Assembly: GCF_000183135.1 (NCBI RefSeq) | Contig: NC_014734.1 | Coordinates: 744,001 to 808,000 of the forward strand | From: Paludibacter propionicigenes WB4 | GTDB lineage: Bacteria; Bacteroidota; Bacteroidia; Bacteroidales; Paludibacteraceae | DNA length: 64,000 bases | Direction: 5' to 3' | Shown here: in pieces, positions 1 through 64,000 of the stretch | Numbering within the stretch: position 1 is the first letter of the stretch | Layout: each line of letters opens with the position of its first letter | The notes under the pieces: generated by a model | Databases searched by the model: none | What the model was told of the DNA's origin: nothing | Seen by the model: only the letters and a program-made list of their open reading frames with translations | Program-made: the position numbers and the translations under genes

Positions 1-1319
1 GAGCTTTGGATGTACGCGCCAAATGTATTAACGAGGAAATGAAAGTGGCAGCTGTTCGTGCTATTGCAGAATTGACAAAGAAACCGGTTCCTGATGTTGT
101 AAATGCGGCTTATAATCTGAAACGTATTACATTTGGACGCGACTATATTATTCCAAAACCACTTGACCCACGCTTGTTGACCATTGTGGCTCCTGCTGTA
201 GCTAAAGCTGCTATGGAATCAGGAGTAGCCCGCAAAGACATTACCGATTGGAACGCATATTGCGATAAACTTCGCGGATTGATGGGCAACGACAACAAGA
301 TGCTACGTCACTTCTACGAAACTGCGAAACAAAATCCCAAACGTGTTGTATTCTCCGAATCCAATCACCTAAATATGATTAAGGCAGCCGAATCGGCTTA
401 TGCTGAAGGTATCTGTTTCCCTATTTTGATCGGAAATGAAGAAAAAATAGCCAATATTGCTGCAGAAAATGACATTGACTTAACCGGAATTGAAATTATC
501 AATCTTCGTCACGACAGAGAAGAAAAACGCAGGAATATATACGCTAAAAAACTTTCAGAGAAAAGAAGTCGCGAAGGTATGACTTTCGACGAAGCTTACG
601 AGAAAATGTACGAAAGAAACTACTTTGGTATGATGATGGTGGAAACCGGAGAGGCCGATGCGCTGATTACCGGTGTGTATACTAAATATGCCGACTCAGT
701 TCAGGCTGCTAAAGATGTAATTGGTTTACGTCCTGGTTTGAAACATATGGCTGCCATGCAAATCATGAATACCAAGAAAGGAACTTTCTTCCTGGCAGAT
801 ACATTGTTTAATCGTCACCCATCGACTGAAGCATTGATTGATATTGCTAAACTGACACACGAAACCGTAAAATTCTTTGCACACGAACCAGTAATGGCAA
901 TGTTGTCTTATTCGAACTTTGGATCAGACAAGCAAGGAAGTCCGGCCAGTGTACATCAGGTAGTAGAAACTTTGCATACAGAGTATCCGGAAATGCTTGT
1001 TGATGGAGAAATGCAGGTAACTTTTGCTTTGAACAAAGAACTTCGCGACAAAAAGTTCCCATTCTCAAAATTAGCCGGTAAAAATGTAAATACATTGATT
1101 TTCCCTAACTTAAGCTCAGCCAACACTGCTTATAAAATGTTGATTGAAATGGGTCTGGCCGAATCAATCGGACCAATTCAAATGGGATTGAACAAACCGG
1201 TTCATATTTTGGATGTTGAAAGTTCAGTGCGTGACATCGTAAACATGACTGCCATTGCGGTACTTGATGCCATAGTTGAAGAAATCAAAGTAAACTCTGA
1301 TACGAAAATCAATTTGTAA
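1..1319 (+). CDS. maeB: NADP-dependent malic enzyme, C-terminal part (5' end outside window)
   Basis: The frame is open from the left edge, so roughly the first 320 residues of a protein usually near 760 residues lie outside the window. The visible start is the end of the malic enzyme NAD-binding domain (ALDVRAKCINEEMKVAA), followed from about residue 100 by a phosphotransacetylase-like domain (RVVFSES, SNFGSDKQGSP, DGEMQVTFAL). This fusion is the MaeB type, which decarboxylates malate to pyruvate with NADP; its PTA-like domain is regarded as regulatory. An in-frame TTG at base 6 is internal, not a start. The gene ends 21 bases before a hairpin shared with convergent gcvT. Confidence 0.93.
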   Translation, partial: ALDVRAKCINEEMKVAAVRAIAELTKKPVPDVVNAAYNLKRITFGRDYIIPKPLDPRLLTIVAPAVAKAAMESGVARKDITDWNAYCDKLRGLMGNDNKMLRHFYETAKQNPKRVVFSESNHLNMIKAAESAYAEGICFPILIGNEEKIANIAAENDIDLTGIEIINLRHDREEKRRNIYAKKLSEKRSREGMTFDEAYEKMYERNYFGMMMVETGEADALITGVYTKYADSVQAAKDVIGLRPGLKHMAAMQIMNTKKGTFFLADTLFNRHPSTEALIDIAKLTHETVKFFAHEPVMAMLSYSNFGSDKQGSPASVHQVVETLHTEYPEMLVDGEMQVTFALNKELRDKKFPFSKLAGKNVNTLIFPNLSSANTAYKMLIEMGLAESIGPIQMGLNKPVHILDVESSVRDIVNMTAIAVLDAIVEEIKVNSDTKINL

Positions 1320-1340
1320 TCAGCGTCCTCAATAAATAGA

Positions 1341-1378
1341 AAAAGGTCATTAACTCAATCGTTAATGACCTTTTTTAT
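1341..1378. terminator. bidirectional intrinsic terminator between maeB and gcvT
   Basis: A perfect stem (AAAAGGTCATTAAC / GTTAATGACCTTTT) with a 6-base loop is followed by a T-run on the plus strand and preceded by an A-run. It can therefore serve maeB on the plus strand and gcvT on the minus strand, which ends 19 bases further on. Confidence 0.85.
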
Positions 1379-1396
1379 TTATTTTGCTTCAAGCTC

Positions 1397-2467
1397 TTAT
1401 TTTACTACTATTGCTTCCAGATTTTTATTTCTTATCTGAATGTAAACCACAGAACCTGGTTTGCTGTAGGCAGCCTGAACATAACCCATTCCGATTCCTT
1501 TTTTGGTATCAGGCAGCATAGTTCCCGAAGTTACTACTCCTATAACATCTCCAGTTTCATTTACAATGCTATATTCATGACGGGGAATGCCACGTTCTTT
1601 TAATTCAAAACGTACCAACTTACGGCTTACGCCTTCGGCTTTTTGCTTTTCAAGCAACGAACGGTCAATAAAGTTTTTTCCGTCAGCAAACTTGGTAATC
1701 CAACCTAAGCCGGCTTCGATAGGCGATGTGGTATCATCAATATCATTTCCATACAAGCAAAAACCCTTTTCGAGGCGCAACGAATCACGCGCTCCCAAGC
1801 CGATTGGTTTAATTCCGAATTCGGCACCAGTAGCGAAAAGTGCATCCCAAATTTTATCCCCATGTTCAGGATAAAAATATAATTCGAAACCTCCCGCACC
1901 GGTATAACCTGTGTTAGAAAGAATAACGTTTTCGACACCTGCAAAATCACCAACTGCAAAGCCGTAATAAGGAATCTGCGAAAGATCAGTGCCGGTCAGC
2001 TTCTGCAACATTTCTGTTGCTTTAGGACCTTGCACAGCCAGCTGCGCCATCCAATCGGAAGCATTTTCAAGTTCTGCACCTTCGGTGTTATTCTCAACAC
2101 ACCAATTCCAGTCTTTTTCGATATTAGAGGCATTTACCACCAACAGGTATTTGTTTTCTTCGAAATGATAAACCAATAAGTCGTCAACGATACCCCCTTT
2201 ACCATTAGGGAAGCAAGAATACTGCGCCTTACCGAGTGGCAACACGGAAACATCGTTTGAAGTTACTTTCTGGAGAAAAGCCAATGCATTAGGACCTTTT
2301 ACCCAAAATTCACCCATGTGAGACACATCAAAGACTCCTACACCGTTACGAACCGTCATGTGTTCATCGGTTATTCCGCTGTATTCAATCGGCATATTAT
2401 AACCTGCAAATTCGTGCATTTTTGCTCCCAGAGCAATGTGTTTGTTTGTAAATGGAGTTGTTTTCAT
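1397..2467 (-). CDS. gcvT: glycine cleavage system T protein (aminomethyltransferase)
   Basis: GcvT transfers the methylene group from the aminomethylated H protein to tetrahydrofolate and releases ammonia. The 356-residue product has the family signatures [12 protein letters not shown] near the N-terminus, [24 protein letters not shown] and [18 protein letters not shown], and a C-terminal barrel ([21 protein letters not shown]). I start it at the ATG giving MKTTPF; seven extra upstream residues (MRFGVMI) look non-conserved. No gcvH or gcvP is adjacent, so the complex is encoded in pieces, as in many Bacteroidales. It ends facing maeB across a shared terminator. Confidence 0.95.
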
Positions 2468-2536
2468 AATCATGACCCCAAACCGCATAAAAAGGATTTG
2501 GTTAGTATTGTTGTTATTTAATTATTTATATTCATT

Positions 2537-2563
2537 TTAAGTCCCCTTCGGGGAATTTAGGGA
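2537..2563. repeat. half copy of the CCCCTAAAGGGG-type palindromic repeat
   Basis: TTAAGTCCCCTTCGGGG followed by AATTTAGGG matches the right arm of the longer elements at 5.6-8.2 kb. It lies in the 100-base gap between pepT and gcvT. No left arm is present. Confidence 0.6.
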
Positions 2564-2567
2564 GCTT

Positions 2568-3791
2568 TTATTTATTCGCCAGTATTTCTACTATTTTTAC
2601 CACCACCTGCATGGCTTTTTCCATAGATTGAACGGGTACATATTCAAATCGTCCGTGGAAATTATGTCCGCCTGCAAAAATGTTGGGGCAGGGAAGACCC
2701 ATGTATGATAATCGCGAGCCATCGGTTCCACCACGAATAGGTTTGACGTTGGGCTTAACGCCAACAGCTTCCATTGCTTCAAAAGCCAAATCGACCACGT
2801 GCATAACCGGCTCAATTTTTTCACGCATATTGAAATACTGATCTTTAATCTCGATGGTAGCAGTACCTTCACCAAACTCAGCATTAATCTTATTGACCAA
2901 ATGTTGTATTTCTTTTTTTCGACGTTCGAACCTATCGCGATCATGGTCGCGAATAATATAACTCAGCGTTGTTTTTTCAACTGTTCCTTCAATGTTGGTT
3001 AGGTGATAAAAACCTTCGTAACCCTGCGTATGTTCCGGAGTTTCATGACGTGGAATCATACCAATAAATTGCTGAGCTATACGCATAGAATTTATCATTT
3101 TATGGTACGCATATCCCGGATGAACATTTGTTCCGGTAAAATAAACCTTAGCTCCGGCCGCATTGAAGTTCTCAAACTCCAGTTCGCCAATTTCACCGCC
3201 ATCCATCGTGTATGCCCAGTCGGCATTAAATTTTGCCACATCAAAATGATCGGCACCCTGACCGATTTCTTCATCGGGGGTAAAGCCGACTCTGATTTTG
3301 CCGTGCTTAATTTCGGGATGTGCTATCAGGTATTCCATAGCCGTAACTATTTCGGCTAGTCCGGCTTTATCGTCGGCTCCAAGCAGGGTAGTACCGTCAG
3401 TCACCACAATGTCCTGCCCTTTATACTGAAGTATCTCGGGATATTTCTCAGTTTCAAAAACGATATTCTTTTCCTGATTCAAAACAATATCGCTTCCATC
3501 GTAATTACGAACCACTCTTGCCTTTACATGACGCCCGCTCATATCCGGACTAGTATCCATGTGTGCAATAAAGCCGATAGTAGGTATATCTTTGTCGGTA
3601 TTAGCCGGTAAAGTAGCTGTTACATAACCGTTTTTATCCAGATCAACATCCTTCAATCCAATAGAAGTAAGTTCTTCTACCAAATGTTTTGCAAAAATCA
3701 TTTGTCCAGGTGTACTGGGGGTCATATTGGTATTTTCGTCGGAAGTAGTAGTAAAACCAACGTATTTCAAAAAACGATCGGTAATATTCAT
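2568..3791 (-). CDS. pepT: peptidase T (tripeptidase), M20 family zinc peptidase
   Basis: This cytosolic enzyme removes the N-terminal residue from tripeptides. With the start at MNITDRF the protein has 407 residues, the usual PepT length. Metal-site motifs are visible: HMDTSPD (His77, Asp79), [10 protein letters not shown] with the bridging Asp, [11 protein letters not shown], and [17 protein letters not shown], which is characteristic of PepT. The conserved RGGTDGS and [10 protein letters not shown] segments follow near the C-terminus. Earlier in-frame starts would lie on or above a good -7 promoter box at 3819-3826, so the shorter start is preferred. Confidence 0.95.
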
Positions 3792-3818
3792 CATGATATT
3801 CATTTTTAAATTTCGACG

Positions 3819-3846
3819 CAAAAATACTCAAAAAATGGTATACAAA
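3819..3846 (-). promoter_or_regulatory. candidate pepT promoter
   Basis: On the minus strand TATTTTTG (3819-3826) matches the Bacteroidota -7 box TAnnTTTG, with TTTG at 3843-3846. The 16-base spacer is shorter than the usual 19-21. A transcript from here would start about 20 bases before the chosen pepT ATG. Confidence 0.45.
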
Positions 3847-3980
3847 TTCAGTTTTGAGACGTTTTTTATTGACAGAATGTTTATGGCGGGTAGGGGTAGG
3901 TTGCGACCTGTCTTGGTGGTAATTAAGACAACCGGTTTTTTGATACGACAAATCGCTAGAAGCAGTTATTCGCTCTCTAA

Positions 3981-4050
3981 ACAAAAACTCCCGCAAATGA
4001 ACCAAATCAGAGCATAATGCTTGCCTGTATTTGTGTCATTTGCGGGAGTT
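3981..4050 (-). terminator. terminator of the DUF6261 gene
   Basis: A perfect 15-bp inverted repeat (AACTCCCGCAAATGA at 3986-4000 and its complement at 4036-4050) has a 35-base loop. On the minus strand it is followed by TTTTTGT, 26 bases after the stop of the 4076-4813 gene. The long loop is unusual for an intrinsic terminator. Confidence 0.6.
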
Positions 4051-4075
4051 ATTATTCACCAACTTATTTTCTTAA

Positions 4076-4813
4076 TTAAGCCGTAGGAGGAGTACTCTTG
4101 CTTTCGTCCTTGCCTTTGCTACGACGAGCGTTGATGGTATTTTTATAATAATCTATCTGATAGTTCACCTTGTCGATAAACGAACTGTATAGATCTTCGC
4201 CATTGAGCAGAACCAAGGCATTGATAACACTGACAATGTTTTTGTAGTCTCCATCGGTGGCAACTCGTGCTGCCCGTACATCGCCACTGATGCGCGATGC
4301 TACTTCGGCAGTGCGTGTACCAAAGTTGGCAATAAATGAATTATTGGCATCAACCAGTTTATTCAACTTATCGGTAGCCGAGCATAAGGCTACATCAGAT
4401 GCATAATTGTTTCTCATCTGGTTAGTCAAACTGGCTAAGGTTTCGCTTTCTTTGTTGTATGGTTCCCGACGCATATCGCCAATCTGATCGACGATGCGGA
4501 TAATACGTTCGGCAGCAGCCTGAATGGCAGGATCGTAATCGATAAGACCCGACCGAATTTGCAATACAAACGACCGATAAAGTTGATCCCGAAGCAAATC
4601 TGCTTTGCCTATCCCTATGGTGTGCTGGCTGCCTTGCTCCACCTCGATAGAAGCCAGTTCGGTAGTCACATCAGCCACATAGGACGGAAAGAACTTCATT
4701 ATTCCCAGTCTGTTTGGATCTTGAGCCGATATTTCATCTCTTATTACCGAATGAAACTGACCATGTTCGTTGTTTTGGAAATCAGAGAAATCCACTGTTT
4801 TAATTTTCTTCAT
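4076..4813 (-). CDS. DUF6261 family protein (function unknown)
   Basis: I recognise the 245-residue product as the Bacteroidales DUF6261 family by its start (FSDFQNNEHGQFHSVI) and by LLRDQLYRSFVLQIRSGLIDYDPAIQAAAERI. The protein appears almost entirely helical and has no signal peptide or membrane segment. Its C-terminal tail is charged (RRSKGKDESKSTPPTA). No function is established. It is a monocistronic minus-strand unit with its own terminator. A palindrome array (4926-5128) lies between it and a candidate promoter about 455 bases upstream, so the array may be part of a long 5' leader. Confidence 0.8.
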   Translation of the reverse strand: MKKIKTVDFSDFQNNEHGQFHSVIRDEISAQDPNRLGIMKFFPSYVADVTTELASIEVEQGSQHTIGIGKADLLRDQLYRSFVLQIRSGLIDYDPAIQAAAERIIRIVDQIGDMRREPYNKESETLASLTNQMRNNYASDVALCSATDKLNKLVDANNSFIANFGTRTAEVASRISGDVRAARVATDGDYKNIVSVINALVLLNGEDLYSSFIDKVNYQIDYYKNTINARRSKGKDESKSTPPTA

Positions 4814-4854
4814 AGATTCATTTATTTTTAATTTACAATTAGGGTTAGCAGGAT

Positions 4855-4882
4855 AGTTACGAGTTACGAGTTACGAATTACA
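4855..4882. repeat. heptamer microsatellite, (AGTTACG) x4
   Basis: Three perfect AGTTACG units and one degenerate unit lie 42 bases upstream of the DUF6261 start codon. The same heptamer in the opposite orientation recurs at 40256-40283 upstream of mtnN. Confidence 0.8.
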
Positions 4883-4925
4883 AGTCAGTTGGCGTATTCA
4901 CGCAGTGCAGAAAGGCGGGAACACA

Positions 4926-5128
4926 TCCGGCGTGCCGGAAGTAACGTTGCAAAACTGCGGCAAGGTTTCAGGCGTGCCGTATGTCTTGTCGCAAAACTGC
5001 GGGACTCTTTCGGGGACACCGGAAGCACTGTTGTAAAACTGCAGCAGGGTTTAAGGTGTGCCGGACACTCTATTACAAAACTACTGCAAGCTTTCAGGCG
5101 TGCCGGAAGTGTTCCTGCAGTTTTGCAG
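4926..5128. repeat. phased palindrome array A (42-bp unit, palindrome centres every 21 bp)
   Basis: Five copies of a 42-bp unit run without indels. Each unit holds two short palindromes. One is GC-rich, best seen as TCCGGCGTGCCGGA at 4926-4939; the other is GCAAAACTGC at 4949-4958. Centres fall at 4932.5, 4953.5, 4974.5 and so on to 5121.5, always 21 bp apart. The last site (5117-5126, GCAGTTTTGC) is the exact reverse complement of the second type and stays in phase. The plus strand happens to be open across the array (14-residue repeats), but I see no reason to call it a protein. Confidence 0.85.
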
Positions 5129-5267
5129 CACCAAAAAAGGCATTGTTTATCTACCCAAAAGCCTCTCCGAAATGCTCAAAACATTGATAAAACCTGTAAA
5201 AATAGCTTTCTCCAAAACTATTTAATGCGTTGTATATAAGTTCACTTAGCCTCTAAAGTTAACTATG

Positions 5268-5275
5268 CAAATATA
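5268..5275 (-). promoter_or_regulatory. candidate -7 box upstream of array A
   Basis: TATATTTG on the minus strand fits TAnnTTTG. I see no clear -33 TTTG. If used, transcription would run through array A into the DUF6261 gene with a leader of about 450 bases. Confidence 0.35.
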
Positions 5276-5458
5276 TAAGTTTAAATATATGCATGTATGC
5301 TTATTATAGTTTATTTTTATTAATTAAAATCCATTAACAGGTATCGCTTTATTGATGGTAGAGACATGCGGCGAACTGTCCAAAAAATGAATAGGATAAT
5401 AAATTGTTTAGTTTGGGGAAATGGGAGGGATGGAGTCTTGCGAAACAGCGGGCAAAGA

Positions 5459-5531
5459 GGGAATAATTTGGGTCTCGCGATTTCTAATCGCGGAAATTGA
5501 AATATAAACATGCGCGATTGAAATTATTCCC
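5459..5531. repeat. long stem-loop with inner hairpin
   Basis: GGGAATAATTT at 5459-5469 is the exact reverse complement of AAATTATTCCC at 5521-5531. Inside lies a small GCGATT-tct-AATCGC hairpin, a motif that returns as TTGCGATTTTTAATCGCAA near 47.7 kb. From 5276 to 5591 I see no gene besides this structure. Confidence 0.6.
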
Positions 5532-5591
5532 TTTGGTCATGACCGCTGGTTCGCGTGACCCGGTTGTGGAGTTTCTTCAATGTTTATTTAC

Positions 5592-5734
5592 CCGCCCCAA
5601 ACCCCGTTCGACTGAGCTCACGCCGAAGCCTAAAGGGGCTTAAAGTTACTTTTGACTCCTAAAATGTGGTACGCACAACCAGTATAAATCTCGCATACCA
5701 CTCTTTAAGTCCCCTTCAGGGGATTTAGGGGCGG
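5592..5734. repeat. palindromic repeat element E1 (with 23-bp nested insert)
   Basis: The element is bounded by CCGCCCCAAACCCC and its complement TTTAGGGGCGG, each end also holding CCCCTAAAGGGG-like hairpins. The core reads GTGGTACGCACAACC, then AGTATAAATC and CACTCTTTAAG. A 23-bp filler (5606-5628, starting GTTCGACTGAGCTC) interrupts the left arm. It is followed by a 52-base spacer and element E2, an arrangement repeated at 7940-8225. Confidence 0.8.
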
Positions 5735-5786
5735 AAAAATACAGTTTGTCTGAGAGATTCACTGGATAGCTATTTCAACATTTCAA

Positions 5787-5932
5787 CCACCCCAAACCCC
5801 TAAAGGGGCTTGAAGTTACTTTCGACTCCTAAATACGGTATACACAAACGAGTATAAACCCCGCAAACCACTCTTTAAGTCCCCTTTAGGGGAACCAACG
5901 GTCAGCGACCAACGGGAGATAATTAGGGGCGG
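5787..5932. repeat. palindromic repeat element E2 (with ACCAACGG insert)
   Basis: This is the same element as E1, without the left-arm filler. Its right arm is interrupted at about 5893-5922 by a filler containing AACCAACGGTCAGCG and a second ACCAACGG. It ends 14 bases from the stop codon of the DUF559 gene. Confidence 0.8.
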
Positions 5933-5945
5933 ATAATTGGCTAAC

Positions 5946-6317
5946 TTATTTACTCAAATACTCTTTGATCTCTTCAACAACTTTGTCTATATCATTCAGG
6001 ACTTCTTCATTTGTAAAGCGAATAACGGTAATACCAAACCGTTCTAATTCTGCCGTCCGGCCTTCATCATATTCTTTTTGCGATAAATGTATTTCACCAT
6101 CAACTTCAACCACCAGTTTATATTTATGACAATAAAAATCGACAATGAAAATGTCTATCGGATGCTGTGCTTTAAACCGAACGCCTAACTGACTTTTATT
6201 CAATCGCTCCCAAAGGACATTTTCAGCCGCTGTCATGTCTTTAAGCAATTCACAGGCATTTTGAAATATAGCCCGCTTTGCACCAAAAAACATATCTGGT
6301 AAATCTGTACGTTGCAT
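5946..6317 (-). CDS. DUF559 domain protein (Vsr-like PD-(D/E)XK endonuclease fold)
   Basis: The 123-residue protein consists almost wholly of a DUF559 domain: ATPAE-like TAAENVLWERLN, then VRFKAQHPIDIFIVDFYCHKYKLVVEVDGEIH and RFTNEEVLNDIDKV. The Asp of VDFYC and the Glu/Asp of VEVDG are the expected nuclease residues. The start is the ATG giving MQRTDLP, because the only longer reading begins at a TTG. Solo DUF559 genes are common and of unknown role, perhaps DNA repair or mobile-element related. It is bracketed by elements E2 and E3 and transcribed with the two unknown genes upstream. Confidence 0.85.
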   Translation of the reverse strand: MQRTDLPDMFFGAKRAIFQNACELLKDMTAAENVLWERLNKSQLGVRFKAQHPIDIFIVDFYCHKYKLVVEVDGEIHLSQKEYDEGRTAELERFGITVIRFTNEEVLNDIDKVVEEIKEYLSK

Positions 6318-6351
6318 AGTATATTCTCTTTGGTTTTTCAATCATTCCTAA

Positions 6352-6496
6352 CCGCCCCAAACCCCTAAAGGGGCTTTAAGTTACTTTCGACTCCTAAAAT
6401 GTGGTACGCACAACCAGTATAAATCTCGCATACCACTCTTTAAGTCCCCTTCAGGGGAACCAACGGTCAGCGACCAACGGGAGATAATTAGGGGCA
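6352..6496. repeat. palindromic repeat element E3 (with ACCAACGG insert)
   Basis: This single copy between two minus-strand genes has an intact left arm (CCGCCCCAAACCCCTAAAGG). Its right arm is interrupted at 6458-6489 by the same filler, at the same point, as in E2. Confidence 0.8.
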
Positions 6497-6523
6497 GATG
6501 AAGCTATTTATTAGTTTCATTGC

Positions 6524-7204
6524 TTATTTCTTAGGAATTGCTTGTTTCTCGATAGACTGTATGATTTGATTAAGCTGCTTATTCTCAATTTTGGTATCAG
6601 TACATGTTGTAAAAAGAGTTGAAACTAAGGAAAGAACTAAGGCAGCCAACGAAGCGTATAATGCTCCACGCGAATAGTTGGTTTGCTTTTTAGCTTCATT
6701 CAATTGTATCTCAAATTTGCGCTGTTCTGGTGTTTTGAAATCTTTGAGAACTAAATCTATAAGAAGGTAAGAAGGATGAATTAATTTTTTTGAACGTTCT
6801 TCAATCTCTTTACCTATATCTGTGTGAATCATTAGATATTCATTAACATGTACTCCGTCACTACTAAGTATATTTTTGGTGATATAGTAATCACCATGTT
6901 TTACAAATTTGCTAGCACAAATAAAATTAGAATTTGTCCCTTTTTTTAAATGAGAATAAATGTACCTGCTCTCTTCTAGATATTTCAATAAGAAAATAAT
7001 ATCAAGTACTTTTGCATATGATTTATCGTTTTCAACTCCATAAAATTTTACAAACGTATAGGTATTATCCCACTCGATGGCAGCAATGTTTACTTTTTCC
7101 ATCTCATCAATAATAATATTTACTGAAGAGGCAATTTGCCCTTTGTTAGAATCCGAAACAATTCGTTTGATAATATCTTTTTCAAACTCGCTAAAATCTC
7201 TCAT
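6524..7204 (-). CDS. hypothetical protein with C-terminal membrane segment
   Basis: I do not recognise this 226-residue protein. The N-terminal 170 residues look globular and mixed alpha/beta (VNIAAIEWDNTYTFVKFYG, HGDYYITKNILSSDG). A charged helix (RKFEIQLNEAKKQTN) leads into one hydrophobic stretch near residues 180-200 (GALYASLAALVLSLVSTLF) and a short polar tail. This suggests a tail-anchored inner-membrane protein facing the cytoplasm. The start is the ATG at 7204, since the longer reading needs a TTG. It is AT-rich and lies in the repeat-bounded module with the DUF559 nuclease. Confidence 0.7.
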   Translation of the reverse strand: MRDFSEFEKDIIKRIVSDSNKGQIASSVNIIIDEMEKVNIAAIEWDNTYTFVKFYGVENDKSYAKVLDIIFLLKYLEESRYIYSHLKKGTNSNFICASKFVKHGDYYITKNILSSDGVHVNEYLMIHTDIGKEIEERSKKLIHPSYLLIDLVLKDFKTPEQRKFEIQLNEAKKQTNYSRGALYASLAALVLSLVSTLFTTCTDTKIENKQLNQIIQSIEKQAIPKK

Positions 7205-7303
7205 AAATAACAATATATTTAAAATTTAGAAACATTAATTCAATCATACTTTTGCAATCCTATTACCATGATGAAGCAGACTTGAGAGCCGTGATATTCT
7301 TTA

Positions 7304-7879
7304 TTATTCAACTTGTAGTGTTGGTGATTTTTCTTCATTTAGCCACATGTTTTCACGCCAATCAGAAACAATATTAATCAAATCATTGAAGTCCCACAAT
7401 TCAGATAAAAGGCTTAACCCTTCGAAAACTGGTGAACATGAGCCAACTATATGAGAGTATATTTCATTTTGCTCATCATATATTTCCTTGTATGCAATTT
7501 TTAAGTCATTTAATGGTTTAATTGTATTAGAACGTAATTTTGATGGCGAATCCCGATGCTTGTAATAATTGGCTATCGCTATAATTAATTCAATCCTTGT
7601 AGTTTGAGAATTGTTTACTTTTTTGTCAATAGAATATTTATCTGACAGTTTCAATAAATCCGGATATAAATCCGATATACTACTATTGATGTAGTTTTGA
7701 AGTACAATAAATACTGTTCCCACTAAATGCTCTGTATCATCAGCATAAATACTATCCCAATAAATGTAACCATCCTTCGAGCAAATCTCCTTTATATTGT
7801 CTAATTTGACTTGTAATGGTGAAATAATATCTTTTGTTACCCTAATTCTCAAATCTCTTCGTAAATAATGTCCTTTCAT
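7304..7879 (-). CDS. hypothetical protein, helical, possibly HEPN-like
   Basis: The 191-residue product is helix-rich without membrane or signal segments. The stretch IELIIAIANYYKHRDSPSKLR loosely recalls HEPN or abortive-infection helical proteins, but I cannot confirm an RxxxxH site, so this is only a suggestion. It lies upstream of the membrane-anchored unknown gene (99-base gap) in the same orientation, and its 5' side abuts element pair E4/E5. Confidence 0.65.
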   Translation of the reverse strand: MKGHYLRRDLRIRVTKDIISPLQVKLDNIKEICSKDGYIYWDSIYADDTEHLVGTVFIVLQNYINSSISDLYPDLLKLSDKYSIDKKVNNSQTTRIELIIAIANYYKHRDSPSKLRSNTIKPLNDLKIAYKEIYDEQNEIYSHIVGSCSPVFEGLSLLSELWDFNDLINIVSDWRENMWLNEEKSPTLQVE

Positions 7880-7939
7880 ATAATTAGATTAAAATTATTC
7901 TACAACCTAATGCATTGTTTTCTAATTCTATTTTCTTAT

Positions 7940-8056
7940 CCGCCCCAAACCCCTAAAGGGGCTTTAAGTTACTTTCGACTCCTAAAAAAGGTACGCACAA
8001 CCAGTATAAATCTCGCAAACCACTCTTTAAGTCCCCTTCAGGGGATTTAGGGGCGG
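7940..8056. repeat. palindromic repeat element E4
   Basis: This is the cleanest uninterrupted copy of the element, CCGCCCCAAACCCCTAAAGG at the left and TTTAGGGGCGG at the right. It is followed by nearly the same 50-base spacer (ACAGTTTGTCTGAGAGATTC and on) as after E1, then by E5. The rest of 7880-8445 holds no gene I can support. Confidence 0.85.
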
Positions 8057-8107
8057 ATAATACAGTTTGTCTGAGAGATTCACTGGATAGCTATTTCAAC
8101 ATTTCAA

Positions 8108-8225
8108 CCGCCCCAAACCCCTAAAGGGGCTTGAAGCTACTTTCGACTCCTAAAAAGCGGTACGCATAACGAGTATAAATCCCGCATACCACTCTTTAAG
8201 TCCCCTTTAGGAGATTTAGGGGCGG
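8108..8225. repeat. palindromic repeat element E5
   Basis: This partner of E4 has the same arms, with right arm GGAGATTTAGGGGCGG. E4-spacer-E5 duplicates the E1-spacer-E2 arrangement, minus the nested fillers, 2.3 kb away. Confidence 0.85.
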
Positions 8226-8326
8226 TTAGGAAATAAAGAAACATCTAATTTTCACCTACAAATATAATTAATTCTTCTTACAATTAACTGAAACTACTCG
8301 CGTACTACAGAAATAGATTATTTCCG

Positions 8327-8334
8327 TACCTTTG
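8327..8334 (+). promoter_or_regulatory. candidate -7 box for ygiQ
   Basis: TACCTTTG matches TAnnTTTG and lies 111 bases before the chosen ATG. I see no clear -33 element. Confidence 0.4.
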
Positions 8335-8445
8335 TACCATCACAAACAAATCAGTATTCTGTCGGCATAAAAGCGACAAACCGCTCGAAGCGGTTGTTCG
8401 CTTTTGAACCAAAAGCCTACAGAAGTGTTTTTTACAGAAAACTTT

Positions 8446-10272
8446 ATGCAAACCAAAATATATCAACTCACCGATTTTCTTCCTACTACCAAAAAAGAAC
8501 TGGAACTTCGCGGTTGGAACGAAGTAGACGTGATCCTTTTCAGTGGCGATGCGTATATCGACCATCCTGCTTTCGGGGCGGCTGTTATCGGGCGCTTACT
8601 CGAAGCACAGGGACTACAGGTGGCCATTGTGCCTCAGCCTAACTGGCGCGACGACCTGCGCGATTTCAAAAAGATGGGGCGTCCACGCATGTTTTTTGCC
8701 ATTTCAGCGGGCAATATGGATTCCATGGTAAACCATTACACGGCCAACAAACGCCTGCGGTCTGACGACGCGTACACCCCTGATGGAAAATCGGGTATGC
8801 GTCCTGATTATTGCACCATTACCTATGCCACTATTATCAAAAAATTATATCCGGAAGTGCCCCTTGTCATCGGTGGAATCGAAGCTTCGCTGCGCCGCTA
8901 CACACATTACGATTATTGGTCGGATAAACTTATGCCAAGCATTTTGGTCGATTCCAAGGCAGATTTGCTCATTTATGGGATGGGAGAGAAGCCTATAGTG
9001 GAACTGATAAAACAGATTCGCGAAGGTAAAACCTTCAAAGAGATGACAAACATACCACAAACCTCGTTTTTATCGAAGGAAATTCCGGCTCATCCGAAAT
9101 GGAAAAACCTGGAACTGGTTTCGCACGAGGTTTGCCTGAAAGATAAAAAGTTATATGCTTCCAACTTCAAGCATATCGAAAAAGAATCGAATAAATACGA
9201 GGCCAACCGGTTGTTGCAAAAAACGGGCAACCGCTGGGTGATAGTCAACCCACCCTACGAACCGCTGAAAGAGGCCGAACTGGATGCTTCGTACGATTTG
9301 CCCTACACACGCGTGCCGCACCCCAAATACAAGGGCAAGACCATTCCGGCCTACGAAATGATTAAGTTCTCGGTAAACATGCATCGCGGATGCTTTGGCG
9401 GCTGCTCGTTTTGTACCATTTCGGCTCATCAGGGCAAGCATATTGTGTCGCGTTCCAAAGAATCGATACTGAATGAGGTGAAAAAGATTACCGCTATGCC
9501 CGATTTCAAGGGCTATCTGAGCGATTTGGGCGGTCCATCGGCCAATATGTACAAGATGAAAGGGAAGAACCTGTATATCTGCCGGCAATGTCAAAAACCG
9601 TCCTGCATTTTCCCGAAACCCTGCTTTAATCTGAATACCGATCATACACCTTTGCTGGATATTTACCGCTCGGTCGATCAGTTGCCGGGTATCAAAAAGT
9701 CATTTATCGGCAGCGGTGTGCGTTACGACATTTTGCTGACCGACCCTAAAAATGTGGAAGTAAACAAAAGCCACGAGGAATATATCCGCGAACTGATTAC
9801 CAACCACGTTTCCGGACGGTTGAAGATTGCTCCCGAGCATACGTCGGACGCGGTGCTAAACCTGATGCGTAAACCCAGCTTTGCCTATTTTGGCGAGTTT
9901 AAAAAGAAATTTGAGCGAATCAACCGAGAGGCAGGACTAAATCAACAGCTGATTCCCTACTTTATCTCGAGTCACCCGGGTTGCCACAACGAAGATATGG
10001 CCGAACTGGCAGCGCTGACCAAAAGCTTCGATTTTAAGTTGGAACAGGTGCAGGATTTTACTCCTACACCCATGACACTGGCTACCGAAATTTATTATTC
10101 TGGCTATCATCCTTACACATTGGAACCGATTTTTACCGCTAAAAGCAAAGATGAAAAGTTGGAGCAACGTAAATTCTTTTTCTGGTATAAGGGAGAATAT
10201 AAGAATCAAATCATCAAAGATTTGAACCGAATGAAACGCCCGGATTTACTAAAGAAACTGTTTCAGAAATAA
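8446..10272 (+). CDS. YgiQ family radical SAM protein
   Basis: The 608-residue protein begins with the UPF0313/YgiQ N-terminal domain (FLPTTKKELELRGW, SGDAYIDHPAFGAA, cobalamin-binding-like VIGGIEASLRRYTHYDYW). The radical-SAM cluster motif is CFGGCSFC (Cys316, 320, 324-323 region), followed by GKHIVSRS. A further cysteine group (CRQCQKPSCIFPKPC) and the family-typical TPTPMTLATEIYYSGYHPYT come later. The substrate is unknown. The ATG at 8446 is used, because the longer frame opens with a TTG. It is convergent with the DUF4130 gene across a palindromic intergenic region. Confidence 0.92.
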   Translation: MQTKIYQLTDFLPTTKKELELRGWNEVDVILFSGDAYIDHPAFGAAVIGRLLEAQGLQVAIVPQPNWRDDLRDFKKMGRPRMFFAISAGNMDSMVNHYTANKRLRSDDAYTPDGKSGMRPDYCTITYATIIKKLYPEVPLVIGGIEASLRRYTHYDYWSDKLMPSILVDSKADLLIYGMGEKPIVELIKQIREGKTFKEMTNIPQTSFLSKEIPAHPKWKNLELVSHEVCLKDKKLYASNFKHIEKESNKYEANRLLQKTGNRWVIVNPPYEPLKEAELDASYDLPYTRVPHPKYKGKTIPAYEMIKFSVNMHRGCFGGCSFCTISAHQGKHIVSRSKESILNEVKKITAMPDFKGYLSDLGGPSANMYKMKGKNLYICRQCQKPSCIFPKPCFNLNTDHTPLLDIYRSVDQLPGIKKSFIGSGVRYDILLTDPKNVEVNKSHEEYIRELITNHVSGRLKIAPEHTSDAVLNLMRKPSFAYFGEFKKKFERINREAGLNQQLIPYFISSHPGCHNEDMAELAALTKSFDFKLEQVQDFTPTPMTLATEIYYSGYHPYTLEPIFTAKSKDEKLEQRKFFFWYKGEYKNQIIKDLNRMKRPDLLKKLFQK

Positions 10273-10284
10273 AATTCTCGAATT

Positions 10285-10380
10285 TTTTTTCAACTGCTGA
10301 CAAGGACTTCGTCTGCTGTCAGAGTTGACAATTACAACCCTGTCAGCAGTCCGAAGGACTCTGGCAGAGGTTGAAAAGTT
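10285..10380. repeat. double palindrome between convergent genes
   Basis: Two adjacent imperfect palindromes of about 38 bp each open with CAAC and close with GTTG (10291-10327 and 10336-10373). ACTGCTGACA at 10293-10302 is also complementary to TGTCAGCAGT at 10341-10350, so alternative pairings are possible. It could act as a two-way terminator for ygiQ and the DUF4130 gene, or be a REP-type repeat. Confidence 0.55.
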
Positions 10381-10394
10381 AGAGGTTGAAAATC

Positions 10395-11156
10395 TTACTG
10401 TTTCTCCGTCAAGTACTTCCAATACCGCTCGGGCAAATGTTGCCGCTGGAGTTTCAGGTTGATGCGCTCTTTGATGGTCATCGATTTGAAATAACCTTTC
10501 CACAAGTCCTGAAAGAGTTTTTCGTCTTCCGCCATCAATTTTTCATCCAGTTTACCTTCGGGGAAAAGATCCTTGCTGTCGAGTGTCATTTCGCTCACTG
10601 TTTTCAGGTCGTAATAATAGCCGTAATTGCGTCTAGTATCGTAGATAATCCATTTTTGGTCTGCAAATCGATCAGAAAAATGCTCCAGGGTCAGCGGTAG
10701 GCTGTTATGATCGGGCGACACAGGTGCAAAGAAAATGTCATCAGCTGCTTTTTGGAAACGTACCAGTTCTATCAACCTGCATCGCTCCTTATCCACTTTT
10801 TTTGCCAGATTTCGCACTTGCAACACATCGTCATCGGCAAAATTCAGCTCAATAGAATGCTTGCTGTCAAATGTTTTACGTATATAACGAAAAATCAGTT
10901 CGTCACTCCCCGGTAGTTCCGACAGCCACACATATCTGATCATATTGCAGCTGATAGGCATCAACTTTTTCCGCAAGCCTTGCCACACACGATCAGATTT
11001 TGCATTATCGGTGATAACAGTGTGACATTCGTCGGCAAACAAGGGCTCAACCTCTGCCTCGTCCAGTAATCGGTCGGGGAAAGTTCTGCGGTTGTAAGCA
11101 TCGAACACAGCGGTGAGCAAACCTTCAAATGTTTTATCGTAGCGGAAAATGATCAT
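10395..11156 (-). CDS. DUF4130 protein, TIGR03915-type DNA metabolism protein
   Basis: The 253-residue protein opens with IIFRYDKTFEGLLTAVFDAYNRRTFPD and contains YIRKTFDSKHSIELNFADDDVLQV and FAPVSPDHNSLPLTLEHFSDRFADQKWIIYDTRRNYGYYYD, typical of the family described as probable DNA metabolism protein. It nearly always pairs with the radical SAM protein encoded just upstream here (11304-12581), and the two probably act together on DNA. The 147-base gap between them holds a CCCCTAAAGGGG-type repeat, so cotranscription is likely but not certain. The biochemical role is unknown. Confidence 0.88.
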   Translation of the reverse strand: MIIFRYDKTFEGLLTAVFDAYNRRTFPDRLLDEAEVEPLFADECHTVITDNAKSDRVWQGLRKKLMPISCNMIRYVWLSELPGSDELIFRYIRKTFDSKHSIELNFADDDVLQVRNLAKKVDKERCRLIELVRFQKAADDIFFAPVSPDHNSLPLTLEHFSDRFADQKWIIYDTRRNYGYYYDLKTVSEMTLDSKDLFPEGKLDEKLMAEDEKLFQDLWKGYFKSMTIKERINLKLQRQHLPERYWKYLTEKQ

Positions 11157-11167
11157 AGAGTATTGAA

Positions 11168-11318
11168 AACCCCTAACCCCGTTCGACTGAGCTCACGCCG
11201 AAGCCTAAAGGGGGACAAGAGTGGATTGCGAGAATTATTTAAATTGAAACTAATCAATCAAATTAAGAAGAATATTACCAGACGAAACTAATATAATTCC
11301 CCTTTAGGGGTTAGGAGT
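11168..11318. repeat. CCCCTAAAGGGG-type repeat with nested 23-bp filler
   Basis: AACCCCTAACCCC is followed by the same 23-bp filler as in E1 (11181-11203) and then CCTAAAGGGGG. After 85 unrelated bases comes the complementary end, TTCCCCTTTAGGGGTTAGGAG, overlapping the 3' end of the radical SAM gene. Confidence 0.7.
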
Positions 11319-12581
11319 TTCTTCAAACAATAACGACATTTGTTGCCTGTTATCTTTGCCTTTAGCAAACTTCTTCTCTGTAAGTATCCGTCTCACATAT
11401 TCGGGCGAGGTATCATTGACTTTTACTGAAGATAACTCGTTGCAGGTAATGAAATACTGCGCTTTTTTCAACGATACACCCATTTTTTTCAGCGAGTCGG
11501 AGGTTATCCTACCGTATCGGCGCGTAACTATAATCATCTTAGCTGTTTTCACACCTATACCCGGAATACGAAGTATCTGTGTGTAATCGGCTTTGTTGAT
11601 ATCCACCGGAAAATGTTCAGGATGACGGAGTGCCCATGCCAGTTTCGGGTCAATCTCCAGGTCGAGGTTAGGAAATGCATCATCTACAATTTCATCCACT
11701 TTGAATTCATAAAACCGCATTAGCCAATCGGCCTGATACAAACGGTTCTCACGCACCAAAGGTGGTTTTACGAGCGCCGGCAAGCGGTTATCGTTGGTAT
11801 TTATCGGAATATAGCCCGAATAATACACCCGCTTCAGACTTGGACGTTCGTACATCGAGGCAGATATATTGAGAATTTGCTTATCATTATCATCTGTAGC
11901 ACCAATAATCATTTGCGTACTTTGTCCGGCAGGGGCAAAGCGTGGAGCAGAGCGATGTTTCTGCCTGTCTTCGGTACTTTCGAGCACACCTTGCTGAATA
12001 TACAGCATCGGAGCAAAAACACTTTTATGGTCTTTCTCAGGCGCCAGCATTTTGAGATTTTGTTCAGTGGGTATTTCTATATTCACGCTCAGGCGATCAG
12101 CATACAGTCCGGCTTCGCGCACCAGTTGTTCACTGGCTCCCGGGATACTTTTCATGTGAATGTAGCCGTTGTAGCGATGTACTGTGCGTAATTGCTTTAT
12201 CACACGCACCATGCGCTCCATGGTGTAATCGGGATTATTGATTACACCCGAACTCAAAAACAATCCTTCGATATAGTTCCTACGGTAAAACTCGATGGTC
12301 AGCTCCACCAATTCATCCACCGAAAAGGTAGCGCGACGAATATCATTGCTACGCCGGTTGATGCAATACGCACAATCGTAAATGCAATAATTGGTAAGCA
12401 TGATTTTGAGTAATGACACACATCGACCGTCCTCAGTAAAACTATGACAGATTCCCCAACCGGATGTATTGCCAATGCCACCCGGAGTATTTTTCCGTGT
12501 GGTACCGCTGGAGGCGCACGAAACATCGTACTTCGCCGATTCAGCAAGGGTTTTGAGTTTTTCGAGAACTTCTTCTTTCAT
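11304..12581 (-). CDS. putative DNA modification/repair radical SAM protein (TIGR03916 type)
   Basis: The 425-residue protein carries the cluster motif CIYDCAYC (Cys66, 70, 73) in LTNYCIYDCAYCINRRSND and a family-typical N-terminus (SCASSGTTRKNTPGGIG). A helix-hairpin-helix follows near the C-terminus (LRIPGIGVKTAKMIIVTRRYG), which implies nucleic-acid binding. The start at MKEEVLEK is used, since three further residues would need a TTG. It pairs with the DUF4130 gene downstream. The reaction is unproven; the family name suggests DNA modification or photoproduct-type repair. Confidence 0.9.
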   Translation of the reverse strand: MKEEVLEKLKTLAESAKYDVSCASSGTTRKNTPGGIGNTSGWGICHSFTEDGRCVSLLKIMLTNYCIYDCAYCINRRSNDIRRATFSVDELVELTIEFYRRNYIEGLFLSSGVINNPDYTMERMVRVIKQLRTVHRYNGYIHMKSIPGASEQLVREAGLYADRLSVNIEIPTEQNLKMLAPEKDHKSVFAPMLYIQQGVLESTEDRQKHRSAPRFAPAGQSTQMIIGATDDNDKQILNISASMYERPSLKRVYYSGYIPINTNDNRLPALVKPPLVRENRLYQADWLMRFYEFKVDEIVDDAFPNLDLEIDPKLAWALRHPEHFPVDINKADYTQILRIPGIGVKTAKMIIVTRRYGRITSDSLKKMGVSLKKAQYFITCNELSSVKVNDTSPEYVRRILTEKKFAKGKDNRQQMSLLFEETPNP

Positions 12582-12754
12582 ACAGTACAAAGTAACAAAT
12601 TTTGCATCAGAAAAAATTCATGAAATAATTAAAAAAAAGCAATTGTTGATAAGTTATTCCCGAATCAAAAACATATACAAAACCAGCTTACGAGTACGCA
12701 TCGGAACAGTTATAAACAATTGCTATAATGCAAATTAGATTATGAAGTCTGTAG

Positions 12755-14797
12755 TTAGATATGAACCTGTTTAATCATTTGCAATGCAGCCCTAAGATCA
12801 CTCACGGGAGCCTGACAAACGTGATTTCTACACACATAAATCAATGTCTCATCCGCACTCCATTTGCCTTTGAGAACGGGTAAATTACTTTCGAATTTAG
12901 TTCCGGAAAGAATTATATTGTGCAAATAATGAGTATTCAATTCTTTTCTTAATAAATCGCTATTTTTACCCACAACCGACACCTCATAAGGAGCAGAGGC
13001 AAACCAACCCATCAAAATATCCCAGTTAGCATAGTAAATTCCACCCTGTAAAGCATTTTGACGAACATTATTGAGCATTTTTTCGGACATAGTGATATAC
13101 TGATCATTATAGAAATAATGCCCTAAAACAAACAGATTTTTCCCCATTTCTGAATTTGAAGAAGGGATTACATTGTCCGAAATTTCCATTTTACGGGCTA
13201 TCAGAGCGGGTTCGGTATCCGAAGTGTAATAAAACATGCCGCTCTCCGGATCATAAAAATGTGAGACGGTATATTCCGTTAACTCGCTTGCTTCAACCAA
13301 CCATTGTTCATCAAAAGTATTCTGATATAAGGATATAAATGCCTGTATTATGAATGCATAATCGTCAAGAAACGCAGGAATGGAGGCTTTTCCGTTTTTA
13401 TAATTTCTGAACAAACCATTGTCTGCCGATTTCATATAGCGCAAAATAAAATTTGCATTCCGTAAAGCTGCTTGCAGGTATTCAGCCTTAGCGGTAACCC
13501 GATAAGCATCACAATATCCTTTCAACATAAGAGCATTCCACGAAGTCAGTATTTTATCGTCAAGCATGGGTTTCTGCCTTTTTGCCCGTACAGTTTGCAA
13601 TAGTTCTCTGGCTTGAGCTATACTTTCTGAGAGTTCCACAGTGCTAAGATTATGCTTTCGCGCTATTTCTTCATCATTTCCCTTGCGGTAGAGAATATTC
13701 TGCGATTCTTCCCAGTTACCTGCTGCCGTCACCTGAAAATAATCCATTATCAATCCCGCATTTTTGCCCAGTATAGTTTGTAGCTCATCAAAAGTCCAAA
13801 CATAGAATTTTCCTTCAACTCCCTCACTATCTGCATCCAGTGAAGAATAAAATCCACCATCCGGTGAGGTTAACTCACTGCTTACAAACTCCAGCGTTTC
13901 GTGCAGGACTTTTTCATAATGCGGATTACGATTGTACTGAAAAGCCGATGCATAAACACTTACCAGCAGAGCATTGTCGTAGAGCATCTTTTCGAAATGC
14001 GGAATTTTCCAGGCTTCGTCAGTAGCATAGCGTGCGAATCCACCTCCAATCTGATCATAAATACCTCCAAAAGCCATTCTATCTAAAGTGGTGGTCAAAG
14101 CTTTCAGGGCATCATTGTTGCCCGATAAATGATGAAAATGAAGTAAAAACTGTAGGCTCGATGGCATAGGAAACTTAGGTGCTGTGCCATATCCGCCGTT
14201 TACCGTATCGATGCCGGCCTGAATGTGATAAAAAATATCTTCCTGGTCGTTAACAGTGGCTTCCAATCCCGGCAAATCCGCACGATAAATCATTTCATTG
14301 TTTTGAACACCCTCGGTGAGCGCCCGAGCCTGATTTTCAGTTTTATCAGGATGAAGCTGAATAAAACCGGATACCTGATTAAGCATATCCAACCATTGCG
14401 CTTTGGGAAAATATGTTCCGCCGTAAATCGGTCTGCCATCGGGCAACGCCACACAATTTAACGGCCAGCCTCCCCGTTCGGTCAGCAATTGTACCGCAGT
14501 CATGTAAATCTGATCAATATCCGGTCGTTCTTCCCTGTCAACTTTAATAGCCACAAAGTGCTCGTTCATATAACGGGCTACTTCTTCATCCTCAAAGCAT
14601 TCACGCTCCATAACGTGGCACCAGTGACAGGCAGCGTAGCCTATGCTTATCAGTAAGTTTTTATTCTCTTTTTTCGCTTTATTCAACGCCTCCTGACTCC
14701 ATGGATACCAGTCAACAGGATTATGAGCATGCTGAAGCAGGTAGGGGCTGCTTTCATGAATCAGGTGGTTAGTGTATTTATGTTCGGATGTACTCAT
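12755..14797 (-). CDS. DUF255 thioredoxin-domain protein (YyaL/SSP411 family)
   Basis: The 680-residue protein begins with the DUF255 thioredoxin-like domain: [24 protein letters not shown], then [12 protein letters not shown] with a CxxC pair, and [14 protein letters not shown]. An alpha/alpha-barrel related to N-acylglucosamine 2-epimerases and cellulases follows ([35 protein letters not shown]). The family is widespread and its substrate is unknown. [13 protein letters not shown] is the likely start; 16 upstream residues are not family-like. It is a single gene with no partner obvious from context. Confidence 0.93.
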
Positions 14798-14921
14798 AGT
14801 TTTTGCTTTGTTTATTGGGCTGTATTCCTGTTGGTAACAGTTCAACCGGCAGTTTAAAACTATATAACACCGTGAAGCTGGATGTGTTTGTAAGAATCAA
14901 AAAGAATAGGAGGGAAGGGAG

Positions 14922-14954
14922 CAAAAAAAAAGACCATCTGCAGGAGATGGTCTT
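14922..14954 (-). terminator. intrinsic terminator of the metallo-hydrolase operon
   Basis: AGACCATCT-gcagg-AGATGGTCT (14931-14953) is preceded on the plus strand by nine A residues, which read as a T-run on the minus strand. It lies 22 bases after the stop of the 14976-15719 gene. Confidence 0.85.
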
Positions 14955-14975
14955 GGTAAACAATATTGTTTATTC

Positions 14976-15719
14976 TTATTTTAGTTCGGTCTGAACAGCT
15001 GTTTTGTAGTCGCTGCTGTAGCCGGTATGAGCAGTAAATATATATTCAGCTTTAGGAAGCCTTTTTATTTTGTCGAAAGAGGCTATAGCCGATTTCATGT
15101 CTTTTGTATAGCCTTCATTGGGTTTAGCTACTTTTCCGTTCACCAAACTAAATGCGTCACCTACAAACAGATATTTATCATTGACTAAATAAGAAATTGA
15201 ACCGGGTGTATGTCCGGGAGTTTGAATGGCTTTAACGCTCAGGCTCTTTATCCGCACTACCTGCTGATCGTTCAATAAAACATACTTGTTCTTGTATTCG
15301 GTCTTATTGAGGGTCAGATACTGAGGCTTTTCGGTTGCCACTGTCGGTAATTCGGTATTGGACAGGTAAATGGTTGCATTTTTAAATAAAGCCACAGCCG
15401 CCACATGATCGGGATGCGAATGTGTGAGGAACATCGCAGTTACTTTGTCAGGATTTATTTTCAATTTCTCAAGTTCCTGAGTTATATATCCAACATTGGT
15501 TCCGGCATCCACAACGATATAACCATCACCATCCTGTAGGATAAACAGGTTTACAAACGAGTCTTTTATTGAATAAATTCCCTTTACGATTTCTTTCGTT
15601 TCAGTTGGTTCCATTTTGGATGTTTGAGCCTGTAGTTTCATTACTGATATGGATGCAAGCAACAATACAACAGTCGTAACTTTGATTGTTTGCCAATTGA
15701 TTCTTAGTTTTCTATTCAT
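14976..15719 (-). CDS. MBL-fold metallohydrolase, exported
   Basis: The 247-residue protein has an N-terminal hydrophobic signal (VTTVVLLLASISVMKLQAQ) and probable periplasmic localisation. The metal site is typical of the metallo-beta-lactamase fold: THSHPDHV (His100, 102, Asp104, His105), TPGHTPGS, VGDAF and FTAHTG. Overall it resembles generic glyoxalase II-like hydrolases and class B beta-lactamases; a resistance role cannot be assigned from sequence. It starts 53 bases after the glycosyltransferase and ends at a strong terminator, so it is probably the last gene of the gtrA operon. Confidence 0.88.
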   Translation of the reverse strand: MNRKLRINWQTIKVTTVVLLLASISVMKLQAQTSKMEPTETKEIVKGIYSIKDSFVNLFILQDGDGYIVVDAGTNVGYITQELEKLKINPDKVTAMFLTHSHPDHVAAVALFKNATIYLSNTELPTVATEKPQYLTLNKTEYKNKYVLLNDQQVVRIKSLSVKAIQTPGHTPGSISYLVNDKYLFVGDAFSLVNGKVAKPNEGYTKDMKSAIASFDKIKRLPKAEYIFTAHTGYSSDYKTAVQTELK

Positions 15720-15771
15720 AACTTCAAATTTTTAAATTATTATTATCAGGTTATTAATCTTAGTTATAAGG

Positions 15772-16707
15772 TCAGCAATTATCTTTTTTGTCGATAATAT
15801 ACTCCGGCCTGTCTTTGACTTCGTCGAAAAGAATTCCGATATATTGACCCAGTACTCCAACCGTAAGAAGCTGTACACCACCGAAGAACGTTATCAGAAT
15901 AATCAACGAACTCCATCCGGAAAGTGCATGCGTGTAACCTACTATTTTGCCCACGAGGGTGTAAGCCGCATAAACTATTCCTATCAGTACGGTGATAAAA
16001 CCCATTCCGGTAGCTAGTTTCAACGGTTTTTTAGAGAAATACAGCATAGCAGTCGATGCAAACTGAATCATCTTGCTGAGCGGATACTTGGTTTCACCGG
16101 CAAAACGGGCTTGTCGCTGGTAGAGAAACGGAACCTGCTTAAAACCAATCCAACTGATTATTCCGCGAATGTATTTACCTTTTTCACGAAACTTCTTGAA
16201 TTCATCCATTACCTGTCGGTCTATTAATCGAAAGTCTCCCGTATCAAGTGGAAAATTCACTTCTGACAAGTAGTTCATCGAACGGTAAAACAAGCGAGCA
16301 GACAGTTTTTTGAATATACTTTCACCTTTTCTTTCGTCTCTGACACAATACACTACGTTAGCTTGCTCCCTGGATTGCGTTTCCAGCAAGTCCGGTATAA
16401 GTTCTGGTGGATCTTGCAAGTCGGCATCAATAATCACCGCCAAATCGGATTCGCAACAGTGTATTCCGGCAGTTACAGCCGGTTGATGACCAAAATTGCG
16501 GGAGAAATGCAGCACTTTCACCTGTTTATCGGCGGTTGCAATGTCTGTCAGCATTTCAGCTGTGCGATCTTTGCTGCCATCGTTGATAAAAATTATTTCG
16601 GTTTTGTGCGTTTTTATACCTTCCAACACCTTTTTAAGTCGGCTATACGATTCGGTAATCACCGCTTCTTCGTTGTAGCAGGGTACAATAACTGAAAGTG
16701 TATTCAT
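15772..16707 (-). CDS. GT2 family polyprenyl-phosphate glycosyltransferase (GtrB/DPM1-like)
   Basis: The 311-residue protein has a GT-A domain with SVIVPCYNEEAVI, FINDGSKDRT and the DxD-type IIDADLQDPPEL, then two C-terminal membrane segments (near residues 230-255 and 265-290). This layout is that of enzymes moving a sugar from a nucleotide onto undecaprenyl phosphate on the cytoplasmic face of the inner membrane. The GtrA-family gene ends three bases upstream, so the two form the classic flippase/transferase pair for glycan modification. The sugar is unknown. Confidence 0.92.
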   Translation of the reverse strand: MNTLSVIVPCYNEEAVITESYSRLKKVLEGIKTHKTEIIFINDGSKDRTAEMLTDIATADKQVKVLHFSRNFGHQPAVTAGIHCCESDLAVIIDADLQDPPELIPDLLETQSREQANVVYCVRDERKGESIFKKLSARLFYRSMNYLSEVNFPLDTGDFRLIDRQVMDEFKKFREKGKYIRGIISWIGFKQVPFLYQRQARFAGETKYPLSKMIQFASTAMLYFSKKPLKLATGMGFITVLIGIVYAAYTLVGKIVGYTHALSGWSSLIILITFFGGVQLLTVGVLGQYIGILFDEVKDRPEYIIDKKDNC

Positions 16708-16710
16708 TAT

Positions 16711-17130
16711 CTATTCTGATTTTTTGGTTCTAAAAGTTAGTTTATTATTGAAGAAATACTGTAGTAATGCAACAATAATTATTGATATTAGTTTGGAAAT
16801 CATACTATCTAATTTCAGGAGGTCGATAAATAGTATCAGCAAACCTGTACTGACAGCCATACCGACAAGGGCTATGGCATAAAATGCCAGAAAACGTCTC
16901 AATTTCCTATCCGTGACATTGAACGTAAAATAGCTGTTCAGAATAAAATTATGTACTACCGCCAGCGACGAACTGGTTATGTTGGAAATTACATAGTTTA
17001 TTCCAAGTTTTTTATTCATAACGTAAAATACTGCCATATCGACCAATAAGCCCAAACAGCCAACCAGCCCGTATTTAATAAAACGTGTTATTCCATGATT
17101 GGCATATTTCTTTAAAAATGTAGAAATCAT
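16711..17130 (-). CDS. GtrA family membrane protein
   Basis: The 139-residue protein has four predicted membrane helices (about residues 18-38, 43-68, 82-104, 110-130) and the family motif FIKYGLVGCLGLLVDMAVFYV. GtrA proteins are thought to flip lipid-linked sugars across the inner membrane. It is immediately upstream of the GT2 gene. A -7 box (TATCTTTG, minus strand, 17180-17187) lies 50 bases before its ATG. Confidence 0.92.
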   Translation of the reverse strand: MISTFLKKYANHGITRFIKYGLVGCLGLLVDMAVFYVMNKKLGINYVISNITSSSLAVVHNFILNSYFTFNVTDRKLRRFLAFYAIALVGMAVSTGLLILFIDLLKLDSMISKLISIIIVALLQYFFNNKLTFRTKKSE

Positions 17131-17179
17131 TGAGTCGCTGTATTTGTGAATAGGTTATTGTCAGATAAATTTCAAATGC

Positions 17180-17187
17180 CAAAGATA
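17180..17187 (-). promoter_or_regulatory. candidate -7 box for gtrA-GT2-MBL operon
   Basis: TATCTTTG on the minus strand is a full match to TAnnTTTG. The -33 region is A/T-rich without a clear TTTG. Confidence 0.45.
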
Positions 17188-17196
17188 GGAAAAAAG

Positions 17197-19641
17197 TTAT
17201 TTCTTTCCACTCTTTAGCCAGGCCATAAACATTTTCACCTCGGTGTAATCCAGAAATACATTCAGCATTTCGTAGATAGAACCGGTTTCAGCGCCTTTGC
17301 GAATGAGTTCCGAGGCTTTCTCGCGTTTTTCGGCTGTAATAAAGTCATTTATATCCAGTTCGCCTGTGATAACGTATTTTTCCAAATGACCTACAATGGT
17401 GGTTTTATTTAAATTGCGGGTAAAAGCTATTTCGTCAATTGTTTTGCCGTCCTTGTACATTGCCAGAGACATACGCATAGTTTCACCCACCGGTTTTTTC
17501 TCTTTTTTCTCCTTCGTCTTTTCCTTTTCGTCCATTAGCGACGAAAGATTGTTTTCTTTACAGTAGGAGAGAATTACATCCAAAAAAGCCTTGCCATATT
17601 TCTCTACTTTGGCAGGTCCAAAGCCGTTTATCCGAAGTAAATCTTTTTCGTTTTGAGGCAGATAATCCGACATTTCATTTAGCGTCTGACTTCCGGCCAC
17701 CAGGTAAATGGGTAAATCATTCGGTTCACAAATATGATTGCGAAGTAGCATTAACTTTCGGTATAACTCCGGTTGTCGCGTAGTGAGCTTTTGTTTTGAA
17801 CTGGTTTTAGCATAGGTATTTACGCTAAATTCAGGCAAAATAAATGTATTCTTCAGTGTAAAATAATCTTCTACCGTAAACCGCATCTTCAAACCTTTCT
17901 GTAAATAGCTTTTTTGAGCGATATTGGAGAAAACCATCTGAATCCCATCATTGTAATCGGCAGCATGCAGCTTGCTGTCTGTAACCGCAGGCGATTGACG
18001 CAGGGTTTCCTGCAGATTATTCATTTTCGGAATGAAAAAACCTATGGCAGCCGTAATGCGACTCTGCAAATGTTCTTCGTCCACCGGATATTGATCCATG
18101 ATTGTCACCAGCTGGTTTTGAAACTTCAGAGCTACTTCCTGTAATCCTTGCGTCTGACGAAGCAAATCATTGAGGTAATCCATCGTTTCGTCATTAAATG
18201 AAGATTTGACCTCGGAAGTTTCGGCAATTAATCGCGAGATTTGCCCCAACGCATTTTTAAAATCAAAAAGCTGCATCAGGATAAAGTTCCGATACATATT
18301 TCTGGATGCATTAAGCTGTATTTCAAGATCTTCAACCGGCAGTTTATTCCGTTCGTGCTCTACTATCTGACGATCATTCTGTATGCTGTTCGGGTTTATC
18401 TTGCTGAGTAACACCATGCCTTCCAACGACCGACAACGACTGAGCGCCACGTATACCTGACCCGATGCAAAAGCAGCTCCGGCATCGATTACAGCTTTGT
18501 CAAATGTCAATCCCTGACTTTTGTGAATGGTGATAGCCCACGCCAGTCGGAGGGGATATTGGATAAATTTGCCCAGTTCATGTTCTTCTATTTGCTTGGT
18601 GACGGGATTGGTGCTGTAACGAATGTTTTCCCATACTGCTTTTTTCAGCTCAATGCTATCAACATCATCAGGGCATTTTATTTCAATAAAATCATCGCTC
18701 ACGCTCTCTACCACTCCGATTTTTCCATTAAAAAAGCGTCGGGGTGTTTCCGTATCGTTCTTCAGAAACATCACTTTGGCACCAATCTTTAGTTCCAGCG
18801 CTTTTTCTGTAGGATAGCTTTTGTCCGGATATTCGCCTTCGATGGTGGCTTCGAGAGTATAGATTCTGCCTTTTATCTTGCTTAGTTCTTCGGCGTTTAT
18901 CTGATCGGCTTTGTAATTGTGCGTAGTCAGCGTTATGTAAGTATCATCGGCAGGTGGTACAAACAACGGATTATAACGGCTCTGAAGTAACTTCAGACTG
19001 GTGTCGGTCAAGCAGTTGTTTCGAACCTCATTCAGTATTCTGATAAAATCGGCATTCGTCTGACGGAAAATTTTGTCAAGTTCGATGTAAACCGGTTGCT
19101 GCTGCATGATGGCCTGACTGTGGAAAAAATACGGACTAGAATAATACTGACTCAGCATGCGCCATTCATCGTCCGATGCAACGGGCGAAAGTTGAAACAT
19201 ATCGCCAATAAATATCACCTGAACACCTCCGAAAGGTTCATTATTGCGGTATCGCACATGGCGCAGTATGGTATCTACCGAATCGAGTACATCGGCCCGC
19301 ACCATACTTATTTCATCGATAACTAGCAGTTCCAGCTCTTGCAACACCTTACGTCTGTTTCCCTGCATTTTCATCTTCTCTATCAGGTTTCGGCGTCCTT
19401 CGGGAGTAGGAATAAAAGGTGTGAAAGGCAGCTGAAAAAACGAGTGCATGGTAGTTCCACCCGCATTGATGGCGGCAACACCCGTGGGAGCCACTACCGC
19501 TATTTGTTTTTGAGTTTCTTTTTTCAGATTGTGCAGGAAGGTCGTTTTTCCGGTTCCGGCTTTCCCTGTCAGAAATATGGAACGATTGGTAAACAAAGCA
19601 AAATCATGAGCAAGTTGATAATAAGGAGAGGTATTTTCCAT
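17197..19641 (-). CDS. PIF1-like superfamily 1 helicase with HRDC and C-terminal HTH domain
   Basis: The 814-residue helicase has Walker A GKAGTGKT (26-33), APTGVAAINAGG, DEISM Walker B near residue 109, GDMFQLSPV, and the late helicase motif LAWAITIHKSQGLTFDKAVID followed by YVALSRCRSLEG. These are PIF1/RecD-type signatures, a 5'-3' DNA helicase. An HRDC domain (LPIYLVAGSQTLNEMSDYLP) lies at about residues 615-690. The C-terminus (MSLAMYKDGKTIDEIAFTRNLNKTTIVGHL) is a helicase-associated winged-helix/HTH_40 domain. This arrangement is common in Bacteroidota. A -7 box lies 31 bases before its ATG. Confidence 0.94.
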   Translation of the reverse strand: MENTSPYYQLAHDFALFTNRSIFLTGKAGTGKTTFLHNLKKETQKQIAVVAPTGVAAINAGGTTMHSFFQLPFTPFIPTPEGRRNLIEKMKMQGNRRKVLQELELLVIDEISMVRADVLDSVDTILRHVRYRNNEPFGGVQVIFIGDMFQLSPVASDDEWRMLSQYYSSPYFFHSQAIMQQQPVYIELDKIFRQTNADFIRILNEVRNNCLTDTSLKLLQSRYNPLFVPPADDTYITLTTHNYKADQINAEELSKIKGRIYTLEATIEGEYPDKSYPTEKALELKIGAKVMFLKNDTETPRRFFNGKIGVVESVSDDFIEIKCPDDVDSIELKKAVWENIRYSTNPVTKQIEEHELGKFIQYPLRLAWAITIHKSQGLTFDKAVIDAGAAFASGQVYVALSRCRSLEGMVLLSKINPNSIQNDRQIVEHERNKLPVEDLEIQLNASRNMYRNFILMQLFDFKNALGQISRLIAETSEVKSSFNDETMDYLNDLLRQTQGLQEVALKFQNQLVTIMDQYPVDEEHLQSRITAAIGFFIPKMNNLQETLRQSPAVTDSKLHAADYNDGIQMVFSNIAQKSYLQKGLKMRFTVEDYFTLKNTFILPEFSVNTYAKTSSKQKLTTRQPELYRKLMLLRNHICEPNDLPIYLVAGSQTLNEMSDYLPQNEKDLLRINGFGPAKVEKYGKAFLDVILSYCKENNLSSLMDEKEKTKEKKEKKPVGETMRMSLAMYKDGKTIDEIAFTRNLNKTTIVGHLEKYVITGELDINDFITAEKREKASELIRKGAETGSIYEMLNVFLDYTEVKMFMAWLKSGKK

Positions 19642-19671
19642 AGAGATATATTCAGGATCGTTTTACTTTTG

Positions 19672-19679
19672 CAAAAATA
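19672..19679 (-). promoter_or_regulatory. candidate -7 box for the PIF1-like helicase
   Basis: TATTTTTG on the minus strand, 31 bases before the start codon, fits TAnnTTTG. The -33 element is weak. Confidence 0.45.
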
Positions 19680-19798
19680 GATAAAACATATCAGAAATAA
19701 TTCGTTTTCAAGATGGAATATTATCGTTTCCGGTTGTAATTTCGGAAACGAGAATATCTTATTCATCTAAATTATAAAGCTATAGATTGAGTGATATT

Positions 19799-19829
19799 AA
19801 AAAAGGAAAGCAATTGCTTTCCTTTTTTT
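19799..19829. terminator. intrinsic terminator of the GH9 gene
   Basis: AAAAAAGGAAAGCAATTGCT continues into the complementary TTCC and T-run, a perfect 30-bp palindrome. It lies 10 bases after the minus-strand GH9 stop codon. Confidence 0.8.
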
Positions 19830-19838
19830 ATAAACTAT

Positions 19839-22373
19839 TTATTTTGCCAGATTTTTGAAAACCGACCCGAAGATTAAATAACTGGTATTTCCGGCAATGG
19901 TGCCTTCATTTTCTCCCCACAAAAATGGCCAGTCGTCGTAGTTTTCGAAGTGGTCAGGATTTCTGAATAATACCCCCGGAGCTACATTGCCCGGAATAGC
20001 AGAGAAATCTGCCCGGTTGTTACCATAAAAAACGGCTTTAGGACGCGTAGCACCCACTGTTGCCACAAACGAATAGTTGTGGTACGGATGGCAACCAAAC
20101 AACCAGTTGGATACTTTGTAGATATTGCTGCTATCTACAATATCAGGGAAATATTTGTTAGCAAAGCAAACGGTGGTTCCAAAGCTCAATAAAGCTCCAT
20201 TGCCGGCCCAGTTGCCCAAACCGATAGGTACTCCGTAAGGATTTTGTTTTTCAAGTCCTTTGATGTATTCGTTGTACTTTACAACGTAGGGGAGTAGCTT
20301 TTCTTTGTAGGCTGCATCCATGTGTGGAATAGCATCCAATGCAGTGAGCAGACCGAACGTTACGCCACGATCAAGCGCAGGCCATAAAAGTTCCTGAAAT
20401 TTATCAATGTATTGTTTCTCACCGGTTGCAATATACAGCTGAAGATTGGTGGCAACATCCGCCGATCCGAAACCTCCTCTGCGCGTAGTATTGTTCGGCT
20501 GTTTGGCTAATAATTCAGTCGCTTCTTTTTGCAATCTTTTCGACTGCTCCAACGCTCTTACCGACAAATCGTCGTTATACCCTTTCAAAGCACGACTTGC
20601 CGCGGCAAACATCGTTGCAGCCTGAAGATCGAGCTGTGGATTCCGGCTTGTAAATGCCCACATATCATCCTTCACACCACTCGAGCGACCGTCCTTGGCT
20701 ATTTCGTAAGGACCAAGGTTCGGATTATAAGGAAGGTTGTCTGTTAATGAAGCTGCATCGCCCAAATGATGGTAGTTATCAAGTACAGAATTAGAAAGCG
20801 TTTGTGCCATGTGCCCAATTTTTTCTGCCTGAGCAACCAAGTTCAATGTTCCGTGCTCAATAAACTGCAACACGTCAGGCGTTCCATCCGGACGATGAAG
20901 ATCGACATAACGGTGTTGCTCATCTACGAAAGTCTCATCGCGCATGGGTTTGAAATATTCCCATGTTTGTACAAAATTTTCCACAACGCTAATGTTCGAT
21001 CCTGTTTCGATATCAAAATCGCCTGCATCGAAAAAGCCGCCTACGTTTAATCCGGGAATCAGTTCCAGCGCTTTATACTTGGTGTCGGTAGTAGGACCCT
21101 GAGAGTGAAGGTCGAAGTGATCGGTGTTAGGCGGAGCCTGCAGATAACCATCCTTAAAAGGTTCGCCATGCCATACCCTGTAACCTTCTTTTACATACAT
21201 ATGATCCATGTGTATCGGAATCCACACATCGCTGGTAGCATCGGTTATCCAGTTATAAACACTGTTGTCAATTAAGAAATTATTGGTTTTAGTGTTGCCA
21301 TACTGAATATAGTAGATGCCCGGAGTCTTTACGGACGAAAAATCGAACTTCACATAGTGGTATTTATAATAGTTACCCCACGATACCACATTGCCGCTAA
21401 ACACCTCAGAAGCAGTTCCTTTTTCGTCTATTTTATACAACGATGCCTTTGCAAGCGGTTTATCGTTCTTATCGAGTTCGATAACCGATACTTTGGGTTG
21501 CGCTGGAATGTAACCCACCTGCGATAAACCAATATTCGGTTCGCGTATCCAACCCTTGATGGCATTAGGTTCAACGATCCAACTCAAAACCTTACCGGTC
21601 TTACCTGCCGGAAGTAAACTACGAACTACATACCATCCGTTTTGCGCCAGCATGCGGCCGTCGAAAAGCATAAGATCAGCATCCGACGAAGTGATTTTCA
21701 CCAAACGACCGGGTTCATCGGGAGCCAGCAGTAAAGTATGACCTGTTTCCAGCGGAAGCGGATCGACAAATTTGCCGGTACCTCTGTCATCGGCAGTTAC
21801 ATACCCTTTGTATTGCTTAATTTTCTCACTGTTAGGCTTTGTTGTAGTGTTACTTACCGCATAACGGGGAAAACGATTGAAGCGTCCATCCATTAAATAA
21901 GTCTTAGCCCAGTATTGCGAGGGTAGAAATTCCAGATTAAATCCGGCTTTACCTTCGAGAGATTTCGGAACCGGTTTATCAAGGTAAACTGCGATTTCTA
22001 CAGCTTTACCTTTGGCAGTAACCACTACGCGCGAATCAAAGTCGAAATCTTTGTACCGTAGCGAAACCTCTATAGAGTTAGCGGCTTTGTCAACCTTACG
22101 GTTGGATACGGCCGGGACCAAGTCCCACTGCTCGGGAGTGTTGGAAAGCCTTATTGCACCGCCTTGTGCTGTTCTTACACCGTGGTGGATCAATTCGATG
22201 CCGGCATTCTTCTCATCGTTAAAGCCTCCACTAAAAATGTTGCTGTATGCTAAAACATTGACTCCTTGTGTCTCGAAATAGTCGAGATCATTGAGTTTCA
22301 ATTCCTGACCCGAAACAGAGTTGAATACAGGCAGTAGTAGCATAGCAGCTGATAAAAATGTTGATTTTCTCAT
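19839..22373 (-). CDS. glycoside hydrolase family 9 enzyme (cellulase type), secreted
   Basis: The 844-residue protein has a signal peptide (LSAAMLLLPVFNSVSGQ). After about 270 residues of beta-rich N-terminal region comes the cellulase Ig-like domain (IGLSQVGYIPAQPKVSVIELD), and then the GH9 (alpha/alpha)6 barrel. The catalytic base motif is GGFFDAGDFD near residue 447. The C-terminal part holds CHPYHNYSFVATVG and WGENEGTIAGN, where the acid Glu is expected. GH9 enzymes cleave beta-glucans such as cellulose or xyloglucan backbones. It stands alone, with no SusC/D pair nearby. A -7 box and a small hairpin precede it. Confidence 0.88.
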   Translation of the reverse strand: MRKSTFLSAAMLLLPVFNSVSGQELKLNDLDYFETQGVNVLAYSNIFSGGFNDEKNAGIELIHHGVRTAQGGAIRLSNTPEQWDLVPAVSNRKVDKAANSIEVSLRYKDFDFDSRVVVTAKGKAVEIAVYLDKPVPKSLEGKAGFNLEFLPSQYWAKTYLMDGRFNRFPRYAVSNTTTKPNSEKIKQYKGYVTADDRGTGKFVDPLPLETGHTLLLAPDEPGRLVKITSSDADLMLFDGRMLAQNGWYVVRSLLPAGKTGKVLSWIVEPNAIKGWIREPNIGLSQVGYIPAQPKVSVIELDKNDKPLAKASLYKIDEKGTASEVFSGNVVSWGNYYKYHYVKFDFSSVKTPGIYYIQYGNTKTNNFLIDNSVYNWITDATSDVWIPIHMDHMYVKEGYRVWHGEPFKDGYLQAPPNTDHFDLHSQGPTTDTKYKALELIPGLNVGGFFDAGDFDIETGSNISVVENFVQTWEYFKPMRDETFVDEQHRYVDLHRPDGTPDVLQFIEHGTLNLVAQAEKIGHMAQTLSNSVLDNYHHLGDAASLTDNLPYNPNLGPYEIAKDGRSSGVKDDMWAFTSRNPQLDLQAATMFAAASRALKGYNDDLSVRALEQSKRLQKEATELLAKQPNNTTRRGGFGSADVATNLQLYIATGEKQYIDKFQELLWPALDRGVTFGLLTALDAIPHMDAAYKEKLLPYVVKYNEYIKGLEKQNPYGVPIGLGNWAGNGALLSFGTTVCFANKYFPDIVDSSNIYKVSNWLFGCHPYHNYSFVATVGATRPKAVFYGNNRADFSAIPGNVAPGVLFRNPDHFENYDDWPFLWGENEGTIAGNTSYLIFGSVFKNLAK

Positions 22374-22479
22374 GCTGATAAAAGATTAATATATGTATTG
22401 TGTGATTTTAGATTCAGCTTCCGGTGTAGTTCCGCTTACCGGAACTCAGAGCTAACCTTGACAGTCTGTAAAGCCCTGA

Positions 22480-22487
22480 CAAATATA
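22480..22487 (-). promoter_or_regulatory. candidate -7 box for the GH9 gene
   Basis: TATATTTG on the minus strand would give a 5' leader of about 100 bases. That leader contains the hairpin TTCCGG...CCGGAA at 22420-22443. The -33 region is unclear. Confidence 0.4.
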
Positions 22488-22644
22488 ATCATTAATATCC
22501 ATATATAATCTTTTGAACTAATCATGCATGCCCTAAACAGGAGAGATATTTTAATATCATCAGGGTTTTCATTTGAAAGTTGCGTAAATTGCTATTTTAA
22601 CTGTAGTGGATTTAGTTGATTAATCCTACTTTATTAGGAGAGCA

Positions 22645-22875
22645 TATAGATTTCATCCAACTTGACGCGGGGATTGACCTTGTCCGGTGAGCCGAAAAAC
22701 AAGGAAGGGAAGCGTAAAAATACCCACTGTTTGACGACCGTAGGGAGGAGTTTGGGTATTTTAGCTTTCCGACCGTCAGTTTTTCGAGTAAAGCGGACAA
22801 AGTCTTGAACTTTTTTGCTTCGTTTTTTGGTTCAAGCTAAAAAATGAAGTGGGGTTTGGGGTAAAACCCCAATCA
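22645..22875. repeat. long interspersed repeat R1, copy 1
   Basis: About 230 bp match 61089-61337 nearly throughout, including CCTTGTCCG, ACAAAGTCTTGAACTTTTTT, CGTTTTTTGGTTCAAG and the terminal GGGGTAAAACCCC hairpin. I see no credible gene in it. It occupies most of the gap between the GH9 and DoxX genes, with R2 on the other side of DoxX. Confidence 0.85.
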
Positions 22876-22909
22876 GAAAACTATGCTATTTTATAGATAC
22901 AATGCGGAT

Positions 22910-23281
22910 TTACTTAGTCTCAGCGTTTAACTTGTGGTAGTAAATATATGAAACTGCCAGTATTCCCAATATAATCAGGGGGAAAAAAGTCTGTCCGTTG
23001 ATTCCGTCAACAGCTCCGTGGCTGATAGTGGCAAAGATAAAATCAAACGCAAACCCTGCATAAGCCCATTCTTTTACCCGTTTGGGAACCAGCGGAATAA
23101 TCAGTGCCAGTACGCCCAGTACTTTACAAACCACCAATGCATTTCCGAAGTATTCGGGATATCCCAGATGTCTGATTCCTTCTTTTGCCAATTCCGATTG
23201 CCAGGTCAATGCCGGCATCAAACCTTCAAATAAAGCGATAAATATTGTCGCTGTCCAAAAAAATACTTTTTCTTTTTTCAT
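22910..23281 (-). CDS. DoxX-like small membrane protein
   Basis: The 123-residue protein has four hydrophobic segments (about 5-25, 45-65, 70-90, 100-117). It has the DoxX-like layout, with GLMPALTWQSELAKEGIRHLGYPEYFGNALVVCKVLGVLALI. Members are often near redox enzymes and their function is not settled. It is encoded between two long repeats, R1 and R2. Confidence 0.8.
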   Translation of the reverse strand: MKKEKVFFWTATIFIALFEGLMPALTWQSELAKEGIRHLGYPEYFGNALVVCKVLGVLALIIPLVPKRVKEWAYAGFAFDFIFATISHGAVDGINGQTFFPLIILGILAVSYIYYHKLNAETK

Positions 23282-23294
23282 ATTCTATAGTTTT

Positions 23295-23527
23295 TAAGTA
23301 AATGATAATTATTGTTGGTATGTTTTTTTGTCACATAGTTCACATTAGTTTTAAATCGGAGATATAAGGACTAAGAACACATAGTACTATCCCGAATACG
23401 GGATAATTTCAGACTGAGCAAGAGTATCGTGAGATACTCTTACTATGTGACCTAAGTCTTTTTCTCTCAATTGATTTCTATGTGTTCTACTGTGATAAAA
23501 TATATCATTAAATATTAGTAACTACTT
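23295..23527. repeat. long interspersed repeat R2, copy 1
   Basis: The 233 bp align without large gaps to 61571-61803. Inside are nested inverted repeats: GTCACATAGT with ACTATGTGAC, ACACATAG with CTATGTGT, TATCCCGAATACGGGATA, and AGAGTATC with GATACTCT. A truncated left end recurs near 29061-29095. It fills the gap between the DoxX gene and the first DHFR-like gene. Confidence 0.85.
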
Positions 23528-23554
23528 AAATTGCCTGTTGTGATAGTATTTCAT

Positions 23555-24121
23555 TTATAATTTTGCGTAATGAAGCGCTATTACGCCGTTATCAAACGTT
23601 CTGGTTTCTACCAGAGTCAACAGAACAGTTTCAGTTATATCCTTAAACAATGGTACACCCTGACCTAACAAAACAGGATTTACAAAAATCCAGAATTCAT
23701 CAACCACACCCATTTTCAACAACGAGTTTGATGCCGATGGACTTCCAAAAATGATTATATTCTTTCCATCCTGCTGTTTTATTCTATTGATGTTTTCCGC
23801 GATATTTTCGCCGAAGACTCTTGTATTATGCAGTCCGGTTTCTTTAATTGTCCTTGACAAAACAATCTTTGACACATTATTATACCATTGGGAGTGTTCA
23901 ATATCGTGTTTCGTGGCAGTTGGTTTATCAGCCGCAGTTGGCCAATAGCTCTCCATCATTTCGTAAGTTACACGTCCGTATAGAGCGGTGTCAGCCCGGT
24001 CGGTCATGGTGCCTACAAAGTCAAAAATAGCTTCATCCACTTTTATCCAGTTCATTTCTCCATTTAGTCCTGCCACAAAGCCATCAAGCGATGTATGCAT
24101 AAAGAATATCAGCTTTCTCAT
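23555..24121 (-). CDS. dihydrofolate reductase family protein (RibD C-terminal domain), first of two
   Basis: The 188-residue protein has the RibD-C/DHFR-like fold: RKLIFFMHTSLDGFVAG, ALYGRVTYEMMESYWP, KIVLSRTIKETG, IIIFGSPSASNSLLKMGVVDEFWIFVNPVLLGQGVPLF. Such stand-alone proteins are predicted NADPH-dependent reductases with unknown substrates. A second, clearly divergent relative is encoded 200 bases upstream in the same orientation. Confidence 0.9.
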   Translation of the reverse strand: MRKLIFFMHTSLDGFVAGLNGEMNWIKVDEAIFDFVGTMTDRADTALYGRVTYEMMESYWPTAADKPTATKHDIEHSQWYNNVSKIVLSRTIKETGLHNTRVFGENIAENINRIKQQDGKNIIIFGSPSASNSLLKMGVVDEFWIFVNPVLLGQGVPLFKDITETVLLTLVETRTFDNGVIALHYAKL

Positions 24122-24204
24122 TTCATAAATATATTATTTTGAAATGAAACAACTAAAAATTATTTTTTGTTCTGAATCCGGAATTGGGGAGGAGATAGGC
24201 AGGA

Positions 24205-24320
24205 GCAAAACTGCCGGAATGCACGTCAGTTAGCCCATGCCCATAGATACTCTGTTTGTGGATTTTTGCAAAAGCTTTGGTTCCTGCCCGCATTAATAGT
24301 AGATGTGTTGGCGGTTCTTA
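24205..24320. repeat. cassette-like junction sequence, copy 1
   Basis: On the minus strand, just after the stop of the 24322 gene, come CCGCCAACACATC and, about 60 bases later, GGGCTAACTGACGTGCATTC followed by CGGCAGTTTTGCTCCTGCC. Closely related strings occur after the next two upstream genes (25312-25372 and 26100-26222). Confidence 0.55.
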
Positions 24321-24321
24321 T

Positions 24322-24873
24322 TTATTCTCGTATCGGCTCATAATAAAATACAGTTGCACCGGAGTCGAGTGTTTTTGTCTTAATGAGTTTCAACATGATT
24401 CTGTCTTTTATTTGGTCAAACAGTCTTAGGCCTTTCCCTTCAATGATAGGGTGTACACAAATTTGAAATTCGTCAATTAGATTACTGTTTAAGAGTTGAA
24501 TAATCAAACTCCGACTTCCTACCAAAATATCCTTTCCCGATTGCTGTTTGAGTTCAAAAACTTTATCGTTAAGTGGGCTATCTGAAAGTTTTGCACTATT
24601 CCAGTTTGTTTCCTTCAGTGTGTTGGAAAAAACAAGTTTTGGAATTCTGTCTATTAAAATTGCAAAGTCGTCCATTGATTTTTCACCAGAAGGATTTTCC
24701 AATACTGTTTTCCAGAACTGCATAAGTTCGTAAGTTGTCCGTCCATACAAAACAACTCCTGTATTATCAAGTAGGTCAGAATAATGTTGATGTAAATCTT
24801 CACTAGCTATGCCGGTTGTATGATCGCAAACACCGTCAAGTGTCATATTGAACGCTGCAATTACTTTTCTCAT
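24322..24873 (-). CDS. dihydrofolate reductase family protein (RibD C-terminal domain), second of two
   Basis: The 183-residue protein has the same fold as its downstream neighbour (RKVIAAFNMTLDGVCDHT, VVLYGRTTYELMQFW, LVFSNTLKETNWNSAKL, DEFQICVHPIIEGKGLRLF), but the two diverge strongly. They are unlikely to be a recent tandem duplication. Both are followed on the minus strand by repeat-rich spacers. It is predicted to be a cytosolic reductase with unknown substrate. Confidence 0.9.
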   Translation of the reverse strand: MRKVIAAFNMTLDGVCDHTTGIASEDLHQHYSDLLDNTGVVLYGRTTYELMQFWKTVLENPSGEKSMDDFAILIDRIPKLVFSNTLKETNWNSAKLSDSPLNDKVFELKQQSGKDILVGSRSLIIQLLNSNLIDEFQICVHPIIEGKGLRLFDQIKDRIMLKLIKTKTLDSGATVFYYEPIRE

Positions 24874-24931
24874 GCTGTAATTTTAGTTATCTGTCTCCAA
24901 TAGCGTAAATACTCCATCTTCCGATGTTTGG

Positions 24932-25014
24932 CATAGCGTCCCGCTATGTCAAAGTTAGAAGGAAAGCTTTTGCTTTCCATATTACATTTTTGATATGCAA
25001 GGCAAGAGCCTTGC
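24932..25014. repeat. three consecutive short hairpins
   Basis: CATAGCG/CGCTATG (24932-24948), GGAAAGC/GCTTTCC (24961-24978) and GCAAGGC/GCCTTGC (24997-25014) follow one another with 12-18 base gaps. The three stems differ in sequence but have the same size. Confidence 0.65.
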
Positions 25015-25098
25015 TTTTAGCACAACGAAATCTGGAGACTTCGCCAAACTCAATGCCGCCAAACTACGCCAAACAAGGGTAAGATGATCGTCTTCTCG

Positions 25099-25263
25099 TC
25101 AAGCTGTTTTTCTCTTTTTAATCTGTGAGATAAATCCAACTAAAATTATGATTCCGGAGGAAATAATGGATACGTTTATTTCTCCTTTTTTATAAATCAA
25201 TAACGAACCAATAATCCAAAGAATTGCTGCTATAGAAAAAAGTATTAATGTTTTTCTTTTCAT
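25099..25263 (-). CDS. small two-helix membrane protein, 54 residues
   Basis: The frame is MKRKTLILFSIAAILWIIGS, then LLIYKKGEINVSIISSGIII and LVGFISQIKKRKTA. Two hydrophobic helices (about 5-24 and 32-47) are bracketed by Lys/Arg-rich ends, a convincing membrane hairpin with positive-inside charges. I do not recognise a family. It lies in line with the minus-strand genes of this accessory region, with a TATATCAAATATG start context. Confidence 0.6.
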   Translation of the reverse strand: MKRKTLILFSIAAILWIIGSLLIYKKGEINVSIISSGIIILVGFISQIKKRKTA

Positions 25264-25311
25264 ATTTGATATATTTTTAAGTTTTTAGTCGTAAATATAT
25301 TTTTAGTCAAT

Positions 25312-25372
25312 GCCGGAATGCACGTCAGCCAGCCAATGAACAAAGACGCGTGTTAGCGGCTGGACTTGATGT
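25312..25372. repeat. cassette-like junction sequence, copy 2
   Basis: On the minus strand this reads CCAGCCGCTAACACGCGTC and then GGCTGGCTGACGTGCATTCC, close to the junction after the 24322 gene. CCAGCC and GGCTGG can pair. It lies between the YcxB-like gene and the 54-residue membrane gene. Confidence 0.55.
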
Positions 25373-25407
25373 TTATAGTCGTTTCTATTGTTTTATAAGC
25401 TGTTCAA

Positions 25408-25980
25408 TTAATGAATTCTTTTTATTTTAAAATTTGTCTGAACTAAATTCAGAAGTATCTTATAATTGTCTGAAAATGATTCATTATTTTCAAATGCATA
25501 ATATGCCTTTAATAATTTGTAGTCAAATAGAATAAGATGATTTTTATAAAGATAGCAGCATTTAAAGTCTTTCCATTTGTATTTTATATCCTTATCATTA
25601 TCGCTATATGACATTCCATCTTTATCAATTTCATAATTCGATTTAAAATCAATCGATTCATATTTCTCGCACAATGCTTGAGTTTTCATTTGAAACTCTT
25701 TTTTTATACGTTTTAAATTGAAATATACGACAATCACTAAGAAAACGAGAAGAGCGGATATAACAAAAAGAAAAGTACTGTTAATACCAATTCGATTAAA
25801 GAAAATACCAATTATTATAAACGTCAATGCTAAAATTAGTGTTCTGACATGTTCTTTTCTAATGAGTTTGGCGTTTATTTCCATTATTATTTCAGAACTT
25901 CTAATAAACGACTGTTTGTCAAATGGTTTGTTTAGTATTATAATTTTCTCATTTTCTATATGTTCCATTTCTATGTTCAT
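25408..25980 (-). CDS. YcxB-like membrane protein
   Basis: The 190-residue protein has a soluble N-terminus, then two closely spaced membrane helices (near residues 46-90: LILALTFIIIGIFF, FLFVISALLVFLVIVVYF). A C-terminal PH-like region follows (YEIDKDGMSYSDNDKDIKYKWKDFKCCYLYKNHLILFDYKLLKAYYAFE). That C-terminal pattern fits YcxB-type proteins, whose role is unknown. The ATG giving MNIEMEHIENE is used, because the longer frame begins with a GTG. Confidence 0.7.
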   Translation of the reverse strand: MNIEMEHIENEKIIILNKPFDKQSFIRSSEIIMEINAKLIRKEHVRTLILALTFIIIGIFFNRIGINSTFLFVISALLVFLVIVVYFNLKRIKKEFQMKTQALCEKYESIDFKSNYEIDKDGMSYSDNDKDIKYKWKDFKCCYLYKNHLILFDYKLLKAYYAFENNESFSDNYKILLNLVQTNFKIKRIH

Positions 25981-26099
25981 GTGATTAGTCACTGTTTTTC
26001 TTTCTCAAATCAAGTTCTTAATGATAATTTCGTCTTTGTTTTATATTTCTATTTCCCAAATAAAGAGTGTTCAAAACTTCTATACCTTTTTTCTATGCT

Positions 26100-26222
26100 T
26101 GCCCCTAACTCCCGTTGGTAGTGACTGGTTACGGACTTGCCTGCAGAAGGCAGGAGCAAAACCACCAGAATCAACCTCGACTTTCAAAATTCTAATTAAG
26201 AGTATGTTAGCAGCAGTTTTTT
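26100..26222. repeat. cassette-like junction sequence, copy 3
   Basis: On the minus strand, 9 bases after the TOPRIM gene, is AACTGCTGCTAACATACTC. Further on comes TTGATTCTGGTGGTTTTGCT, which aligns with the GCATTCCGGCAGTTTTGCTC of copy 1, and then CAACGGGAGTTAGGGGCAAG. A CCTGC/GCAGG hairpin lies inside (26141-26156). Confidence 0.5.
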
Positions 26223-27293
26223 TTATTTTATTCTGTCAAGAAATCGAGTGAATTTAAATAATTCAAATTCGTTATATTTCTCAGTTTCTTTATACGTTGA
26301 GTTGAAAATAATATTTCCTATCTTTTTTGCAATTTGAGTCTTTAATTTATTTTTTTCTGTATCAATATCAAATTTTTCTTTCAAAATGGTATTTATAGAT
26401 TTATTCTTGGGAAGTTTAATGAGATCATCGAGTGAGTTGTCTTTTAAATAACCCAACTCTTGTAAAATGTGAAACAGAATTTCTATAGGAATGGATGATT
26501 CAAAGTCATATTTAAATTGAAAAATATTCTTTTTAGAAATAGTACCTTTATCTACGTAGTATTTAAATTTGTCATATCCTGAACCATCGCCATCCCCATC
26601 TTCATCTCCTTGAATATAAATAGAATATCCTTTTGTTTGATAATCTTCAATCAACATTTCAATTCTTTTTGGTAATTTATTCCCTTTTCCATTATAACTT
26701 TCAACTATAAACGTAAAGCTATTTGATAATATATCATCTCCTCCTAAATACTCAATAAATTTTAATTCACTTTTGCCTTCAACTAATAAAAGACTTTGTC
26801 CATTGTATAATTCCGAAAACATCTTGAAATCTTTTCCAAATTTATTTAAAACATCTCTAAGAGAAAGTATCTCAGTTAAAAGCGAAATTGAATACTTCCC
26901 CAAATATTCAAGTTTGTCATCGTTAATGAATAATCCATTAAGTTGCTCACTTAAATAAATGTACTTAAAAAAATAAAATGCACTGTCTACGTAATTTTGT
27001 TGCTTTTGTTTGTTTGCATTATTTAAAACATGAAAAGTTCTCAGTATGTAATTCTCTAATGCTTTTTTAGCTACTCCACACTGTATATCTTGTTTATAAT
27101 AATTATCACCAAAATACGGAATTGCAAATTTGCAATAATCTCCCTTTCCGCATTTATGACATTCGTAATAAGGTATCCATCTTTTTGTGAATTCTCTTGC
27201 CAATTCAATGGGCGAGTATAACCCTTCAAATTTTATTTTTGATGATCCATTAATTTCAAATATTTCAATATTTTTAAATTCAATTAAATCCAT
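26223..27293 (-). CDS. TOPRIM-domain protein with N-terminal cysteine cluster (putative nuclease)
   Basis: The 356-residue AT-rich protein has three elements matching the OLD-type TOPRIM fold: LLLVEGKSELKF (Glu172, Glu176), YNGKGN at 200-205 and an acidic GDEDGDGDG at 229-237 in the position of the DxD metal site. Four cysteines near the N-terminus (C45, C48, C54, C72 in CHKCGKGDYC and IQCGV) could bind zinc. I see no ATPase domain and no adjacent ATPase gene, unlike classical OLD proteins. Imperfect inverted repeats flank it (26208-26222 and 27313-27327). A defence or mobile-element role is plausible but unproven. Confidence 0.65.
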   Translation of the reverse strand: MDLIEFKNIEIFEINGSSKIKFEGLYSPIELAREFTKRWIPYYECHKCGKGDYCKFAIPYFGDNYYKQDIQCGVAKKALENYILRTFHVLNNANKQKQQNYVDSAFYFFKYIYLSEQLNGLFINDDKLEYLGKYSISLLTEILSLRDVLNKFGKDFKMFSELYNGQSLLLVEGKSELKFIEYLGGDDILSNSFTFIVESYNGKGNKLPKRIEMLIEDYQTKGYSIYIQGDEDGDGDGSGYDKFKYYVDKGTISKKNIFQFKYDFESSIPIEILFHILQELGYLKDNSLDDLIKLPKNKSINTILKEKFDIDTEKNKLKTQIAKKIGNIIFNSTYKETEKYNEFELFKFTRFLDRIK

Positions 27294-27312
27294 CGCTTGT
27301 CATTTTTCTTAA

Positions 27313-27327
27313 ACTGCCACTAACAAT
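27313..27327. repeat. right inverted repeat flanking the TOPRIM gene
   Basis: AAACTGCCACTAACA is complementary, with two mismatches, to TGTTAGCAGCAGTTT at 26208-26222 on the other side of the gene. The unit between them (about 1.1 kb) holds only this gene. Confidence 0.55.
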
Positions 27328-27484
27328 TTATATCGGCACATAGGTGACCTTATATAAACTTTAGTTTTTGTTTATTGTACAGTTAATTGTCTGTAATTTT
27401 GCATTATATAGTTTTGTGACTTTTTCTAACACTTCAATCGGCGAAACTGTATACCTGATATATTGTGCTTTATTTTTAAAAATC

Positions 27485-27516
27485 CAAAGATAAGAACTAT
27501 TTTTATAATTAACAAC
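27485..27516 (-). promoter_or_regulatory. candidate promoter of the TOPRIM gene
   Basis: On the minus strand GTTG (27513-27516) is followed after 20 bases by TATCTTTG (27485-27492), close to the Bacteroidota -33/-7 pattern. It lies between array B and the gene, giving a leader of about 185 bases. Confidence 0.5.
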
Positions 27517-27554
27517 AGGTAGTTCACTTTATTTTACTCAACGATCTGTAACAG

Positions 27555-27972
27555 ATGGTGTAAGAGCTTTTATCAGGTGGTGCACGAGGTATTATCATAT
27601 GGTGTAAGAGGTATTATCATATAGTGCACGAGGTATTATCAGGTGGTGTACGAGGTCTTATCATGTGGTGTAAGAGGTATTATCAGGTGGTGCACGAGGT
27701 CTTATCAGGTGGTGTGAGAGGTCTTATACGATGGTGTAATAGCTCTTGTACGGTACTGTCAGAGCTCTTATACGGTACTGTCAGAGGTCTTATACGGTGG
27801 GGTAATAGCTCTTGTACGGTACTCTCAGAGGTCTTATACGGTGGTGCAATAGCTCTTATACGGTGGTGTCAGAGGTCTTATACGATGGTGTAAAAGGTAT
27901 TGTACGGTACTCTCAGAGGTCTTATACGGTAGTGCAATAGCTCTTATACGATGGTGTAAGAGCTATTGTCCG
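27555..27972. repeat. phased palindrome array B (19 units of exactly 22 bp)
   Basis: Nineteen units run from 27555 to 27972 with no insertion or deletion. Unit starts read GTGGTGTAAG, GTGGTGCACG, GTACTGTCAG or variants, and the core is TAAGAGGTCTTA or AGAGCTCT, a palindrome centred at base 12.5 of each unit. The first seven units end in TATCAT or TATCAG, the rest mostly in TATACG or TGTACG. Units at 27819 and 27907 are identical. A twentieth unit would begin ATGCTAG, which contains the rlmN stop codon, so the array abuts rlmN without a gap. Confidence 0.9.
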
Positions 27973-27975
27973 ATG

Positions 27976-29028
27976 CTAGAAATCGGTTTCGGTTTGTTTC
28001 TTTATCAGTTCTTTGGTAGAGAGCATACCACAGGCTGCAAATATATCTTCGCCGCGCGACGCTCTGATGGTAACAGTAAGTCCTTTGGCTTTCAGTCGGT
28101 TTTGAAAGTCTACAATATCTTCGAGGGCTGTGCCTTCCAACGGTGTGTCGGGGATGGGATGGAAGCGGATAAGGTTGATGCGGCATTTTATACCGTTCAG
28201 CAGGCGTACCAGCTCGTTGGCATGGCGGGGCGTATCGTTTACTCCTTTAAACATAATGTATTCGAACGACACACGGCGTTGGCTACCCAGCTCCCAGCGA
28301 CGTATATTGCTCACAACTTCGGTAATGGGATACACGCTTTGAATGGGCATAATGTCGCGGCGCTCGTCGTCGAACGGTGAGTGCAGGCTCACGGCCAGAT
28401 GGGCTTTGCTGTTTTCCAGAAAAGTCATCATGGCGGGTATAATGCCTATGGTGGACACCGTTATGCGTTTCGGGCTCCAGTCGTAACCCCAGGGCGAAGT
28501 CATCACCTCTATGCTGTCCATCACCGCCTGTACATTGTCCAGCGGTTCGCCCATGCCCATATACACTATATTGGTGAGCTTATCGAACTCGGGCAACGAT
28601 TGCATCTGGTTCAGAATTTCGCCCGTCGTCAGGTTGCCCTGAAAGCCCTGCTTGCCCGTCATGCAAAACAGGCAACCCATCTTGCATCCTATCTGGGTGG
28701 AGACACACAGCGTGGCACGGTCCTTATCGGGTATGTAGGCGGCTTCTATAAACTTCTGTGGGCGGGTTGGATAGAGGTACTTTTTGGTACCATCGGTTGA
28801 AGTCTGCACACTTACGGACGGCACCAGATGCAGACTGTATGCCTGTTGTAGTTTTTCGCGCGCCTGTTTGGACAGGTTGGTCATAGAGCCTATATCGGTT
28901 ACACGCTTTTTGTACATCCAGTCGGCCAACTGCGATGCCGTAAAAGCCGGCAACCCCAACGCCAGCACTTCCGCTTTCAACTGCGGCAACGTAAGTCCGA
29001 ATAGATTTTTAGGCAAATGAGTTTCCAT
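27976..29028 (-). CDS. rlmN: dual-specificity RNA methyltransferase RlmN
   Basis: RlmN is a radical SAM enzyme that methylates C2 of A2503 in 23S rRNA and A37 in some tRNAs. The 350-residue protein has the cluster motif CKMGCLFC (Cys115, 119, 122), the preceding TLCVSTQIG, and the catalytic cysteine region RASRGEDIFAACGMLS near the C-terminus. GMGEPLDN and VSLHSPFDDERRDIMP are also typical. Its stop codon is the first codon next to array B, so any readthrough transcript would carry the array as its 3' UTR. Confidence 0.96.
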   Translation of the reverse strand: METHLPKNLFGLTLPQLKAEVLALGLPAFTASQLADWMYKKRVTDIGSMTNLSKQAREKLQQAYSLHLVPSVSVQTSTDGTKKYLYPTRPQKFIEAAYIPDKDRATLCVSTQIGCKMGCLFCMTGKQGFQGNLTTGEILNQMQSLPEFDKLTNIVYMGMGEPLDNVQAVMDSIEVMTSPWGYDWSPKRITVSTIGIIPAMMTFLENSKAHLAVSLHSPFDDERRDIMPIQSVYPITEVVSNIRRWELGSQRRVSFEYIMFKGVNDTPRHANELVRLLNGIKCRINLIRFHPIPDTPLEGTALEDIVDFQNRLKAKGLTVTIRASRGEDIFAACGMLSTKELIKKQTETDF

Positions 29029-29060
29029 ATTTGTGTGAGTTAATTGAGTTTACTGTTTTT

Positions 29061-29372
29061 TTGTTATTGTTGTTGATATGCTTCGTCACATAGAATTCCC
29101 CAACTCCGAAGGAGTTAAATGTGCATAACCCCCAATGAAATTGGGGGCTGTAGACAACCTACTATCTCCAACCCCGAAGCGGGTTGAACGATACTATAGT
29201 TTGATATTATTGAACCCTTTCAGGGTTCTAGTAGTTTATGAGATTCTAATCCACCGGTTTTACCGGCGGCTATTCACATTGATTCCTTTCAGGAATCCGA
29301 GAATCAAATATGTATATCTCAATACTTCTTGCAACTCGTGGCAAGAAATAATCTTTTAGCAAACCTTTTATC
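29061..29372. repeat. run of seven short palindromes (with truncated R2 end)
   Basis: After a fragment resembling the left end of R2 (29061-29095) come seven unrelated hairpins: AACTCC/GGAGTT, CCCCCAAT/ATTGGGGG, AACCCC/GGGTT, GAACCC/GGGTTC, CCGG/CCGG (CACCGGTTTTACCGGCG), GATTCC/GGAATC and CTTGC/GCAAG. They are separated by 20-40 bases across 29103-29345. No gene is seen between rlmN and the reductase gene. Confidence 0.7.
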
Positions 29373-30032
29373 TCAAAAATAAGTTTCCGAAACAATATTC
29401 CCGAACGCCACCCCTTTCCGTATCAGAATATCACGCACTTCCACCACCATTTCGGCGCTTCCGCACAAGTAATACTTCACATCAGTCCGCAGATGCGTCT
29501 GGTTGTTGAGCCAAGCGGTAAGTCGTCCACGGTAGTAGCGCGTATCTGTCTGCTGCGAGCAGCAACGCACATACCTGTCCTCCAAAACCGCCTCCAACAC
29601 TGCCGAATAATAAAAGTTTTCATCCCTTCGTCCACCCTGTATCAGCGTTTTGCCTTGTCCTGCCCCCGAGCGCACCATCGACACAAAAGGAGCTACTCCC
29701 GTACCAGCGGCTATCCACACCGCTTCACGGTCGTCGCACCGAAACGTTCCAAAGGGCTCCGACACAAACACCGTGTCGCCCTTCCTGAGCCGCGAAAGCT
29801 TGGGAGTAAGCCTGCCTTCGGGTCTTTCGTCGAACAGGATTTCAATTTCAGCGTCGCGCTCGCCTCCGGCTATGCTGTACAGGCGCGGCTCACCATAGGG
29901 TTCTAAATCTATAGCAACCACTTGTCCTGCCCGGAATTCAACATCGCGTGCAAACGACAAAACATAAACATCATCGGCAACCTGAGTCAGCGATGTTACT
30001 TTCTTGGGAAATAGCGTACGGGAATTTGACAC
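29373..30032 (-). CDS. ferredoxin-NADP reductase-like flavoprotein
   Basis: The 219-residue protein has the FNR layout: a beta-barrel FAD domain with RAGQVVAIDLEPYGEPRLYSIAGG (RxYS-type FAD motif), then the NAD(P) domain with AVWIAAGTGVAPFVSMVRS and YLCGSAEMVVEVRDILIRKG. It probably transfers electrons between NAD(P)H and a ferredoxin or flavodoxin. The frame opens with a GTG and no ATG lies nearby, so GTG is taken as the start. Confidence 0.88.
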   Translation of the reverse strand: MSNSRTLFPKKVTSLTQVADDVYVLSFARDVEFRAGQVVAIDLEPYGEPRLYSIAGGERDAEIEILFDERPEGRLTPKLSRLRKGDTVFVSEPFGTFRCDDREAVWIAAGTGVAPFVSMVRSGAGQGKTLIQGGRRDENFYYSAVLEAVLEDRYVRCCSQQTDTRYYRGRLTAWLNNQTHLRTDVKYYLCGSAEMVVEVRDILIRKGVAFGNIVSETYF

Positions 30033-30112
30033 AATACGTTTAGTGAGATATTCAGTGGATAATGATTTTTCAAAAACTGAAAACTAAACAAGTAAAAGGA
30101 ATGATTGTTCAG

Positions 30113-30155
30113 GATAATGGATAATTGATAATTGATAATTGATAATTGATAATGA
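30113..30155. repeat. ATAATTGATA-type short tandem repeat
   Basis: Four to five copies of a 10-base unit (GATAATTGATAATT...) lie in the gap between the FNR-like gene and the DUF1905 gene. Confidence 0.75.
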
Positions 30156-30197
30156 TTAATGGTAAATTATCAATTCTTCATTTTTCATCTTTCATTT

Positions 30198-30671
30198 TCA
30201 ATTAGAAAGTTTATCCAGCGCTTGCGCTATACGCTCCACTTTCTGGTCATCTCTGCGGGCAGCATATATCCAGTCGGTTATGCTTTTCTGTTCTTCGGCC
30301 GATAGTTTGCGGTAGTTTTCACATGCCACGGGGTCATCTTGCAGGCACAGCATAAAATCATCGGCTGCCACAGTGGGCAACTCTTCGGAATACAGCACGA
30401 CGTGCACGCTGTCTCCTTCCTGTTTGCCTATTTTCTTTCTTATTTCGGCTTTCACCGGCAGAAACAACGTACCGTTACCCATAGGCATCAGGTGGTAATT
30501 GGCTATTTCGTATCCGTCAATGCTGCCACGCACCTTCACCCAGCCAAACCATGCATGCTTGTCCTGCTGTATTTGAGGTATAGCCGCAAATGTCCAACCG
30601 CCTTTGCCGGGATATTTCTGCAGCACATAGTCCTGATCTACCAGTGGTTTTTGAGGCAATTCATTGTTCAT
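30198..30671 (-). CDS. DUF1905 / YdeI-OmpD-associated family protein
   Basis: The 157-residue protein has a DUF1905 beta-barrel (GGWTFAAIPQI, WFGWVKVRGSIDGYEIANYHLMPMGNGTLFLPVKAEIRKKIGKQEGDSVHVVLY). It is followed by a YdeI/OmpD-associated helical region (LSAEEQKSITDWIYAARRDDQKVERIAQAL). The function is unknown. It lies 30 bases after tilS in the same orientation. Confidence 0.85.
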   Translation of the reverse strand: MNNELPQKPLVDQDYVLQKYPGKGGWTFAAIPQIQQDKHAWFGWVKVRGSIDGYEIANYHLMPMGNGTLFLPVKAEIRKKIGKQEGDSVHVVLYSEELPTVAADDFMLCLQDDPVACENYRKLSAEEQKSITDWIYAARRDDQKVERIAQALDKLSN

Positions 30672-30701
30672 AATTAATCACTAATAATTGACAATTGAAC
30701 A

Positions 30702-32027
30702 TTAATTATTAATACTAAGTTCCACTACCTCGGTCGTTTCCCCAGTTATTCTAAACCTGTCATCGAGCCGTTGCCCCACTATCCACACGATGTCATTGCC
30801 CGACACCAGCAACCAGCTTTGTTCCTTTTCCAGCAGGCTTAGTTTGTTGTCAATAAAAAAATCGCTTACTTTCTTTCGCTGTTTCATGCCGAAAGGGTAG
30901 AACACATCGCCTTCGCGCCATCTGCGCAGTTGCAGCGGGAAAGCCAGCTTCGAAGCATCGATATGCACGCGCTTTGCCGACCTGGAAATACTGAAGTCCG
31001 GGGTTAGCTTCAGGGTTTTCAGTTCCAGGCCGAAGGGTTGATCTATTACTGCGTCGGGTTGTGTGATGTAATACTCATCCACCGTGTCATCATCCTTCGG
31101 GCTGATAATAAGGTATTTTCTGTCTTTTATCAGTCGGTGTGTGTCCGAATAAAAAGTTTTACCCGATACGGCATCCAGATTCTCGGTTACCTGCTCTATC
31201 GTTGCTCCGCTAAAGCCAAACGGATGCAGTATTTCGTACATCACGGTAGGTATATGCACCTGCTGTTTAATAATGTCGATGTTCAGTTTTGTCAGTCCGT
31301 CCGCTGTTTCGGCTATTTTCTCCCGTATCGTATCAATGGCCTGCGCGTAAATGGCCGTGGTACCTTCAAAGCGTTTCAGCGATTCGTAGAGAGTTTGTCG
31401 CAGCGATGGATTAATCTCTTCGAGCAACGGAAGTACTTCGTTTCTGAACTTATTGCGCTGGTAATCTACCGAAGCGTTGGTAGAATCTTCCACGTGTTCC
31501 AGATCGTAGCGTATCAGGTAGTTTTCCAGTTCCTGACGGTTGCAGCAGAGTAGGGGGCGGATCACTTTTTTGTTCCGCGGGCGGATGCCCGAAAGTCCGC
31601 GCAGTCCCGTTCCACGAACCAGATTCATCAGCATAGTTTCAATGCTGTCGTCGGCATGATGCGCCACAGCGATGGCTTCTGCATCAAGTTTTTTCAGCAA
31701 ATCATGAAACCACTCGTAGCGTAAGTCGCGGGCAGCCATTTCTATCGAAATTCCGTGTCTATCGGCATAGCTTACGGTATCAAAATCAATGCTATAGAAG
31801 GGTAACTTCATCGTTTTAGACAACGCACGAACAAACTCCTCGTCGCGGTCGGATTCTTCCATTCTCAAATGAAAGTTGCAATGCGCCACCACACACTCGT
31901 ACCCCAGCACATGCAGTATATGCAACAGCACAACCGAATCTGTTCCACCGCTCACCCCAACAATTACCCGTGCTTTCGGGTTCAGCAATTGTTGTCGTTC
32001 AATATAAGATTGTACTTTTTGTTGCAT
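30702..32027 (-). CDS. tilS: tRNA(Ile)-lysidine synthase
   Basis: TilS converts C34 of tRNA-Ile(CAU) to lysidine, which is essential for AUA decoding. The 441-residue protein has the PP-loop GVSGGTDSVVLLH (SGGTDS at 26-31), HCNFHLR, AHHADDSIETMLMNLVRGTG and DSTNASVDYQRNKFRNEVLPLL. It also has the C-terminal TilS domain (RRWREGDVFYPFGMKQRKKVSDFFID). The start is the ATG giving MQQKVQSY, since the four residues before it require a TTG. It is divergent from folC. Confidence 0.96.
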   Translation of the reverse strand: MQQKVQSYIERQQLLNPKARVIVGVSGGTDSVVLLHILHVLGYECVVAHCNFHLRMEESDRDEEFVRALSKTMKLPFYSIDFDTVSYADRHGISIEMAARDLRYEWFHDLLKKLDAEAIAVAHHADDSIETMLMNLVRGTGLRGLSGIRPRNKKVIRPLLCCNRQELENYLIRYDLEHVEDSTNASVDYQRNKFRNEVLPLLEEINPSLRQTLYESLKRFEGTTAIYAQAIDTIREKIAETADGLTKLNIDIIKQQVHIPTVMYEILHPFGFSGATIEQVTENLDAVSGKTFYSDTHRLIKDRKYLIISPKDDDTVDEYYITQPDAVIDQPFGLELKTLKLTPDFSISRSAKRVHIDASKLAFPLQLRRWREGDVFYPFGMKQRKKVSDFFIDNKLSLLEKEQSWLLVSGNDIVWIVGQRLDDRFRITGETTEVVELSINN

Positions 32028-32053
32028 AAAATGTTCCAATTAAAGTATCTTTG
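32022..32053 (+). promoter_or_regulatory. candidate folC promoter
   Basis: TTG at 32022-32024 and TATCTTTG at 32046-32053 are separated by 21 bases, a good match to the Bacteroidota pattern. It overlaps the 5' end of divergent tilS and leaves a 125-base leader before folC. Confidence 0.5.
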
Positions 32054-32184
32054 TACCTGAAAAATGGCATAGACAAAGGTATTCATTTTTCGCAGAAACA
32101 GAAAATCAGCAAAAGAAAACGCTTATCGAATTTATCGCCCTGTTTTAGACCGATGATGAACCGAGATTATATTGCATTCCGATT

Positions 32185-33474
32185 ATGAATTACGCTCAAA
32201 CCATACAATATCTGTACGATCGTCTTCCGGTGTTTCACCACATTGGCAGTGCAGCCTACAAACCCGGACTGGACAATACCATCCGGCTGATGAATGCACT
32301 CGACAATCCGCATACCCGCTACCGTACCATTCACATTGCCGGCACCAACGGCAAAGGTTCCGTGTCTCACATGCTGGCATCCGTGCTGCAACATGCGGGC
32401 TACAAGGTGGGTTTATACACCTCGCCGCATTTGGTTGAGTTCGGTGAGCGTATCCGTGTCAATGGTAACATGATAGAGCAGCAATATGTTGTGGATTTTG
32501 TAGAAAAACATCAGAATTTATTCGGCGAGATTGAACCTTCGTTCTTCGAAGCCACTATGGCATTGGCTTTTGATTATTTTGCAGATAAACAAGTAGATAT
32601 TGCCGTAATTGAAGTAGGCTTGGGTGGCCGGCTCGACAGTACCAACATCATACAACCCGAATTGTCGGTAATTACCAACATTAGTTTCGATCATGTAGGA
32701 TTTCTGGGAGATACATTGGAAAAGATTGCGTTTGAGAAGGCCGGAATCATTAAACCCCACACACCGGTGGTGATTGGCGAGGCTCTACCCGAAACCCGCC
32801 CGGTATTCACTGCCAGAGCGTTAGAAGAAAACGCACCGCTCTGTTTTGCGCAGGAAACTGTCAGCGTATCATTTATTGACGATGCGGATGGAAAAATGCG
32901 CGTACAAACTTCCGACCATCGACGGTTTACGGTAGACTTATGCGGACTGTATCAGCTCAGCAACATAGCCACCGTGCTTACTGCTGTGCAACAATTAAAC
33001 TCCCGAGGTATTTTAATCGACGAAGCAGCTCTGAAACAAGGGCTTGAAAGGGTTACCGAAACTACCGGACTAAAGGGGCGCTGGCAGGTTCTACGGCAGC
33101 ATCCCACCATCGTAGCCGACACGGGACACAATGTGGGTGGCATTCGCTATGTAACGGAACAGATTAAAAAACAGACGTATAACACCCTGCGCATAGTGAT
33201 AGGCATGGTCAACGACAAAGATATTTCGTCGGTATTGGCTTTATTGCCCCGCGAAGCTGTTTATTACTTTACCCAAGCCAATATTATACGCGCTCTCGAT
33301 GCTGCCGAGTTAAAGGATAAAGCTAAAAGCTACGGTTTAGAAGGCAATGCATACAACACAGTGAAACAAGCGGTTAATGCAGCCATAACCCAAGCCGGAA
33401 AAGAGGACTTTCTATTTATCGGAGGCAGCAACTTTGTGGTGGGCGAAGCACTGGCGGAAACAGATTTTGCTTAG
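32185..33474 (+). CDS. folC: folylpolyglutamate synthase / dihydrofolate synthase
   Basis: FolC adds glutamate to dihydropteroate or folates using ATP. The 429-residue protein has the Mur-ligase fold: HIAGTNGKGSVSHMLASVL (P-loop 53-59), YTSPHLVEFGERIRVNG, VGLGGRLDSTNII, ITNISFDHVGFLGDTLEKIAFEKAGIIK and GRWQVLRQHPTIVADTGHN. It ends at a strong hairpin shared with convergent def. Confidence 0.95.
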   Translation: MNYAQTIQYLYDRLPVFHHIGSAAYKPGLDNTIRLMNALDNPHTRYRTIHIAGTNGKGSVSHMLASVLQHAGYKVGLYTSPHLVEFGERIRVNGNMIEQQYVVDFVEKHQNLFGEIEPSFFEATMALAFDYFADKQVDIAVIEVGLGGRLDSTNIIQPELSVITNISFDHVGFLGDTLEKIAFEKAGIIKPHTPVVIGEALPETRPVFTARALEENAPLCFAQETVSVSFIDDADGKMRVQTSDHRRFTVDLCGLYQLSNIATVLTAVQQLNSRGILIDEAALKQGLERVTETTGLKGRWQVLRQHPTIVADTGHNVGGIRYVTEQIKKQTYNTLRIVIGMVNDKDISSVLALLPREAVYYFTQANIIRALDAAELKDKAKSYGLEGNAYNTVKQAVNAAITQAGKEDFLFIGGSNFVVGEALAETDFA

Positions 33475-33491
33475 GTATACATTATTATATA

Positions 33492-33538
33492 AAGAAACAG
33501 GGTGAACATATTTTTCATTGTTCACCCTGTTTCTTTTT
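33492..33538. terminator. terminator between folC and def
   Basis: AAGAAACAGGGTGAACA pairs perfectly with TGTTCACCCTGTTTCTT across a 10-base loop, with T-rich sequence on the folC side. It lies between convergent genes and probably serves both. Confidence 0.85.
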
Positions 33539-33552
33539 CTCTTATTCAGCTG

Positions 33553-34104
33553 TTACGCCGTTTTTACTTTATAACCGCAACTGGCTTTTCCCTTTACGAT
33601 ATTAGTCAGCTTCGATTTTAGCAGTTGTCTGCGTATTGGTGTAACGTGGTCGGTAAATAAATGACCTTCCAGATGGTCGTATTCATGCTGAACCACACGC
33701 GCCTTATAACCTTCAAATACATCAGTATGCTCTTTAAAATCCGGATCCAGATAGGTTATTTTGATGGACTGTGCCCGCGATACGGTTTCGTGTATTCCCG
33801 GGATGCTCAGACAGCCTTCGTCACCCGAAACTTCTTCTTCACTGCGTTCCAATATTTCAGGGTTTATCATGGTGATTTTGAATGCTCCCAATTCGGGATC
33901 ATCTTCTTTAAAAGGTGCTAAGTCAATCACCAGCAAACGAATAGGCAAACCTACCTGTGGTGCTGCCAAACCCACGCCTTCGGCATGATACATAGTCTGA
34001 AACATATTATCGATAAGCGTGTTTAATTCCGGATAATCAGCATTAATCGGCTCAGCCACTTTGCGAAGTACAGCATTGCCGTAAGTGTAAATAGGTAATA
34101 TCAT
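33553..34104 (-). CDS. def: peptide deformylase
   Basis: Def removes the formyl group from nascent N-termini. The 183-residue protein shows all three motifs: GVGLAAPQ (43-50), EGCLS (96-100) with the metal-binding Cys, and HEYDH (140-144) with the two His ligands and catalytic Glu. It is followed upstream by ruvX in the same orientation, as is frequent in Bacteroidales. Confidence 0.97.
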
Positions 34105-34182
34105 TATGTGTTATGAAAAATTACAAGCTGCAAGTTATCAAAGCCCTGCATTAACGGGCAATAATAAATGAAACTTCCTTTA

Positions 34183-34602
34183 TTATAAATTATATATTGA
34201 TTCGAGATATGATTGCAGAATAATGGTGGCCGAAATTTTATCTACCAGCTCTTTATTCTGTCGGTCTTTTTTCTTTAAACCACCTTCGAGCATGGCTTTA
34301 TGAGCTAAAACAGACGTAAAACGCTCATCAACATAAACAAGTTCAATTTCAGGAAATTTTCGCTGAAGTGCCGTCGCAAAAGGGCGTATGTACTGCATCG
34401 AGTCTGAGTCCTGTCCGTTCATTTGCTTAGGCAACCCTATCACAAATTTTTCGACAGGCTCTTTGGCTATGTATTTTTCCAGGTATGTCAGCACCTCGTG
34501 AGCCGAAACCGTGTCAAGACCATTGGCACTGATATGCAACATGTCAGTGACTGCCAGCCCTACACGCTTTTGTCCGTAATCAATAGCCAGAATTCTTCCC
34601 AT
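34183..34602 (-). CDS. ruvX: putative pre-16S rRNA nuclease / Holliday junction resolvase YqgF
   Basis: The 139-residue protein is a YqgF RNase H-fold nuclease: MGRILAIDYGQKRVGLAVTD with the catalytic Asp8, FVIGLPKQMNG, YVDERFTSVLA with the conserved Glu, and DKISATIILQSYL with the final Asp. The start is the ATG at 34602; ten residues upstream are not conserved and overlap a -7 box (TACCTTTG, minus strand, 34622-34629). It is upstream of def. Confidence 0.94.
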   Translation of the reverse strand: MGRILAIDYGQKRVGLAVTDMLHISANGLDTVSAHEVLTYLEKYIAKEPVEKFVIGLPKQMNGQDSDSMQYIRPFATALQRKFPEIELVYVDERFTSVLAHKAMLEGGLKKKDRQNKELVDKISATIILQSYLESIYNL

Positions 34603-34999
34603 ACTTTTGTGTTTGAGCCTGCAAAGGTACAACTTTTAGACAAAAAAAGTTGAATATTTATCGATTCACAAACTATTTTACAACCCGAAAGTGCTAATAC
34701 CCGGAATCAGGACGCCCTAAAACAAAAGAAATGTCAATGGATGAAAAATTCTAATCGCGTTATCCCGAACAATAAATATGCATTTAATATGCACATTTAT
34801 TAGACCGATTTACGATTTATTCTCCAACACACCTCTATAAAATTAAAATGTCAGCAAATCCTGCTATCAAACATAAATATGACCATATCTTTCTGTTTAA
34901 AATAAATGGATTTGCAAAAAATGTTTAGTAATTTTGAGAGAATTTTTTTTCAATTTTTTTCGGTTAATTATTTATTTTATCAAATCATTTATAATCATT
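34603..34999. promoter_or_regulatory. divergent intergenic region between ruvX and hppA
   Basis: It holds TACCTTTG on the minus strand (34622-34629), a probable -7 box for ruvX-def. TAATTTTG on the plus strand (34929-34936) is a weak -7 candidate for hppA, 64 bases before its ATG. Neither has a clear -33 element. The remaining A/T-rich sequence shows nothing else I can support. Confidence 0.4.
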
Positions 35000-37462
35000 A
35001 TGAAACAGTTTAAACGGACCGCAATGTTGCTTTTTGTAGCATTAATTGCATCAGGCAAAGCATTTGCCTCAGAGGCAAATCTCAAAATTCCGGATTTACA
35101 TGATGCCACTTTTCCTCATTTTGGAGGAATGGATGGTTGGCACCTGTTACTTTTCGGTGCATTAGTAATTGTAGGTACACTTAGTATCAGTTTGTATTTG
35201 TTCAAACAAGTAAAATCGTTACCTGCCCACCAATCCATGTTGGATGTTGCCAGCACCATTTACAAAACCTGTCGCACGTACCTGTTGCAACAAGGTAAGT
35301 TCCTGGCCATTCTATTTGGAATTATCGCGGTGGCTATGGTGTATTACTTATCAATGGCAAATGCCGAAGCGACCGGACCCGATGCTTTATCAACACCAGT
35401 TGTTGTTATTTTAGTGCTTTTATTCTCCATTGTGGGTATGGCCGGCTCGTACGCAGTTGCATGGTATGGAATCCGAATCAATACTTATGCTAATGCCAGA
35501 ACTGCTTTCGCTTCATTGAAAAAACGTCCGTGGGATGTGGTTAATATCCCGTTACGTTCCGGTATTTCTGTGGGTTTGTTCTTAATCTCACTTGAATTGG
35601 TAATGATGATTATTATTTTACTTTTTGTACCTCGCAGCATTGTTGGATATTGCTTCCTGGGTTTTGCCATTGGCGAATCGCTGGGTGCTTCCGTATTGCG
35701 TATTGCCGGGGGGATCTTTACCAAGATTGCTGATATTGGTTCAGACTTAATGAAAATTGTATTCAAAGTAAAAGAAGATGACCCTCGTAATCCGGGTGTA
35801 ATTGCCGACTGTACGGGCGATAACGCAGGCGACAGTGTTGGACCTACTGCCGATGCTTTTGAAACTTACGGTGTTACCGGTGTTGCTTTGATTTCATTTA
35901 TTACGCTGGCTATTCCTGCCGATCAGGTAGATCTTCAGGCTAAACTGATTGTTTGGATTTTCGGTATGCGCTTCCTGATGGATATTTTCTCCGGGATATC
36001 CTATTTTGTAAACAATGCCATTTCCGAAAAACAATATGGTAAATCATTGGATTTCGACTTTGAAAAACCATTGACCCGCCTCATCTGGATTGCTGCTATC
36101 TCTTGTATTGCCATTAGTTTTGGTATGAGTTATGTTCTTATTGGCGATATCACCGTTGGTGGAAAATTACTTCCTCATTTGTGGTGGCATCTGGCTACCA
36201 TCATTAGCTTCGGTACATTGGCTGCCGTTCTGATTCCTGAATTTACCAAGAAGTTCACCAGTTCAAAATCAGATCACGTTCACGAAATTGTAACTGCTTC
36301 ACGCGAAGGCGGCCCGTCATTGACTATTCTTTCGGGTATTGTTTCCGGAAATTATGCTGCATACTGGATGGGACTTCTAATGGTTGGTTTGATGGCTGGA
36401 GGTTATTTTATCAGTCAGAATTTAGGTATTGGAAACGCCATGAGCGGATACGAAAGTATTTTTGCTTTTGGTCTTGTAGCTTTTGGTTTCTTATGTATGG
36501 GACCTGTAACAATTGCTGTCGACAGTTATGGACCTGTAACCGATAATGCTCAATCCGTATTTGAGCTATCTCAAATTGAGCAAATCCCCAATATTAGTGC
36601 AGAAATTGAAAAATATTTTGGTTTCACTCCTGATTTTGAAAGAGGTAAACATTACTTAGAAGCTAATGATTCAGCCGGTAATACATTTAAAGCTACTGCA
36701 AAACCGGTTTTGATTGGTACAGCCGTTGCCGGTGCTACGACTATGATTTTCTCCATTATCCTTTTGTTGAAAGGCGTAGGCATGTTGAGTCTCGAGTTGA
36801 CTCAGGCTCCTATTTTATTGGGACTGATTACCGGTGGAGCCATGGTGTTCTGGTTCTCAGGCGCATCGATTCAGGCAGTTACTACAGGAGCTTATCGGGC
36901 AGTTGAATATATTAAACGTCACATGAAACTTGACAAAACTCAAGCCGATGAAAAAGATTCTATTGAGGTAGTAAGAATCTGTACTCAATATGCTCAAAAC
37001 GGTATGTGGAATATCTTTATCACCCTTATGACAGCTACATTGGCTTTTGCGCTGTTTGACCCCAACTTCTTTGTGGCGTATCTTATTTCTATAGCTATCT
37101 TTGGTTTGTTCCAGGCGCTTTATATGGCCAATGCCGGTGGTGCATGGGATAATGCCAAGAAATTGGTGGAAGTAGATTTACAAGAAAAGAATACTCCGTT
37201 GCACGATGCTTCAGTAATTGGCGATACAGTTGGCGATCCATTTAAAGACACTACTTCAGTAGCACTTAACCCTATTATCAAGTTCTCTACTTTATTTGGA
37301 TTGTTGGCAGTAGAAATTGCAGTTAACATGTCAACTGTTGGTGCTGATGGTGTTAAACACTATACCTTAGCACACTTTATCACTGCCGGAATATTGTTGG
37401 CAATATCCATGTATTTTGCATGGCGTTCGTTCTACAAAATGAGAATTAAAGTAGAAGAGTAG
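35000..37462 (+). CDS. hppA: membrane-bound proton/sodium-pumping pyrophosphatase
   Basis: This integral membrane enzyme couples pyrophosphate hydrolysis to ion pumping. The 820-residue protein has about 16 hydrophobic helices and the PPi/Mg site EDDPRNPGVIADCTGDNAGDSVGP-type motif near residues 263-283, plus a second cluster GGAWDNAKKLVE and GDTVGDPFKDT near the C-terminus. GNTFKATAK near residue 560 carries Lys where potassium-independent members do and potassium-dependent ones have Ala. The N-terminus looks like a signal or first helix. The ATG at 35000 is preferred to an upstream TTG. Confidence 0.94.
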   Translation: MKQFKRTAMLLFVALIASGKAFASEANLKIPDLHDATFPHFGGMDGWHLLLFGALVIVGTLSISLYLFKQVKSLPAHQSMLDVASTIYKTCRTYLLQQGKFLAILFGIIAVAMVYYLSMANAEATGPDALSTPVVVILVLLFSIVGMAGSYAVAWYGIRINTYANARTAFASLKKRPWDVVNIPLRSGISVGLFLISLELVMMIIILLFVPRSIVGYCFLGFAIGESLGASVLRIAGGIFTKIADIGSDLMKIVFKVKEDDPRNPGVIADCTGDNAGDSVGPTADAFETYGVTGVALISFITLAIPADQVDLQAKLIVWIFGMRFLMDIFSGISYFVNNAISEKQYGKSLDFDFEKPLTRLIWIAAISCIAISFGMSYVLIGDITVGGKLLPHLWWHLATIISFGTLAAVLIPEFTKKFTSSKSDHVHEIVTASREGGPSLTILSGIVSGNYAAYWMGLLMVGLMAGGYFISQNLGIGNAMSGYESIFAFGLVAFGFLCMGPVTIAVDSYGPVTDNAQSVFELSQIEQIPNISAEIEKYFGFTPDFERGKHYLEANDSAGNTFKATAKPVLIGTAVAGATTMIFSIILLLKGVGMLSLELTQAPILLGLITGGAMVFWFSGASIQAVTTGAYRAVEYIKRHMKLDKTQADEKDSIEVVRICTQYAQNGMWNIFITLMTATLAFALFDPNFFVAYLISIAIFGLFQALYMANAGGAWDNAKKLVEVDLQEKNTPLHDASVIGDTVGDPFKDTTSVALNPIIKFSTLFGLLAVEIAVNMSTVGADGVKHYTLAHFITAGILLAISMYFAWRSFYKMRIKVEE

Positions 37463-37502
37463 TAATAAAAGTGATAACTTAGTTTTAAACTAACGTTTTA
37501 AT

Positions 37503-37547
37503 AAACACCATATAAGTTCTGTTGATACAGGCTTATATGGTGTTTTT
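37503..37547 (+). terminator. hppA terminator
   Basis: AAACACCATATAAG pairs with CTTATATGGTGTTT over a 14-base loop and is followed by TTT. It lies 42 bases after the hppA stop. Confidence 0.8.
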
Positions 37548-37559
37548 ACATCCAATGTC

Positions 37560-37589
37560 TTCGGTTTTTCACAGAATATGTTATCTTTG
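37560..37589 (+). promoter_or_regulatory. candidate promoter of the DUF4494 gene
   Basis: TATCTTTG at 37582-37589 is a full -7 match, with TTC at 37560-37562 at a 19-base spacing. The ATG follows 62 bases downstream. Confidence 0.5.
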
Positions 37590-37651
37590 TATCTCAATTT
37601 AAGTTGAACTACAGAAACAATAAATAATTCATTTATAAAACAATAGGCGAT

Positions 37652-38083
37652 ATGCATAACTGGTTTGAGTGTAAAATAAAGTACGAGAAAACTGCCGAAG
37701 AAGGCAAAATAGTAAAAGTAAATGAAGCTTATCTGATCGATGCATTGTCGTTTACCGAAGCCGAAGCGCGTATCATTGAGGAAATGCGACCTTTTATCAG
37801 CGGTGAGTTTACGGTGGCCAATATCCGCAGGGCTAAAATCAACGAAATGTTTTTTAATGAAAACGGCGACAAATGGTATCGTGCTAAAGTTATGTTCGTA
37901 TCGCTGGATGAAGAAAAAGGTGTCGAAAAACGTACTGCTGTCACCATGCTTGTACAGGCCACTGATATTAAAGAAGCCCTTGATGGAATTACAGAAGGTA
38001 TGAAAGGCTCAATGGCCGATTATGAAATTGCTGCCATTACCGAAACCACTATCATGGATGTATTTAAATACGAAGCGGAATAA
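37652..38083 (+). CDS. DUF4494 family protein
   Basis: The 143-residue Bacteroidales protein begins HNWFECKIKYEKTAEEGKIVKVNEAYLIDALSFTEAEARI and contains KWYRAKVMFVSLDEEKGVEKR, the DUF4494 pattern. It is soluble and has no known function. It is followed by the YggS-type gene at 100 bases; DUF4494 and YggS genes are commonly neighbours in this order of bacteria. Confidence 0.88.
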   Translation: MHNWFECKIKYEKTAEEGKIVKVNEAYLIDALSFTEAEARIIEEMRPFISGEFTVANIRRAKINEMFFNENGDKWYRAKVMFVSLDEEKGVEKRTAVTMLVQATDIKEALDGITEGMKGSMADYEIAAITETTIMDVFKYEAE

Positions 38084-38182
38084 TTAATTAGTCCGTAGTA
38101 GGAAGTAGACAGTAAGTAGTTAATAAAGCTTGATTGATAACTCCAAACTACCTACTACCGACAACAAACTGCCAACTAAGAC

Positions 38183-38851
38183 ATGTCTATTCAATCGAAC
38201 ATACAATCTATCCGGACACACATTCCATCGCATGTGCGCCTGGTTTGTGTCTCTAAATTTAATCCCAACGAATCTATTTTAGAAGCTTATGAAACAGGTG
38301 AAAGAATTTTTGGCGAAAGTAAAGTTCAGGAGTTATGTGGCAAATATGAAACCCTCCCAAAAGATATTGTTTGGCATTTTATTGGGCATCTCCAAACTAA
38401 TAAAATTAGGTATATTGTTCCTTTTATTTCATTAATTCACGGTGTCGACTCGTATAAACTGCTGACTGAGATTGATAAACAAGCTGCTAAAGCGGGCAAA
38501 ACGGTACACTGCCTGCTACAAGTTCATATAGCTCAGGAAGAAACAAAGTTTGGACTTTCGCCCGACGAACTATTGGAAATGTTTGAAGCGGGAGCCTGGA
38601 AACAGCTCAAAAACATACAGATCTGCGGACTTATGGGCATGGCAACCTATACCGTAAACAAAGATCAGATTCGCCGCGAGTTCAACGGATTGAAAACACT
38701 TTTCGATCAGGTTAAACAGCAGTATTTCAGCAACGAGACTTCTTTTTGCGAACTATCCATGGGTATGTCCGACGATTTTCAGATTGCCATCGAAGAAGGA
38801 AGCACGCTCGTTCGTGTCGGGAGTTCCATTTTCGGACACAGAAACTACTAA
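38183..38851 (+). CDS. YggS family PLP-binding protein (PLP homeostasis protein)
   Basis: The 222-residue alpha/beta-barrel protein has LVCVSKFNPNESILEAYETGERIFGESKVQEL with PLP lysine Lys25, WHFIGHLQTNKIRYIVPF, GLMGMATY, LSMGMSDDFQIAIEEGSTLVRVGSSIFG. Family members bind PLP and buffer vitamin B6, with no known catalytic reaction. Confidence 0.94.
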   Translation: MSIQSNIQSIRTHIPSHVRLVCVSKFNPNESILEAYETGERIFGESKVQELCGKYETLPKDIVWHFIGHLQTNKIRYIVPFISLIHGVDSYKLLTEIDKQAAKAGKTVHCLLQVHIAQEETKFGLSPDELLEMFEAGAWKQLKNIQICGLMGMATYTVNKDQIRREFNGLKTLFDQVKQQYFSNETSFCELSMGMSDDFQIAIEEGSTLVRVGSSIFGHRNY

Positions 38852-38864
38852 AACACAAAGAATG

Positions 38865-38895
38865 TTGGTTTAAACCAACAAAATACATACATTTG
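38865..38895 (+). promoter_or_regulatory. candidate promoter of the M48 protease gene
   Basis: TTG at 38865-38867 and TACATTTG at 38888-38895, separated by 20 bases, give one of the best -33/-7 matches in the window. The ATG is 33 bases downstream. A TTGGTTTAAACCAA palindrome overlaps the -33 side. Confidence 0.6.
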
Positions 38896-38927
38896 TGTTA
38901 TAAACATTCACTTTACTACTTATCTAC

Positions 38928-40160
38928 ATGGCTCAATTGCTTTTTACTATCATAATCGTCATCCTCATTGCCGACTTCATGCTGGAGCGATACCTCGCAT
39001 TTCTAAACATCAAACAATCCGGTAAAGAACTTCCTCTACTGCTACGGGATATATACGATACCGAGAAATATGCAAAACAACAGGAATACTTCCGCACCAA
39101 CTCGCGGTTTGGCATGCTGACCAGCAGCTTTAGTTTTGTAATCATTCTGCTAATGCTTATTTTTAATGGATTTGCATGGGTGGATGGTTTAGTACAACAG
39201 CAGGTACAAAGCCCGATATGGACTCCTGTATTGTTCTTTGGAATTCTATATTTTGCCAATGATATACTGAGCATACCATTTGATCTATATGACACCTTTG
39301 TGATTGAGCAAAAGTTTGGATTCAATAAAGTAACTCCCAAACTCTTTGTGCTCGACAAATTGAAAGGTTACGCAATGACGCTGATACTGGGTGGTGGTAT
39401 TTTAGTGCTCATTATCTGGATTTATACACTGACTCCTACTTATTTTTGGTTGTGGGCATGGTTGGTGGTAACCGGTTTCAGCCTGTTTATGACTATGTTT
39501 TATTCTCAAATCATAGTTCCGCTGTTTAATAAACAAACACCGCTTGGAGAAGGTGAATTGCGCACCGAAATTGAAAAGTTTGCTTTAAAATCAGATTTTA
39601 AACTGGACAACATCTTCGTAATTGATGGTTCAAAACGGTCTACCAAAGCCAATGCTTACTTTAGCGGACTGGGCTCAAAGAAGCGTATAGTACTGTATGA
39701 CACTTTGATGGATAAAATGACTGTAGAGGAAATTGTGGCTGTTCTGGCGCATGAAGTAGGACACTACAAACACAAACACACGCTCATCAATTTTCTGATT
39801 TCGCTCCCGTACACCCTTGTGCTTTTCTTTGCTTTCGGATTTATTCTGCAAAGCGATGTGCTTGCTCAAGCTCTAGGAGCCAACGAAGCTTCATTCCATC
39901 TAAATGCACTGGCGTTTAGCATTTTGTATTCGCCTATTTCGCTGGTGTTGGATACAGCTATGCATGTTCTTTCCCGTAAGTTCGAATATCAGGCTGATGC
40001 TTTTGCGGCTAAATACGGTTATGGATCGCAGCTTGAATCCGGACTGAAAAAACTGACGGCTACTTCGTTGGGCAATCTGATGCCGCATCCGTTGTATGTC
40101 TTTTTCCATTATTCGCATCCTACTCTTTTTCAACGAATCACAGCTATAAGTAATAGCTGA
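38928..40160 (+). CDS. M48 family metalloprotease (CAAX protease Ste24-like)
   Basis: The 410-residue protein has several membrane helices (about 5-20, 62-85, 98-115, 148-170, 175-195, 285-305, 320-340). The zinc motif HEVGH is at 275-279 in LAHEVGHYKHKHTLIN, with the third ligand region FEYQADAFA near residue 350. The N-terminal family domain (FDLYDTFVIEQKFGFNK) matches Ste24p/HtpX-type CAAX protease 1 members. It probably degrades or processes inner-membrane proteins. Confidence 0.93.
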   Translation: MAQLLFTIIIVILIADFMLERYLAFLNIKQSGKELPLLLRDIYDTEKYAKQQEYFRTNSRFGMLTSSFSFVIILLMLIFNGFAWVDGLVQQQVQSPIWTPVLFFGILYFANDILSIPFDLYDTFVIEQKFGFNKVTPKLFVLDKLKGYAMTLILGGGILVLIIWIYTLTPTYFWLWAWLVVTGFSLFMTMFYSQIIVPLFNKQTPLGEGELRTEIEKFALKSDFKLDNIFVIDGSKRSTKANAYFSGLGSKKRIVLYDTLMDKMTVEEIVAVLAHEVGHYKHKHTLINFLISLPYTLVLFFAFGFILQSDVLAQALGANEASFHLNALAFSILYSPISLVLDTAMHVLSRKFEYQADAFAAKYGYGSQLESGLKKLTATSLGNLMPHPLYVFFHYSHPTLFQRITAISNS

Positions 40161-40231
40161 TAAATGCTGTAAGTAGTGAAAAATAATTACCGATATGACA
40201 TTTCGAAATAACACTCAGAGGATAAGACTTG

Positions 40232-40254
40232 TAGCCTGCCTACCGCAGGCAGGC
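40232..40254. repeat. short perfect hairpin
   Basis: AGCCTGCCT-accgc-AGGCAGGCT lies directly before the heptamer repeat upstream of mtnN. A similar CCTGC/GCAGG hairpin is present at 26141-26156. Confidence 0.7.
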
Positions 40255-40255
40255 T

Positions 40256-40283
40256 CGTAACTTGTAACTTGTAACTCGTAACT
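40256..40283. repeat. heptamer microsatellite, (YGTAACT) x4, at the mtnN promoter
   Basis: Four perfect heptamers (CGTAACT, TGTAACT, TGTAACT, CGTAACT) end three bases before a TATATTTG -7 box. They occupy the spacer and -33 zone. The same heptamer occurs at 4855-4882. Confidence 0.85.
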
Positions 40284-40286
40284 ACT

Positions 40287-40294
40287 TATATTTG
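40287..40294 (+). promoter_or_regulatory. candidate -7 box for mtnN
   Basis: TATATTTG is 24 bases before the mtnN ATG and fits TAnnTTTG. The nearest TTG triplets fall inside the heptamer array, at 22- or 15-base spacing. Confidence 0.5.
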
Positions 40295-40317
40295 TTTAAC
40301 CATTAAACTCTAAAATT

Positions 40318-41070
40318 ATGCTCCTCGGAATAATGGGTGCCATGCCCGAAGAAATGGACAAAATCATTGCTGCTATCAACAATAAAGAAATTGTTGAGCG
40401 GGGTAGCAGAGTTTATTATCGGGGTGATTTATACGGTCAGGAAGTGGTGGCTGTATTCTCGCGCTGGGGTAAAGTGGCTGCCGCAACTACCGCTACCAAC
40501 CTGATTCTCGATTTCAATGTAGATCGTATTGTTTTCACCGGAGTGGCAGGGGGTATTTCTCCGCTGCTGAATGTTGGCGATATAGTTATCGGTCAGCGAC
40601 TCTATCAGCACGATATGGATGCCCGTCCGCTTATGCGTCGTTTTGAAATACCATTAACCGGAAAAACTTCGTTTGAAATACCTCAACAGAATGTTGATAC
40701 CATGTCGCAGGCAGTACATAACTTTTTGAAGAACAACAAAGAATTCAGAAAAATACTGGCTGAGCAAGATATTACCAACCCCAAAATGCTGATTGGTGAC
40801 ATAGCCAGTGGCGATTTGTTTATTTCAAGTGCCAATATGAAACAAGCACTGATTAAAAATCTGCCTTCGGTGCTTTGTGCAGAAATGGAAGGTGCTGCTG
40901 TAGCACAGGTTTGCGACGATTATGGAGTACCTTTAATTGTGGTTCGTGTTATTTCCGACAGTGCCGATGAAGAAGCTCACATTTCCGCTATTGGTTTTGT
41001 AAATCAACATGCAGGAGATTATTCTTTGTCTATTCTAAAGGAATACATTACTATAATTCAAAATTTGTAG
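40318..41070 (+). CDS. mtnN: 5'-methylthioadenosine/S-adenosylhomocysteine nucleosidase
   Basis: MtnN hydrolyses MTA and SAH, recycling methionine and relieving methyltransferase inhibition. The 250-residue protein begins LLGIMGAMPEEMDKI with the catalytic Glu and has FTGVAGGISPLLNVGDIVIGQ, LCAEMEGAAVAQVC and VVRVISDSADEEA with the catalytic Asp. It is slightly longer than the 230-residue E. coli enzyme because of an insert near residue 140. A terminator follows. Confidence 0.95.
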   Translation: MLLGIMGAMPEEMDKIIAAINNKEIVERGSRVYYRGDLYGQEVVAVFSRWGKVAAATTATNLILDFNVDRIVFTGVAGGISPLLNVGDIVIGQRLYQHDMDARPLMRRFEIPLTGKTSFEIPQQNVDTMSQAVHNFLKNNKEFRKILAEQDITNPKMLIGDIASGDLFISSANMKQALIKNLPSVLCAEMEGAAVAQVCDDYGVPLIVVRVISDSADEEAHISAIGFVNQHAGDYSLSILKEYITIIQNL

Positions 41071-41097
41071 AAAACAAATAGGAGCTAGGTTATATAA

Positions 41098-41138
41098 TAA
41101 ATCCGGAATTTGCTAAAACAAGTCCCGGATTTTTATTT
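41098..41138 (+). terminator. mtnN terminator
   Basis: AAATCCGG pairs with CCGGATTT over an 18-base loop and runs into TTTATTTT. It lies 28 bases after the mtnN stop. Confidence 0.65.
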
Positions 41139-41142
41139 TCGA

Positions 41143-41268
41143 TTATCTATATGCTTTGTATTTCTTCTTTGCATCCTGTAGAATCCAGAAAATAACAGCA
41201 CTTATCAATGCTGTAAAGAAGCACCAAACTGAGGTAAGGTAATGTATAATAAATACTACAGTGATAAG
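41143..41268 (-). pseudogene. possible remnant of a small membrane protein gene
   Basis: The minus strand is open for 41 codons, reading LITVVFIIHYLTSVWCFFTA, then LISAVIFWILQDAKKKYKAY. This is one hydrophobic helix with a basic tail and looks like real protein sequence. No start codon is present before the in-frame stop at 41269-41271, and it directly follows the S41 peptidase gene. It may be a decayed gene, or it may use a rare start. Confidence 0.3.
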
Positions 41269-41276
41269 TCAGAATA

Positions 41277-42842
41277 TTATTTTGCTGCCTGTTGCAAATT
41301 TTTCACATCATTCAAAACCCATTGCAATTCAGGATCAGTTCCATTCATTCTATCAAGTAAAGTTGGACTTATTTCTACATCCGGAAAAATTCCCCGACCA
41401 TCTATTTCTGATTTATACGGAGTTTGATATCCCAACAATCCAAAGCTAACTGTCAGTTTTGATTTAGGAAGTCTGCGAACAGGCATAATCCCTGCCACAC
41501 ATCCATTGTAGGCTCCTCCTGTTTCCTGACCAACAAATATAGCTCTTTTAGAACCCTGAAGATTGGAAGACAACAAACATGACGCAGAGAAACTTCCTCC
41601 GTTTATAAGCACATATACTTTGCCCTTAAAAGCAGTTGCTTTAGGATGAGTTGGTTTAGATTCTTTAATAGGAAACTGATATTTCTGGTCTATTCCTTTA
41701 ATCGTTTTAAAGTAAGTATAAATATCCACACAAGCCACAACCGGAAAAGAAACTGTTCTAATTGCCTGAACCCAAAGGGGGTTAGAGTCAGAATACCCAG
41801 AATACCAAAGACTTGTTTTAGACGTTACTTCCGATTTATCTATGAAGTGGAAAGTGCTATCAGCAAGATAGGAATACAGGTTGTAGATTTCACGTAAACG
41901 TCCTCCTGTGTTATCTCGCAAATCAATGATTAATGCCTTGCAATGCAATGAATCCAATTGTTGAAAACTCTTTTTATAAAACTTCTTATAGGCGCCTTTC
42001 GTAAAATCTGAAATTCTCAGGATGGCAACACTACTATCCTTAACCGGAAAACTCAGTTGTTTACTATACATTCGCTTTAAAGGATCGTAACCAAGGAGTT
42101 TTCTTTTGTGACTTTCATTTTGTTGCAATTTTTTCTCTTTCGATTTCCCGTTGCCAAGTATTTTCGACTTTACAAGTCTTTTTAAAGTGACAGATCTGAT
42201 GGAATCTTTGTAATTTAGCTGGCAATACACACTATCCATAATCCCGTTTTGATAATAAAAAAAACGCGAAAAGCTTTTGGCAAGTCTTCTTGTCACGAAA
42301 GTCTTATTGTATCCATCGGAGGTAAAGGTATTGCTAAACTTAGACATTAACTCCAATGGTTTTATGCCATTGATCGTTACTACTTCCGTGCCGACTTTAA
42401 TCGTTGAGTCGTTTGAATTATTTTTTACAATATACAGCTTGTTATTAAATAATTCAAAATCAAACTGAGCCAAAGGTGATGTTCCTTTAGCACTTGCAAT
42501 CTTTTTTTCTAGAGGTTTTAATTTCTTTGTCAGGGGGAATGTCTGTGTATGCCCTTGTTTGATAGATGCAATTACAGGACTGAGTCTGAAATAAAAATCA
42601 GAACTTGTTATGGGAGTAGTCAGTGACGATCTAAGGCTGTCAAACTTATAATCCAGATCTTTTTTAGCTATGTAATGATACAAATCAGGATGAAGTTTCT
42701 CCAGTTTGTGCTGAATATAATCTACATCCGACTTTAGATCTTTCTCATTTCTCAGCGCATTTAGTTGTGCATTGTACTTATCAACCGAAGCGCAACTTTC
42801 TAAAAGCAATGCCAGCAACAGGGTATACCTGATTAATCTCAT
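41277..42842 (-). CDS. S41 family peptidase, lipoprotein
   Basis: The 521-residue protein starts with a lipoprotein-type signal (MRLIRYTLLLALLLESCAS). A PDZ-like middle region (VGTEVVTINGIKPLELMSKF) precedes the tail-specific protease domain, with AILRISDFTKGAYKKF, ALIIDLRDNTGGRLREI and the catalytic serine loop INGGSFSASCLL followed by FVGQETGGAYNG. The usual catalytic Lys is not obvious at that position; many S41 relatives differ here. It probably acts at the cell envelope. The ATG at 42842 is chosen because earlier starts place the signal peptide internally. Confidence 0.88.
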   Translation of the reverse strand: MRLIRYTLLLALLLESCASVDKYNAQLNALRNEKDLKSDVDYIQHKLEKLHPDLYHYIAKKDLDYKFDSLRSSLTTPITSSDFYFRLSPVIASIKQGHTQTFPLTKKLKPLEKKIASAKGTSPLAQFDFELFNNKLYIVKNNSNDSTIKVGTEVVTINGIKPLELMSKFSNTFTSDGYNKTFVTRRLAKSFSRFFYYQNGIMDSVYCQLNYKDSIRSVTLKRLVKSKILGNGKSKEKKLQQNESHKRKLLGYDPLKRMYSKQLSFPVKDSSVAILRISDFTKGAYKKFYKKSFQQLDSLHCKALIIDLRDNTGGRLREIYNLYSYLADSTFHFIDKSEVTSKTSLWYSGYSDSNPLWVQAIRTVSFPVVACVDIYTYFKTIKGIDQKYQFPIKESKPTHPKATAFKGKVYVLINGGSFSASCLLSSNLQGSKRAIFVGQETGGAYNGCVAGIMPVRRLPKSKLTVSFGLLGYQTPYKSEIDGRGIFPDVEISPTLLDRMNGTDPELQWVLNDVKNLQQAAK

Positions 42843-42930
42843 TTTATCAAACACTTGCTTTTTACAATTAGTCGTTTTTATATAAAAAAATAGTAGAATC
42901 GTTCTGAACTTCATTTTACCTTACAATTAT

Positions 42931-43611
42931 CTACCGTGCTTTACTATAGAAAGCCAGAAAGTCCCAAAGAAAATGGCATAATATTATCACTCTTATATTT
43001 CTGTATTTATAATAAACTATCGCATATAACAGCCCCAAACATAAAGGAAGAAGTACCTGGGCTATAGTCCCATAAGAGATATGTAAGATGCCGAAAAGAA
43101 TAGCCGAAATAACTATTGATACAGCCGGTTTATTAATAAGCATTTCCAGTCTGGTCAATAGATATCCTCTGCAAATTAGTTCTTCCGTTACACCTGCAGT
43201 CAATGGAACCAATACAATAAGTAATTTATCCTTTTGTATAATATGCTCCAACTTATTAGCAATATCACTTTTATTATTTACGCCTGCAAATTTCACGATT
43301 AATAAAACTATAAAAGCGCAAATAAATGACATCAGCATGATTTTAAAACATGATTTCAAGTAAAAAGTAAAAGGATAACTCTTTTCAGTCCAGAGTAGAA
43401 ACGGTTGCTTTTCAATTTTTACAACATACAGGAACAGCAATGATAAAACAAACCATGGATATAACACTTTTAAATAGAGTGATTTTACATCAGAAGGATA
43501 AACAGTTACCCCTAACCAATTAAGAAGGGCAGGTAAAGCAAGTATAAAGATTGTTGCTCCAATCCCAATAATAAGAATTGACTTTTTAGGTGTAAGCTGA
43601 GTTTGATTCAT
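42931..43611 (-). CDS. CPBP family intramembrane glutamic endopeptidase
   Basis: The 226-residue protein has about seven membrane helices and the three CPBP (Abi) motifs: EELICRG, FGILHISY and HFLWDFL. These residues form the Glu/His active site of the Rce1-like superfamily. Bacterial members are linked to bacteriocin immunity or to processing of membrane proteins. It lies between the S41 peptidase gene and an ABC permease gene, all on the minus strand. Confidence 0.92.
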   Translation of the reverse strand: MNQTQLTPKKSILIIGIGATIFILALPALLNWLGVTVYPSDVKSLYLKVLYPWFVLSLLFLYVVKIEKQPFLLWTEKSYPFTFYLKSCFKIMLMSFICAFIVLLIVKFAGVNNKSDIANKLEHIIQKDKLLIVLVPLTAGVTEELICRGYLLTRLEMLINKPAVSIVISAILFGILHISYGTIAQVLLPLCLGLLYAIVYYKYRNIRVIILCHFLWDFLAFYSKAR

Positions 43612-43631
43612 AATCGCTTTTATTAATTGAT

Positions 43632-45308
43632 TCAGGGATAAATATTCACTTCATCAACTTTTTCCCAGGTGATTTTCTTGTAAACAAGAATACGGTTCAC
43701 ATAATATATTAAACCCAAATAAAGCGGAATAAGTAGTGAACCGGCATAAGCCGACCATCGTAATAAAAAATAGTGCATATAGCCCAACGCAACTGCAGTC
43801 AGCATTAGTCCCATCATTTTCACAAAAGCCATTCCGCCCTGCGAAGCCGCTTTGGACTGTGCAAAAGGAAAGCCCGGACTTTGCAGATAGTAGAATAAGG
43901 TGGTGACGAAATATATAGCCAGAATTGCAACAAGTACATCGGGTATCACCGTATATCCCCACAGAAAGCAAATGCCTACCGATAAAACCAGGTAAAAAGG
44001 AACAAAGAAGCGTGCAAATGCAGCTTTGATAAATCCTTTAAAATAGTCGGCAGGCAAGGAGAGGGGCACAGTTTTGAAAATCCATGTGGCAGATTGGTTG
44101 TTACCGTTGAGCAAGGATGCCGGAAGCGACAAGCCGATAAACATAAACGAGTAGAGTACCAGTAAATAGCGTTTGCTGTGTATAATTTCGTCTAAATTAA
44201 AAGAATTGTTTTTGAAAAACTGAACGGCAATCATAATGACAATGAAACCCAGTGACGGCAAAAAAGATTGCATAAATAATCTTTCACGACCGGTCATAGT
44301 CCAGATAAGTTTGAAAGGTGCATGTTCTCCTTTCCGTCGAACAAATATACCAAGCATCATTCTGTACCAAAGACTTCTGCGGGCAGTTTCCGTTTTTACT
44401 TTTGAAACACGGTCGCCTTGCTCCAAATCCATCAGTTTGCGGTTAAATATCGGCGTAAGATATTTTCCGGTAAAAAAGATGCCCAATACAGGGACTAACA
44501 AAGCCTCGGTAATAAAAATCAGGTGACGAATATCGAATAGGAATAATGTAAATGATTCCAGCAATCCTGAGAAAAATGCCGGTGGAATAAGGTAGGTGTA
44601 CCAGTGAACCGGTAATACCATATTGGTAATATGTGTCTTGTCCACCATATTCATACTTAGCTGATAAGCTCCCATAAACAGAATCGTTATCACGATCTGG
44701 AAATACATAAGTATATTCTTCAGTTTCTCACCACTGGCTATGCGCATGATAATTAAATAAAGCATATTGGCCAGAAACAGGGTGAAGAGTACATTCATAA
44801 AAATTGTGAAGCTGAACAGCAATGCCGATAAAACACCATATTTGTAACCTGCCGCGATAACGGTTGCCACCGAAAGATTAAATGACATCAGGGTTAGATA
44901 AGTCAAAACGTGTGCATTACGAGCCAGACTGATGGTATTGCCTTTGATGGGCAATGGTTGAATAATCACATTCTCCGAAGTATCAAACAGGATGGTGGTA
45001 AATTCGGAGATAATCATCATAGCCATCGAGGCCATCAGAAAGGAATGAAAAAAGAAATAGAATGTAAACGACGATTTGATAAACAGAAAGAACATGGCGA
45101 AGCAAACTCCAAACATCAACTGCGCAAAAGATTGTTTAATCAACGCATTTTCCGTTTCCTTTTTGGCATTAGCCCCAATTCCTTTTGTCCGACGGTTATC
45201 CATGGTCAGCTTCAGTTGCAGAATCATGATAAATTGATTGTAATCAGCCCCCATTTTTTCAATAAACCACCGAAAAGGCTTAAATAGTGAAAGTAAAAAC
45301 TTTATCAT
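43632..45308 (-). CDS. ABC exporter permease subunit
   Basis: The 558-residue protein has about 12 hydrophobic segments. It is encoded five bases after the ABC ATPase gene and in the same orientation, so the two form one transporter. The layout (large single permease, soluble loop near residues 290-330) resembles the ABC-2-like exporters found in Bacteroidota. The substrate is unknown. Confidence 0.8.
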   Translation of the reverse strand: MIKFLLSLFKPFRWFIEKMGADYNQFIMILQLKLTMDNRRTKGIGANAKKETENALIKQSFAQLMFGVCFAMFFLFIKSSFTFYFFFHSFLMASMAMMIISEFTTILFDTSENVIIQPLPIKGNTISLARNAHVLTYLTLMSFNLSVATVIAAGYKYGVLSALLFSFTIFMNVLFTLFLANMLYLIIMRIASGEKLKNILMYFQIVITILFMGAYQLSMNMVDKTHITNMVLPVHWYTYLIPPAFFSGLLESFTLFLFDIRHLIFITEALLVPVLGIFFTGKYLTPIFNRKLMDLEQGDRVSKVKTETARRSLWYRMMLGIFVRRKGEHAPFKLIWTMTGRERLFMQSFLPSLGFIVIMIAVQFFKNNSFNLDEIIHSKRYLLVLYSFMFIGLSLPASLLNGNNQSATWIFKTVPLSLPADYFKGFIKAAFARFFVPFYLVLSVGICFLWGYTVIPDVLVAILAIYFVTTLFYYLQSPGFPFAQSKAASQGGMAFVKMMGLMLTAVALGYMHYFLLRWSAYAGSLLIPLYLGLIYYVNRILVYKKITWEKVDEVNIYP

Positions 45309-45313
45309 ACCGT

Positions 45314-46093
45314 TTATTTTTCAAATGCGTTGATAAATGCTTCTGCTTTCTCTCCGTGATTGGTGTTGCCTGTCAGACGCGTAAACATTTTCTCCAGATT
45401 TTCATCGTTGGATAGTTTGTTCAATTCGTCAAATGAACCATCGGCTATCACTCTTCCCTGATCAATCAGGATAATGCGGTCGGATATTTTTTCAACCACA
45501 TCCATCAGGTGCGAACTGTAGAACACTGTTTTACCTTCGCGTGCCAGGTGTATAAGCATTTCTTTTACCATGATCACCGAGTTGGCATCAAGCCCCGACA
45601 AAGGTTCATCCATAAATATAAGATCGGGATTGTGCAGCAGGGCAGAACAAATCATTACTTTCTGTCGCATACCTTTGGAGAAAGTAGCAATGCGTTGATT
45701 CAGATTTGCCTTCATCTCGAAGATATTCATCAGGGCTTCTGCTTTTGAGCGTGTAACCTCGTTTTCCAACCCACGCATTTCGCCAATAAACTCCATAAAC
45801 TCCATGGGAGTAAGCGATTCGTACAACACAGCATTTTCGGGAATATATCCTACCTGTTTTTTTATTTCGAGCGTATTGGTTCGCAGGTCTTTGCCAAAAA
45901 TAGATATATCGCCCTGAAATTCATTGATCAATCCGCAAAGGATTTTTACTGTGGTTGATTTTCCTGCACCGTTAGGTCCTATATACCCTATGATCTGACC
46001 GGATGAGATTTCTAGATTGATACCGTGAAGAACTTGTTTTTTTCCGTAAAATTTTTCCAGATTCTGAATTTGTACAATGGTTTGTTGGTTCAT
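45314..46093 (-). CDS. ABC transporter ATP-binding protein
   Basis: The 259-residue ATPase has Walker A GPNGAGKS (39-46), the signature FSKGMRQK, Walker B LIFMDEPLSGLD and the H-loop VFYSSHLMD. It is of the CcmA/ABC-2 type. It is paired with the permease immediately downstream. Confidence 0.95.
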   Translation of the reverse strand: MNQQTIVQIQNLEKFYGKKQVLHGINLEISSGQIIGYIGPNGAGKSTTVKILCGLINEFQGDISIFGKDLRTNTLEIKKQVGYIPENAVLYESLTPMEFMEFIGEMRGLENEVTRSKAEALMNIFEMKANLNQRIATFSKGMRQKVMICSALLHNPDLIFMDEPLSGLDANSVIMVKEMLIHLAREGKTVFYSSHLMDVVEKISDRIILIDQGRVIADGSFDELNKLSNDENLEKMFTRLTGNTNHGEKAEAFINAFEK

Positions 46094-46198
46094 TGGTTTT
46101 ATTTGAATGGTTTAATGATTATTGATTACTTTGTTTATATCACTGATTTAAATACTTTTGCCTTTTTTTACTATCTCCATTATTTATTACTCTATGTT

Positions 46199-46630
46199 TT
46201 AAATATGTACATAAACTCTTCTACCACTGGGTAGTATCGTGAATTTCTGTTTGTTGCGCAGGTCTATATAATATTTCTGTCCTCTAATGGTTCTGTAATA
46301 CCGCGAATGTGGGGGCAGTGTATTACTTCTGTCAACAACCGTTACGTTTGCTGCTGTCTGATTGGTTTTTACGACTGTTTTTTTTAGCACTGCTTTAGGT
46401 TTATAATCGGCCGAATCTGTTTTTGCAATATACTGCACATCGTTCAAGCTGCTCTTCATGGCATTCAGTATTGCATTCAGGTGATATACCTGAGCCTGAA
46501 GATTTTTAATCTGAATGTTTTGTTGAGTCAGTGCCGTTCTGAATGAGTCGATAGACAGTTGCAAATCCTTGGTCTGACCAAATGATAAATTGCAAGTCAG
46601 GATAAATAATACCAAAATAGATTTTTTCAT
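46199..46630 (-). CDS. exported protein with coiled coil, function unknown
   Basis: The 143-residue protein has a signal peptide (KKSILVLFILTCNLSFG), then a predicted coiled coil at about 22-66 (heptads in LQLSIDSFRTALTQQNIQIKNL). A linker and a small C-terminal domain (YYRTIRGQKYYIDLRNKQKF) follow. I do not recognise a family. It lies downstream of the 21-residue repeat protein gene, 45 bases apart, so the two exported proteins may be cotranscribed. Confidence 0.75.
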   Translation of the reverse strand: MKKSILVLFILTCNLSFGQTKDLQLSIDSFRTALTQQNIQIKNLQAQVYHLNAILNAMKSSLNDVQYIAKTDSADYKPKAVLKKTVVKTNQTAANVTVVDRSNTLPPHSRYYRTIRGQKYYIDLRNKQKFTILPSGRRVYVHI

Positions 46631-46675
46631 ATTCGCATTGTTTTTATTGGTTGAATAACTAATATCTCATTCCTT

Positions 46676-47542
46676 TTAATCTTCATTATTCATCATAAAT
46701 TCAAGTAACGAACTCTCATTCAGATTTCCATCGTCATCAAACTTTATTGCATCATCCGATATAGGATTTGATGATATCGACCCCGAAGCTGTTTTCACCA
46801 CCGTATTACCAAACACATCTTTCGAAATACTTTTGAGAAGTTTTCCATTTCCATCTTTAATCAGTGTACTACCAAACGCATCTTTTTCTATACTGATAAC
46901 TTTTTGTCCATTACCATTTTTTACAATGGTATTGCCGAATACATCTTTAGAAATCGTTTTAACCACCTGACCGTTTTCACCTTTAATTTCGGTATCCCCA
47001 AACACGTTTTTTCCGATACTGGCAACTGTTTGTCCTTTGTCATTTTTCATCACCGTGTTACCAAACACATCTTTAGAGAAACTCCTGATAATTCTGCCAT
47101 TCTTATCTTTTATAACCCTATCGCCAAATACATTTTTTTCTATACTGACTACTTTCTGATTATTTTCGTCCTTTATCACTGTATTGCCAAACACATCTTT
47201 ACCAATGGTACTAACCGTTTGCCCTTTACCATCTTTAATTACCGTATCATCGAATACATTTTTCTCAATACTCCTAACTTTTTGTCCGCGACCATCTTTT
47301 ATCACTGTGTTACCAAACACGTCTTTCGAGATGGTTTGCATCACATTACCATTTCCATCTTTTATTACTCGGTTGCCGAACACATCTTTAGAATATATGG
47401 CTATTTTTTTCCCATGTTCATCTTTTACAATGGTGTCGCCCATTACATCTACACTGTAGATTTTGGTTGAATATTTATGTTGCTGGCCACTAATCGTCAA
47501 AATGCATAATTGCAAACTAAAAGTAATAATTATCTTTTTCAT
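46676..47542 (-). CDS. exported protein made of 21-residue tandem repeats
   Basis: After a signal peptide (KKIIITFSLQLCILTISGQ) the 288-residue protein consists of about 11 repeats of exactly 21 residues, of the type KDVFGNTVIKDGNGQKVRSI. The repeats run from about residue 29 to 264, and an acidic tail follows. Asn/Asp-Gly turns and alternating hydrophobics suggest a beta-solenoid or MORN-like stack. Repeats alternate between SKDVFGNTVI and EKNVFGDTVI forms. It is predicted to be periplasmic or at the surface; no function is assigned. Confidence 0.85.
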   Translation of the reverse strand: MKKIIITFSLQLCILTISGQQHKYSTKIYSVDVMGDTIVKDEHGKKIAIYSKDVFGNRVIKDGNGNVMQTISKDVFGNTVIKDGRGQKVRSIEKNVFDDTVIKDGKGQTVSTIGKDVFGNTVIKDENNQKVVSIEKNVFGDRVIKDKNGRIIRSFSKDVFGNTVMKNDKGQTVASIGKNVFGDTEIKGENGQVVKTISKDVFGNTIVKNGNGQKVISIEKDAFGSTLIKDGNGKLLKSISKDVFGNTVVKTASGSISSNPISDDAIKFDDDGNLNESSLLEFMMNNED

Positions 47543-47976
47543 ATATCGTTTATTAATTATCCATCAGCTACAAATATCAACGTTACTCTATACCTTAAGC
47601 AACTGAATGTAATGATTATTATACTAGGGACAGCGTCCCGAAATCTTTGTAAAAATCAATAAAACCAAATAACAAGAAGGTGCAGCGCACCGTAATATAG
47701 ATTTGGGTATTGCGATTTTTAATCGCAATGCTAATTTCTCCATTTTTGCGGTTAGAAACCGCAAGACCCGGAGTTAGTCTTTCAGATTCTAATTTGTGTT
47801 TTTTTATTCTACGTTTTATTTATCAGCCCCAAACCCCTAAAGGGGATTTTAATTAGTATCGTCTTGCAACTTGCTCTTATTCCCCTTTAGGGGTTAGGGG
47901 CAGTTTTATTACTTCCTTCTTTTTTAGCACAAGTTACAAACCTGCGCTAGCGGGGAGGACTATTCATTATTCAAAG
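47543..47976. repeat. hairpin run and type-T palindromic repeat
   Basis: Four short hairpins come first: GGGACAGCGTCCC (47627), GGTGCAGCGCACC, TTGCGATTTTTAATCGCAA and TGCGGTTAGAAACCGCA, ending near 47775. Element T1 (47826-47901) follows, GCCCCAAACCCCTAAAGGGG at the left and CCCCTTTAGGGGTTAGGGGC at the right. No gene is seen in this stretch. Confidence 0.7.
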
Positions 47977-48411
47977 CTATAAATACTTTTTCAGAAAGTA
48001 TCTTTTATTGTCATCCGGATAATCCTCAATAGTAGCAAATATAATATATCCCTGTTTTTTATAAAAATCTATTGCCTGAAAACTAAATGTATCCAGATGT
48101 ATGAAGTTACATCCTTTTTCTTTTGCTGTTTTTTCAACATCCAACAACAATTTTGAACCGATACCACTTTTCCTATGCTTATCATTCACCCATAATAGCT
48201 CTACAAAAATGCATTTTAAATAGATTTTAGTCAATATCCCTGCAACAACTTCATTTCTATCATCCCTTATTAAAATTGAAAATGGTTCATACGGAGGATA
48301 GTCAAGCATAGGTCCAATAGTCGTATTATACTCAAAGATTCCATTCCATAATAGATCTTTTTCTTCTTTTGTAACCTGATAATGTACTGTCATGTTTTTG
48401 TCTATATCCAT
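47977..48411 (-). CDS. GNAT family N-acetyltransferase
   Basis: The 144-residue protein has the GNAT acetyl-CoA loop VNDKHRKSGIGSKLLLDVEKTAKEKG and the C-terminal FYKKQGYIIFATIEDYP. The acceptor is unknown. It is an isolated gene in the AT-rich island, separated from neighbours by repeat elements on both sides. Confidence 0.9.
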   Translation of the reverse strand: MDIDKNMTVHYQVTKEEKDLLWNGIFEYNTTIGPMLDYPPYEPFSILIRDDRNEVVAGILTKIYLKCIFVELLWVNDKHRKSGIGSKLLLDVEKTAKEKGCNFIHLDTFSFQAIDFYKKQGYIIFATIEDYPDDNKRYFLKKYL

Positions 48412-48437
48412 TCTTAGCTCCTTTATTTATTAGAGTT

Positions 48438-48473
48438 GCTCAACATCTTGTGCTAAGTTACGCTTAACGAAGG
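48438..48473. repeat. 3'-end repeat M, copy 1
   Basis: GCTCAACATCTTGTGCTAAG followed by TTACGCTTAACGAAGG ends two bases from the stop codon of the 48475-48639 gene. Three other near-full copies lie at 51153-51199, 53130-53178 and 54048-54095. Confidence 0.75.
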
Positions 48474-48474
48474 T

Positions 48475-48639
48475 TTATTTGTTTTCCAGTCTTTTTATTA
48501 TTTCTCTCAACAAGTCATTTTGTTCTTCCTTTAAAGAAATAAATTTTGTTACCCATGTGTAAACTAAATAGAGAACTGTAACAATTATTGTCAGGTAAAA
48601 AACAACAATTAGAATCGGAAAAATTGAAAATATGCCCAT
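48475..48639 (-). CDS. small membrane protein with cytosolic helix, 54 residues
   Basis: The frame is MGIFSIFPILIVVFYLTIIV, then TVLYLVYTWVTKFISLKEEQ and NDLLREIIKRLENK. One long N-terminal membrane helix is followed by an amphipathic charged helix, a layout typical of many small Bacteroidota membrane proteins. No family is recognised. Its stop codon abuts repeat M, as for other genes in this island. Confidence 0.6.
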   Translation of the reverse strand: MGIFSIFPILIVVFYLTIIVTVLYLVYTWVTKFISLKEEQNDLLREIIKRLENK

Positions 48640-48704
48640 GATGTTAGATATTAAAGTTATTGATTATGTTGTTATTAAATTGTCGTTCCCATTTTAATCT
48701 GATT

Positions 48705-49208
48705 TCAGAGTATCTGTCTTTGGCTCAACGAGGGTTCTTTTAAACTGTCTTCATTCCATCTTGTCGGATTATCCGTTATGTAATTATATATAGAATCATA
48801 GCTATCGGCATCTCTGACAATATGATCATGAAATGAACGTTGCCATTCAAAGTTCATATTACCAAGCAAATGAATTTGTTTGGACGATGTAGTTTTAAGC
48901 GCACCCATTAATTGCGAAACCGATTTTATTTTCATATCCTTACCTGAAACATTTTGAGGATTTATTTCAAATAATAAATGAATGTGATTTGGCATTACCT
49001 GCGAATTATGTATTTCAATAAATGGATATTGATTTTCCAACCAATTGATTTGTTCCTCCACAATTTTTCCAAATACGTTCAATTCCATTGTATCATTGAC
49101 AATTCTTCCCAGATGATGTATCCGATACCTGCAACAAATCGTAATGAAATAAATGTTATTTGATGTATAATCAAATCCCTTTTTTCTATTTCGTTTGCGG
49201 TTTTTCAT
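48705..49208 (-). CDS. REP-associated tyrosine transposase (RAYT, IS200-like Y1 fold)
   Basis: The 167-residue protein has the HUH motif in VMPNHIHLLF (His75, His77) and the catalytic tyrosine region DSIYNYITDNPTRW near 137-151, typical of RAYTs. These act in cis or trans on short palindromic REP sequences. A pair of GGACAGGTC-type palindromes lies just upstream (49296-49427). The last codons, PSLSQRQIL, overlap a copy of the CCTCGTTGAGC motif found at other gene ends here. Confidence 0.9.
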   Translation of the reverse strand: MKNRKRNRKKGFDYTSNNIYFITICCRYRIHHLGRIVNDTMELNVFGKIVEEQINWLENQYPFIEIHNSQVMPNHIHLLFEINPQNVSGKDMKIKSVSQLMGALKTTSSKQIHLLGNMNFEWQRSFHDHIVRDADSYDSIYNYITDNPTRWNEDSLKEPSLSQRQIL

Positions 49209-49295
49209 TACGCATCCAATTTATAATTGTTGGACAAATATTTTGTGACGTGACAATGTTTTTATATCATTGGACAGGTTAACCGTTATATCATT

Positions 49296-49427
49296 GGACA
49301 GGTCACGACCTGTCCCTACAAACCCACATCAAATGATTGAATCCTATTTATTTTATTGCACCTTTGAAAATATTATTAATTCTATTATTTCCACAAACCT
49401 CATGTAGGGATAGGTCGTGACCTGTCC
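49296..49427. repeat. REP pair (BIME-like), copy next to the RAYT gene
   Basis: GGACAGGTCACGACCTGTCC (49296-49315) and GGATAGGTCGTGACCTGTCC (49408-49427) are each near-perfect palindromes. With the adjoining CTAC and GTAG they form inverted ends of a 132-bp element. A second copy with a matching interior is at 60687-60819. A half motif (TTGCGACCTGTC) is also visible near 3901. Confidence 0.8.
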
Positions 49428-49452
49428 GATTACAAAAAACATGTTTTATTTA

Positions 49453-50154
49453 TCAAATATCATATCTCAATCCCAGTTTTACCAGTCTGTTCTTCGTTTT
49501 GTTCGGACTAAAATCTTCTTTGAAAATTGGTGATAAGTATTGTTGGAAAGCCGTTACAACCGAAATCTTTTCTGTCATTTTATAACGAACCTGCAACTGC
49601 GCTGCAATACTTAGTTTTGAAATTATGCTGTTATCATTATAGTCATTACTTGCACTAACCAATACACCCGGAAGTACACCAGCACCAACATAAAGTTTAT
49701 CTTCAAACAATCGATAAAAGACTGAAATAGGTATTGATAGGTAGGTTAAACTGAAATTGCTCTTTAATTCGTAATATGAAACTGAATGGAGTGGGATTTG
49801 CGAATTGCTATTATTTAAAGCAATATACATAAATGCGTGACTAAGCAATAAATCATGATTAAATTTAATCAATGACAAATCAAGCCCACTTTCAAAACTA
49901 AATTTATTCTTTAAATCATATTGTATACCCATCACAACATTTGTACCCAATGCATTATCATAGTCTTCTTTATAGTTGTATATTGAATACGCTGTATAAT
50001 TTGCTCCTTCGGGAATAGAAGAACTTGAAACCGTTTTTTCCGACTTAGGTATTAAGGACATATTACCCGAAGCTTCTACAAAGAAATGAACCTGAGCTTG
50101 TAAACCAAAAACCACAAATAGGGAATAGCTTAGTAATAATAACCGTTTGTTCAT
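49453..50154 (-). CDS. outer membrane beta-barrel protein
   Basis: The 233-residue protein has a signal peptide (KRLLLLSYSLFVVFGLQAQ) and alternating amphipathic strands (NVVMGIQYDLKNKFSFESGLDLSLI, LTYLSIPISVFYRLFEDKLYVGAGV). It ends in LVKLGLRYDI, an outer-membrane barrel terminus of the PF13568-like type common in Bacteroidota. The ligand or role is unknown. Confidence 0.82.
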   Translation of the reverse strand: MNKRLLLLSYSLFVVFGLQAQVHFFVEASGNMSLIPKSEKTVSSSSIPEGANYTAYSIYNYKEDYDNALGTNVVMGIQYDLKNKFSFESGLDLSLIKFNHDLLLSHAFMYIALNNSNSQIPLHSVSYYELKSNFSLTYLSIPISVFYRLFEDKLYVGAGVLPGVLVSASNDYNDNSIISKLSIAAQLQVRYKMTEKISVVTAFQQYLSPIFKEDFSPNKTKNRLVKLGLRYDI

Positions 50155-50219
50155 TCAGACAATTTTAAAATGTATTTCTATATTCTTTTTTATTCTGCTG
50201 CTCTCAAAAACATCTTATG

Positions 50220-50552
50220 CTAAAACTTAAAGATATACGAAACAAAAAGCCCAATCAATATACCAAAAATCAATAGAGCAATAAAAAGTTTTAAAAAGTC
50301 ACTCTTTGGTGATTCAACGATAGGTTTTTTGTTCTTATATAAGTCGAAAATAACTCCATTCAATCCAAATCCCAGTCGTAGCTTACAATTAGCAATTGTC
50401 CCGTTTTCAGTAATCGTAAAACGGTGTTCTGCCCCTGTAATTGAATATTTGCTTGACACCACTTCGCCATTCACCTTAATTGTTTCCCTACCGAGAATAG
50501 AATTGTGTATTTCAATCTTGTTTTCGTCTAAATAAACTGTTGTAAATTTCAT
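50220..50552 (-). CDS. small protein with C-terminal membrane anchor
   Basis: The 110-residue protein has an N-terminal beta-rich region (FTTVYLDENKIEIHNSILG, HRFTITENGTIANCKLRLGFG) and one C-terminal helix (LKLFIALLIFGILIGLFVSY). No family is recognised. Its stop codon falls in a degenerate copy of repeat M (CATCTTATGCTAAAACTT). Confidence 0.6.
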   Translation of the reverse strand: MKFTTVYLDENKIEIHNSILGRETIKVNGEVVSSKYSITGAEHRFTITENGTIANCKLRLGFGLNGVIFDLYKNKKPIVESPKSDFLKLFIALLIFGILIGLFVSYIFKF

Positions 50553-50647
50553 GTTCTTTTTATTTATTTCTATTTCTATTATCTATTACTTTCTTCTTTT
50601 TTAGCACGGGTACTAACACACGCTAGCACAGTCTATTGAATCTAAAT

Positions 50648-51043
50648 TCATTTTCTTGTCCAATCGTAAATGTCTTTTGCTAATCCCGAGTAATATTCTT
50701 TTGAACCAACTGTGGATTCGTCTTCAAACCATCTAATAAATTCTTGGTAAATCAAGTCGTGAACTTGTTGTTCAGTCATTTCTGTGTCAAGTTGGACAAT
50801 TATTGTTTTTACTTCAGGCTCGTATTCGTCTTCTGGTGCTCCATCACTGATAAGTCCTATTGGGTCGTGTTTGTTTATGATTGTTCGTAATTGAGTAAAT
50901 CTGTCACCTTGTTTAGATTTTACCGAGGCAAGGTCAAGAGCAAACAATTGCTCTTTCATTGACTCTGAATAATGTTGGTCGAAATTGTTTTGTATTTTAT
51001 TGTCTCTCATCGTAGTTGTCTTGTCACTTTCTCTGTTCTCCAT
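50648..51043 (-). CDS. DUF1871-like protein
   Basis: The 131-residue protein contains LRTIINKHDPIGLISDGAPEDEYEPEVKTIIVQL, which resembles the DUF1871 family (WDPIGL and GAPEDEY-type motifs). DUF1871 members are sometimes found as immunity-like genes. It is soluble. Its start could also be the internal ATG at MRDNKIQ. Confidence 0.6.
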   Translation of the reverse strand: MENRESDKTTTMRDNKIQNNFDQHYSESMKEQLFALDLASVKSKQGDRFTQLRTIINKHDPIGLISDGAPEDEYEPEVKTIIVQLDTEMTEQQVHDLIYQEFIRWFEDESTVGSKEYYSGLAKDIYDWTRK

Positions 51044-51073
51044 ATATGCCTTGTAAATCTTATCCTGTAATCC

Positions 51074-51199
51074 ACCCCAAACCCCTAAAGGGGATTTTAA
51101 TTACTTTCGTCTGGCAACTTGCTCTTGTTCCCCTTTAGGGGTTAGGGGTTTATTCGAAACTTCGCTCAACATCTTGTGCTAAGCTACGCTCAACGAGGG
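51074..51199. repeat. composite repeat T2 plus M copy 2
   Basis: T2 (51074-51149) has ACCCCAAACCCCTAAAGGGG at the left, CGTCTGGCAACTTGCTCTTG in the core and CCCCTTTAGGGGTTAGGGG at the right. Repeat M (51153-51199) follows four bases later, with TTCGCTCAACATCTTGTGCT and then ACGCTCAACGAGGG. It separates the 51224 and 50648 genes. Confidence 0.8.
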
Positions 51200-51223
51200 T
51201 ACATGTACATATTCCGATATTAA

Positions 51224-52366
51224 TTAATATCTATTTAAAGAGATTGTAAGCTTTTTACCATCTTTTTGGTTCGTCCACGTACCTTTTATTGAATCAGCAG
51301 CTACATCAGCATTAATCAGGGCTCTTAGAATCCATTTACCCAGCTTCTCATCATAATAGTCATTTTCAACTAAATTCAACTTTGATTTATTCTTAAAAGT
51401 TCCTCTCCACTCAATTAAAGACTTATTCTTATCGTACCAATATCTAAGCATGATACTCCCATCATCATATGGTCTATAAAATATACACCTTATAGGAATC
51501 TTATCATTAATAAAACCTTTTAAAATCTTTGTATTATAGATAGGTGGCTTAATATTTTGACATCCCTTTGTATCCTCAAAAAGCAAAGCTTTTCCATATC
51601 TACTTAGCAAATTCGAAACTTCATCGATTTTCAATGTGTCAGAGAATTCTCCCAAATCATCTAGAGCGCTCATAGCATGATTCGAACAGCATTCTCTGCT
51701 AAAAACAATAAAATCTTTATGAATTGTAAATTGACCATATCTAAAATCATCATCGCCAATATATTGTAAACAATCTTCGTATATAGATTTTTGGTCATTA
51801 GCCCGTTCCTCATCAACCTCAAATTTCTTAGATATAAACTGAGCATTTAGTTCTTTTAAAAACTTTGTAACTTTTGCTTTTCGTTTGGATATAAGTTGTT
51901 TTTTTATTTTTGAATATCCAGCTTCTGTAAATAATTCATCCGGATAAATTATATCTCCGGTAATTGCATTAAAGTTGTAGTCCCAGTTTGCATTTTCTGG
52001 ATATGCACCGGTTGTTTCACCATTAATACTAATTGATAAAATGGTTTTAGAATTTATATTTATGCTATATTCTTCAAAGTCGGTATGAGCACTAAAACTA
52101 CCTGAATTGGACATTACTCTTTCAAATGGGCATTTTTTAAAACTACCCGGAACTATTTCTAATAAATCAACATTCAAATAGGTATTTATTTTATCTGATG
52201 CTAGCGGATTAGAGTTTGAAATAATAAATGGAAACTCACCTGTACATCCCTTTCCATTAATATTTACCACCTTCAGATCTTGTGAATAGACATAACTTAC
52301 AGCACAAAGCAGTAAACAATTGATAAACTGTTTCTTTACTTTTAATTTTAAAATGTTTTCTTTCAT
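51224..52366 (-). CDS. exported DUF3298/DUF4163-like protein
   Basis: The 380-residue protein has an N-terminal signal (KKQFINCLLLCAVSYVYSQ). TGAYPENANWDYNFNAITGDIIYPDELFTEAGYSKIKKQL is the type of sequence seen in DUF3298 domains of PdaC/RsiV-like proteins, following a DUF4163-like stretch. The C-terminal 100 residues (IRCIFYRPYDDGSIMLRYWY onward) are unassigned. It is periplasmic or surface-exposed, with unknown function. Confidence 0.65.
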   Translation of the reverse strand: MKENILKLKVKKQFINCLLLCAVSYVYSQDLKVVNINGKGCTGEFPFIISNSNPLASDKINTYLNVDLLEIVPGSFKKCPFERVMSNSGSFSAHTDFEEYSININSKTILSISINGETTGAYPENANWDYNFNAITGDIIYPDELFTEAGYSKIKKQLISKRKAKVTKFLKELNAQFISKKFEVDEERANDQKSIYEDCLQYIGDDDFRYGQFTIHKDFIVFSRECCSNHAMSALDDLGEFSDTLKIDEVSNLLSRYGKALLFEDTKGCQNIKPPIYNTKILKGFINDKIPIRCIFYRPYDDGSIMLRYWYDKNKSLIEWRGTFKNKSKLNLVENDYYDEKLGKWILRALINADVAADSIKGTWTNQKDGKKLTISLNRY

Positions 52367-52419
52367 AAATAATCTATTCCTTAAGAACCGAACATAACCA
52401 ATATCTCATTCTTTTTTAT

Positions 52420-52462
52420 CCGCCCCAAACCCCTAAAGGGGATTTTAATTACTTTCGTCTGG
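52420..52462. repeat. truncated repeat T3 (left half)
   Basis: CCGCCCCAAACCCCTAAAGG continues to the T core GGATTTTAATTACTTTCGTC (52440-52459) and then stops matching. The missing right half, starting with the same core, is found at 53061 on the other side of the next gene. Confidence 0.7.
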
Positions 52463-52483
52463 GAGTTTGCGGAAGTCAACTAC

Positions 52484-52999
52484 TCATTTAAATTGTTTTT
52501 CAATGAATTTCACAACACTTCTGCTATTTGTCATCAGCAAATAACCGATTACACTTTTCGCCAGATAAAAAAACAACCAACCTGAAGAAAATCCATCTTG
52601 AAACATTTGCTTTTGTTGAAAATAGTTGAAAGTATATCTACAAAACATGGGTAAACTATCAACAAATATATAACCTCCGATTACAATTGTCGCAATCATC
52701 ATAACTTTTGAATAATCAAAATCACCTTCAATCCGATCTTCTTTGAATCCTCTTTCTAATTGGAGTTTATCAATAAGCCATGAAGTTTTAAAAACAAAAA
52801 GCCATAGAATAAATAAGTATATTCCGATTGTTACTATTAGAAGTAGTATGTAATAAATGATTGTCCATGCTTCATTGTTATTACCAGCAATAACTGAGAA
52901 AAATGACGTAACAAATTGGATAATCGTTGTTACTCCATTTATTACGAGCCATATTCCTAAAACTTTTAAAAAAATTGTCCAAAAATTTCTTACGCTCAT
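52484..52999 (-). CDS. membrane protein, about four helices, function unknown
   Basis: The 171-residue protein has hydrophobic segments at about 8-36, 45-72, 95-115 and 140-156 (FLKVLGIWLVINGVTTIIQF, IIYYILLLIVTIGIYLFILW). Between helices two and three is a charged loop (DKLQLERGFKEDRIEGDFDY). No family is recognised. The gene lies between the two halves of a split T repeat, as if it had been inserted into one. Confidence 0.65.
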   Translation of the reverse strand: MSVRNFWTIFLKVLGIWLVINGVTTIIQFVTSFFSVIAGNNNEAWTIIYYILLLIVTIGIYLFILWLFVFKTSWLIDKLQLERGFKEDRIEGDFDYSKVMMIATIVIGGYIFVDSLPMFCRYTFNYFQQKQMFQDGFSSGWLFFYLAKSVIGYLLMTNSRSVVKFIEKQFK

Positions 53000-53060
53000 G
53001 GTGGTTCGTGTTTTGTCGTTGATATTATTAATTCAATTTCCTTTGTTTCTCTTTCCTTAC

Positions 53061-53178
53061 GGATTTTAATTACTATCGTCTTGCAACTTGCTCTTGTTCC
53101 CCTTTAGGGGTTAGGGGCAGGGATTAGTTGTTCGACACTTCGCTCAACATCTTGTGCTAAGCTACGCTTAACGAGGGG
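53061..53178. repeat. truncated repeat T4 (right half) plus M copy 3
   Basis: T4 begins with GGATTTTAATTACTATCGTC (53061-53080) and ends CCCCTTTAGGGGTTAGGGGC near 53118. M follows at 53130-53178 and ends three bases from the stop codon of the frameshifted gene. Confidence 0.75.
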
Positions 53179-53180
53179 AA

Positions 53181-53857
53181 CTAATTATCAACTTTCAATT
53201 GATCTTCAATTACTTTTCTCCAACTATTAATGATTGATTCTTCGTTTCTTTGATAAAAAAGATTTGTCCTCTCCTCAATCTGATATTGATTAAATCTCTT
53301 TAAAACAATGTCTTTTTTATAAGGCAAAAGATAGAGTAATATGCACTATGATCTCTATTAGACGATTCAATCCCTATAATTTTGCCGGTTTTTGAATGAA
53401 TTATCTTTTGGATAACCGGAAATACTGTGTTTTCCTTAATTTTAGACCTTGCATTTAAATAATATCTTATAATTACTGGCGTTTCTATTGTCTTTTCTTT
53501 GAATTGGCAACACTGTTTGAATTTCCGTTGGTATGCCTTGCCACTCTTTTCCCACTGTACAAGTGTAGTCCATGGATATAAAGCACAAGCGTCACATTTA
53601 CTATCAATTCTATATCCGGGAAAAGATTCAATATAAGCTCCAATTGTGTCAACTCCAATTTTTTGTAGTGAATCAATAAAGCTTTCAGCCTGTTTACCGA
53701 AATTTGACTTGTAACTATTTATCGTCGTTTTTTCAGAATAATTCTTTTTCCAATAGTTGTCAAAGTCTTTATAGTTCAATTTATTTTGCCCACAAATAGT
53801 TAGTGAAATAAATACGCCAAAAGTCAGAATATATAATGCATTTTTTTGATTATTCAC
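53181..53857 (-). pseudogene. hypothetical exported protein, interrupted by a frameshift
   Basis: From a GTG at 53857 the minus strand codes an exported protein (YILTFGVFISLTICGQ signal) with two cysteine pairs (KCDACALYPW, QCCQFKEK), ending early at 53300 as IFCLIKKTLF. In the next frame a natural-looking C-terminus continues: LPYKKDIVLKRFNQYQIEER, then TNLFYQRNEESIINSWRKVI and EDQLKVDN, stop at 53181-53183. One extra T in the T4 run near 53337 would join the frames. Either the gene is broken here or the sequence has an error. Full length would be about 225 residues. Confidence 0.65.
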
Positions 53858-53932
53858 TGGTTCATTTTTTGTTTATATAGCCATTGTATACATTTAAAAC
53901 AAGACTCTGCCTTGTAAATCTTATCATGTAAT

Positions 53933-54095
53933 CCACCCCAAACCCCTAAAGGGGATTTTAATTACTTTCGTCTGGCAACTTGCTCTTGTTCCCCTTTAGG
54001 CTTCGACGTGAGCTCAGCCGAACGTGGTTAGGGGCAGAGGTTAGTTGTTCGACACTTCACTCAACATCTTATGCTAAGCTACGCTTAACGAGGGG
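53933..54095. repeat. composite repeat T5 (with 23-bp filler) plus M copy 4
   Basis: T5 (53933-54036) has the usual left arm. Its right arm is split by a filler at 54001-54023 (CTTCGACGTGAGCTCAGCCG...), the reverse-orientation form of the insert in E1. M (54048-54095) follows and overlaps the end of the helicase gene, supplying its stop codon inside CGTTAAGCG. Confidence 0.8.
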
Positions 54096-57000
54096 ATAAA
54101 TTAATTTTCTCGTATTCTTCTCTGTCAAGTCTATCAATGAATTCAACAAGTTTGTTTAATTCTCTTTCTGCAGAATACCACCAGTTTGTTGACCAAATTC
54201 TATAAAATATAAAGCCGTAAGGCTTTATAACACTTTCTCTGAAAATATCCCAAGCATAGGCTTCATTGCTACTGTGATATTCTGCTCCATCACATTCAAT
54301 CGCAATAATTGGTTTTAGCGCTATTTTCGATTTTATCACTAAGTCAATTCTAAAACCACCAATTTTATATTGTTGCTGAATTCTATTTTCGCCAATTTTT
54401 GCAGCTAAGCGATTAAATACTTCTTCCTCAAATGGAGATTCAGAGCCTAAATTATACTCATTATCATACTGTCTTGATTCACAATTGTCATACAATAGTT
54501 TTAAAATTTCCTTCTGTACTTCAATATTGTTTTCACTTATTGCTTTTGAATACGCCAAATAAGCATAAAACACAGCTCGCCCAGTATTTTTGTTTTCTCT
54601 TAATAGTGTTGGATATTCGTTTATTCTTTCTTCTGGGATAGAAGTACATACAAACATTTTGAGTTTGGCTCTTGTAATAATAACATTTAAAAGTTTGAAG
54701 CCATTTTGTTGTAAAATTGGTCCAAATAGTTGTCTGAAACTACCATCTTTTCTTTTGCCAAAAGTTGTAGAGAGAATAATAATATCTCGCTCATCACCTT
54801 GAATATTTTCAAGATTTTTCACAAAAAAATCAGAGCCATACAATGAAAGTTTCTTATCAATTGCAGGATCTTGACGAGCTTTTGTAATTTCTTCAAGAAT
54901 AAGATTTCGTTGATACAAATTGAATGTTGCAACACCAACAGAAGGATATTTACCATTAGCCAGAGGCTTAATTCTATTCAATAAAATATCAATTACTTGT
55001 TTTGCCTCGTCAAGATTTACTGAATCCTCATATAAACCTGCTACTTGAATATACTCGATAGATTTATATTCTTGCTTTGCAGGCATTGGGATGAGTCGTT
55101 TGCCGTAAAAAGCATGATTTGAGAATTCAATTAAGTTAGGGTGTTGGGAACGATAGTGAATCTTCAAAAATGAAGCTTCATAATTGCAATTTTCCGCATA
55201 AACTAATAATGATTCGCTATCAGCTAAATCTATGCTATGTTTAATCTTTGCATTTTCTGAGTGAAAATTTGTTTCGTCTTCGTTATCCTCGTCAGTTGGT
55301 GCTAAAATTGCATTCCCGCCTTGGAAGAAGTTAGAAGGTGGCATTTGTTGACTATCACCCGAAATAATTTTAATTTTACCTCTGAGCAAAGCAGGAAATG
55401 TATCTTCAATTCTTAACTGACTAGCTTCATCAAAAATAACGACATCAAAAAGTCCCTCTTTTAATGGAATTATCGAACCACAAACACTTGGACTAATAAG
55501 CAATACTGGATAGAAACTTGTAAATAAGTTGAAATCAGTTCGTATAATTTTACGTAATGAATTACGCTTTTCGCCTCTTGCACCTCTCTTATTAAATAAA
55601 CTAATCATGTTTACTCCATTGTTTTGAGCATTTCTTACTGCACAATATTGTTTTTCAGACCAATCATTTACAATGTTCTTTTTTTGTACAATTCTTAAAT
55701 CATTCTTATGATCAACAATTTCATTAAGTTTATCTTCATTTTTAGGTAAATCTTTGTGTTCATTAATTGACAGCAGCCAGTAAAAATACCAAGTTTCAAA
55801 CTGAACAATCCAATTAGTGCTATTGATTTCAATTAATGACTTAATAACAATTCTCTGCAAATCAGTCAGTTCAAGGAAAAATTTTCTCCATTCGTAATAT
55901 TCCCTAAATTCCTTTATGTGTTGATTGACAATATCAAATGAAGAAATAACTTGATTTAATGAGCTAATACGTTCATTATGTGTGTTACTTTTGGAAGGTT
56001 CATTTTCAAAAATATCTGCATCACTTATATTTGTAATTAACGCATCAAAACGATTCTCGACAACCTTAATATGTGATTCAAATTCAACATATTTTGAATG
56101 TAAATTGCTTGAACTAAAACTATTCAAATAATCTGTTTTGATATTTTCAATTTGGTTGTACCAAGCAATTGTTGAATCTTTTAAATGCTCAATATCTTCT
56201 ATTCCAGATTTAAAATTTTCTTCTTTTTCAATTTCAATAAAATTGTGATCAAAATAGCTGTATGTCTGTTTTACTGCTTTAATCTTACCAATATTTTCTA
56301 TTAAAAGTATTCTATTGTTTTTGATACTTTTATGTTTTTTGGAAACAATACTTAAAATGTTGATTAATGCTTTTGTGAATGAGTCATTTTTTAAGAAGAT
56401 TTCACCGTATTGGTTTTCTGCGTTTGAAACGAATGAACTAAAGATTTCGATTTCGGAAATTAATGATTTAAAGTATTCGTAATAATGATTATCAAGCCAG
56501 TTCTTGTAATTGTCAAGGTTTGTACTTAATTCTGTTTTGATTTCTTCTAATCTATTGGGATATTGTAAAAAACTCTCCTCTAATTTCAATTGAACTGCCC
56601 TTGAACTTTCATCATTAAACAGTTTGTCACTTAGAATATTTAATGGGTGATTTAGCTCTTTTACTTCTAAGAATAGTTTTTGAGCAGTCTTAATTTTTCC
56701 AATAAACTCAAACAGTTCATTTTCATCTTCTTGGAACTTAAACTGTTTATAATCTAATTTGTATTTTAATTCGCCTATTTCTACATTACTTTCGTATTTT
56801 AGAAACTCTCCAACTAGATTAGTCCATTTTTTACCGTGAAAAATTTTCCTGTCAAGTTGTTTGTGTTGGTTGTTATACGCTCCAACCTTGCTTTCAAGGT
56901 TTTGTATCAAAAAATCATAATTTGCTGTATTAAAGTTATTATAAGAAGAAAGATTACTGTGCCTGTCGCGAACTGAATTAACAATACCATCTCTATCTTT

Positions 57001-58167
57001 ATTAATGTCTTCAATTACTGCGGCAAGTGCTCCGATTTGTTCGCTTTCTTTTTCAAGATTATGTTTAATGATATCTAATGCTGTTTTCTTTTCGCACACC
57101 ACAAGACATTTTAAATTGTTTGCTAAAGCATTTGTAATAAGCGCTGTTAATGTTTGACTTTTCCCAGTTCCGGGAGGACCTTGTATTATTTTGCGTGGTT
57201 TCGAGTTGAGGGTTGATAAAATTCCTTGTTGGCTTGGGTCAGTTTGCACTGCACTGTGTGCAGTTCCTGGAAATTGTTCAACAATTAGTTTGTCAAACTG
57301 AAAGTCCGAATAATTTTCAATAATTCTATCTATATCACCAATTATACTTTCTTTTTGAGCTCTAAATAAACCAAAAATACCACCAAAGTAAATCCAAGGC
57401 AAATTACTCGAAGCTGACTCAATTGAAGCAGATTCGGGAATGTTTTTAATTGGTTCATTCAGTTTTTCAATTAATTCATTTTTGAATTCTTGGTTTGTAT
57501 TTGGGTTTAGTGCTTTTATTATTTTATAGCATTCATCAATTAATTCAGTCTTATCAATAATTGCATCTTCCAAGAGTTCTTCATTGATTTGAGGGATTAA
57601 TATATTTTCGTCAGTTTTCAAATACGATAAAAGTACTTCGTTTAAGCCAACTGAATGTATTTCTTCATCTACAATTCTTCCATTTGAATTACGAACTTTG
57701 TTTCTTAGAATTGACCAAGTATTTACTTTATTTGTTGCTTTTACTATTTCTAGTTGCCAAATAAATATAGGAGCCTTTATAATTTTTCTTGGGTCTTGTT
57801 TTGAAGGTTTCACCAACAAAGGATAACCAAAACTAAACGTTTTAATTCCATGTTCTTTGTAATTGTCATCGTTCTCATAATTTAGCGAATTCAGTCGTTT
57901 CGAAAGAATACTCAATTTTTTCTGTTCTTCAGATGAAGTTTTACTAAGATTTATGCTGTCAAATGATATATTAAATTCAAAACAAGCTTTTGTAAATAAT
58001 AACTTTAAGAATTCATTAGCAAATTCAGGTTTAATAATGTTCAGGTTAGACAAATCTAATCTTGTTGCATAACGTCCAGGCAAAGCATTCAAATGTATTG
58101 ATTTGGTATTTCCTCCTTTGAGTTTGTCTCGTAATGCTTGTATGAAATTTATGTCTATCATAATCAT
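54085..58167 (-). CDS. large SF1 helicase with C-terminal Vsr/DUF559-like nuclease, putative single-gene defence system
   Basis: The 1360-residue AT-rich protein has a unique N-terminal 300 residues, then a superfamily 1 helicase split by a long coiled insert: Walker A IIQGPPGTGKSQTL (330-337), Walker B VVIFDEASQL near 912, GDSQQMPPSNFF, HYRSQHPNLIEFSNHAFY, then NIQGDERDIIILSTTFG and LNVIITRAKLKMFV. The last 110 residues are a PD-(D/E)XK nuclease (SPFEEEVFNRLA, FRIDLVI, AIECDGAEYHSS). This order matches DUF4011-type helicase-nucleases, some of which are reported antiphage genes. A second ATG (MIDINF) is two codons in. Its last codons come from repeat M. Confidence 0.88.
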   Translation of the reverse strand: MIMIDINFIQALRDKLKGGNTKSIHLNALPGRYATRLDLSNLNIIKPEFANEFLKLLFTKACFEFNISFDSINLSKTSSEEQKKLSILSKRLNSLNYENDDNYKEHGIKTFSFGYPLLVKPSKQDPRKIIKAPIFIWQLEIVKATNKVNTWSILRNKVRNSNGRIVDEEIHSVGLNEVLLSYLKTDENILIPQINEELLEDAIIDKTELIDECYKIIKALNPNTNQEFKNELIEKLNEPIKNIPESASIESASSNLPWIYFGGIFGLFRAQKESIIGDIDRIIENYSDFQFDKLIVEQFPGTAHSAVQTDPSQQGILSTLNSKPRKIIQGPPGTGKSQTLTALITNALANNLKCLVVCEKKTALDIIKHNLEKESEQIGALAAVIEDINKDRDGIVNSVRDRHSNLSSYNNFNTANYDFLIQNLESKVGAYNNQHKQLDRKIFHGKKWTNLVGEFLKYESNVEIGELKYKLDYKQFKFQEDENELFEFIGKIKTAQKLFLEVKELNHPLNILSDKLFNDESSRAVQLKLEESFLQYPNRLEEIKTELSTNLDNYKNWLDNHYYEYFKSLISEIEIFSSFVSNAENQYGEIFLKNDSFTKALINILSIVSKKHKSIKNNRILLIENIGKIKAVKQTYSYFDHNFIEIEKEENFKSGIEDIEHLKDSTIAWYNQIENIKTDYLNSFSSSNLHSKYVEFESHIKVVENRFDALITNISDADIFENEPSKSNTHNERISSLNQVISSFDIVNQHIKEFREYYEWRKFFLELTDLQRIVIKSLIEINSTNWIVQFETWYFYWLLSINEHKDLPKNEDKLNEIVDHKNDLRIVQKKNIVNDWSEKQYCAVRNAQNNGVNMISLFNKRGARGEKRNSLRKIIRTDFNLFTSFYPVLLISPSVCGSIIPLKEGLFDVVIFDEASQLRIEDTFPALLRGKIKIISGDSQQMPPSNFFQGGNAILAPTDEDNEDETNFHSENAKIKHSIDLADSESLLVYAENCNYEASFLKIHYRSQHPNLIEFSNHAFYGKRLIPMPAKQEYKSIEYIQVAGLYEDSVNLDEAKQVIDILLNRIKPLANGKYPSVGVATFNLYQRNLILEEITKARQDPAIDKKLSLYGSDFFVKNLENIQGDERDIIILSTTFGKRKDGSFRQLFGPILQQNGFKLLNVIITRAKLKMFVCTSIPEERINEYPTLLRENKNTGRAVFYAYLAYSKAISENNIEVQKEILKLLYDNCESRQYDNEYNLGSESPFEEEVFNRLAAKIGENRIQQQYKIGGFRIDLVIKSKIALKPIIAIECDGAEYHSSNEAYAWDIFRESVIKPYGFIFYRIWSTNWWYSAERELNKLVEFIDRLDREEYEKINLSPR

Positions 58168-58469
58168 GCTTTTTTAGTCCTACTTTGCGAGAATCTTCTG
58201 TCTTATTACACTTACCTCTAACATCTCTGTATATTACGACACCGTCGCACTTATTTCTCTATTAAGCTGGTTTTTTCCACCTTATCCCTTGTCATTAATC
58301 TTCACAGCCCCAAAAATACAAAAAAAACTTTCTGCTTAACACAATTAGCAGAAAAAGTTTTAAACAAGTTGTAATTTTGCAGAAATTATCAAAACTAAAA
58401 ACCGCTCTGATGCAGTGTCAGAACGGTTTTGCTGTAGGGTAGGGGTGCGGTGGGTGTAAAAGCTTGATG
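58168..58469. promoter_or_regulatory. intergenic region: helicase promoter candidate and two hairpins
   Basis: TATTTTTG on the minus strand (58311-58318) is a -7 candidate for the helicase gene, with a leader of about 140 bases. AACTTTCTGC and GCAGAAAAAGTT (58328-58360) form an imperfect hairpin. AAAACCGCTCTGA/TCAGAACGGTTTT (58397-58430) is a strong terminator for the minus-strand fibronectin gene. Confidence 0.5.
58395..58430 (-). terminator. terminator of the fibronectin-III protein gene
   Basis: A stem of about 13 bp (one mismatch) with a 7-base loop is followed on the minus strand by TTTTTAGTTTTG. It lies 40 bases after the stop of the 58470 gene. Confidence 0.8.
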
Positions 58470-59096
58470 TTACATTACATAGCTGATAATGGCATCGCTC
58501 CATACGCGTCCGGGGTCTGAACCGGCACCGGCTACCGCTATAGAATATGCCTGTCCACGTATCAGGTCATCAATTATCATTTTATGTTTGGTAGTTGAAA
58601 GGCGTTGGCGCACGCTTTTATCGGTCACAGGAGATTCAATAATCTCAAGTTCATACAAACGTGCATTCGGTACCACGTCCCACGATATTTCCAAACTTCC
58701 ACGTCTTGGGCCGGGATTAGCTACCACATTTGCCGGACGCTCCAGCAAGCCCACCGGAGCAGGTTTACGTTTCACTTCGAAGCCCGCATCGAGTATCAGT
58801 TTCTCGTCGCCATTACTGATATCCTGCACTTTGACGGCTGCCGTGCTTAATAATCCTTCTAAAAGAGCTCTCGACTGATTTTTGGAGAGCGTAACCTGTT
58901 TGTTACCATCGCGCATCTGTATTAACCACGTTCCGAAATCAGCTGCCTGAATTCTGATGTTGTTGGCTATTTCAGTCATACCCTGAAACTGCGGAGTGTG
59001 CAGTAAATTTTCTCCGATAGTTTCTGCTGTGTTTTTCAATTCCAAATCCGAATAGCGATTAGCTGAAAAATCGACAATTACTTTTGCTTTTGCCAT
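58470..59096 (-). CDS. small fibronectin type III domain protein
   Basis: The 208-residue protein has a helical N-terminal half (AKAKVIVDFSANRYSDLELKNTAETIGENLL) and a single fibronectin-III domain from about residue 118 (RPANVVANPGPRRGSLEISWDVVPNARLYELEIIE, then LIRGQAYSIAVAGAGSDPGRVWSD). It has no signal peptide. Proteins of this layout are a recurrent, uncharacterised Bacteroidales family. Like the DUF6261 gene at 4 kb it is a monocistronic unit with its own terminator and a phased palindrome array upstream (59226-59456). Confidence 0.85.
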   Translation of the reverse strand: MAKAKVIVDFSANRYSDLELKNTAETIGENLLHTPQFQGMTEIANNIRIQAADFGTWLIQMRDGNKQVTLSKNQSRALLEGLLSTAAVKVQDISNGDEKLILDAGFEVKRKPAPVGLLERPANVVANPGPRRGSLEISWDVVPNARLYELEIIESPVTDKSVRQRLSTTKHKMIIDDLIRGQAYSIAVAGAGSDPGRVWSDAIISYVM

Positions 59097-59225
59097 AGTT
59101 TTTTTGATTTTAAGTGAGTATTATTATTAAGAAAACTGTTGATGCTTTATTATCTATTGTTTTACTGATGGTTACAATACATTATCAATCCATCTGCACA
59201 GGCACTTACCGGGCTTTATTGTATT

Positions 59226-59456
59226 TTTCCTTGTAATGAATGCTCTATTCATTGTAAGGAATACCTTATTAATGATAAGTAATACCTTGTTCCTTGTAAG
59301 GAATGCACTATTCATTATAAGGAATGCTCCATTACTTGTAAGGATTAGCTTATTAATTATAAGGATTGCTCTATTACTTGTAAGGAATAGCTTATTAATG
59401 ATAAGTAATACTCCATTCATTGTAAGGAATGCTCCATTACTTATAAGGAAAATGCC
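59226..59456. repeat. phased palindrome array C (11 units of exactly 21 bp)
   Basis: Eleven units start at 59226 and every 21 bases after, without indels. The consensus core is ATTCCTTGTAAGGAAT, an inverted repeat centred between G and T, followed by a 5-base spacer such as GCTCT, ACCTT or GCTCC. The array ends at 59456. The nearest gene is the fibronectin-III gene, whose ATG is 130 bases away. Both strands are open across it (7-residue repeats), which is expected for a 21-bp period and is not evidence of coding. Confidence 0.9.
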
Positions 59457-59827
59457 TTTACTTTATCCAACGGGACAGAAACTGACACTGACCGTAAGAT
59501 ACTGATAACCTGTAGCCCGGTTCTGTTACAGGAGCAAGCGTTTTTTATCTTACAGCACGATGTTCATAAACAACGTTTTGTTTTCGGGGGTAAAATAATG
59601 ACAAAAAAAGGAGAAAAGTAATACTCTAAAAGGAGTATTTTTTTAATTAATTTTGAAAACTTATATTGTTATTAAATATTTGTTTTATTTTTGCAAACGA
59701 GATATAAGCCTGACTGAATGATGATAAGCACTTGCTTACGTGAAAGGGTGGTAGTGTGTTTATGCGGTTCGGCGGTGGGGCTAATATTCCTATTTGCTAA
59801 TTACCAGAAACTTTAATACTGTCTACT
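59457..59827. promoter_or_regulatory. intergenic region upstream of the LuxR-type regulator
   Basis: TATTTTTG at 59686-59693 with TTG at 59666-59668 (17-base spacer) is a modest promoter candidate for the regulator gene, 135 bases before its ATG. Otherwise I see no gene or clear structure. Confidence 0.35.
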
Positions 59828-60637
59828 ATGAACAAAGAACAAGAAATCGCCCAACTACTGGCTGAACTGGAAGAATTGTTTATTTACAACACCGCGACGC
59901 CCGATCCGACCATCGTAGAAAATGAACTTATCTTATCTAAATCCTACGATTTGGAACTACACATTGCCGATTGCAGCAAGTCGCTGTTTGAGCTAAGCAC
60001 CGGAAACTTCTACTCACACCATTCAATCTACGAACCTATGTTGGGACATTCGGTTATACCTGCCGGTGAGAAACTCTATTCGGCCTCTTGGATAAAGCTT
60101 ACACACCCCAATGATCTGACGTTTATATTGCGACTAATCAAAAACTCCATACAGTTTGTTCATACGCTTACGAAGAGAGAAGTGAAAAAGTTTTTCTTGT
60201 CGTACGTGCACCGTATAAGAAATGTGCGCGACGAATATGTTTTTTTTATAGTGAGTTACCGTATCATACCGAACGTTGAAAGCGGAAAACCCGAACTGGT
60301 GGTGCTAAACCACAGGCTGTGCGAGACCATGTCACTCAAAAATGATAACCTCTTCAGACTGATACACGTATATCCGACAGATTTGTTCAAAAAGAGCAAG
60401 CTTTTCAAAGGGGTGGACTACTTTATGTTTACCAACATGGAGATGGAAATTATGCGGGAAGTCAATAAGGGGAAATCGTGTAAAGAAATTGCCGACGAAC
60501 AAAATAGATGCGAAGTCACCATTACCAAACACTGGAGAAATATCAATAGCAAAACCGGAATCAAAACTACCAAACAGGCTTGTTTGTTTGCCAAACAGCT
60601 GGGTATAATGCATGCTCAACAAATGCAAACGGTGTAA
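59828..60637 (+). CDS. LuxR-type helix-turn-helix transcriptional regulator
   Basis: The 269-residue protein has an N-terminal sensor-like region of about 190 residues (possibly PAS-like, LELHIADCSKSLFELSTGNF) and a C-terminal LuxR HTH: TNMEMEIMREVNKGKSCKEIADEQNRCEVTITKHWRNINSKTGI at about 205-250. Here MEMEIMREVNKGKS replaces the common LTxREXEVL. It has no receiver or membrane segment. Its targets are unknown; the downstream GH97 operon is 1.2 kb away across repeats. Confidence 0.85.
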   Translation: MNKEQEIAQLLAELEELFIYNTATPDPTIVENELILSKSYDLELHIADCSKSLFELSTGNFYSHHSIYEPMLGHSVIPAGEKLYSASWIKLTHPNDLTFILRLIKNSIQFVHTLTKREVKKFFLSYVHRIRNVRDEYVFFIVSYRIIPNVESGKPELVVLNHRLCETMSLKNDNLFRLIHVYPTDLFKKSKLFKGVDYFMFTNMEMEIMREVNKGKSCKEIADEQNRCEVTITKHWRNINSKTGIKTTKQACLFAKQLGIMHAQQMQTV

Positions 60638-60686
60638 TAAGGGGTGGCAGGGGTAATTATGATTAAATACATTAGGTTACGTCCCT

Positions 60687-60819
60687 GGACAGGTCACGAC
60701 CAATCCCTACAAACCCACACCAAATGATTGAACCGTATTGTATTATATTCCATCTCTAATAATATCGTTTAATCTATTATTTCCAAAAACCTCCTGTAGG
60801 GACAGGTCGCGACCTGTCC
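60687..60819. repeat. REP pair (BIME-like), second copy
   Basis: The left end GGACAGGTCACGACCAATCC (60687-60706) and right end GGACAGGTCGCGACCTGTCC (60800-60819) bracket an interior matching the copy at 49296-49427 (CAAATGATTGAA, then CTATTATTTCC). The spacing is 133 bp against 132 bp. Confidence 0.8.
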
Positions 60820-61088
60820 GTTTAAATAATATAAATGCCCTACGGACAATAAAACATTGTCAGGGGAAATCCTACCGCATTTTTAGGAACAAAAGCAACT
60901 ATTAAAGTTTAGCAATATTTTTAAACCATTTGGGTTTACATTAGTCTGTAATAAGGATAAAATCGTGGCTAAAACCGCTTTTCGCAGTATGTCAGGCAGG
61001 AGATGTTTTTGATTGATCAGCTGCTACAAAAACATACTATTGAACCCGTAGTGCATTTAATAGATAGATTTTATTTTATAGTAGAGTT

Positions 61089-61337
61089 TATAGATTTCAT
61101 CCAACCTGACGGGGACTGACCTTGTCCGATGAGCCGAACCAACGGTCAGCGTAGCTAAAAACAAGGAAGGAAAGCGTTAAAATACCCACTGTTTGACGAC
61201 CTCAGGGAGGAGTTGGGGGATTTTAGCTTTCCGACCGTCAGTTTTTCGAGTGAAGCGGACAAAGTCTTGAACTTTTTTGCTTCGTTTTTTGGTTCAAGCC
61301 AAAAAATGAAGTGGGGTTTGGGGTAAAACCCCAATAT
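61089..61337. repeat. long interspersed repeat R1, copy 2
   Basis: It matches 22645-22875 with an extra stretch of about 20 bp at 61137-61156 (ACCAACGGTCAGCGTAGCTA) that interrupts GAGCCGA/AAAACAAGG. That extra stretch shares AACCAACGGTCAGCG with the filler in E2 and E3. From 60820 to 61088 I see no gene. Confidence 0.85.
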
Positions 61338-61570
61338 GAAAGCTATTCTTTTTATAAATGCACTACGAATACTATTTACTGTTTGATATTCTGTTCCTTA
61401 TCATTGCTATTCCATGACTAAAAGTCGCCGACAGGAAAAAAAACTTTTGCAGTATAAAAAACATGCTTGGATGTAAAGAATAGTATTTATCTTTGAAAAA
61501 AAATAATTAAACGAACAATCCGTGTCCGAAAACAGTATTTTCTTCGGTTTCGGAACACTTTGAAAATAAG

Positions 61571-61803
61571 TAAGTAAATGAGAATTATTGTTGATATGTT
61601 TTTTTGTCGCATAGTTCACACTAGTTTTAAATAGAAGATATAAGTCTAAGAAAACACATAGCATTATCCCGAATGCGGGATAATTTCAGACTGAGCAAAA
61701 GTATCGTCAGATACTTTTACTATGTGGCCTAAGTCTTTTTCTCTCATAATTTCTATGTGTGCTATTGTGCTAAAACAGATCATTAAATATTAGCAACTAC
61801 TTA
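61571..61803. repeat. long interspersed repeat R2, copy 2, in the GH97 leader
   Basis: It aligns to 23295-23527 at the same length, with paired changes in the central hairpins (AAAGTATC/GATACTTT here, AGAGTATC/GATACTCT there). It ends 22 bases before the GH97 ATG, so it probably forms the leader or promoter region of that operon. No gene is seen from 61338 to 61570. Confidence 0.85.
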
Positions 61804-61825
61804 CGTAAAACCAATTAAATCAATA

Positions 61826-63709
61826 ATGAAAAAAACACGAAACGTAATTCTTGCAGCATTCTTTTTGTTCTCCGGAACGGTTGCTGTGTCTGCTCAAAAA
61901 GAAGTAAAAATTCAAAGTCCTGACAAACAGCTTTCCGCGCTGGTTTCTGTTACCCCCGAAGGACGTTTATCTTATTCAATTTATTCAAAAAACGTACAGG
62001 TATTAGCCCCATCGCCCCTGGGTTTGATTGTGGACAGTATTGATTTAGGCAATAAATCCAAAATAACGTCGAAAACCCTGTACAGAAGCATAGATGAGAC
62101 TTATACTACTGTAGGAAATCACCCTTTGGTTCGCAATCGTGCCAATGAAGCCGATATCGCTGTTGAAGCATCGGGCAAAGCGTATAAACTGATTGTACGG
62201 GTTTACAACGATGGTGTTGCTATACGTTATACCTTGCCCAAAGGAGCAAAATATATAAACGGCGAAATGACTGCCTGGAACCTACCCGCCAAAACAGGCA
62301 AGGTTGCGTGGTCGGGTTTTAGTCAGAGCTACGAAGCATTGAGTTATGTGACTAAGCTTGACAGCATTCCTACCGATAAAACCATAATGGGTCCCATTAC
62401 CTTTGAGGTTGGCGGATGTTACCTGTCTGTCTCCGAAGCAGATTGCGAAACTTTCTCCGATTTGGCTTTCGTGCGTAAAGGTCATCTGCTGAAAGCCGAT
62501 TTTCCTTTCGCCAAAAAAGGCTGGGAAATAAAAAGCAGACCCGATAACGGACCGTTGGTGCTAAACGGAACCTATCTTAATCAATCGGTGTCTCCGTGGC
62601 GTACAACTATAGTTACCCGAAATATGACAGACCTTGTAAATTCGGACTTATTGATGAACCTGTGTCCGGCTCCTGCCAACGGTATGGACTTTTCGTGGGT
62701 ACAACCCGGACGTTGCTTGTGGCAATGGTGGAGTGTTGGCAGTCCGAGATACGATGATCAGAAAAACTGGTACGATGCTGCTGCAAAACTAAAGTGGGAA
62801 TATTATCTGGTGGACGATGGTTGGCGTAACTGGCGCAAAGAAGATAAAGACCAGTGGGCATTGCTTGCCGAAGTGATTGCTTATGGAAAAACAGTGGGCG
62901 TGAAATCCATTGTTTGGGTCGATTCTAAAGAAATGCGCGAAGGTGATAAACGCCGCACGTATTTAGAAAAAGTAAAAGCGCTTGGTGCCGATGGAATCAA
63001 GATTGACTTTATACCCGATGCTACTTCCGATATCATGCAATGGTATATGGCCACAGCACAAGATTGCGCCGAATTAAAATTACTCCTGAATTTTCATGGT
63101 AGTGTGAAACCAACAGGTTTACGCCGTACATATCCTATGGACATTACACGCGAAGCTGTGCGTGGCAACGAATATCACATGACTAGATACAGACGTGTAG
63201 CTCCATTCGAGCAGGATGTATGTCTGCCTTTTACCCGTTATATGGCCGGGGCTGCCGATTTTACTCCGGTAATACTGGATCCTAAACAACTTACGTCTAA
63301 GAAATATACCTGGGCGCACGAGTTTTCTCAAGCCATAGTATATCTTTCGCCGATTACGCATTTTACCGATCAGTATAAGTTCTATCTGGAAAGCCCCATG
63401 CTGGACTTATTCCGGGAAATACCTACTGTATGGGACGAGACCCTAGTATTGCCTTGCACCAGCATGGGTGAAGTAGTGGCTTTTGCCCGTCGTAAAGGGG
63501 ATCGTTGGTGGATAGGTGTAATGAATGGTGGTACTGAAAGAGAGGTAAAGATCAATTTGAATTTCCTCAAAAAATCAACAAAGGCTACCTTGATTTACGA
63601 CGATAAAGCGAGCAATACCAGCATTGATCGTCAGGAGAAAACCGTATCGCCCAAGGATGTACTGACTATCTCCTTAGTACCGGGAGGTGGATTTGCAGCT
63701 CGTCTTTAA
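61826..63709 (+). CDS. glycoside hydrolase family 97 enzyme, secreted
   Basis: The 627-residue protein has a signal peptide (NVILAAFFLFSGTVAVSAQ), a beta-sandwich N-terminal domain and a TIM barrel with QWWSVGSPRYDD, YYLVDDGW, GIKIDF (Asp394), LLNFHGSVKPTGLRRTYP and REAVRGNEY. GH97 enzymes act on alpha-glucosides or alpha-galactosides in a calcium-dependent way. Asp in the KIDF position is the nucleophile of retaining members, where inverting SusB-like enzymes lack it, so an alpha-galactosidase-type retaining enzyme is more likely. It heads an operon with the esterase gene 49 bases on. Confidence 0.92.
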   Translation: MKKTRNVILAAFFLFSGTVAVSAQKEVKIQSPDKQLSALVSVTPEGRLSYSIYSKNVQVLAPSPLGLIVDSIDLGNKSKITSKTLYRSIDETYTTVGNHPLVRNRANEADIAVEASGKAYKLIVRVYNDGVAIRYTLPKGAKYINGEMTAWNLPAKTGKVAWSGFSQSYEALSYVTKLDSIPTDKTIMGPITFEVGGCYLSVSEADCETFSDLAFVRKGHLLKADFPFAKKGWEIKSRPDNGPLVLNGTYLNQSVSPWRTTIVTRNMTDLVNSDLLMNLCPAPANGMDFSWVQPGRCLWQWWSVGSPRYDDQKNWYDAAAKLKWEYYLVDDGWRNWRKEDKDQWALLAEVIAYGKTVGVKSIVWVDSKEMREGDKRRTYLEKVKALGADGIKIDFIPDATSDIMQWYMATAQDCAELKLLLNFHGSVKPTGLRRTYPMDITREAVRGNEYHMTRYRRVAPFEQDVCLPFTRYMAGAADFTPVILDPKQLTSKKYTWAHEFSQAIVYLSPITHFTDQYKFYLESPMLDLFREIPTVWDETLVLPCTSMGEVVAFARRKGDRWWIGVMNGGTEREVKINLNFLKKSTKATLIYDDKASNTSIDRQEKTVSPKDVLTISLVPGGGFAARL

Positions 63710-63758
63710 ATCCGGATTTAGCCTTATTACAGCTTAATATTTAAAAATCAATATACAT

Positions 63759-64000
63759 ATGAAAACAAAACTTAGTATCATCCTGGTGGTTATGTTTATC
63801 ACCGTTTCCGGAACATTTGCTCAAAAAGCCAAAAAAACTGATCCTAAATTCTTTATTTATCTCTGTTTTGGTCAGTCCAATATGGAAGCAGGAGCACGTC
63901 CTGAAGAACAAGACAAAGTGGTGGACGAAAGATTCCAGATGCTTGCCGCTGTGGATAATAACAAACTGAACCGCGTAAAAGGCAATTGGTATGTAGCTAC
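63759..64000 (+). CDS. sialate O-acetylesterase / carbohydrate esterase-like protein (3' end outside window)
   Basis: The first 80 residues are visible: a signal peptide (MKTKLSIILVVMFITVSGTF, AQ) and FFIYLCFGQSNMEAGARPEEQD. GQSNM contains the nucleophile Ser of the SGNH-like sialate O-acetylesterase/acetylxylan esterase (CE6-like) group. It is 49 bases after the GH97 gene on the same strand, suggesting joint action on acetylated plant glycans. Confidence 0.85.
   Translation, partial: MKTKLSIILVVMFITVSGTFAQKAKKTDPKFFIYLCFGQSNMEAGARPEEQDKVVDERFQMLAAVDNNKLNRVKGNWYVA

Follow-up and report, generated by a model that had tools for sequence, protein, structure and literature searches.

Plasmid replication iterons are phased direct repeats of 21-22 bp that lie by the gene for their cognate initiator. 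The arrays reported here differ in being chromosomal and present in many copies, and no Rep family match was found among the partner proteins searched. In type II partition, as described in PMC5016525, parC provides phased tandem sites at one locus upstream of the gene, and the cognate ParR bound to it forms a helical superstructure of symmetric dimers. Phased tandem repeats by a gene are common to parC/ParR and our loci; however, no ParM-like motor gene lies beside the two loci of our window, and our arrays exist in tens of copies on the chromosome, go with several protein families that share no detectable similarity, and are sometimes downstream. No ribbon-helix-helix (RHH) fold is seen in the monomer models, where its dimeric ribbon would not show. 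Type III toxin-antitoxin loci (ToxIN) carry cluster-unique tandem repeats ahead of one small gene, according to PMC8860590. There the repeats form RNA pseudoknots, a terminator separates them from the gene and the toxin is an RNase, whereas here there is no RNA signature, terminators are few, the folds are different (the DUF6261 model is all-helical) and the proteins searched gave no Pfam or PADLOC match to a ToxN/CptN/TenpN-type RNase.

TIGR-Tas, according to PMC12045711, combines alternating repeats of pseudo-two-fold symmetry with a single gene that has the array up- or downstream. TIGR units, unlike ours, have variable 9-nt spacers and a Nop-domain protein: in 60 arrays the least conserved nine columns score 0.73 against 0.74 when permuted, and no Nop family matched any of 71 DUF6261 members (Pfam at 0.01). 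The fold-comparison matches listed, in which DUF6261 has no significant PDB match, include no Nop-domain structure. Finally, the MITE-like tandem repeats of Porphyromonas gingivalis (BrickBuilt, 23 nt; 464/PgRS, 41 nt), as presented in PMC4596501, have a similar unit length and belong to the same bacterial order, but in that account they are one dispersed sequence with terminal inverted repeats, while the arrays here are locus-specific and tied to gene families. Thus, we found no described system that fits a gene-plus-phased-array module, in agreement with the sequence-only reading from which this study started, and we report that the array-beside-gene architecture is real and far wider than claimed there.

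The two loci of the window

The window is the whole stretch of DNA that was analysed, 64,000 nucleotides of Paludibacter propionicigenes WB4 (contig NC_014734.1, positions 744,001 to 808,000). Its relevant features are:

3980-4056, minus: inverted repeat 3' of the DUF6261 stop, 28-nt arms, 86% complementary, probable terminator
4076-4813, minus: DUF6261 gene, 245 aa, all-helical (Pfam PF19775, E 5e-29)
about 4905-5130, minus: array 1, 42-bp tandem, ~5 units, dyad-symmetric, 5' of DUF6261
5213-5220 and 5268-5275, minus: two candidate Bacteroidetes -7 elements 5' of array 1 (consensus match only)
27556-27962, no strand assigned: array 2, 22 bp, between rlmN and ORF 26223-27293, not part of the module
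about 58399-58431, minus: hairpin 3' of the FnIII stop, probable terminator, read from the sequence
58470-59096, minus: small FnIII gene, 208 aa, helical N-terminus and FN3 domain
about 59220-59463, minus: array 3, 21-bp tandem, ~11 units, 5' of the FnIII gene

The genome holds 11 DUF6261 and four FnIII matches, the window genes included. The AlphaFold model of the window DUF6261 protein has a pLDDT of 92.6, and the FnIII domain of the other protein falls under the Pfam cut-off yet is clear in its AlphaFold model. Profile comparison detected no similarity between the DUF6261 and FnIII proteins, and a common ancestry of the two was set aside. The idea of one architecture with constant spacing in families without detectable similarity is supported. 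Neighbouring genes in the window encode GcvT, an M20 peptidase, DUF559, AAA/REase, LuxR-type and GH97 proteins, and ORF 6524-7213 has no family.

Array 1 (locus L004) scores 52 at lag 42, the shuffled maximum being 13, and array 3 (L037) scores 84 at lag 21 and 90 at lag 42. Both arrays had been placed 113-130 bp from the start codons; this approximately holds for array 3 (123-131 bp 5' of its gene) and not for array 1, which begins 92 bp 5' of the DUF6261 start codon. As to palindromes, array 1 has a main dyad at p=0.010 (half-period dyad only rank 9 of 57), and array 3 a main dyad at p=0.307 (half-period dyad rank 1 of 23). Both genes may rightly be called self-terminated, because a hairpin comes after each. 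The motif TAnnTTTG, which we take to be the Bacteroidetes -7 element, occurs at -90 and -145 relative to the start of array 1, and a third candidate lies within the array.

Array 2 is also real and lies 14 bp past the stop codon of rlmN (27976-29028). It had been regarded as a third member of the same group; we set it apart, since its unit is repeated at one other place in the genome (860.7 kb, next to an AlkZ-like gene) and it adjoins unrelated genes. The TOPRIM label once given to ORF 26223-27293 could not be reproduced: the product has no Pfam family at 0.001 and no NCBIfam match.

Linkage and spacing of arrays in the Bacteroidales

Linkage was counted for loci with at least 400 bp on either side, which left out 11 DUF6261, two FnIII and three F85 loci, together with L142-L144 (large FN3 proteins, or too short) and the duplicates L145, L156, L166, L115, L195 and L196; L190-L194, of one 18-locus set, were not in the analysis. 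A tandem array adjoins the gene in 81 of 96 DUF6261 loci (upstream only in 74, downstream in five) and in 23 of 26 FnIII loci; the remaining 15 and three loci, respectively, have no array within 700 bp. Two further families were found here: F98, with an array upstream in 8/8 loci, and F85, with an array beside the gene in 17/17 and downstream in 16 of these. Before short-flank loci were dropped the downstream F85 count was 17/20, with none downstream at L170 and L173. As the loci came from best-scoring matches, all these fractions may be biased upward. Hence the array lies upstream in DUF6261, FnIII and F98, and downstream in F85. In one complete genome with 38 DUF6261 genes, arrays were present at 27 of the 30 examined, and the linkage is seen across genera and families of the order Bacteroidales. 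Whether these families usually lack arrays in other genomes was checked, and the outcome strongly favoured the sequence-only reading, with arrays present in most loci.

Within P. propionicigenes WB4 itself, an evenly spaced sample of 1.26 Mb (a third of the genome) has arrays at six of seven DUF6261/FnIII genes (four of five without the window's own two) against 34 of 839 other genes (Fisher p 5e-8). Arrays are therefore not exclusive to these families, and for many in this genome no partner gene was recognised. Strong arrays are missing from 19 consecutive stretches of the sample (1.525-2.643 Mb) and number 26 in the other 41; the DUF6261 gene at L001 (2.594 Mb), which falls between the sampled pieces, does have an array. 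We do not read the array-free stretch as a macrodomain, because the L001 array lies inside it and the GC skew gives no clear origin or terminus.

Unit length is mostly 41 or 42 bp in DUF6261 arrays and 21 bp in the other three families. Specifically, unit-to-unit spacing is exactly 21 bp in 223 of 233 cases for FnIII, 58 of 61 for F98 and 135 of 147 for F85, and DUF6261 spacings number 152 at 41 bp and 151 at 42 bp, with eight each at 40 and 43 bp; 48 spacings of 12 bp, an artefact of a low score threshold and a 12-bp exclusion, were removed from the unit counts. As half of the DUF6261 units are 41 bp, the mean is 10.4, and not 10.5, bp per turn. The arrays are nearly without indels despite diverged copies.

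These data bear on a possible chance association, in which selfish or neutral minisatellites, or pieces of small mobile elements, would merely have come to lie beside these genes. The 23- and 41-nt P. gingivalis repeats, as PMC4596501 describes them, and the arrays found by other genes would fit such an origin, but linkage across genera and families of the order and the near absence of indels argue against it. Furthermore, no 12-mer is common to four or more of 16 own-genome loci (~3.5 kb each), and there is thus no sign of common terminal repeats among them. Taken together, we consider this origin highly improbable. A phage or plasmid origin was rejected: the L001 query found DUF6261 in one plasmid record, a Prevotella nigrescens replicon of 568 kb that carries a 41-bp array (L187:2223-2422), and in two gut contigs labelled as phage, viral contigs gave no relative of the window protein, and five proteins had no PADLOC match.

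Unit sequences, symmetry and expression signals

The units of 27 DUF6261 arrays of one genome are no more alike than expected, with a mean identity of 0.432 against 0.422 when shuffled. FnIII and F98 units are not wholly private: above-null scores were obtained for the L037 unit in the L039 region and for the L162 unit in the L158 array. Profiles of 14 own-genome units, with a null of just four column shuffles per unit, revealed no dispersed family of trans sites in the 1.26-Mb sample. The L040 unit reappears in one orphan array (L047:6599-6945), and single sites above the null were seen for L005 (L044:14739) and, barely, for L003, L006, L007, L038 and L164; several apparent outside matches are edges of the unit's own array.

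A dyad is significant (p<0.05, column permutation) in 27 of 47 DUF6261 arrays and non-significant in 20. In 20 DUF6261 arrays the second-best dyad is offset from the best by exactly half a unit (chance about 1 in 55 each), and many units thus have a pair of dyads, with conserved arms, at a distance of half a unit. F85 arrays lack palindromes (2/16 at p<0.05), and symmetry is therefore not universal. Of 65 arrays, 58 keep their dyad arms better than the remaining columns (p 1e-10, column permutation). The profile of 60 DUF6261 arrays is operator-like, with a variable centre, arms most conserved at 3-7 bp, a minimum at 10-11 bp and a second rise at 14-18 bp. Copy-to-copy conservation follows one helical face in DUF6261 (10.5-bp spectral power 0.132 against 0.049, reached by 0/2000 permutations and by no block shuffle) and F85 (0.204 against 0.100; 0/2000 permutations, block shuffle p 0.0075), while the FnIII signal is non-significant when blocks are shuffled (p 0.11) and F98 has no such power (n=6, p 0.8). 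Moreover, one clade (L007, L020, L021 and L032; proteins 61-78% identical) retains TTTCA-N4-TGAAA, with 8/10 arm columns identical in all four units against 4/32 other columns.

The earlier proposal that spacing rather than sequence matters is difficult to reconcile with conserved arms and an arm pair retained within a clade. In its physical form, the small bends of phased repeats would add up, irrespective of sequence, and curve or loop the DNA; paralog arrays that are free in sequence and strict in helical spacing are what this predicts, yet curvature needs neither conserved dyad arms, nor one conserved face, nor arm-pair conservation across a clade, and we regard it as quite improbable.

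The arrays are non-coding. Exact multiples of three in FnIII, F98 and F85 arrays had raised the idea of heptad peptides, which did not hold: column-shuffled arrays have open frames at least as often, none of 67 arrays has fewer stops than its shuffled copies at p<=0.05 or codon-phase variability at p<0.05, and 41-bp units break the reading frame.

Whether the arrays act as RNA deserves closer attention, as cognate repeats of ~40 nt that precede a single small gene and occur many times in a genome would suit such a role. Consistent with this, the sense-strand -7 motif is somewhat commoner over the 300 bp ahead of 79 DUF6261 arrays (15 vs 6, p 0.08, and 21 vs 10, p 0.07, for the two 150-bp halves; 15 vs 2 in the nearer half for the first 47 arrays) and not in excess between array and gene (8 vs 9), and many arrays may therefore lie in a leader. 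Weak Rfam matches fall on two arrays (mir-3910 on L016, 29.3 of 95 bits; STAXI on L038, 23.2 of 40.5), but the arrays of 13 loci searched have no Rfam family at its gathering score; RF02914 reaches its own at L001:2906-2941, outside the array. Mismatched arm pairs, an indirect test of RNA structure, show no G·U preference (GT vs AC: DUF6261 86 vs 78, FnIII 105 vs 127, F98 18 vs 30, F85 41 vs 34; 519 transition-type mismatches in four families). Terminator-like sites lie between array and DUF6261 gene in just 6/79 loci (1.5 expected; simple consensus scan). F85 arrays have no hairpins, and a terminator-like site precedes the array in 6/16 and comes after it in 0/16. RNA also offers no reason for 21 and 41/42 bp. 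Hence a repeat RNA of small hairpins, one of the roles suggested at first, is disfavoured, and we hold it to be unlikely.

Protein models and a proposed module

The DUF6261 model is a long helical bundle in which no DNA-binding fold was recognised. DUF6261 has a median net charge of -2.5, and only its tail is basic. No DNA-binding fold was recognised in the FnIII model either, of which only the FN3 part was really compared. The DUF6261 monomer model has no strands, and the FnIII model just a 2-residue bridge before its helices; an RHH ribbon forms only in the dimer and would be invisible in both. In both models the N-terminal residues are extended and lead into a helix.

We infer that a protein binds the arrays. 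It could be a general DNA-binding protein or nucleoid factor, with the linked gene as effector or bystander; one array grammar across families without detectable similarity, the lack of a recognised DNA-binding fold in either model (for FnIII, the FN3 part) and arrays without a recognised partner are compatible with this. However, one sequence-specific protein cannot read unrelated unit sequences, and period and symmetry track the family (41/42 bp in DUF6261, 21 bp in the others, no dyads in F85), which makes a general factor rather doubtful.

Our preferred reading, to which we give even odds (a probability of roughly 0.5), is that each locus is a module of a gene and its own phased, one-faced DNA scaffold, on which a protein assembles cooperatively; this protein is most likely the adjacent gene's product. 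Each would be self-contained, one small protein gene with its own array of a few to ~25 units, in which a spacing of 21 bp (two turns; FnIII, F98, F85) or 41/42 bp (four turns; DUF6261, often with two alternating dyads) would hold the units on one helix face. The protein would assemble cooperatively into a nucleoprotein filament or patch, two-fold symmetric in DUF6261, on alternating inverted half-sites ~10.5 bp apart, and polar in F85. Unit sequences may differ so that the many paralogs in one genome avoid cross-reaction, and the complex might be a local anchor, a centromere-like or an autoregulatory structure rather than a simple operator. One array-linked family reaches at least 38 genes in a single genome, and we tentatively suggest that Bacteroidales chromosomes carry a class of such modules, in which at least four families without detectable similarity might polymerise on their own helix-locked arrays as address-specific nucleoprotein filaments.

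This appears to be a type of protein-plus-DNA-scaffold module that has not been described before. It offers a first point of entry to DUF6261 and three more families of unknown function, multicopy across an abundant bacterial order, and ties them to a DNA element that is detectable by its spacing and invisible to similarity searches. If the proteins bind their arrays, these loci would supply dozens of protein-DNA scaffold pairs that differ by nature, and with them a natural experiment on the co-evolution of binding specificity and array sequence. If true, the modules would represent chromosomal centromere- or anchor-like elements, or new selfish or defence modules built on DNA scaffolds.

Phased arrays in the window and in the P. 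propionicigenes genome

Tandem-repeat scans of the window (G000:C1:744001-808000 of the complete, 3,685,504 bp genome) bore out the three arrays reported in the sequence-only reading:

4905-5130 (approximate), array of 42-bp units, 92 bp upstream of the DUF6261 gene (4076-4813, minus strand)
27556-27962, array of 22-bp units, directly behind rlmN
59220-59463 (approximate), array of 21-bp units, 123-131 bp upstream of the small FnIII gene (58470-59096, minus strand)

The three had been ascribed to one mechanism that needs spacing rather than sequence; the 22-bp array should, however, be left out, because it is neither locus-specific nor of 21-bp period. Its palindromic unit (up to 2 mismatches) is present both in the window and at approximately 860.7-860.9 kb (L055:6735-6924), directly behind mutually unrelated genes (rlmN and an AlkZ-like gene, respectively), and the own genome has no third site at up to 2 mismatches. 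The window also carries a Y1_Tnp (REP-type) transposase ORF and, after it, a pair of imperfect palindromes GGACAGGTCRCGACCTGTCC at a distance of 112 bp (48705-49437); a second pair of GGACAGGTCRCGACCTGTCC palindromes, 113 bp apart, is at 60687-60819. Shared non-coding repeats (D4, D5, D8) form two further pairs (5587-5907 and 7935-8228) that flank the ORFs at 5946-7879, with approximately 170 bp within a pair and 2.15 kb between pairs.

The genome as a whole is rich in phased arrays. Sixty evenly spaced 20-kb stretches (1.26 Mb with the window) have 27 strong arrays, window included, with periods of 20-22, 40-44, 63-64, 84-85 or 126 bp; this count omits one coding repeat as well as the rows for L053 and L054, two stretches overlapping with the window. 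None of the strong arrays lies in the 19 consecutive stretches L066-L084 (1.525-2.643 Mb) and 26 lie in the other 41, although this range does hold a DUF6261 array (L001, 2.594 Mb) between sampled pieces. Within the 60 stretches 40 of 846 genes have an array at most 600 bp upstream, i.e. 6 of 7 DUF6261 and FnIII genes versus 34 of 839 other genes (Fisher p 5e-8); without the window's own two genes the former fraction is 4/5. As a lag control for this gene count, the 19 tested lags gave the 40 matches and 57 control lags together gave 13. A strong 21/64/85-bp array also precedes the gene for a 306-aa protein (L052:18090-19010), the carboxypeptidase-regulatory-like C-terminus of which scores just below the Pfam cut-off, and which probably represents another array-linked family.

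Linkage of arrays to gene families across the order

Searches of the own genus and order found DUF6261 in 18 of 40 genomes (own genome counted), and a search of the order found it in 33 of 295 genomes (22 of 178 genera). Among genes with at least 150 bp of upstream sequence (L001-L036 and L101-L128) 47 of 62 DUF6261 genes have an array; for FnIII the number at the same stage was 23 of 27. Two additional families, F98 (223 aa, C-terminus FnIII-like by eye) and F85 (247 aa), neither with a Pfam family, came to notice as neighbours of arrays in the sampled stretches and were afterwards tested in other genomes; F98 is present in 4 and F85 in 24 (19 of 147 genera) of 198 genomes. The wider count covers more loci, restricted to those with at least 400 bp on either side of the gene.

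Position of arrays relative to genes with flanks of at least 400 bp
DUF6261 (n=96): upstream only 74, downstream only 5, both 2, none 15
FnIII (n=26): upstream only 21, downstream only 1, both 1, none 3
F85 (n=17): downstream 16, upstream 1, none 0
F98 (n=8): upstream 8

Hence the idea that the DUF6261 and FnIII families might mostly lack arrays in other genomes did not hold, with 81/96 and 23/26 having one. For F85 before flank filtering, 17 of 20 loci had a downstream array and one an upstream array. One complete genome (G196) has 38 DUF6261 genes, and 27 of the 30 fetched have an upstream array (lag 40-43 or 82-84). The large proteins at L142 and L143, which match the FnIII profile through the FN3 domain alone, have no array.

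In Prevotella nigrescens NZ_CP082843.1 the annotated DUF6261 start (L187:2339) is probably misannotated, since it falls within the gene's own 41-bp array (L187:2223-2422). Isolated frames of 36-63 aa in G152, G175, G137, G196, G108 and G035 match F85 solely at its strongly conserved C-terminus, and are either gene remnants or separate small proteins.

Spacing, symmetry and sequence of the arrays

The best lag of DUF6261 arrays is 41 (22 arrays), 42 (18), 43 (1) or 82-83 (6), and of FnIII, F98 and F85 arrays 21, 42, 63 or 84 (one FnIII at 85). Successive units are 21 bp apart in 223/233 (FnIII), 58/61 (F98) and 135/147 (F85) cases, and in DUF6261 arrays 152 spacings are 41 bp and 151 are 42 bp. 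Given this near-constant spacing and a mean column conservation of 0.84 (DUF6261) and 0.75-0.77 (the other three), the copies have diverged by substitution and hardly by indel. Dyads are significant in 27/47 DUF6261, 9/22 FnIII, 2/7 F98 and 2/16 F85 arrays, with a second-best dyad half a unit away (exactly so for DUF6261) in 20/47, 10/22, 4/7 and 0/16, respectively. About the dyad of 60 DUF6261 arrays conservation is low at the centre (0.77), peaks at 4 bp (0.92), has a second minimum at 10-11 bp (0.77) and rises at 14-18 bp (0.81-0.86). Spectral peaks stand at 4 cycles per unit in DUF6261 and at 2 in F85, both corresponding to about 10.5 bp. The FnIII helical-face signal has p 0.0005 by simple permutation and is not significant by block shuffle (p 0.11); F98 arrays gave no spectral signal (n=6). 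We regard the gene-array linkage and the helical spacing as established.

Unit sequences, on the other hand, change from locus to locus. Mean identity among the 27 G196 arrays is 0.432 versus 0.422 for shuffles, and the most alike pair (0.62) is just over the best shuffle (0.61). By eye, units can be unrelated at 61-65% DUF6261 protein identity (L004/L015, L108/L116), and part of one arm is kept in L003/L027 (63%) and L016/L019 (57%). More is retained among closer relatives: L009 and L010 share GGATGA/TCATCC dyads, and L007, L020, L021 and L032 share TTTCA-N4-TGAAA with the other half of the unit replaced. Locus-private units are well shown for DUF6261 only, because the own-genome FnIII arrays L037/L039 and the F98 arrays L158/L162 retain some similarity. 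An orphan array (L047:6599-6945), with no recognised partner gene, resembles that of the FnIII gene at L040/L041, and arrays L063 and L097 are likewise alike by eye.

Possible modes of action

Coding repeats were rejected after a coding test and there was no sign of RNA hairpins; across the arrays of 13 loci no Rfam family scored up to its gathering threshold, the units of 60 DUF6261 arrays contain no variable spacers, and 16 own-genome array loci gave no sign of common mobile-element ends. TAnnTTTG, a Bacteroidetes -7 element, occurs in sense 36 versus 16 times in the 300 bp before 79 DUF6261 arrays (p 0.07-0.08 per 150-bp half) and without excess between array and gene (8 sense versus 9), and many of these arrays may for this reason be in a transcribed leader. 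Terminator-like sites downstream of DUF6261 genes (27/77, 0.9 expected) are in line with predicted single-gene units. A position-dependent role, for example as plain operator or leader RNA, does not cover every case, since F85 arrays lie behind the gene and 6 of 16 are past a terminator-like site (0.45 expected; 0/16 after the array).

The modules lack defining features of both type III toxin-antitoxin and TIGR-Tas systems. Within the open-licence PMC literature nothing related was among the matches listed for DUF6261, and tandem repeats combined with Bacteroidetes or Bacteroidales gave no matching account; the nearest published repeats among the matches listed are, going by excerpts, the 23- and 41-nt repeats of Porphyromonas gingivalis MITE-like elements (PMC4596501).

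Strict whole-turn spacing, one-face conservation, operator-like dyads and locus-specific sequences suggest that a protein would assemble cooperatively on the array, and as period and symmetry go with the gene family the simplest binder would be the product of the linked gene. Against the latter, no DNA-binding fold was recognised in the modelled DUF6261 structure, a helical bundle, and DUF6261 is a slightly acidic protein. In the models of both DUF6261 and FnIII an extended N-terminal segment precedes a helix, and such segments could, as a lead only, form a ribbon in a dimer. Judging from excerpts of its description (PMC5016525), the ParR-parC segrosome is the nearest analogue in the proposed way of working, although a motor gene was not found beside the window's two loci. 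Taken as a whole, cooperative assembly on the array, most simply by the linked gene's product, has in our estimate about an even chance of being correct.
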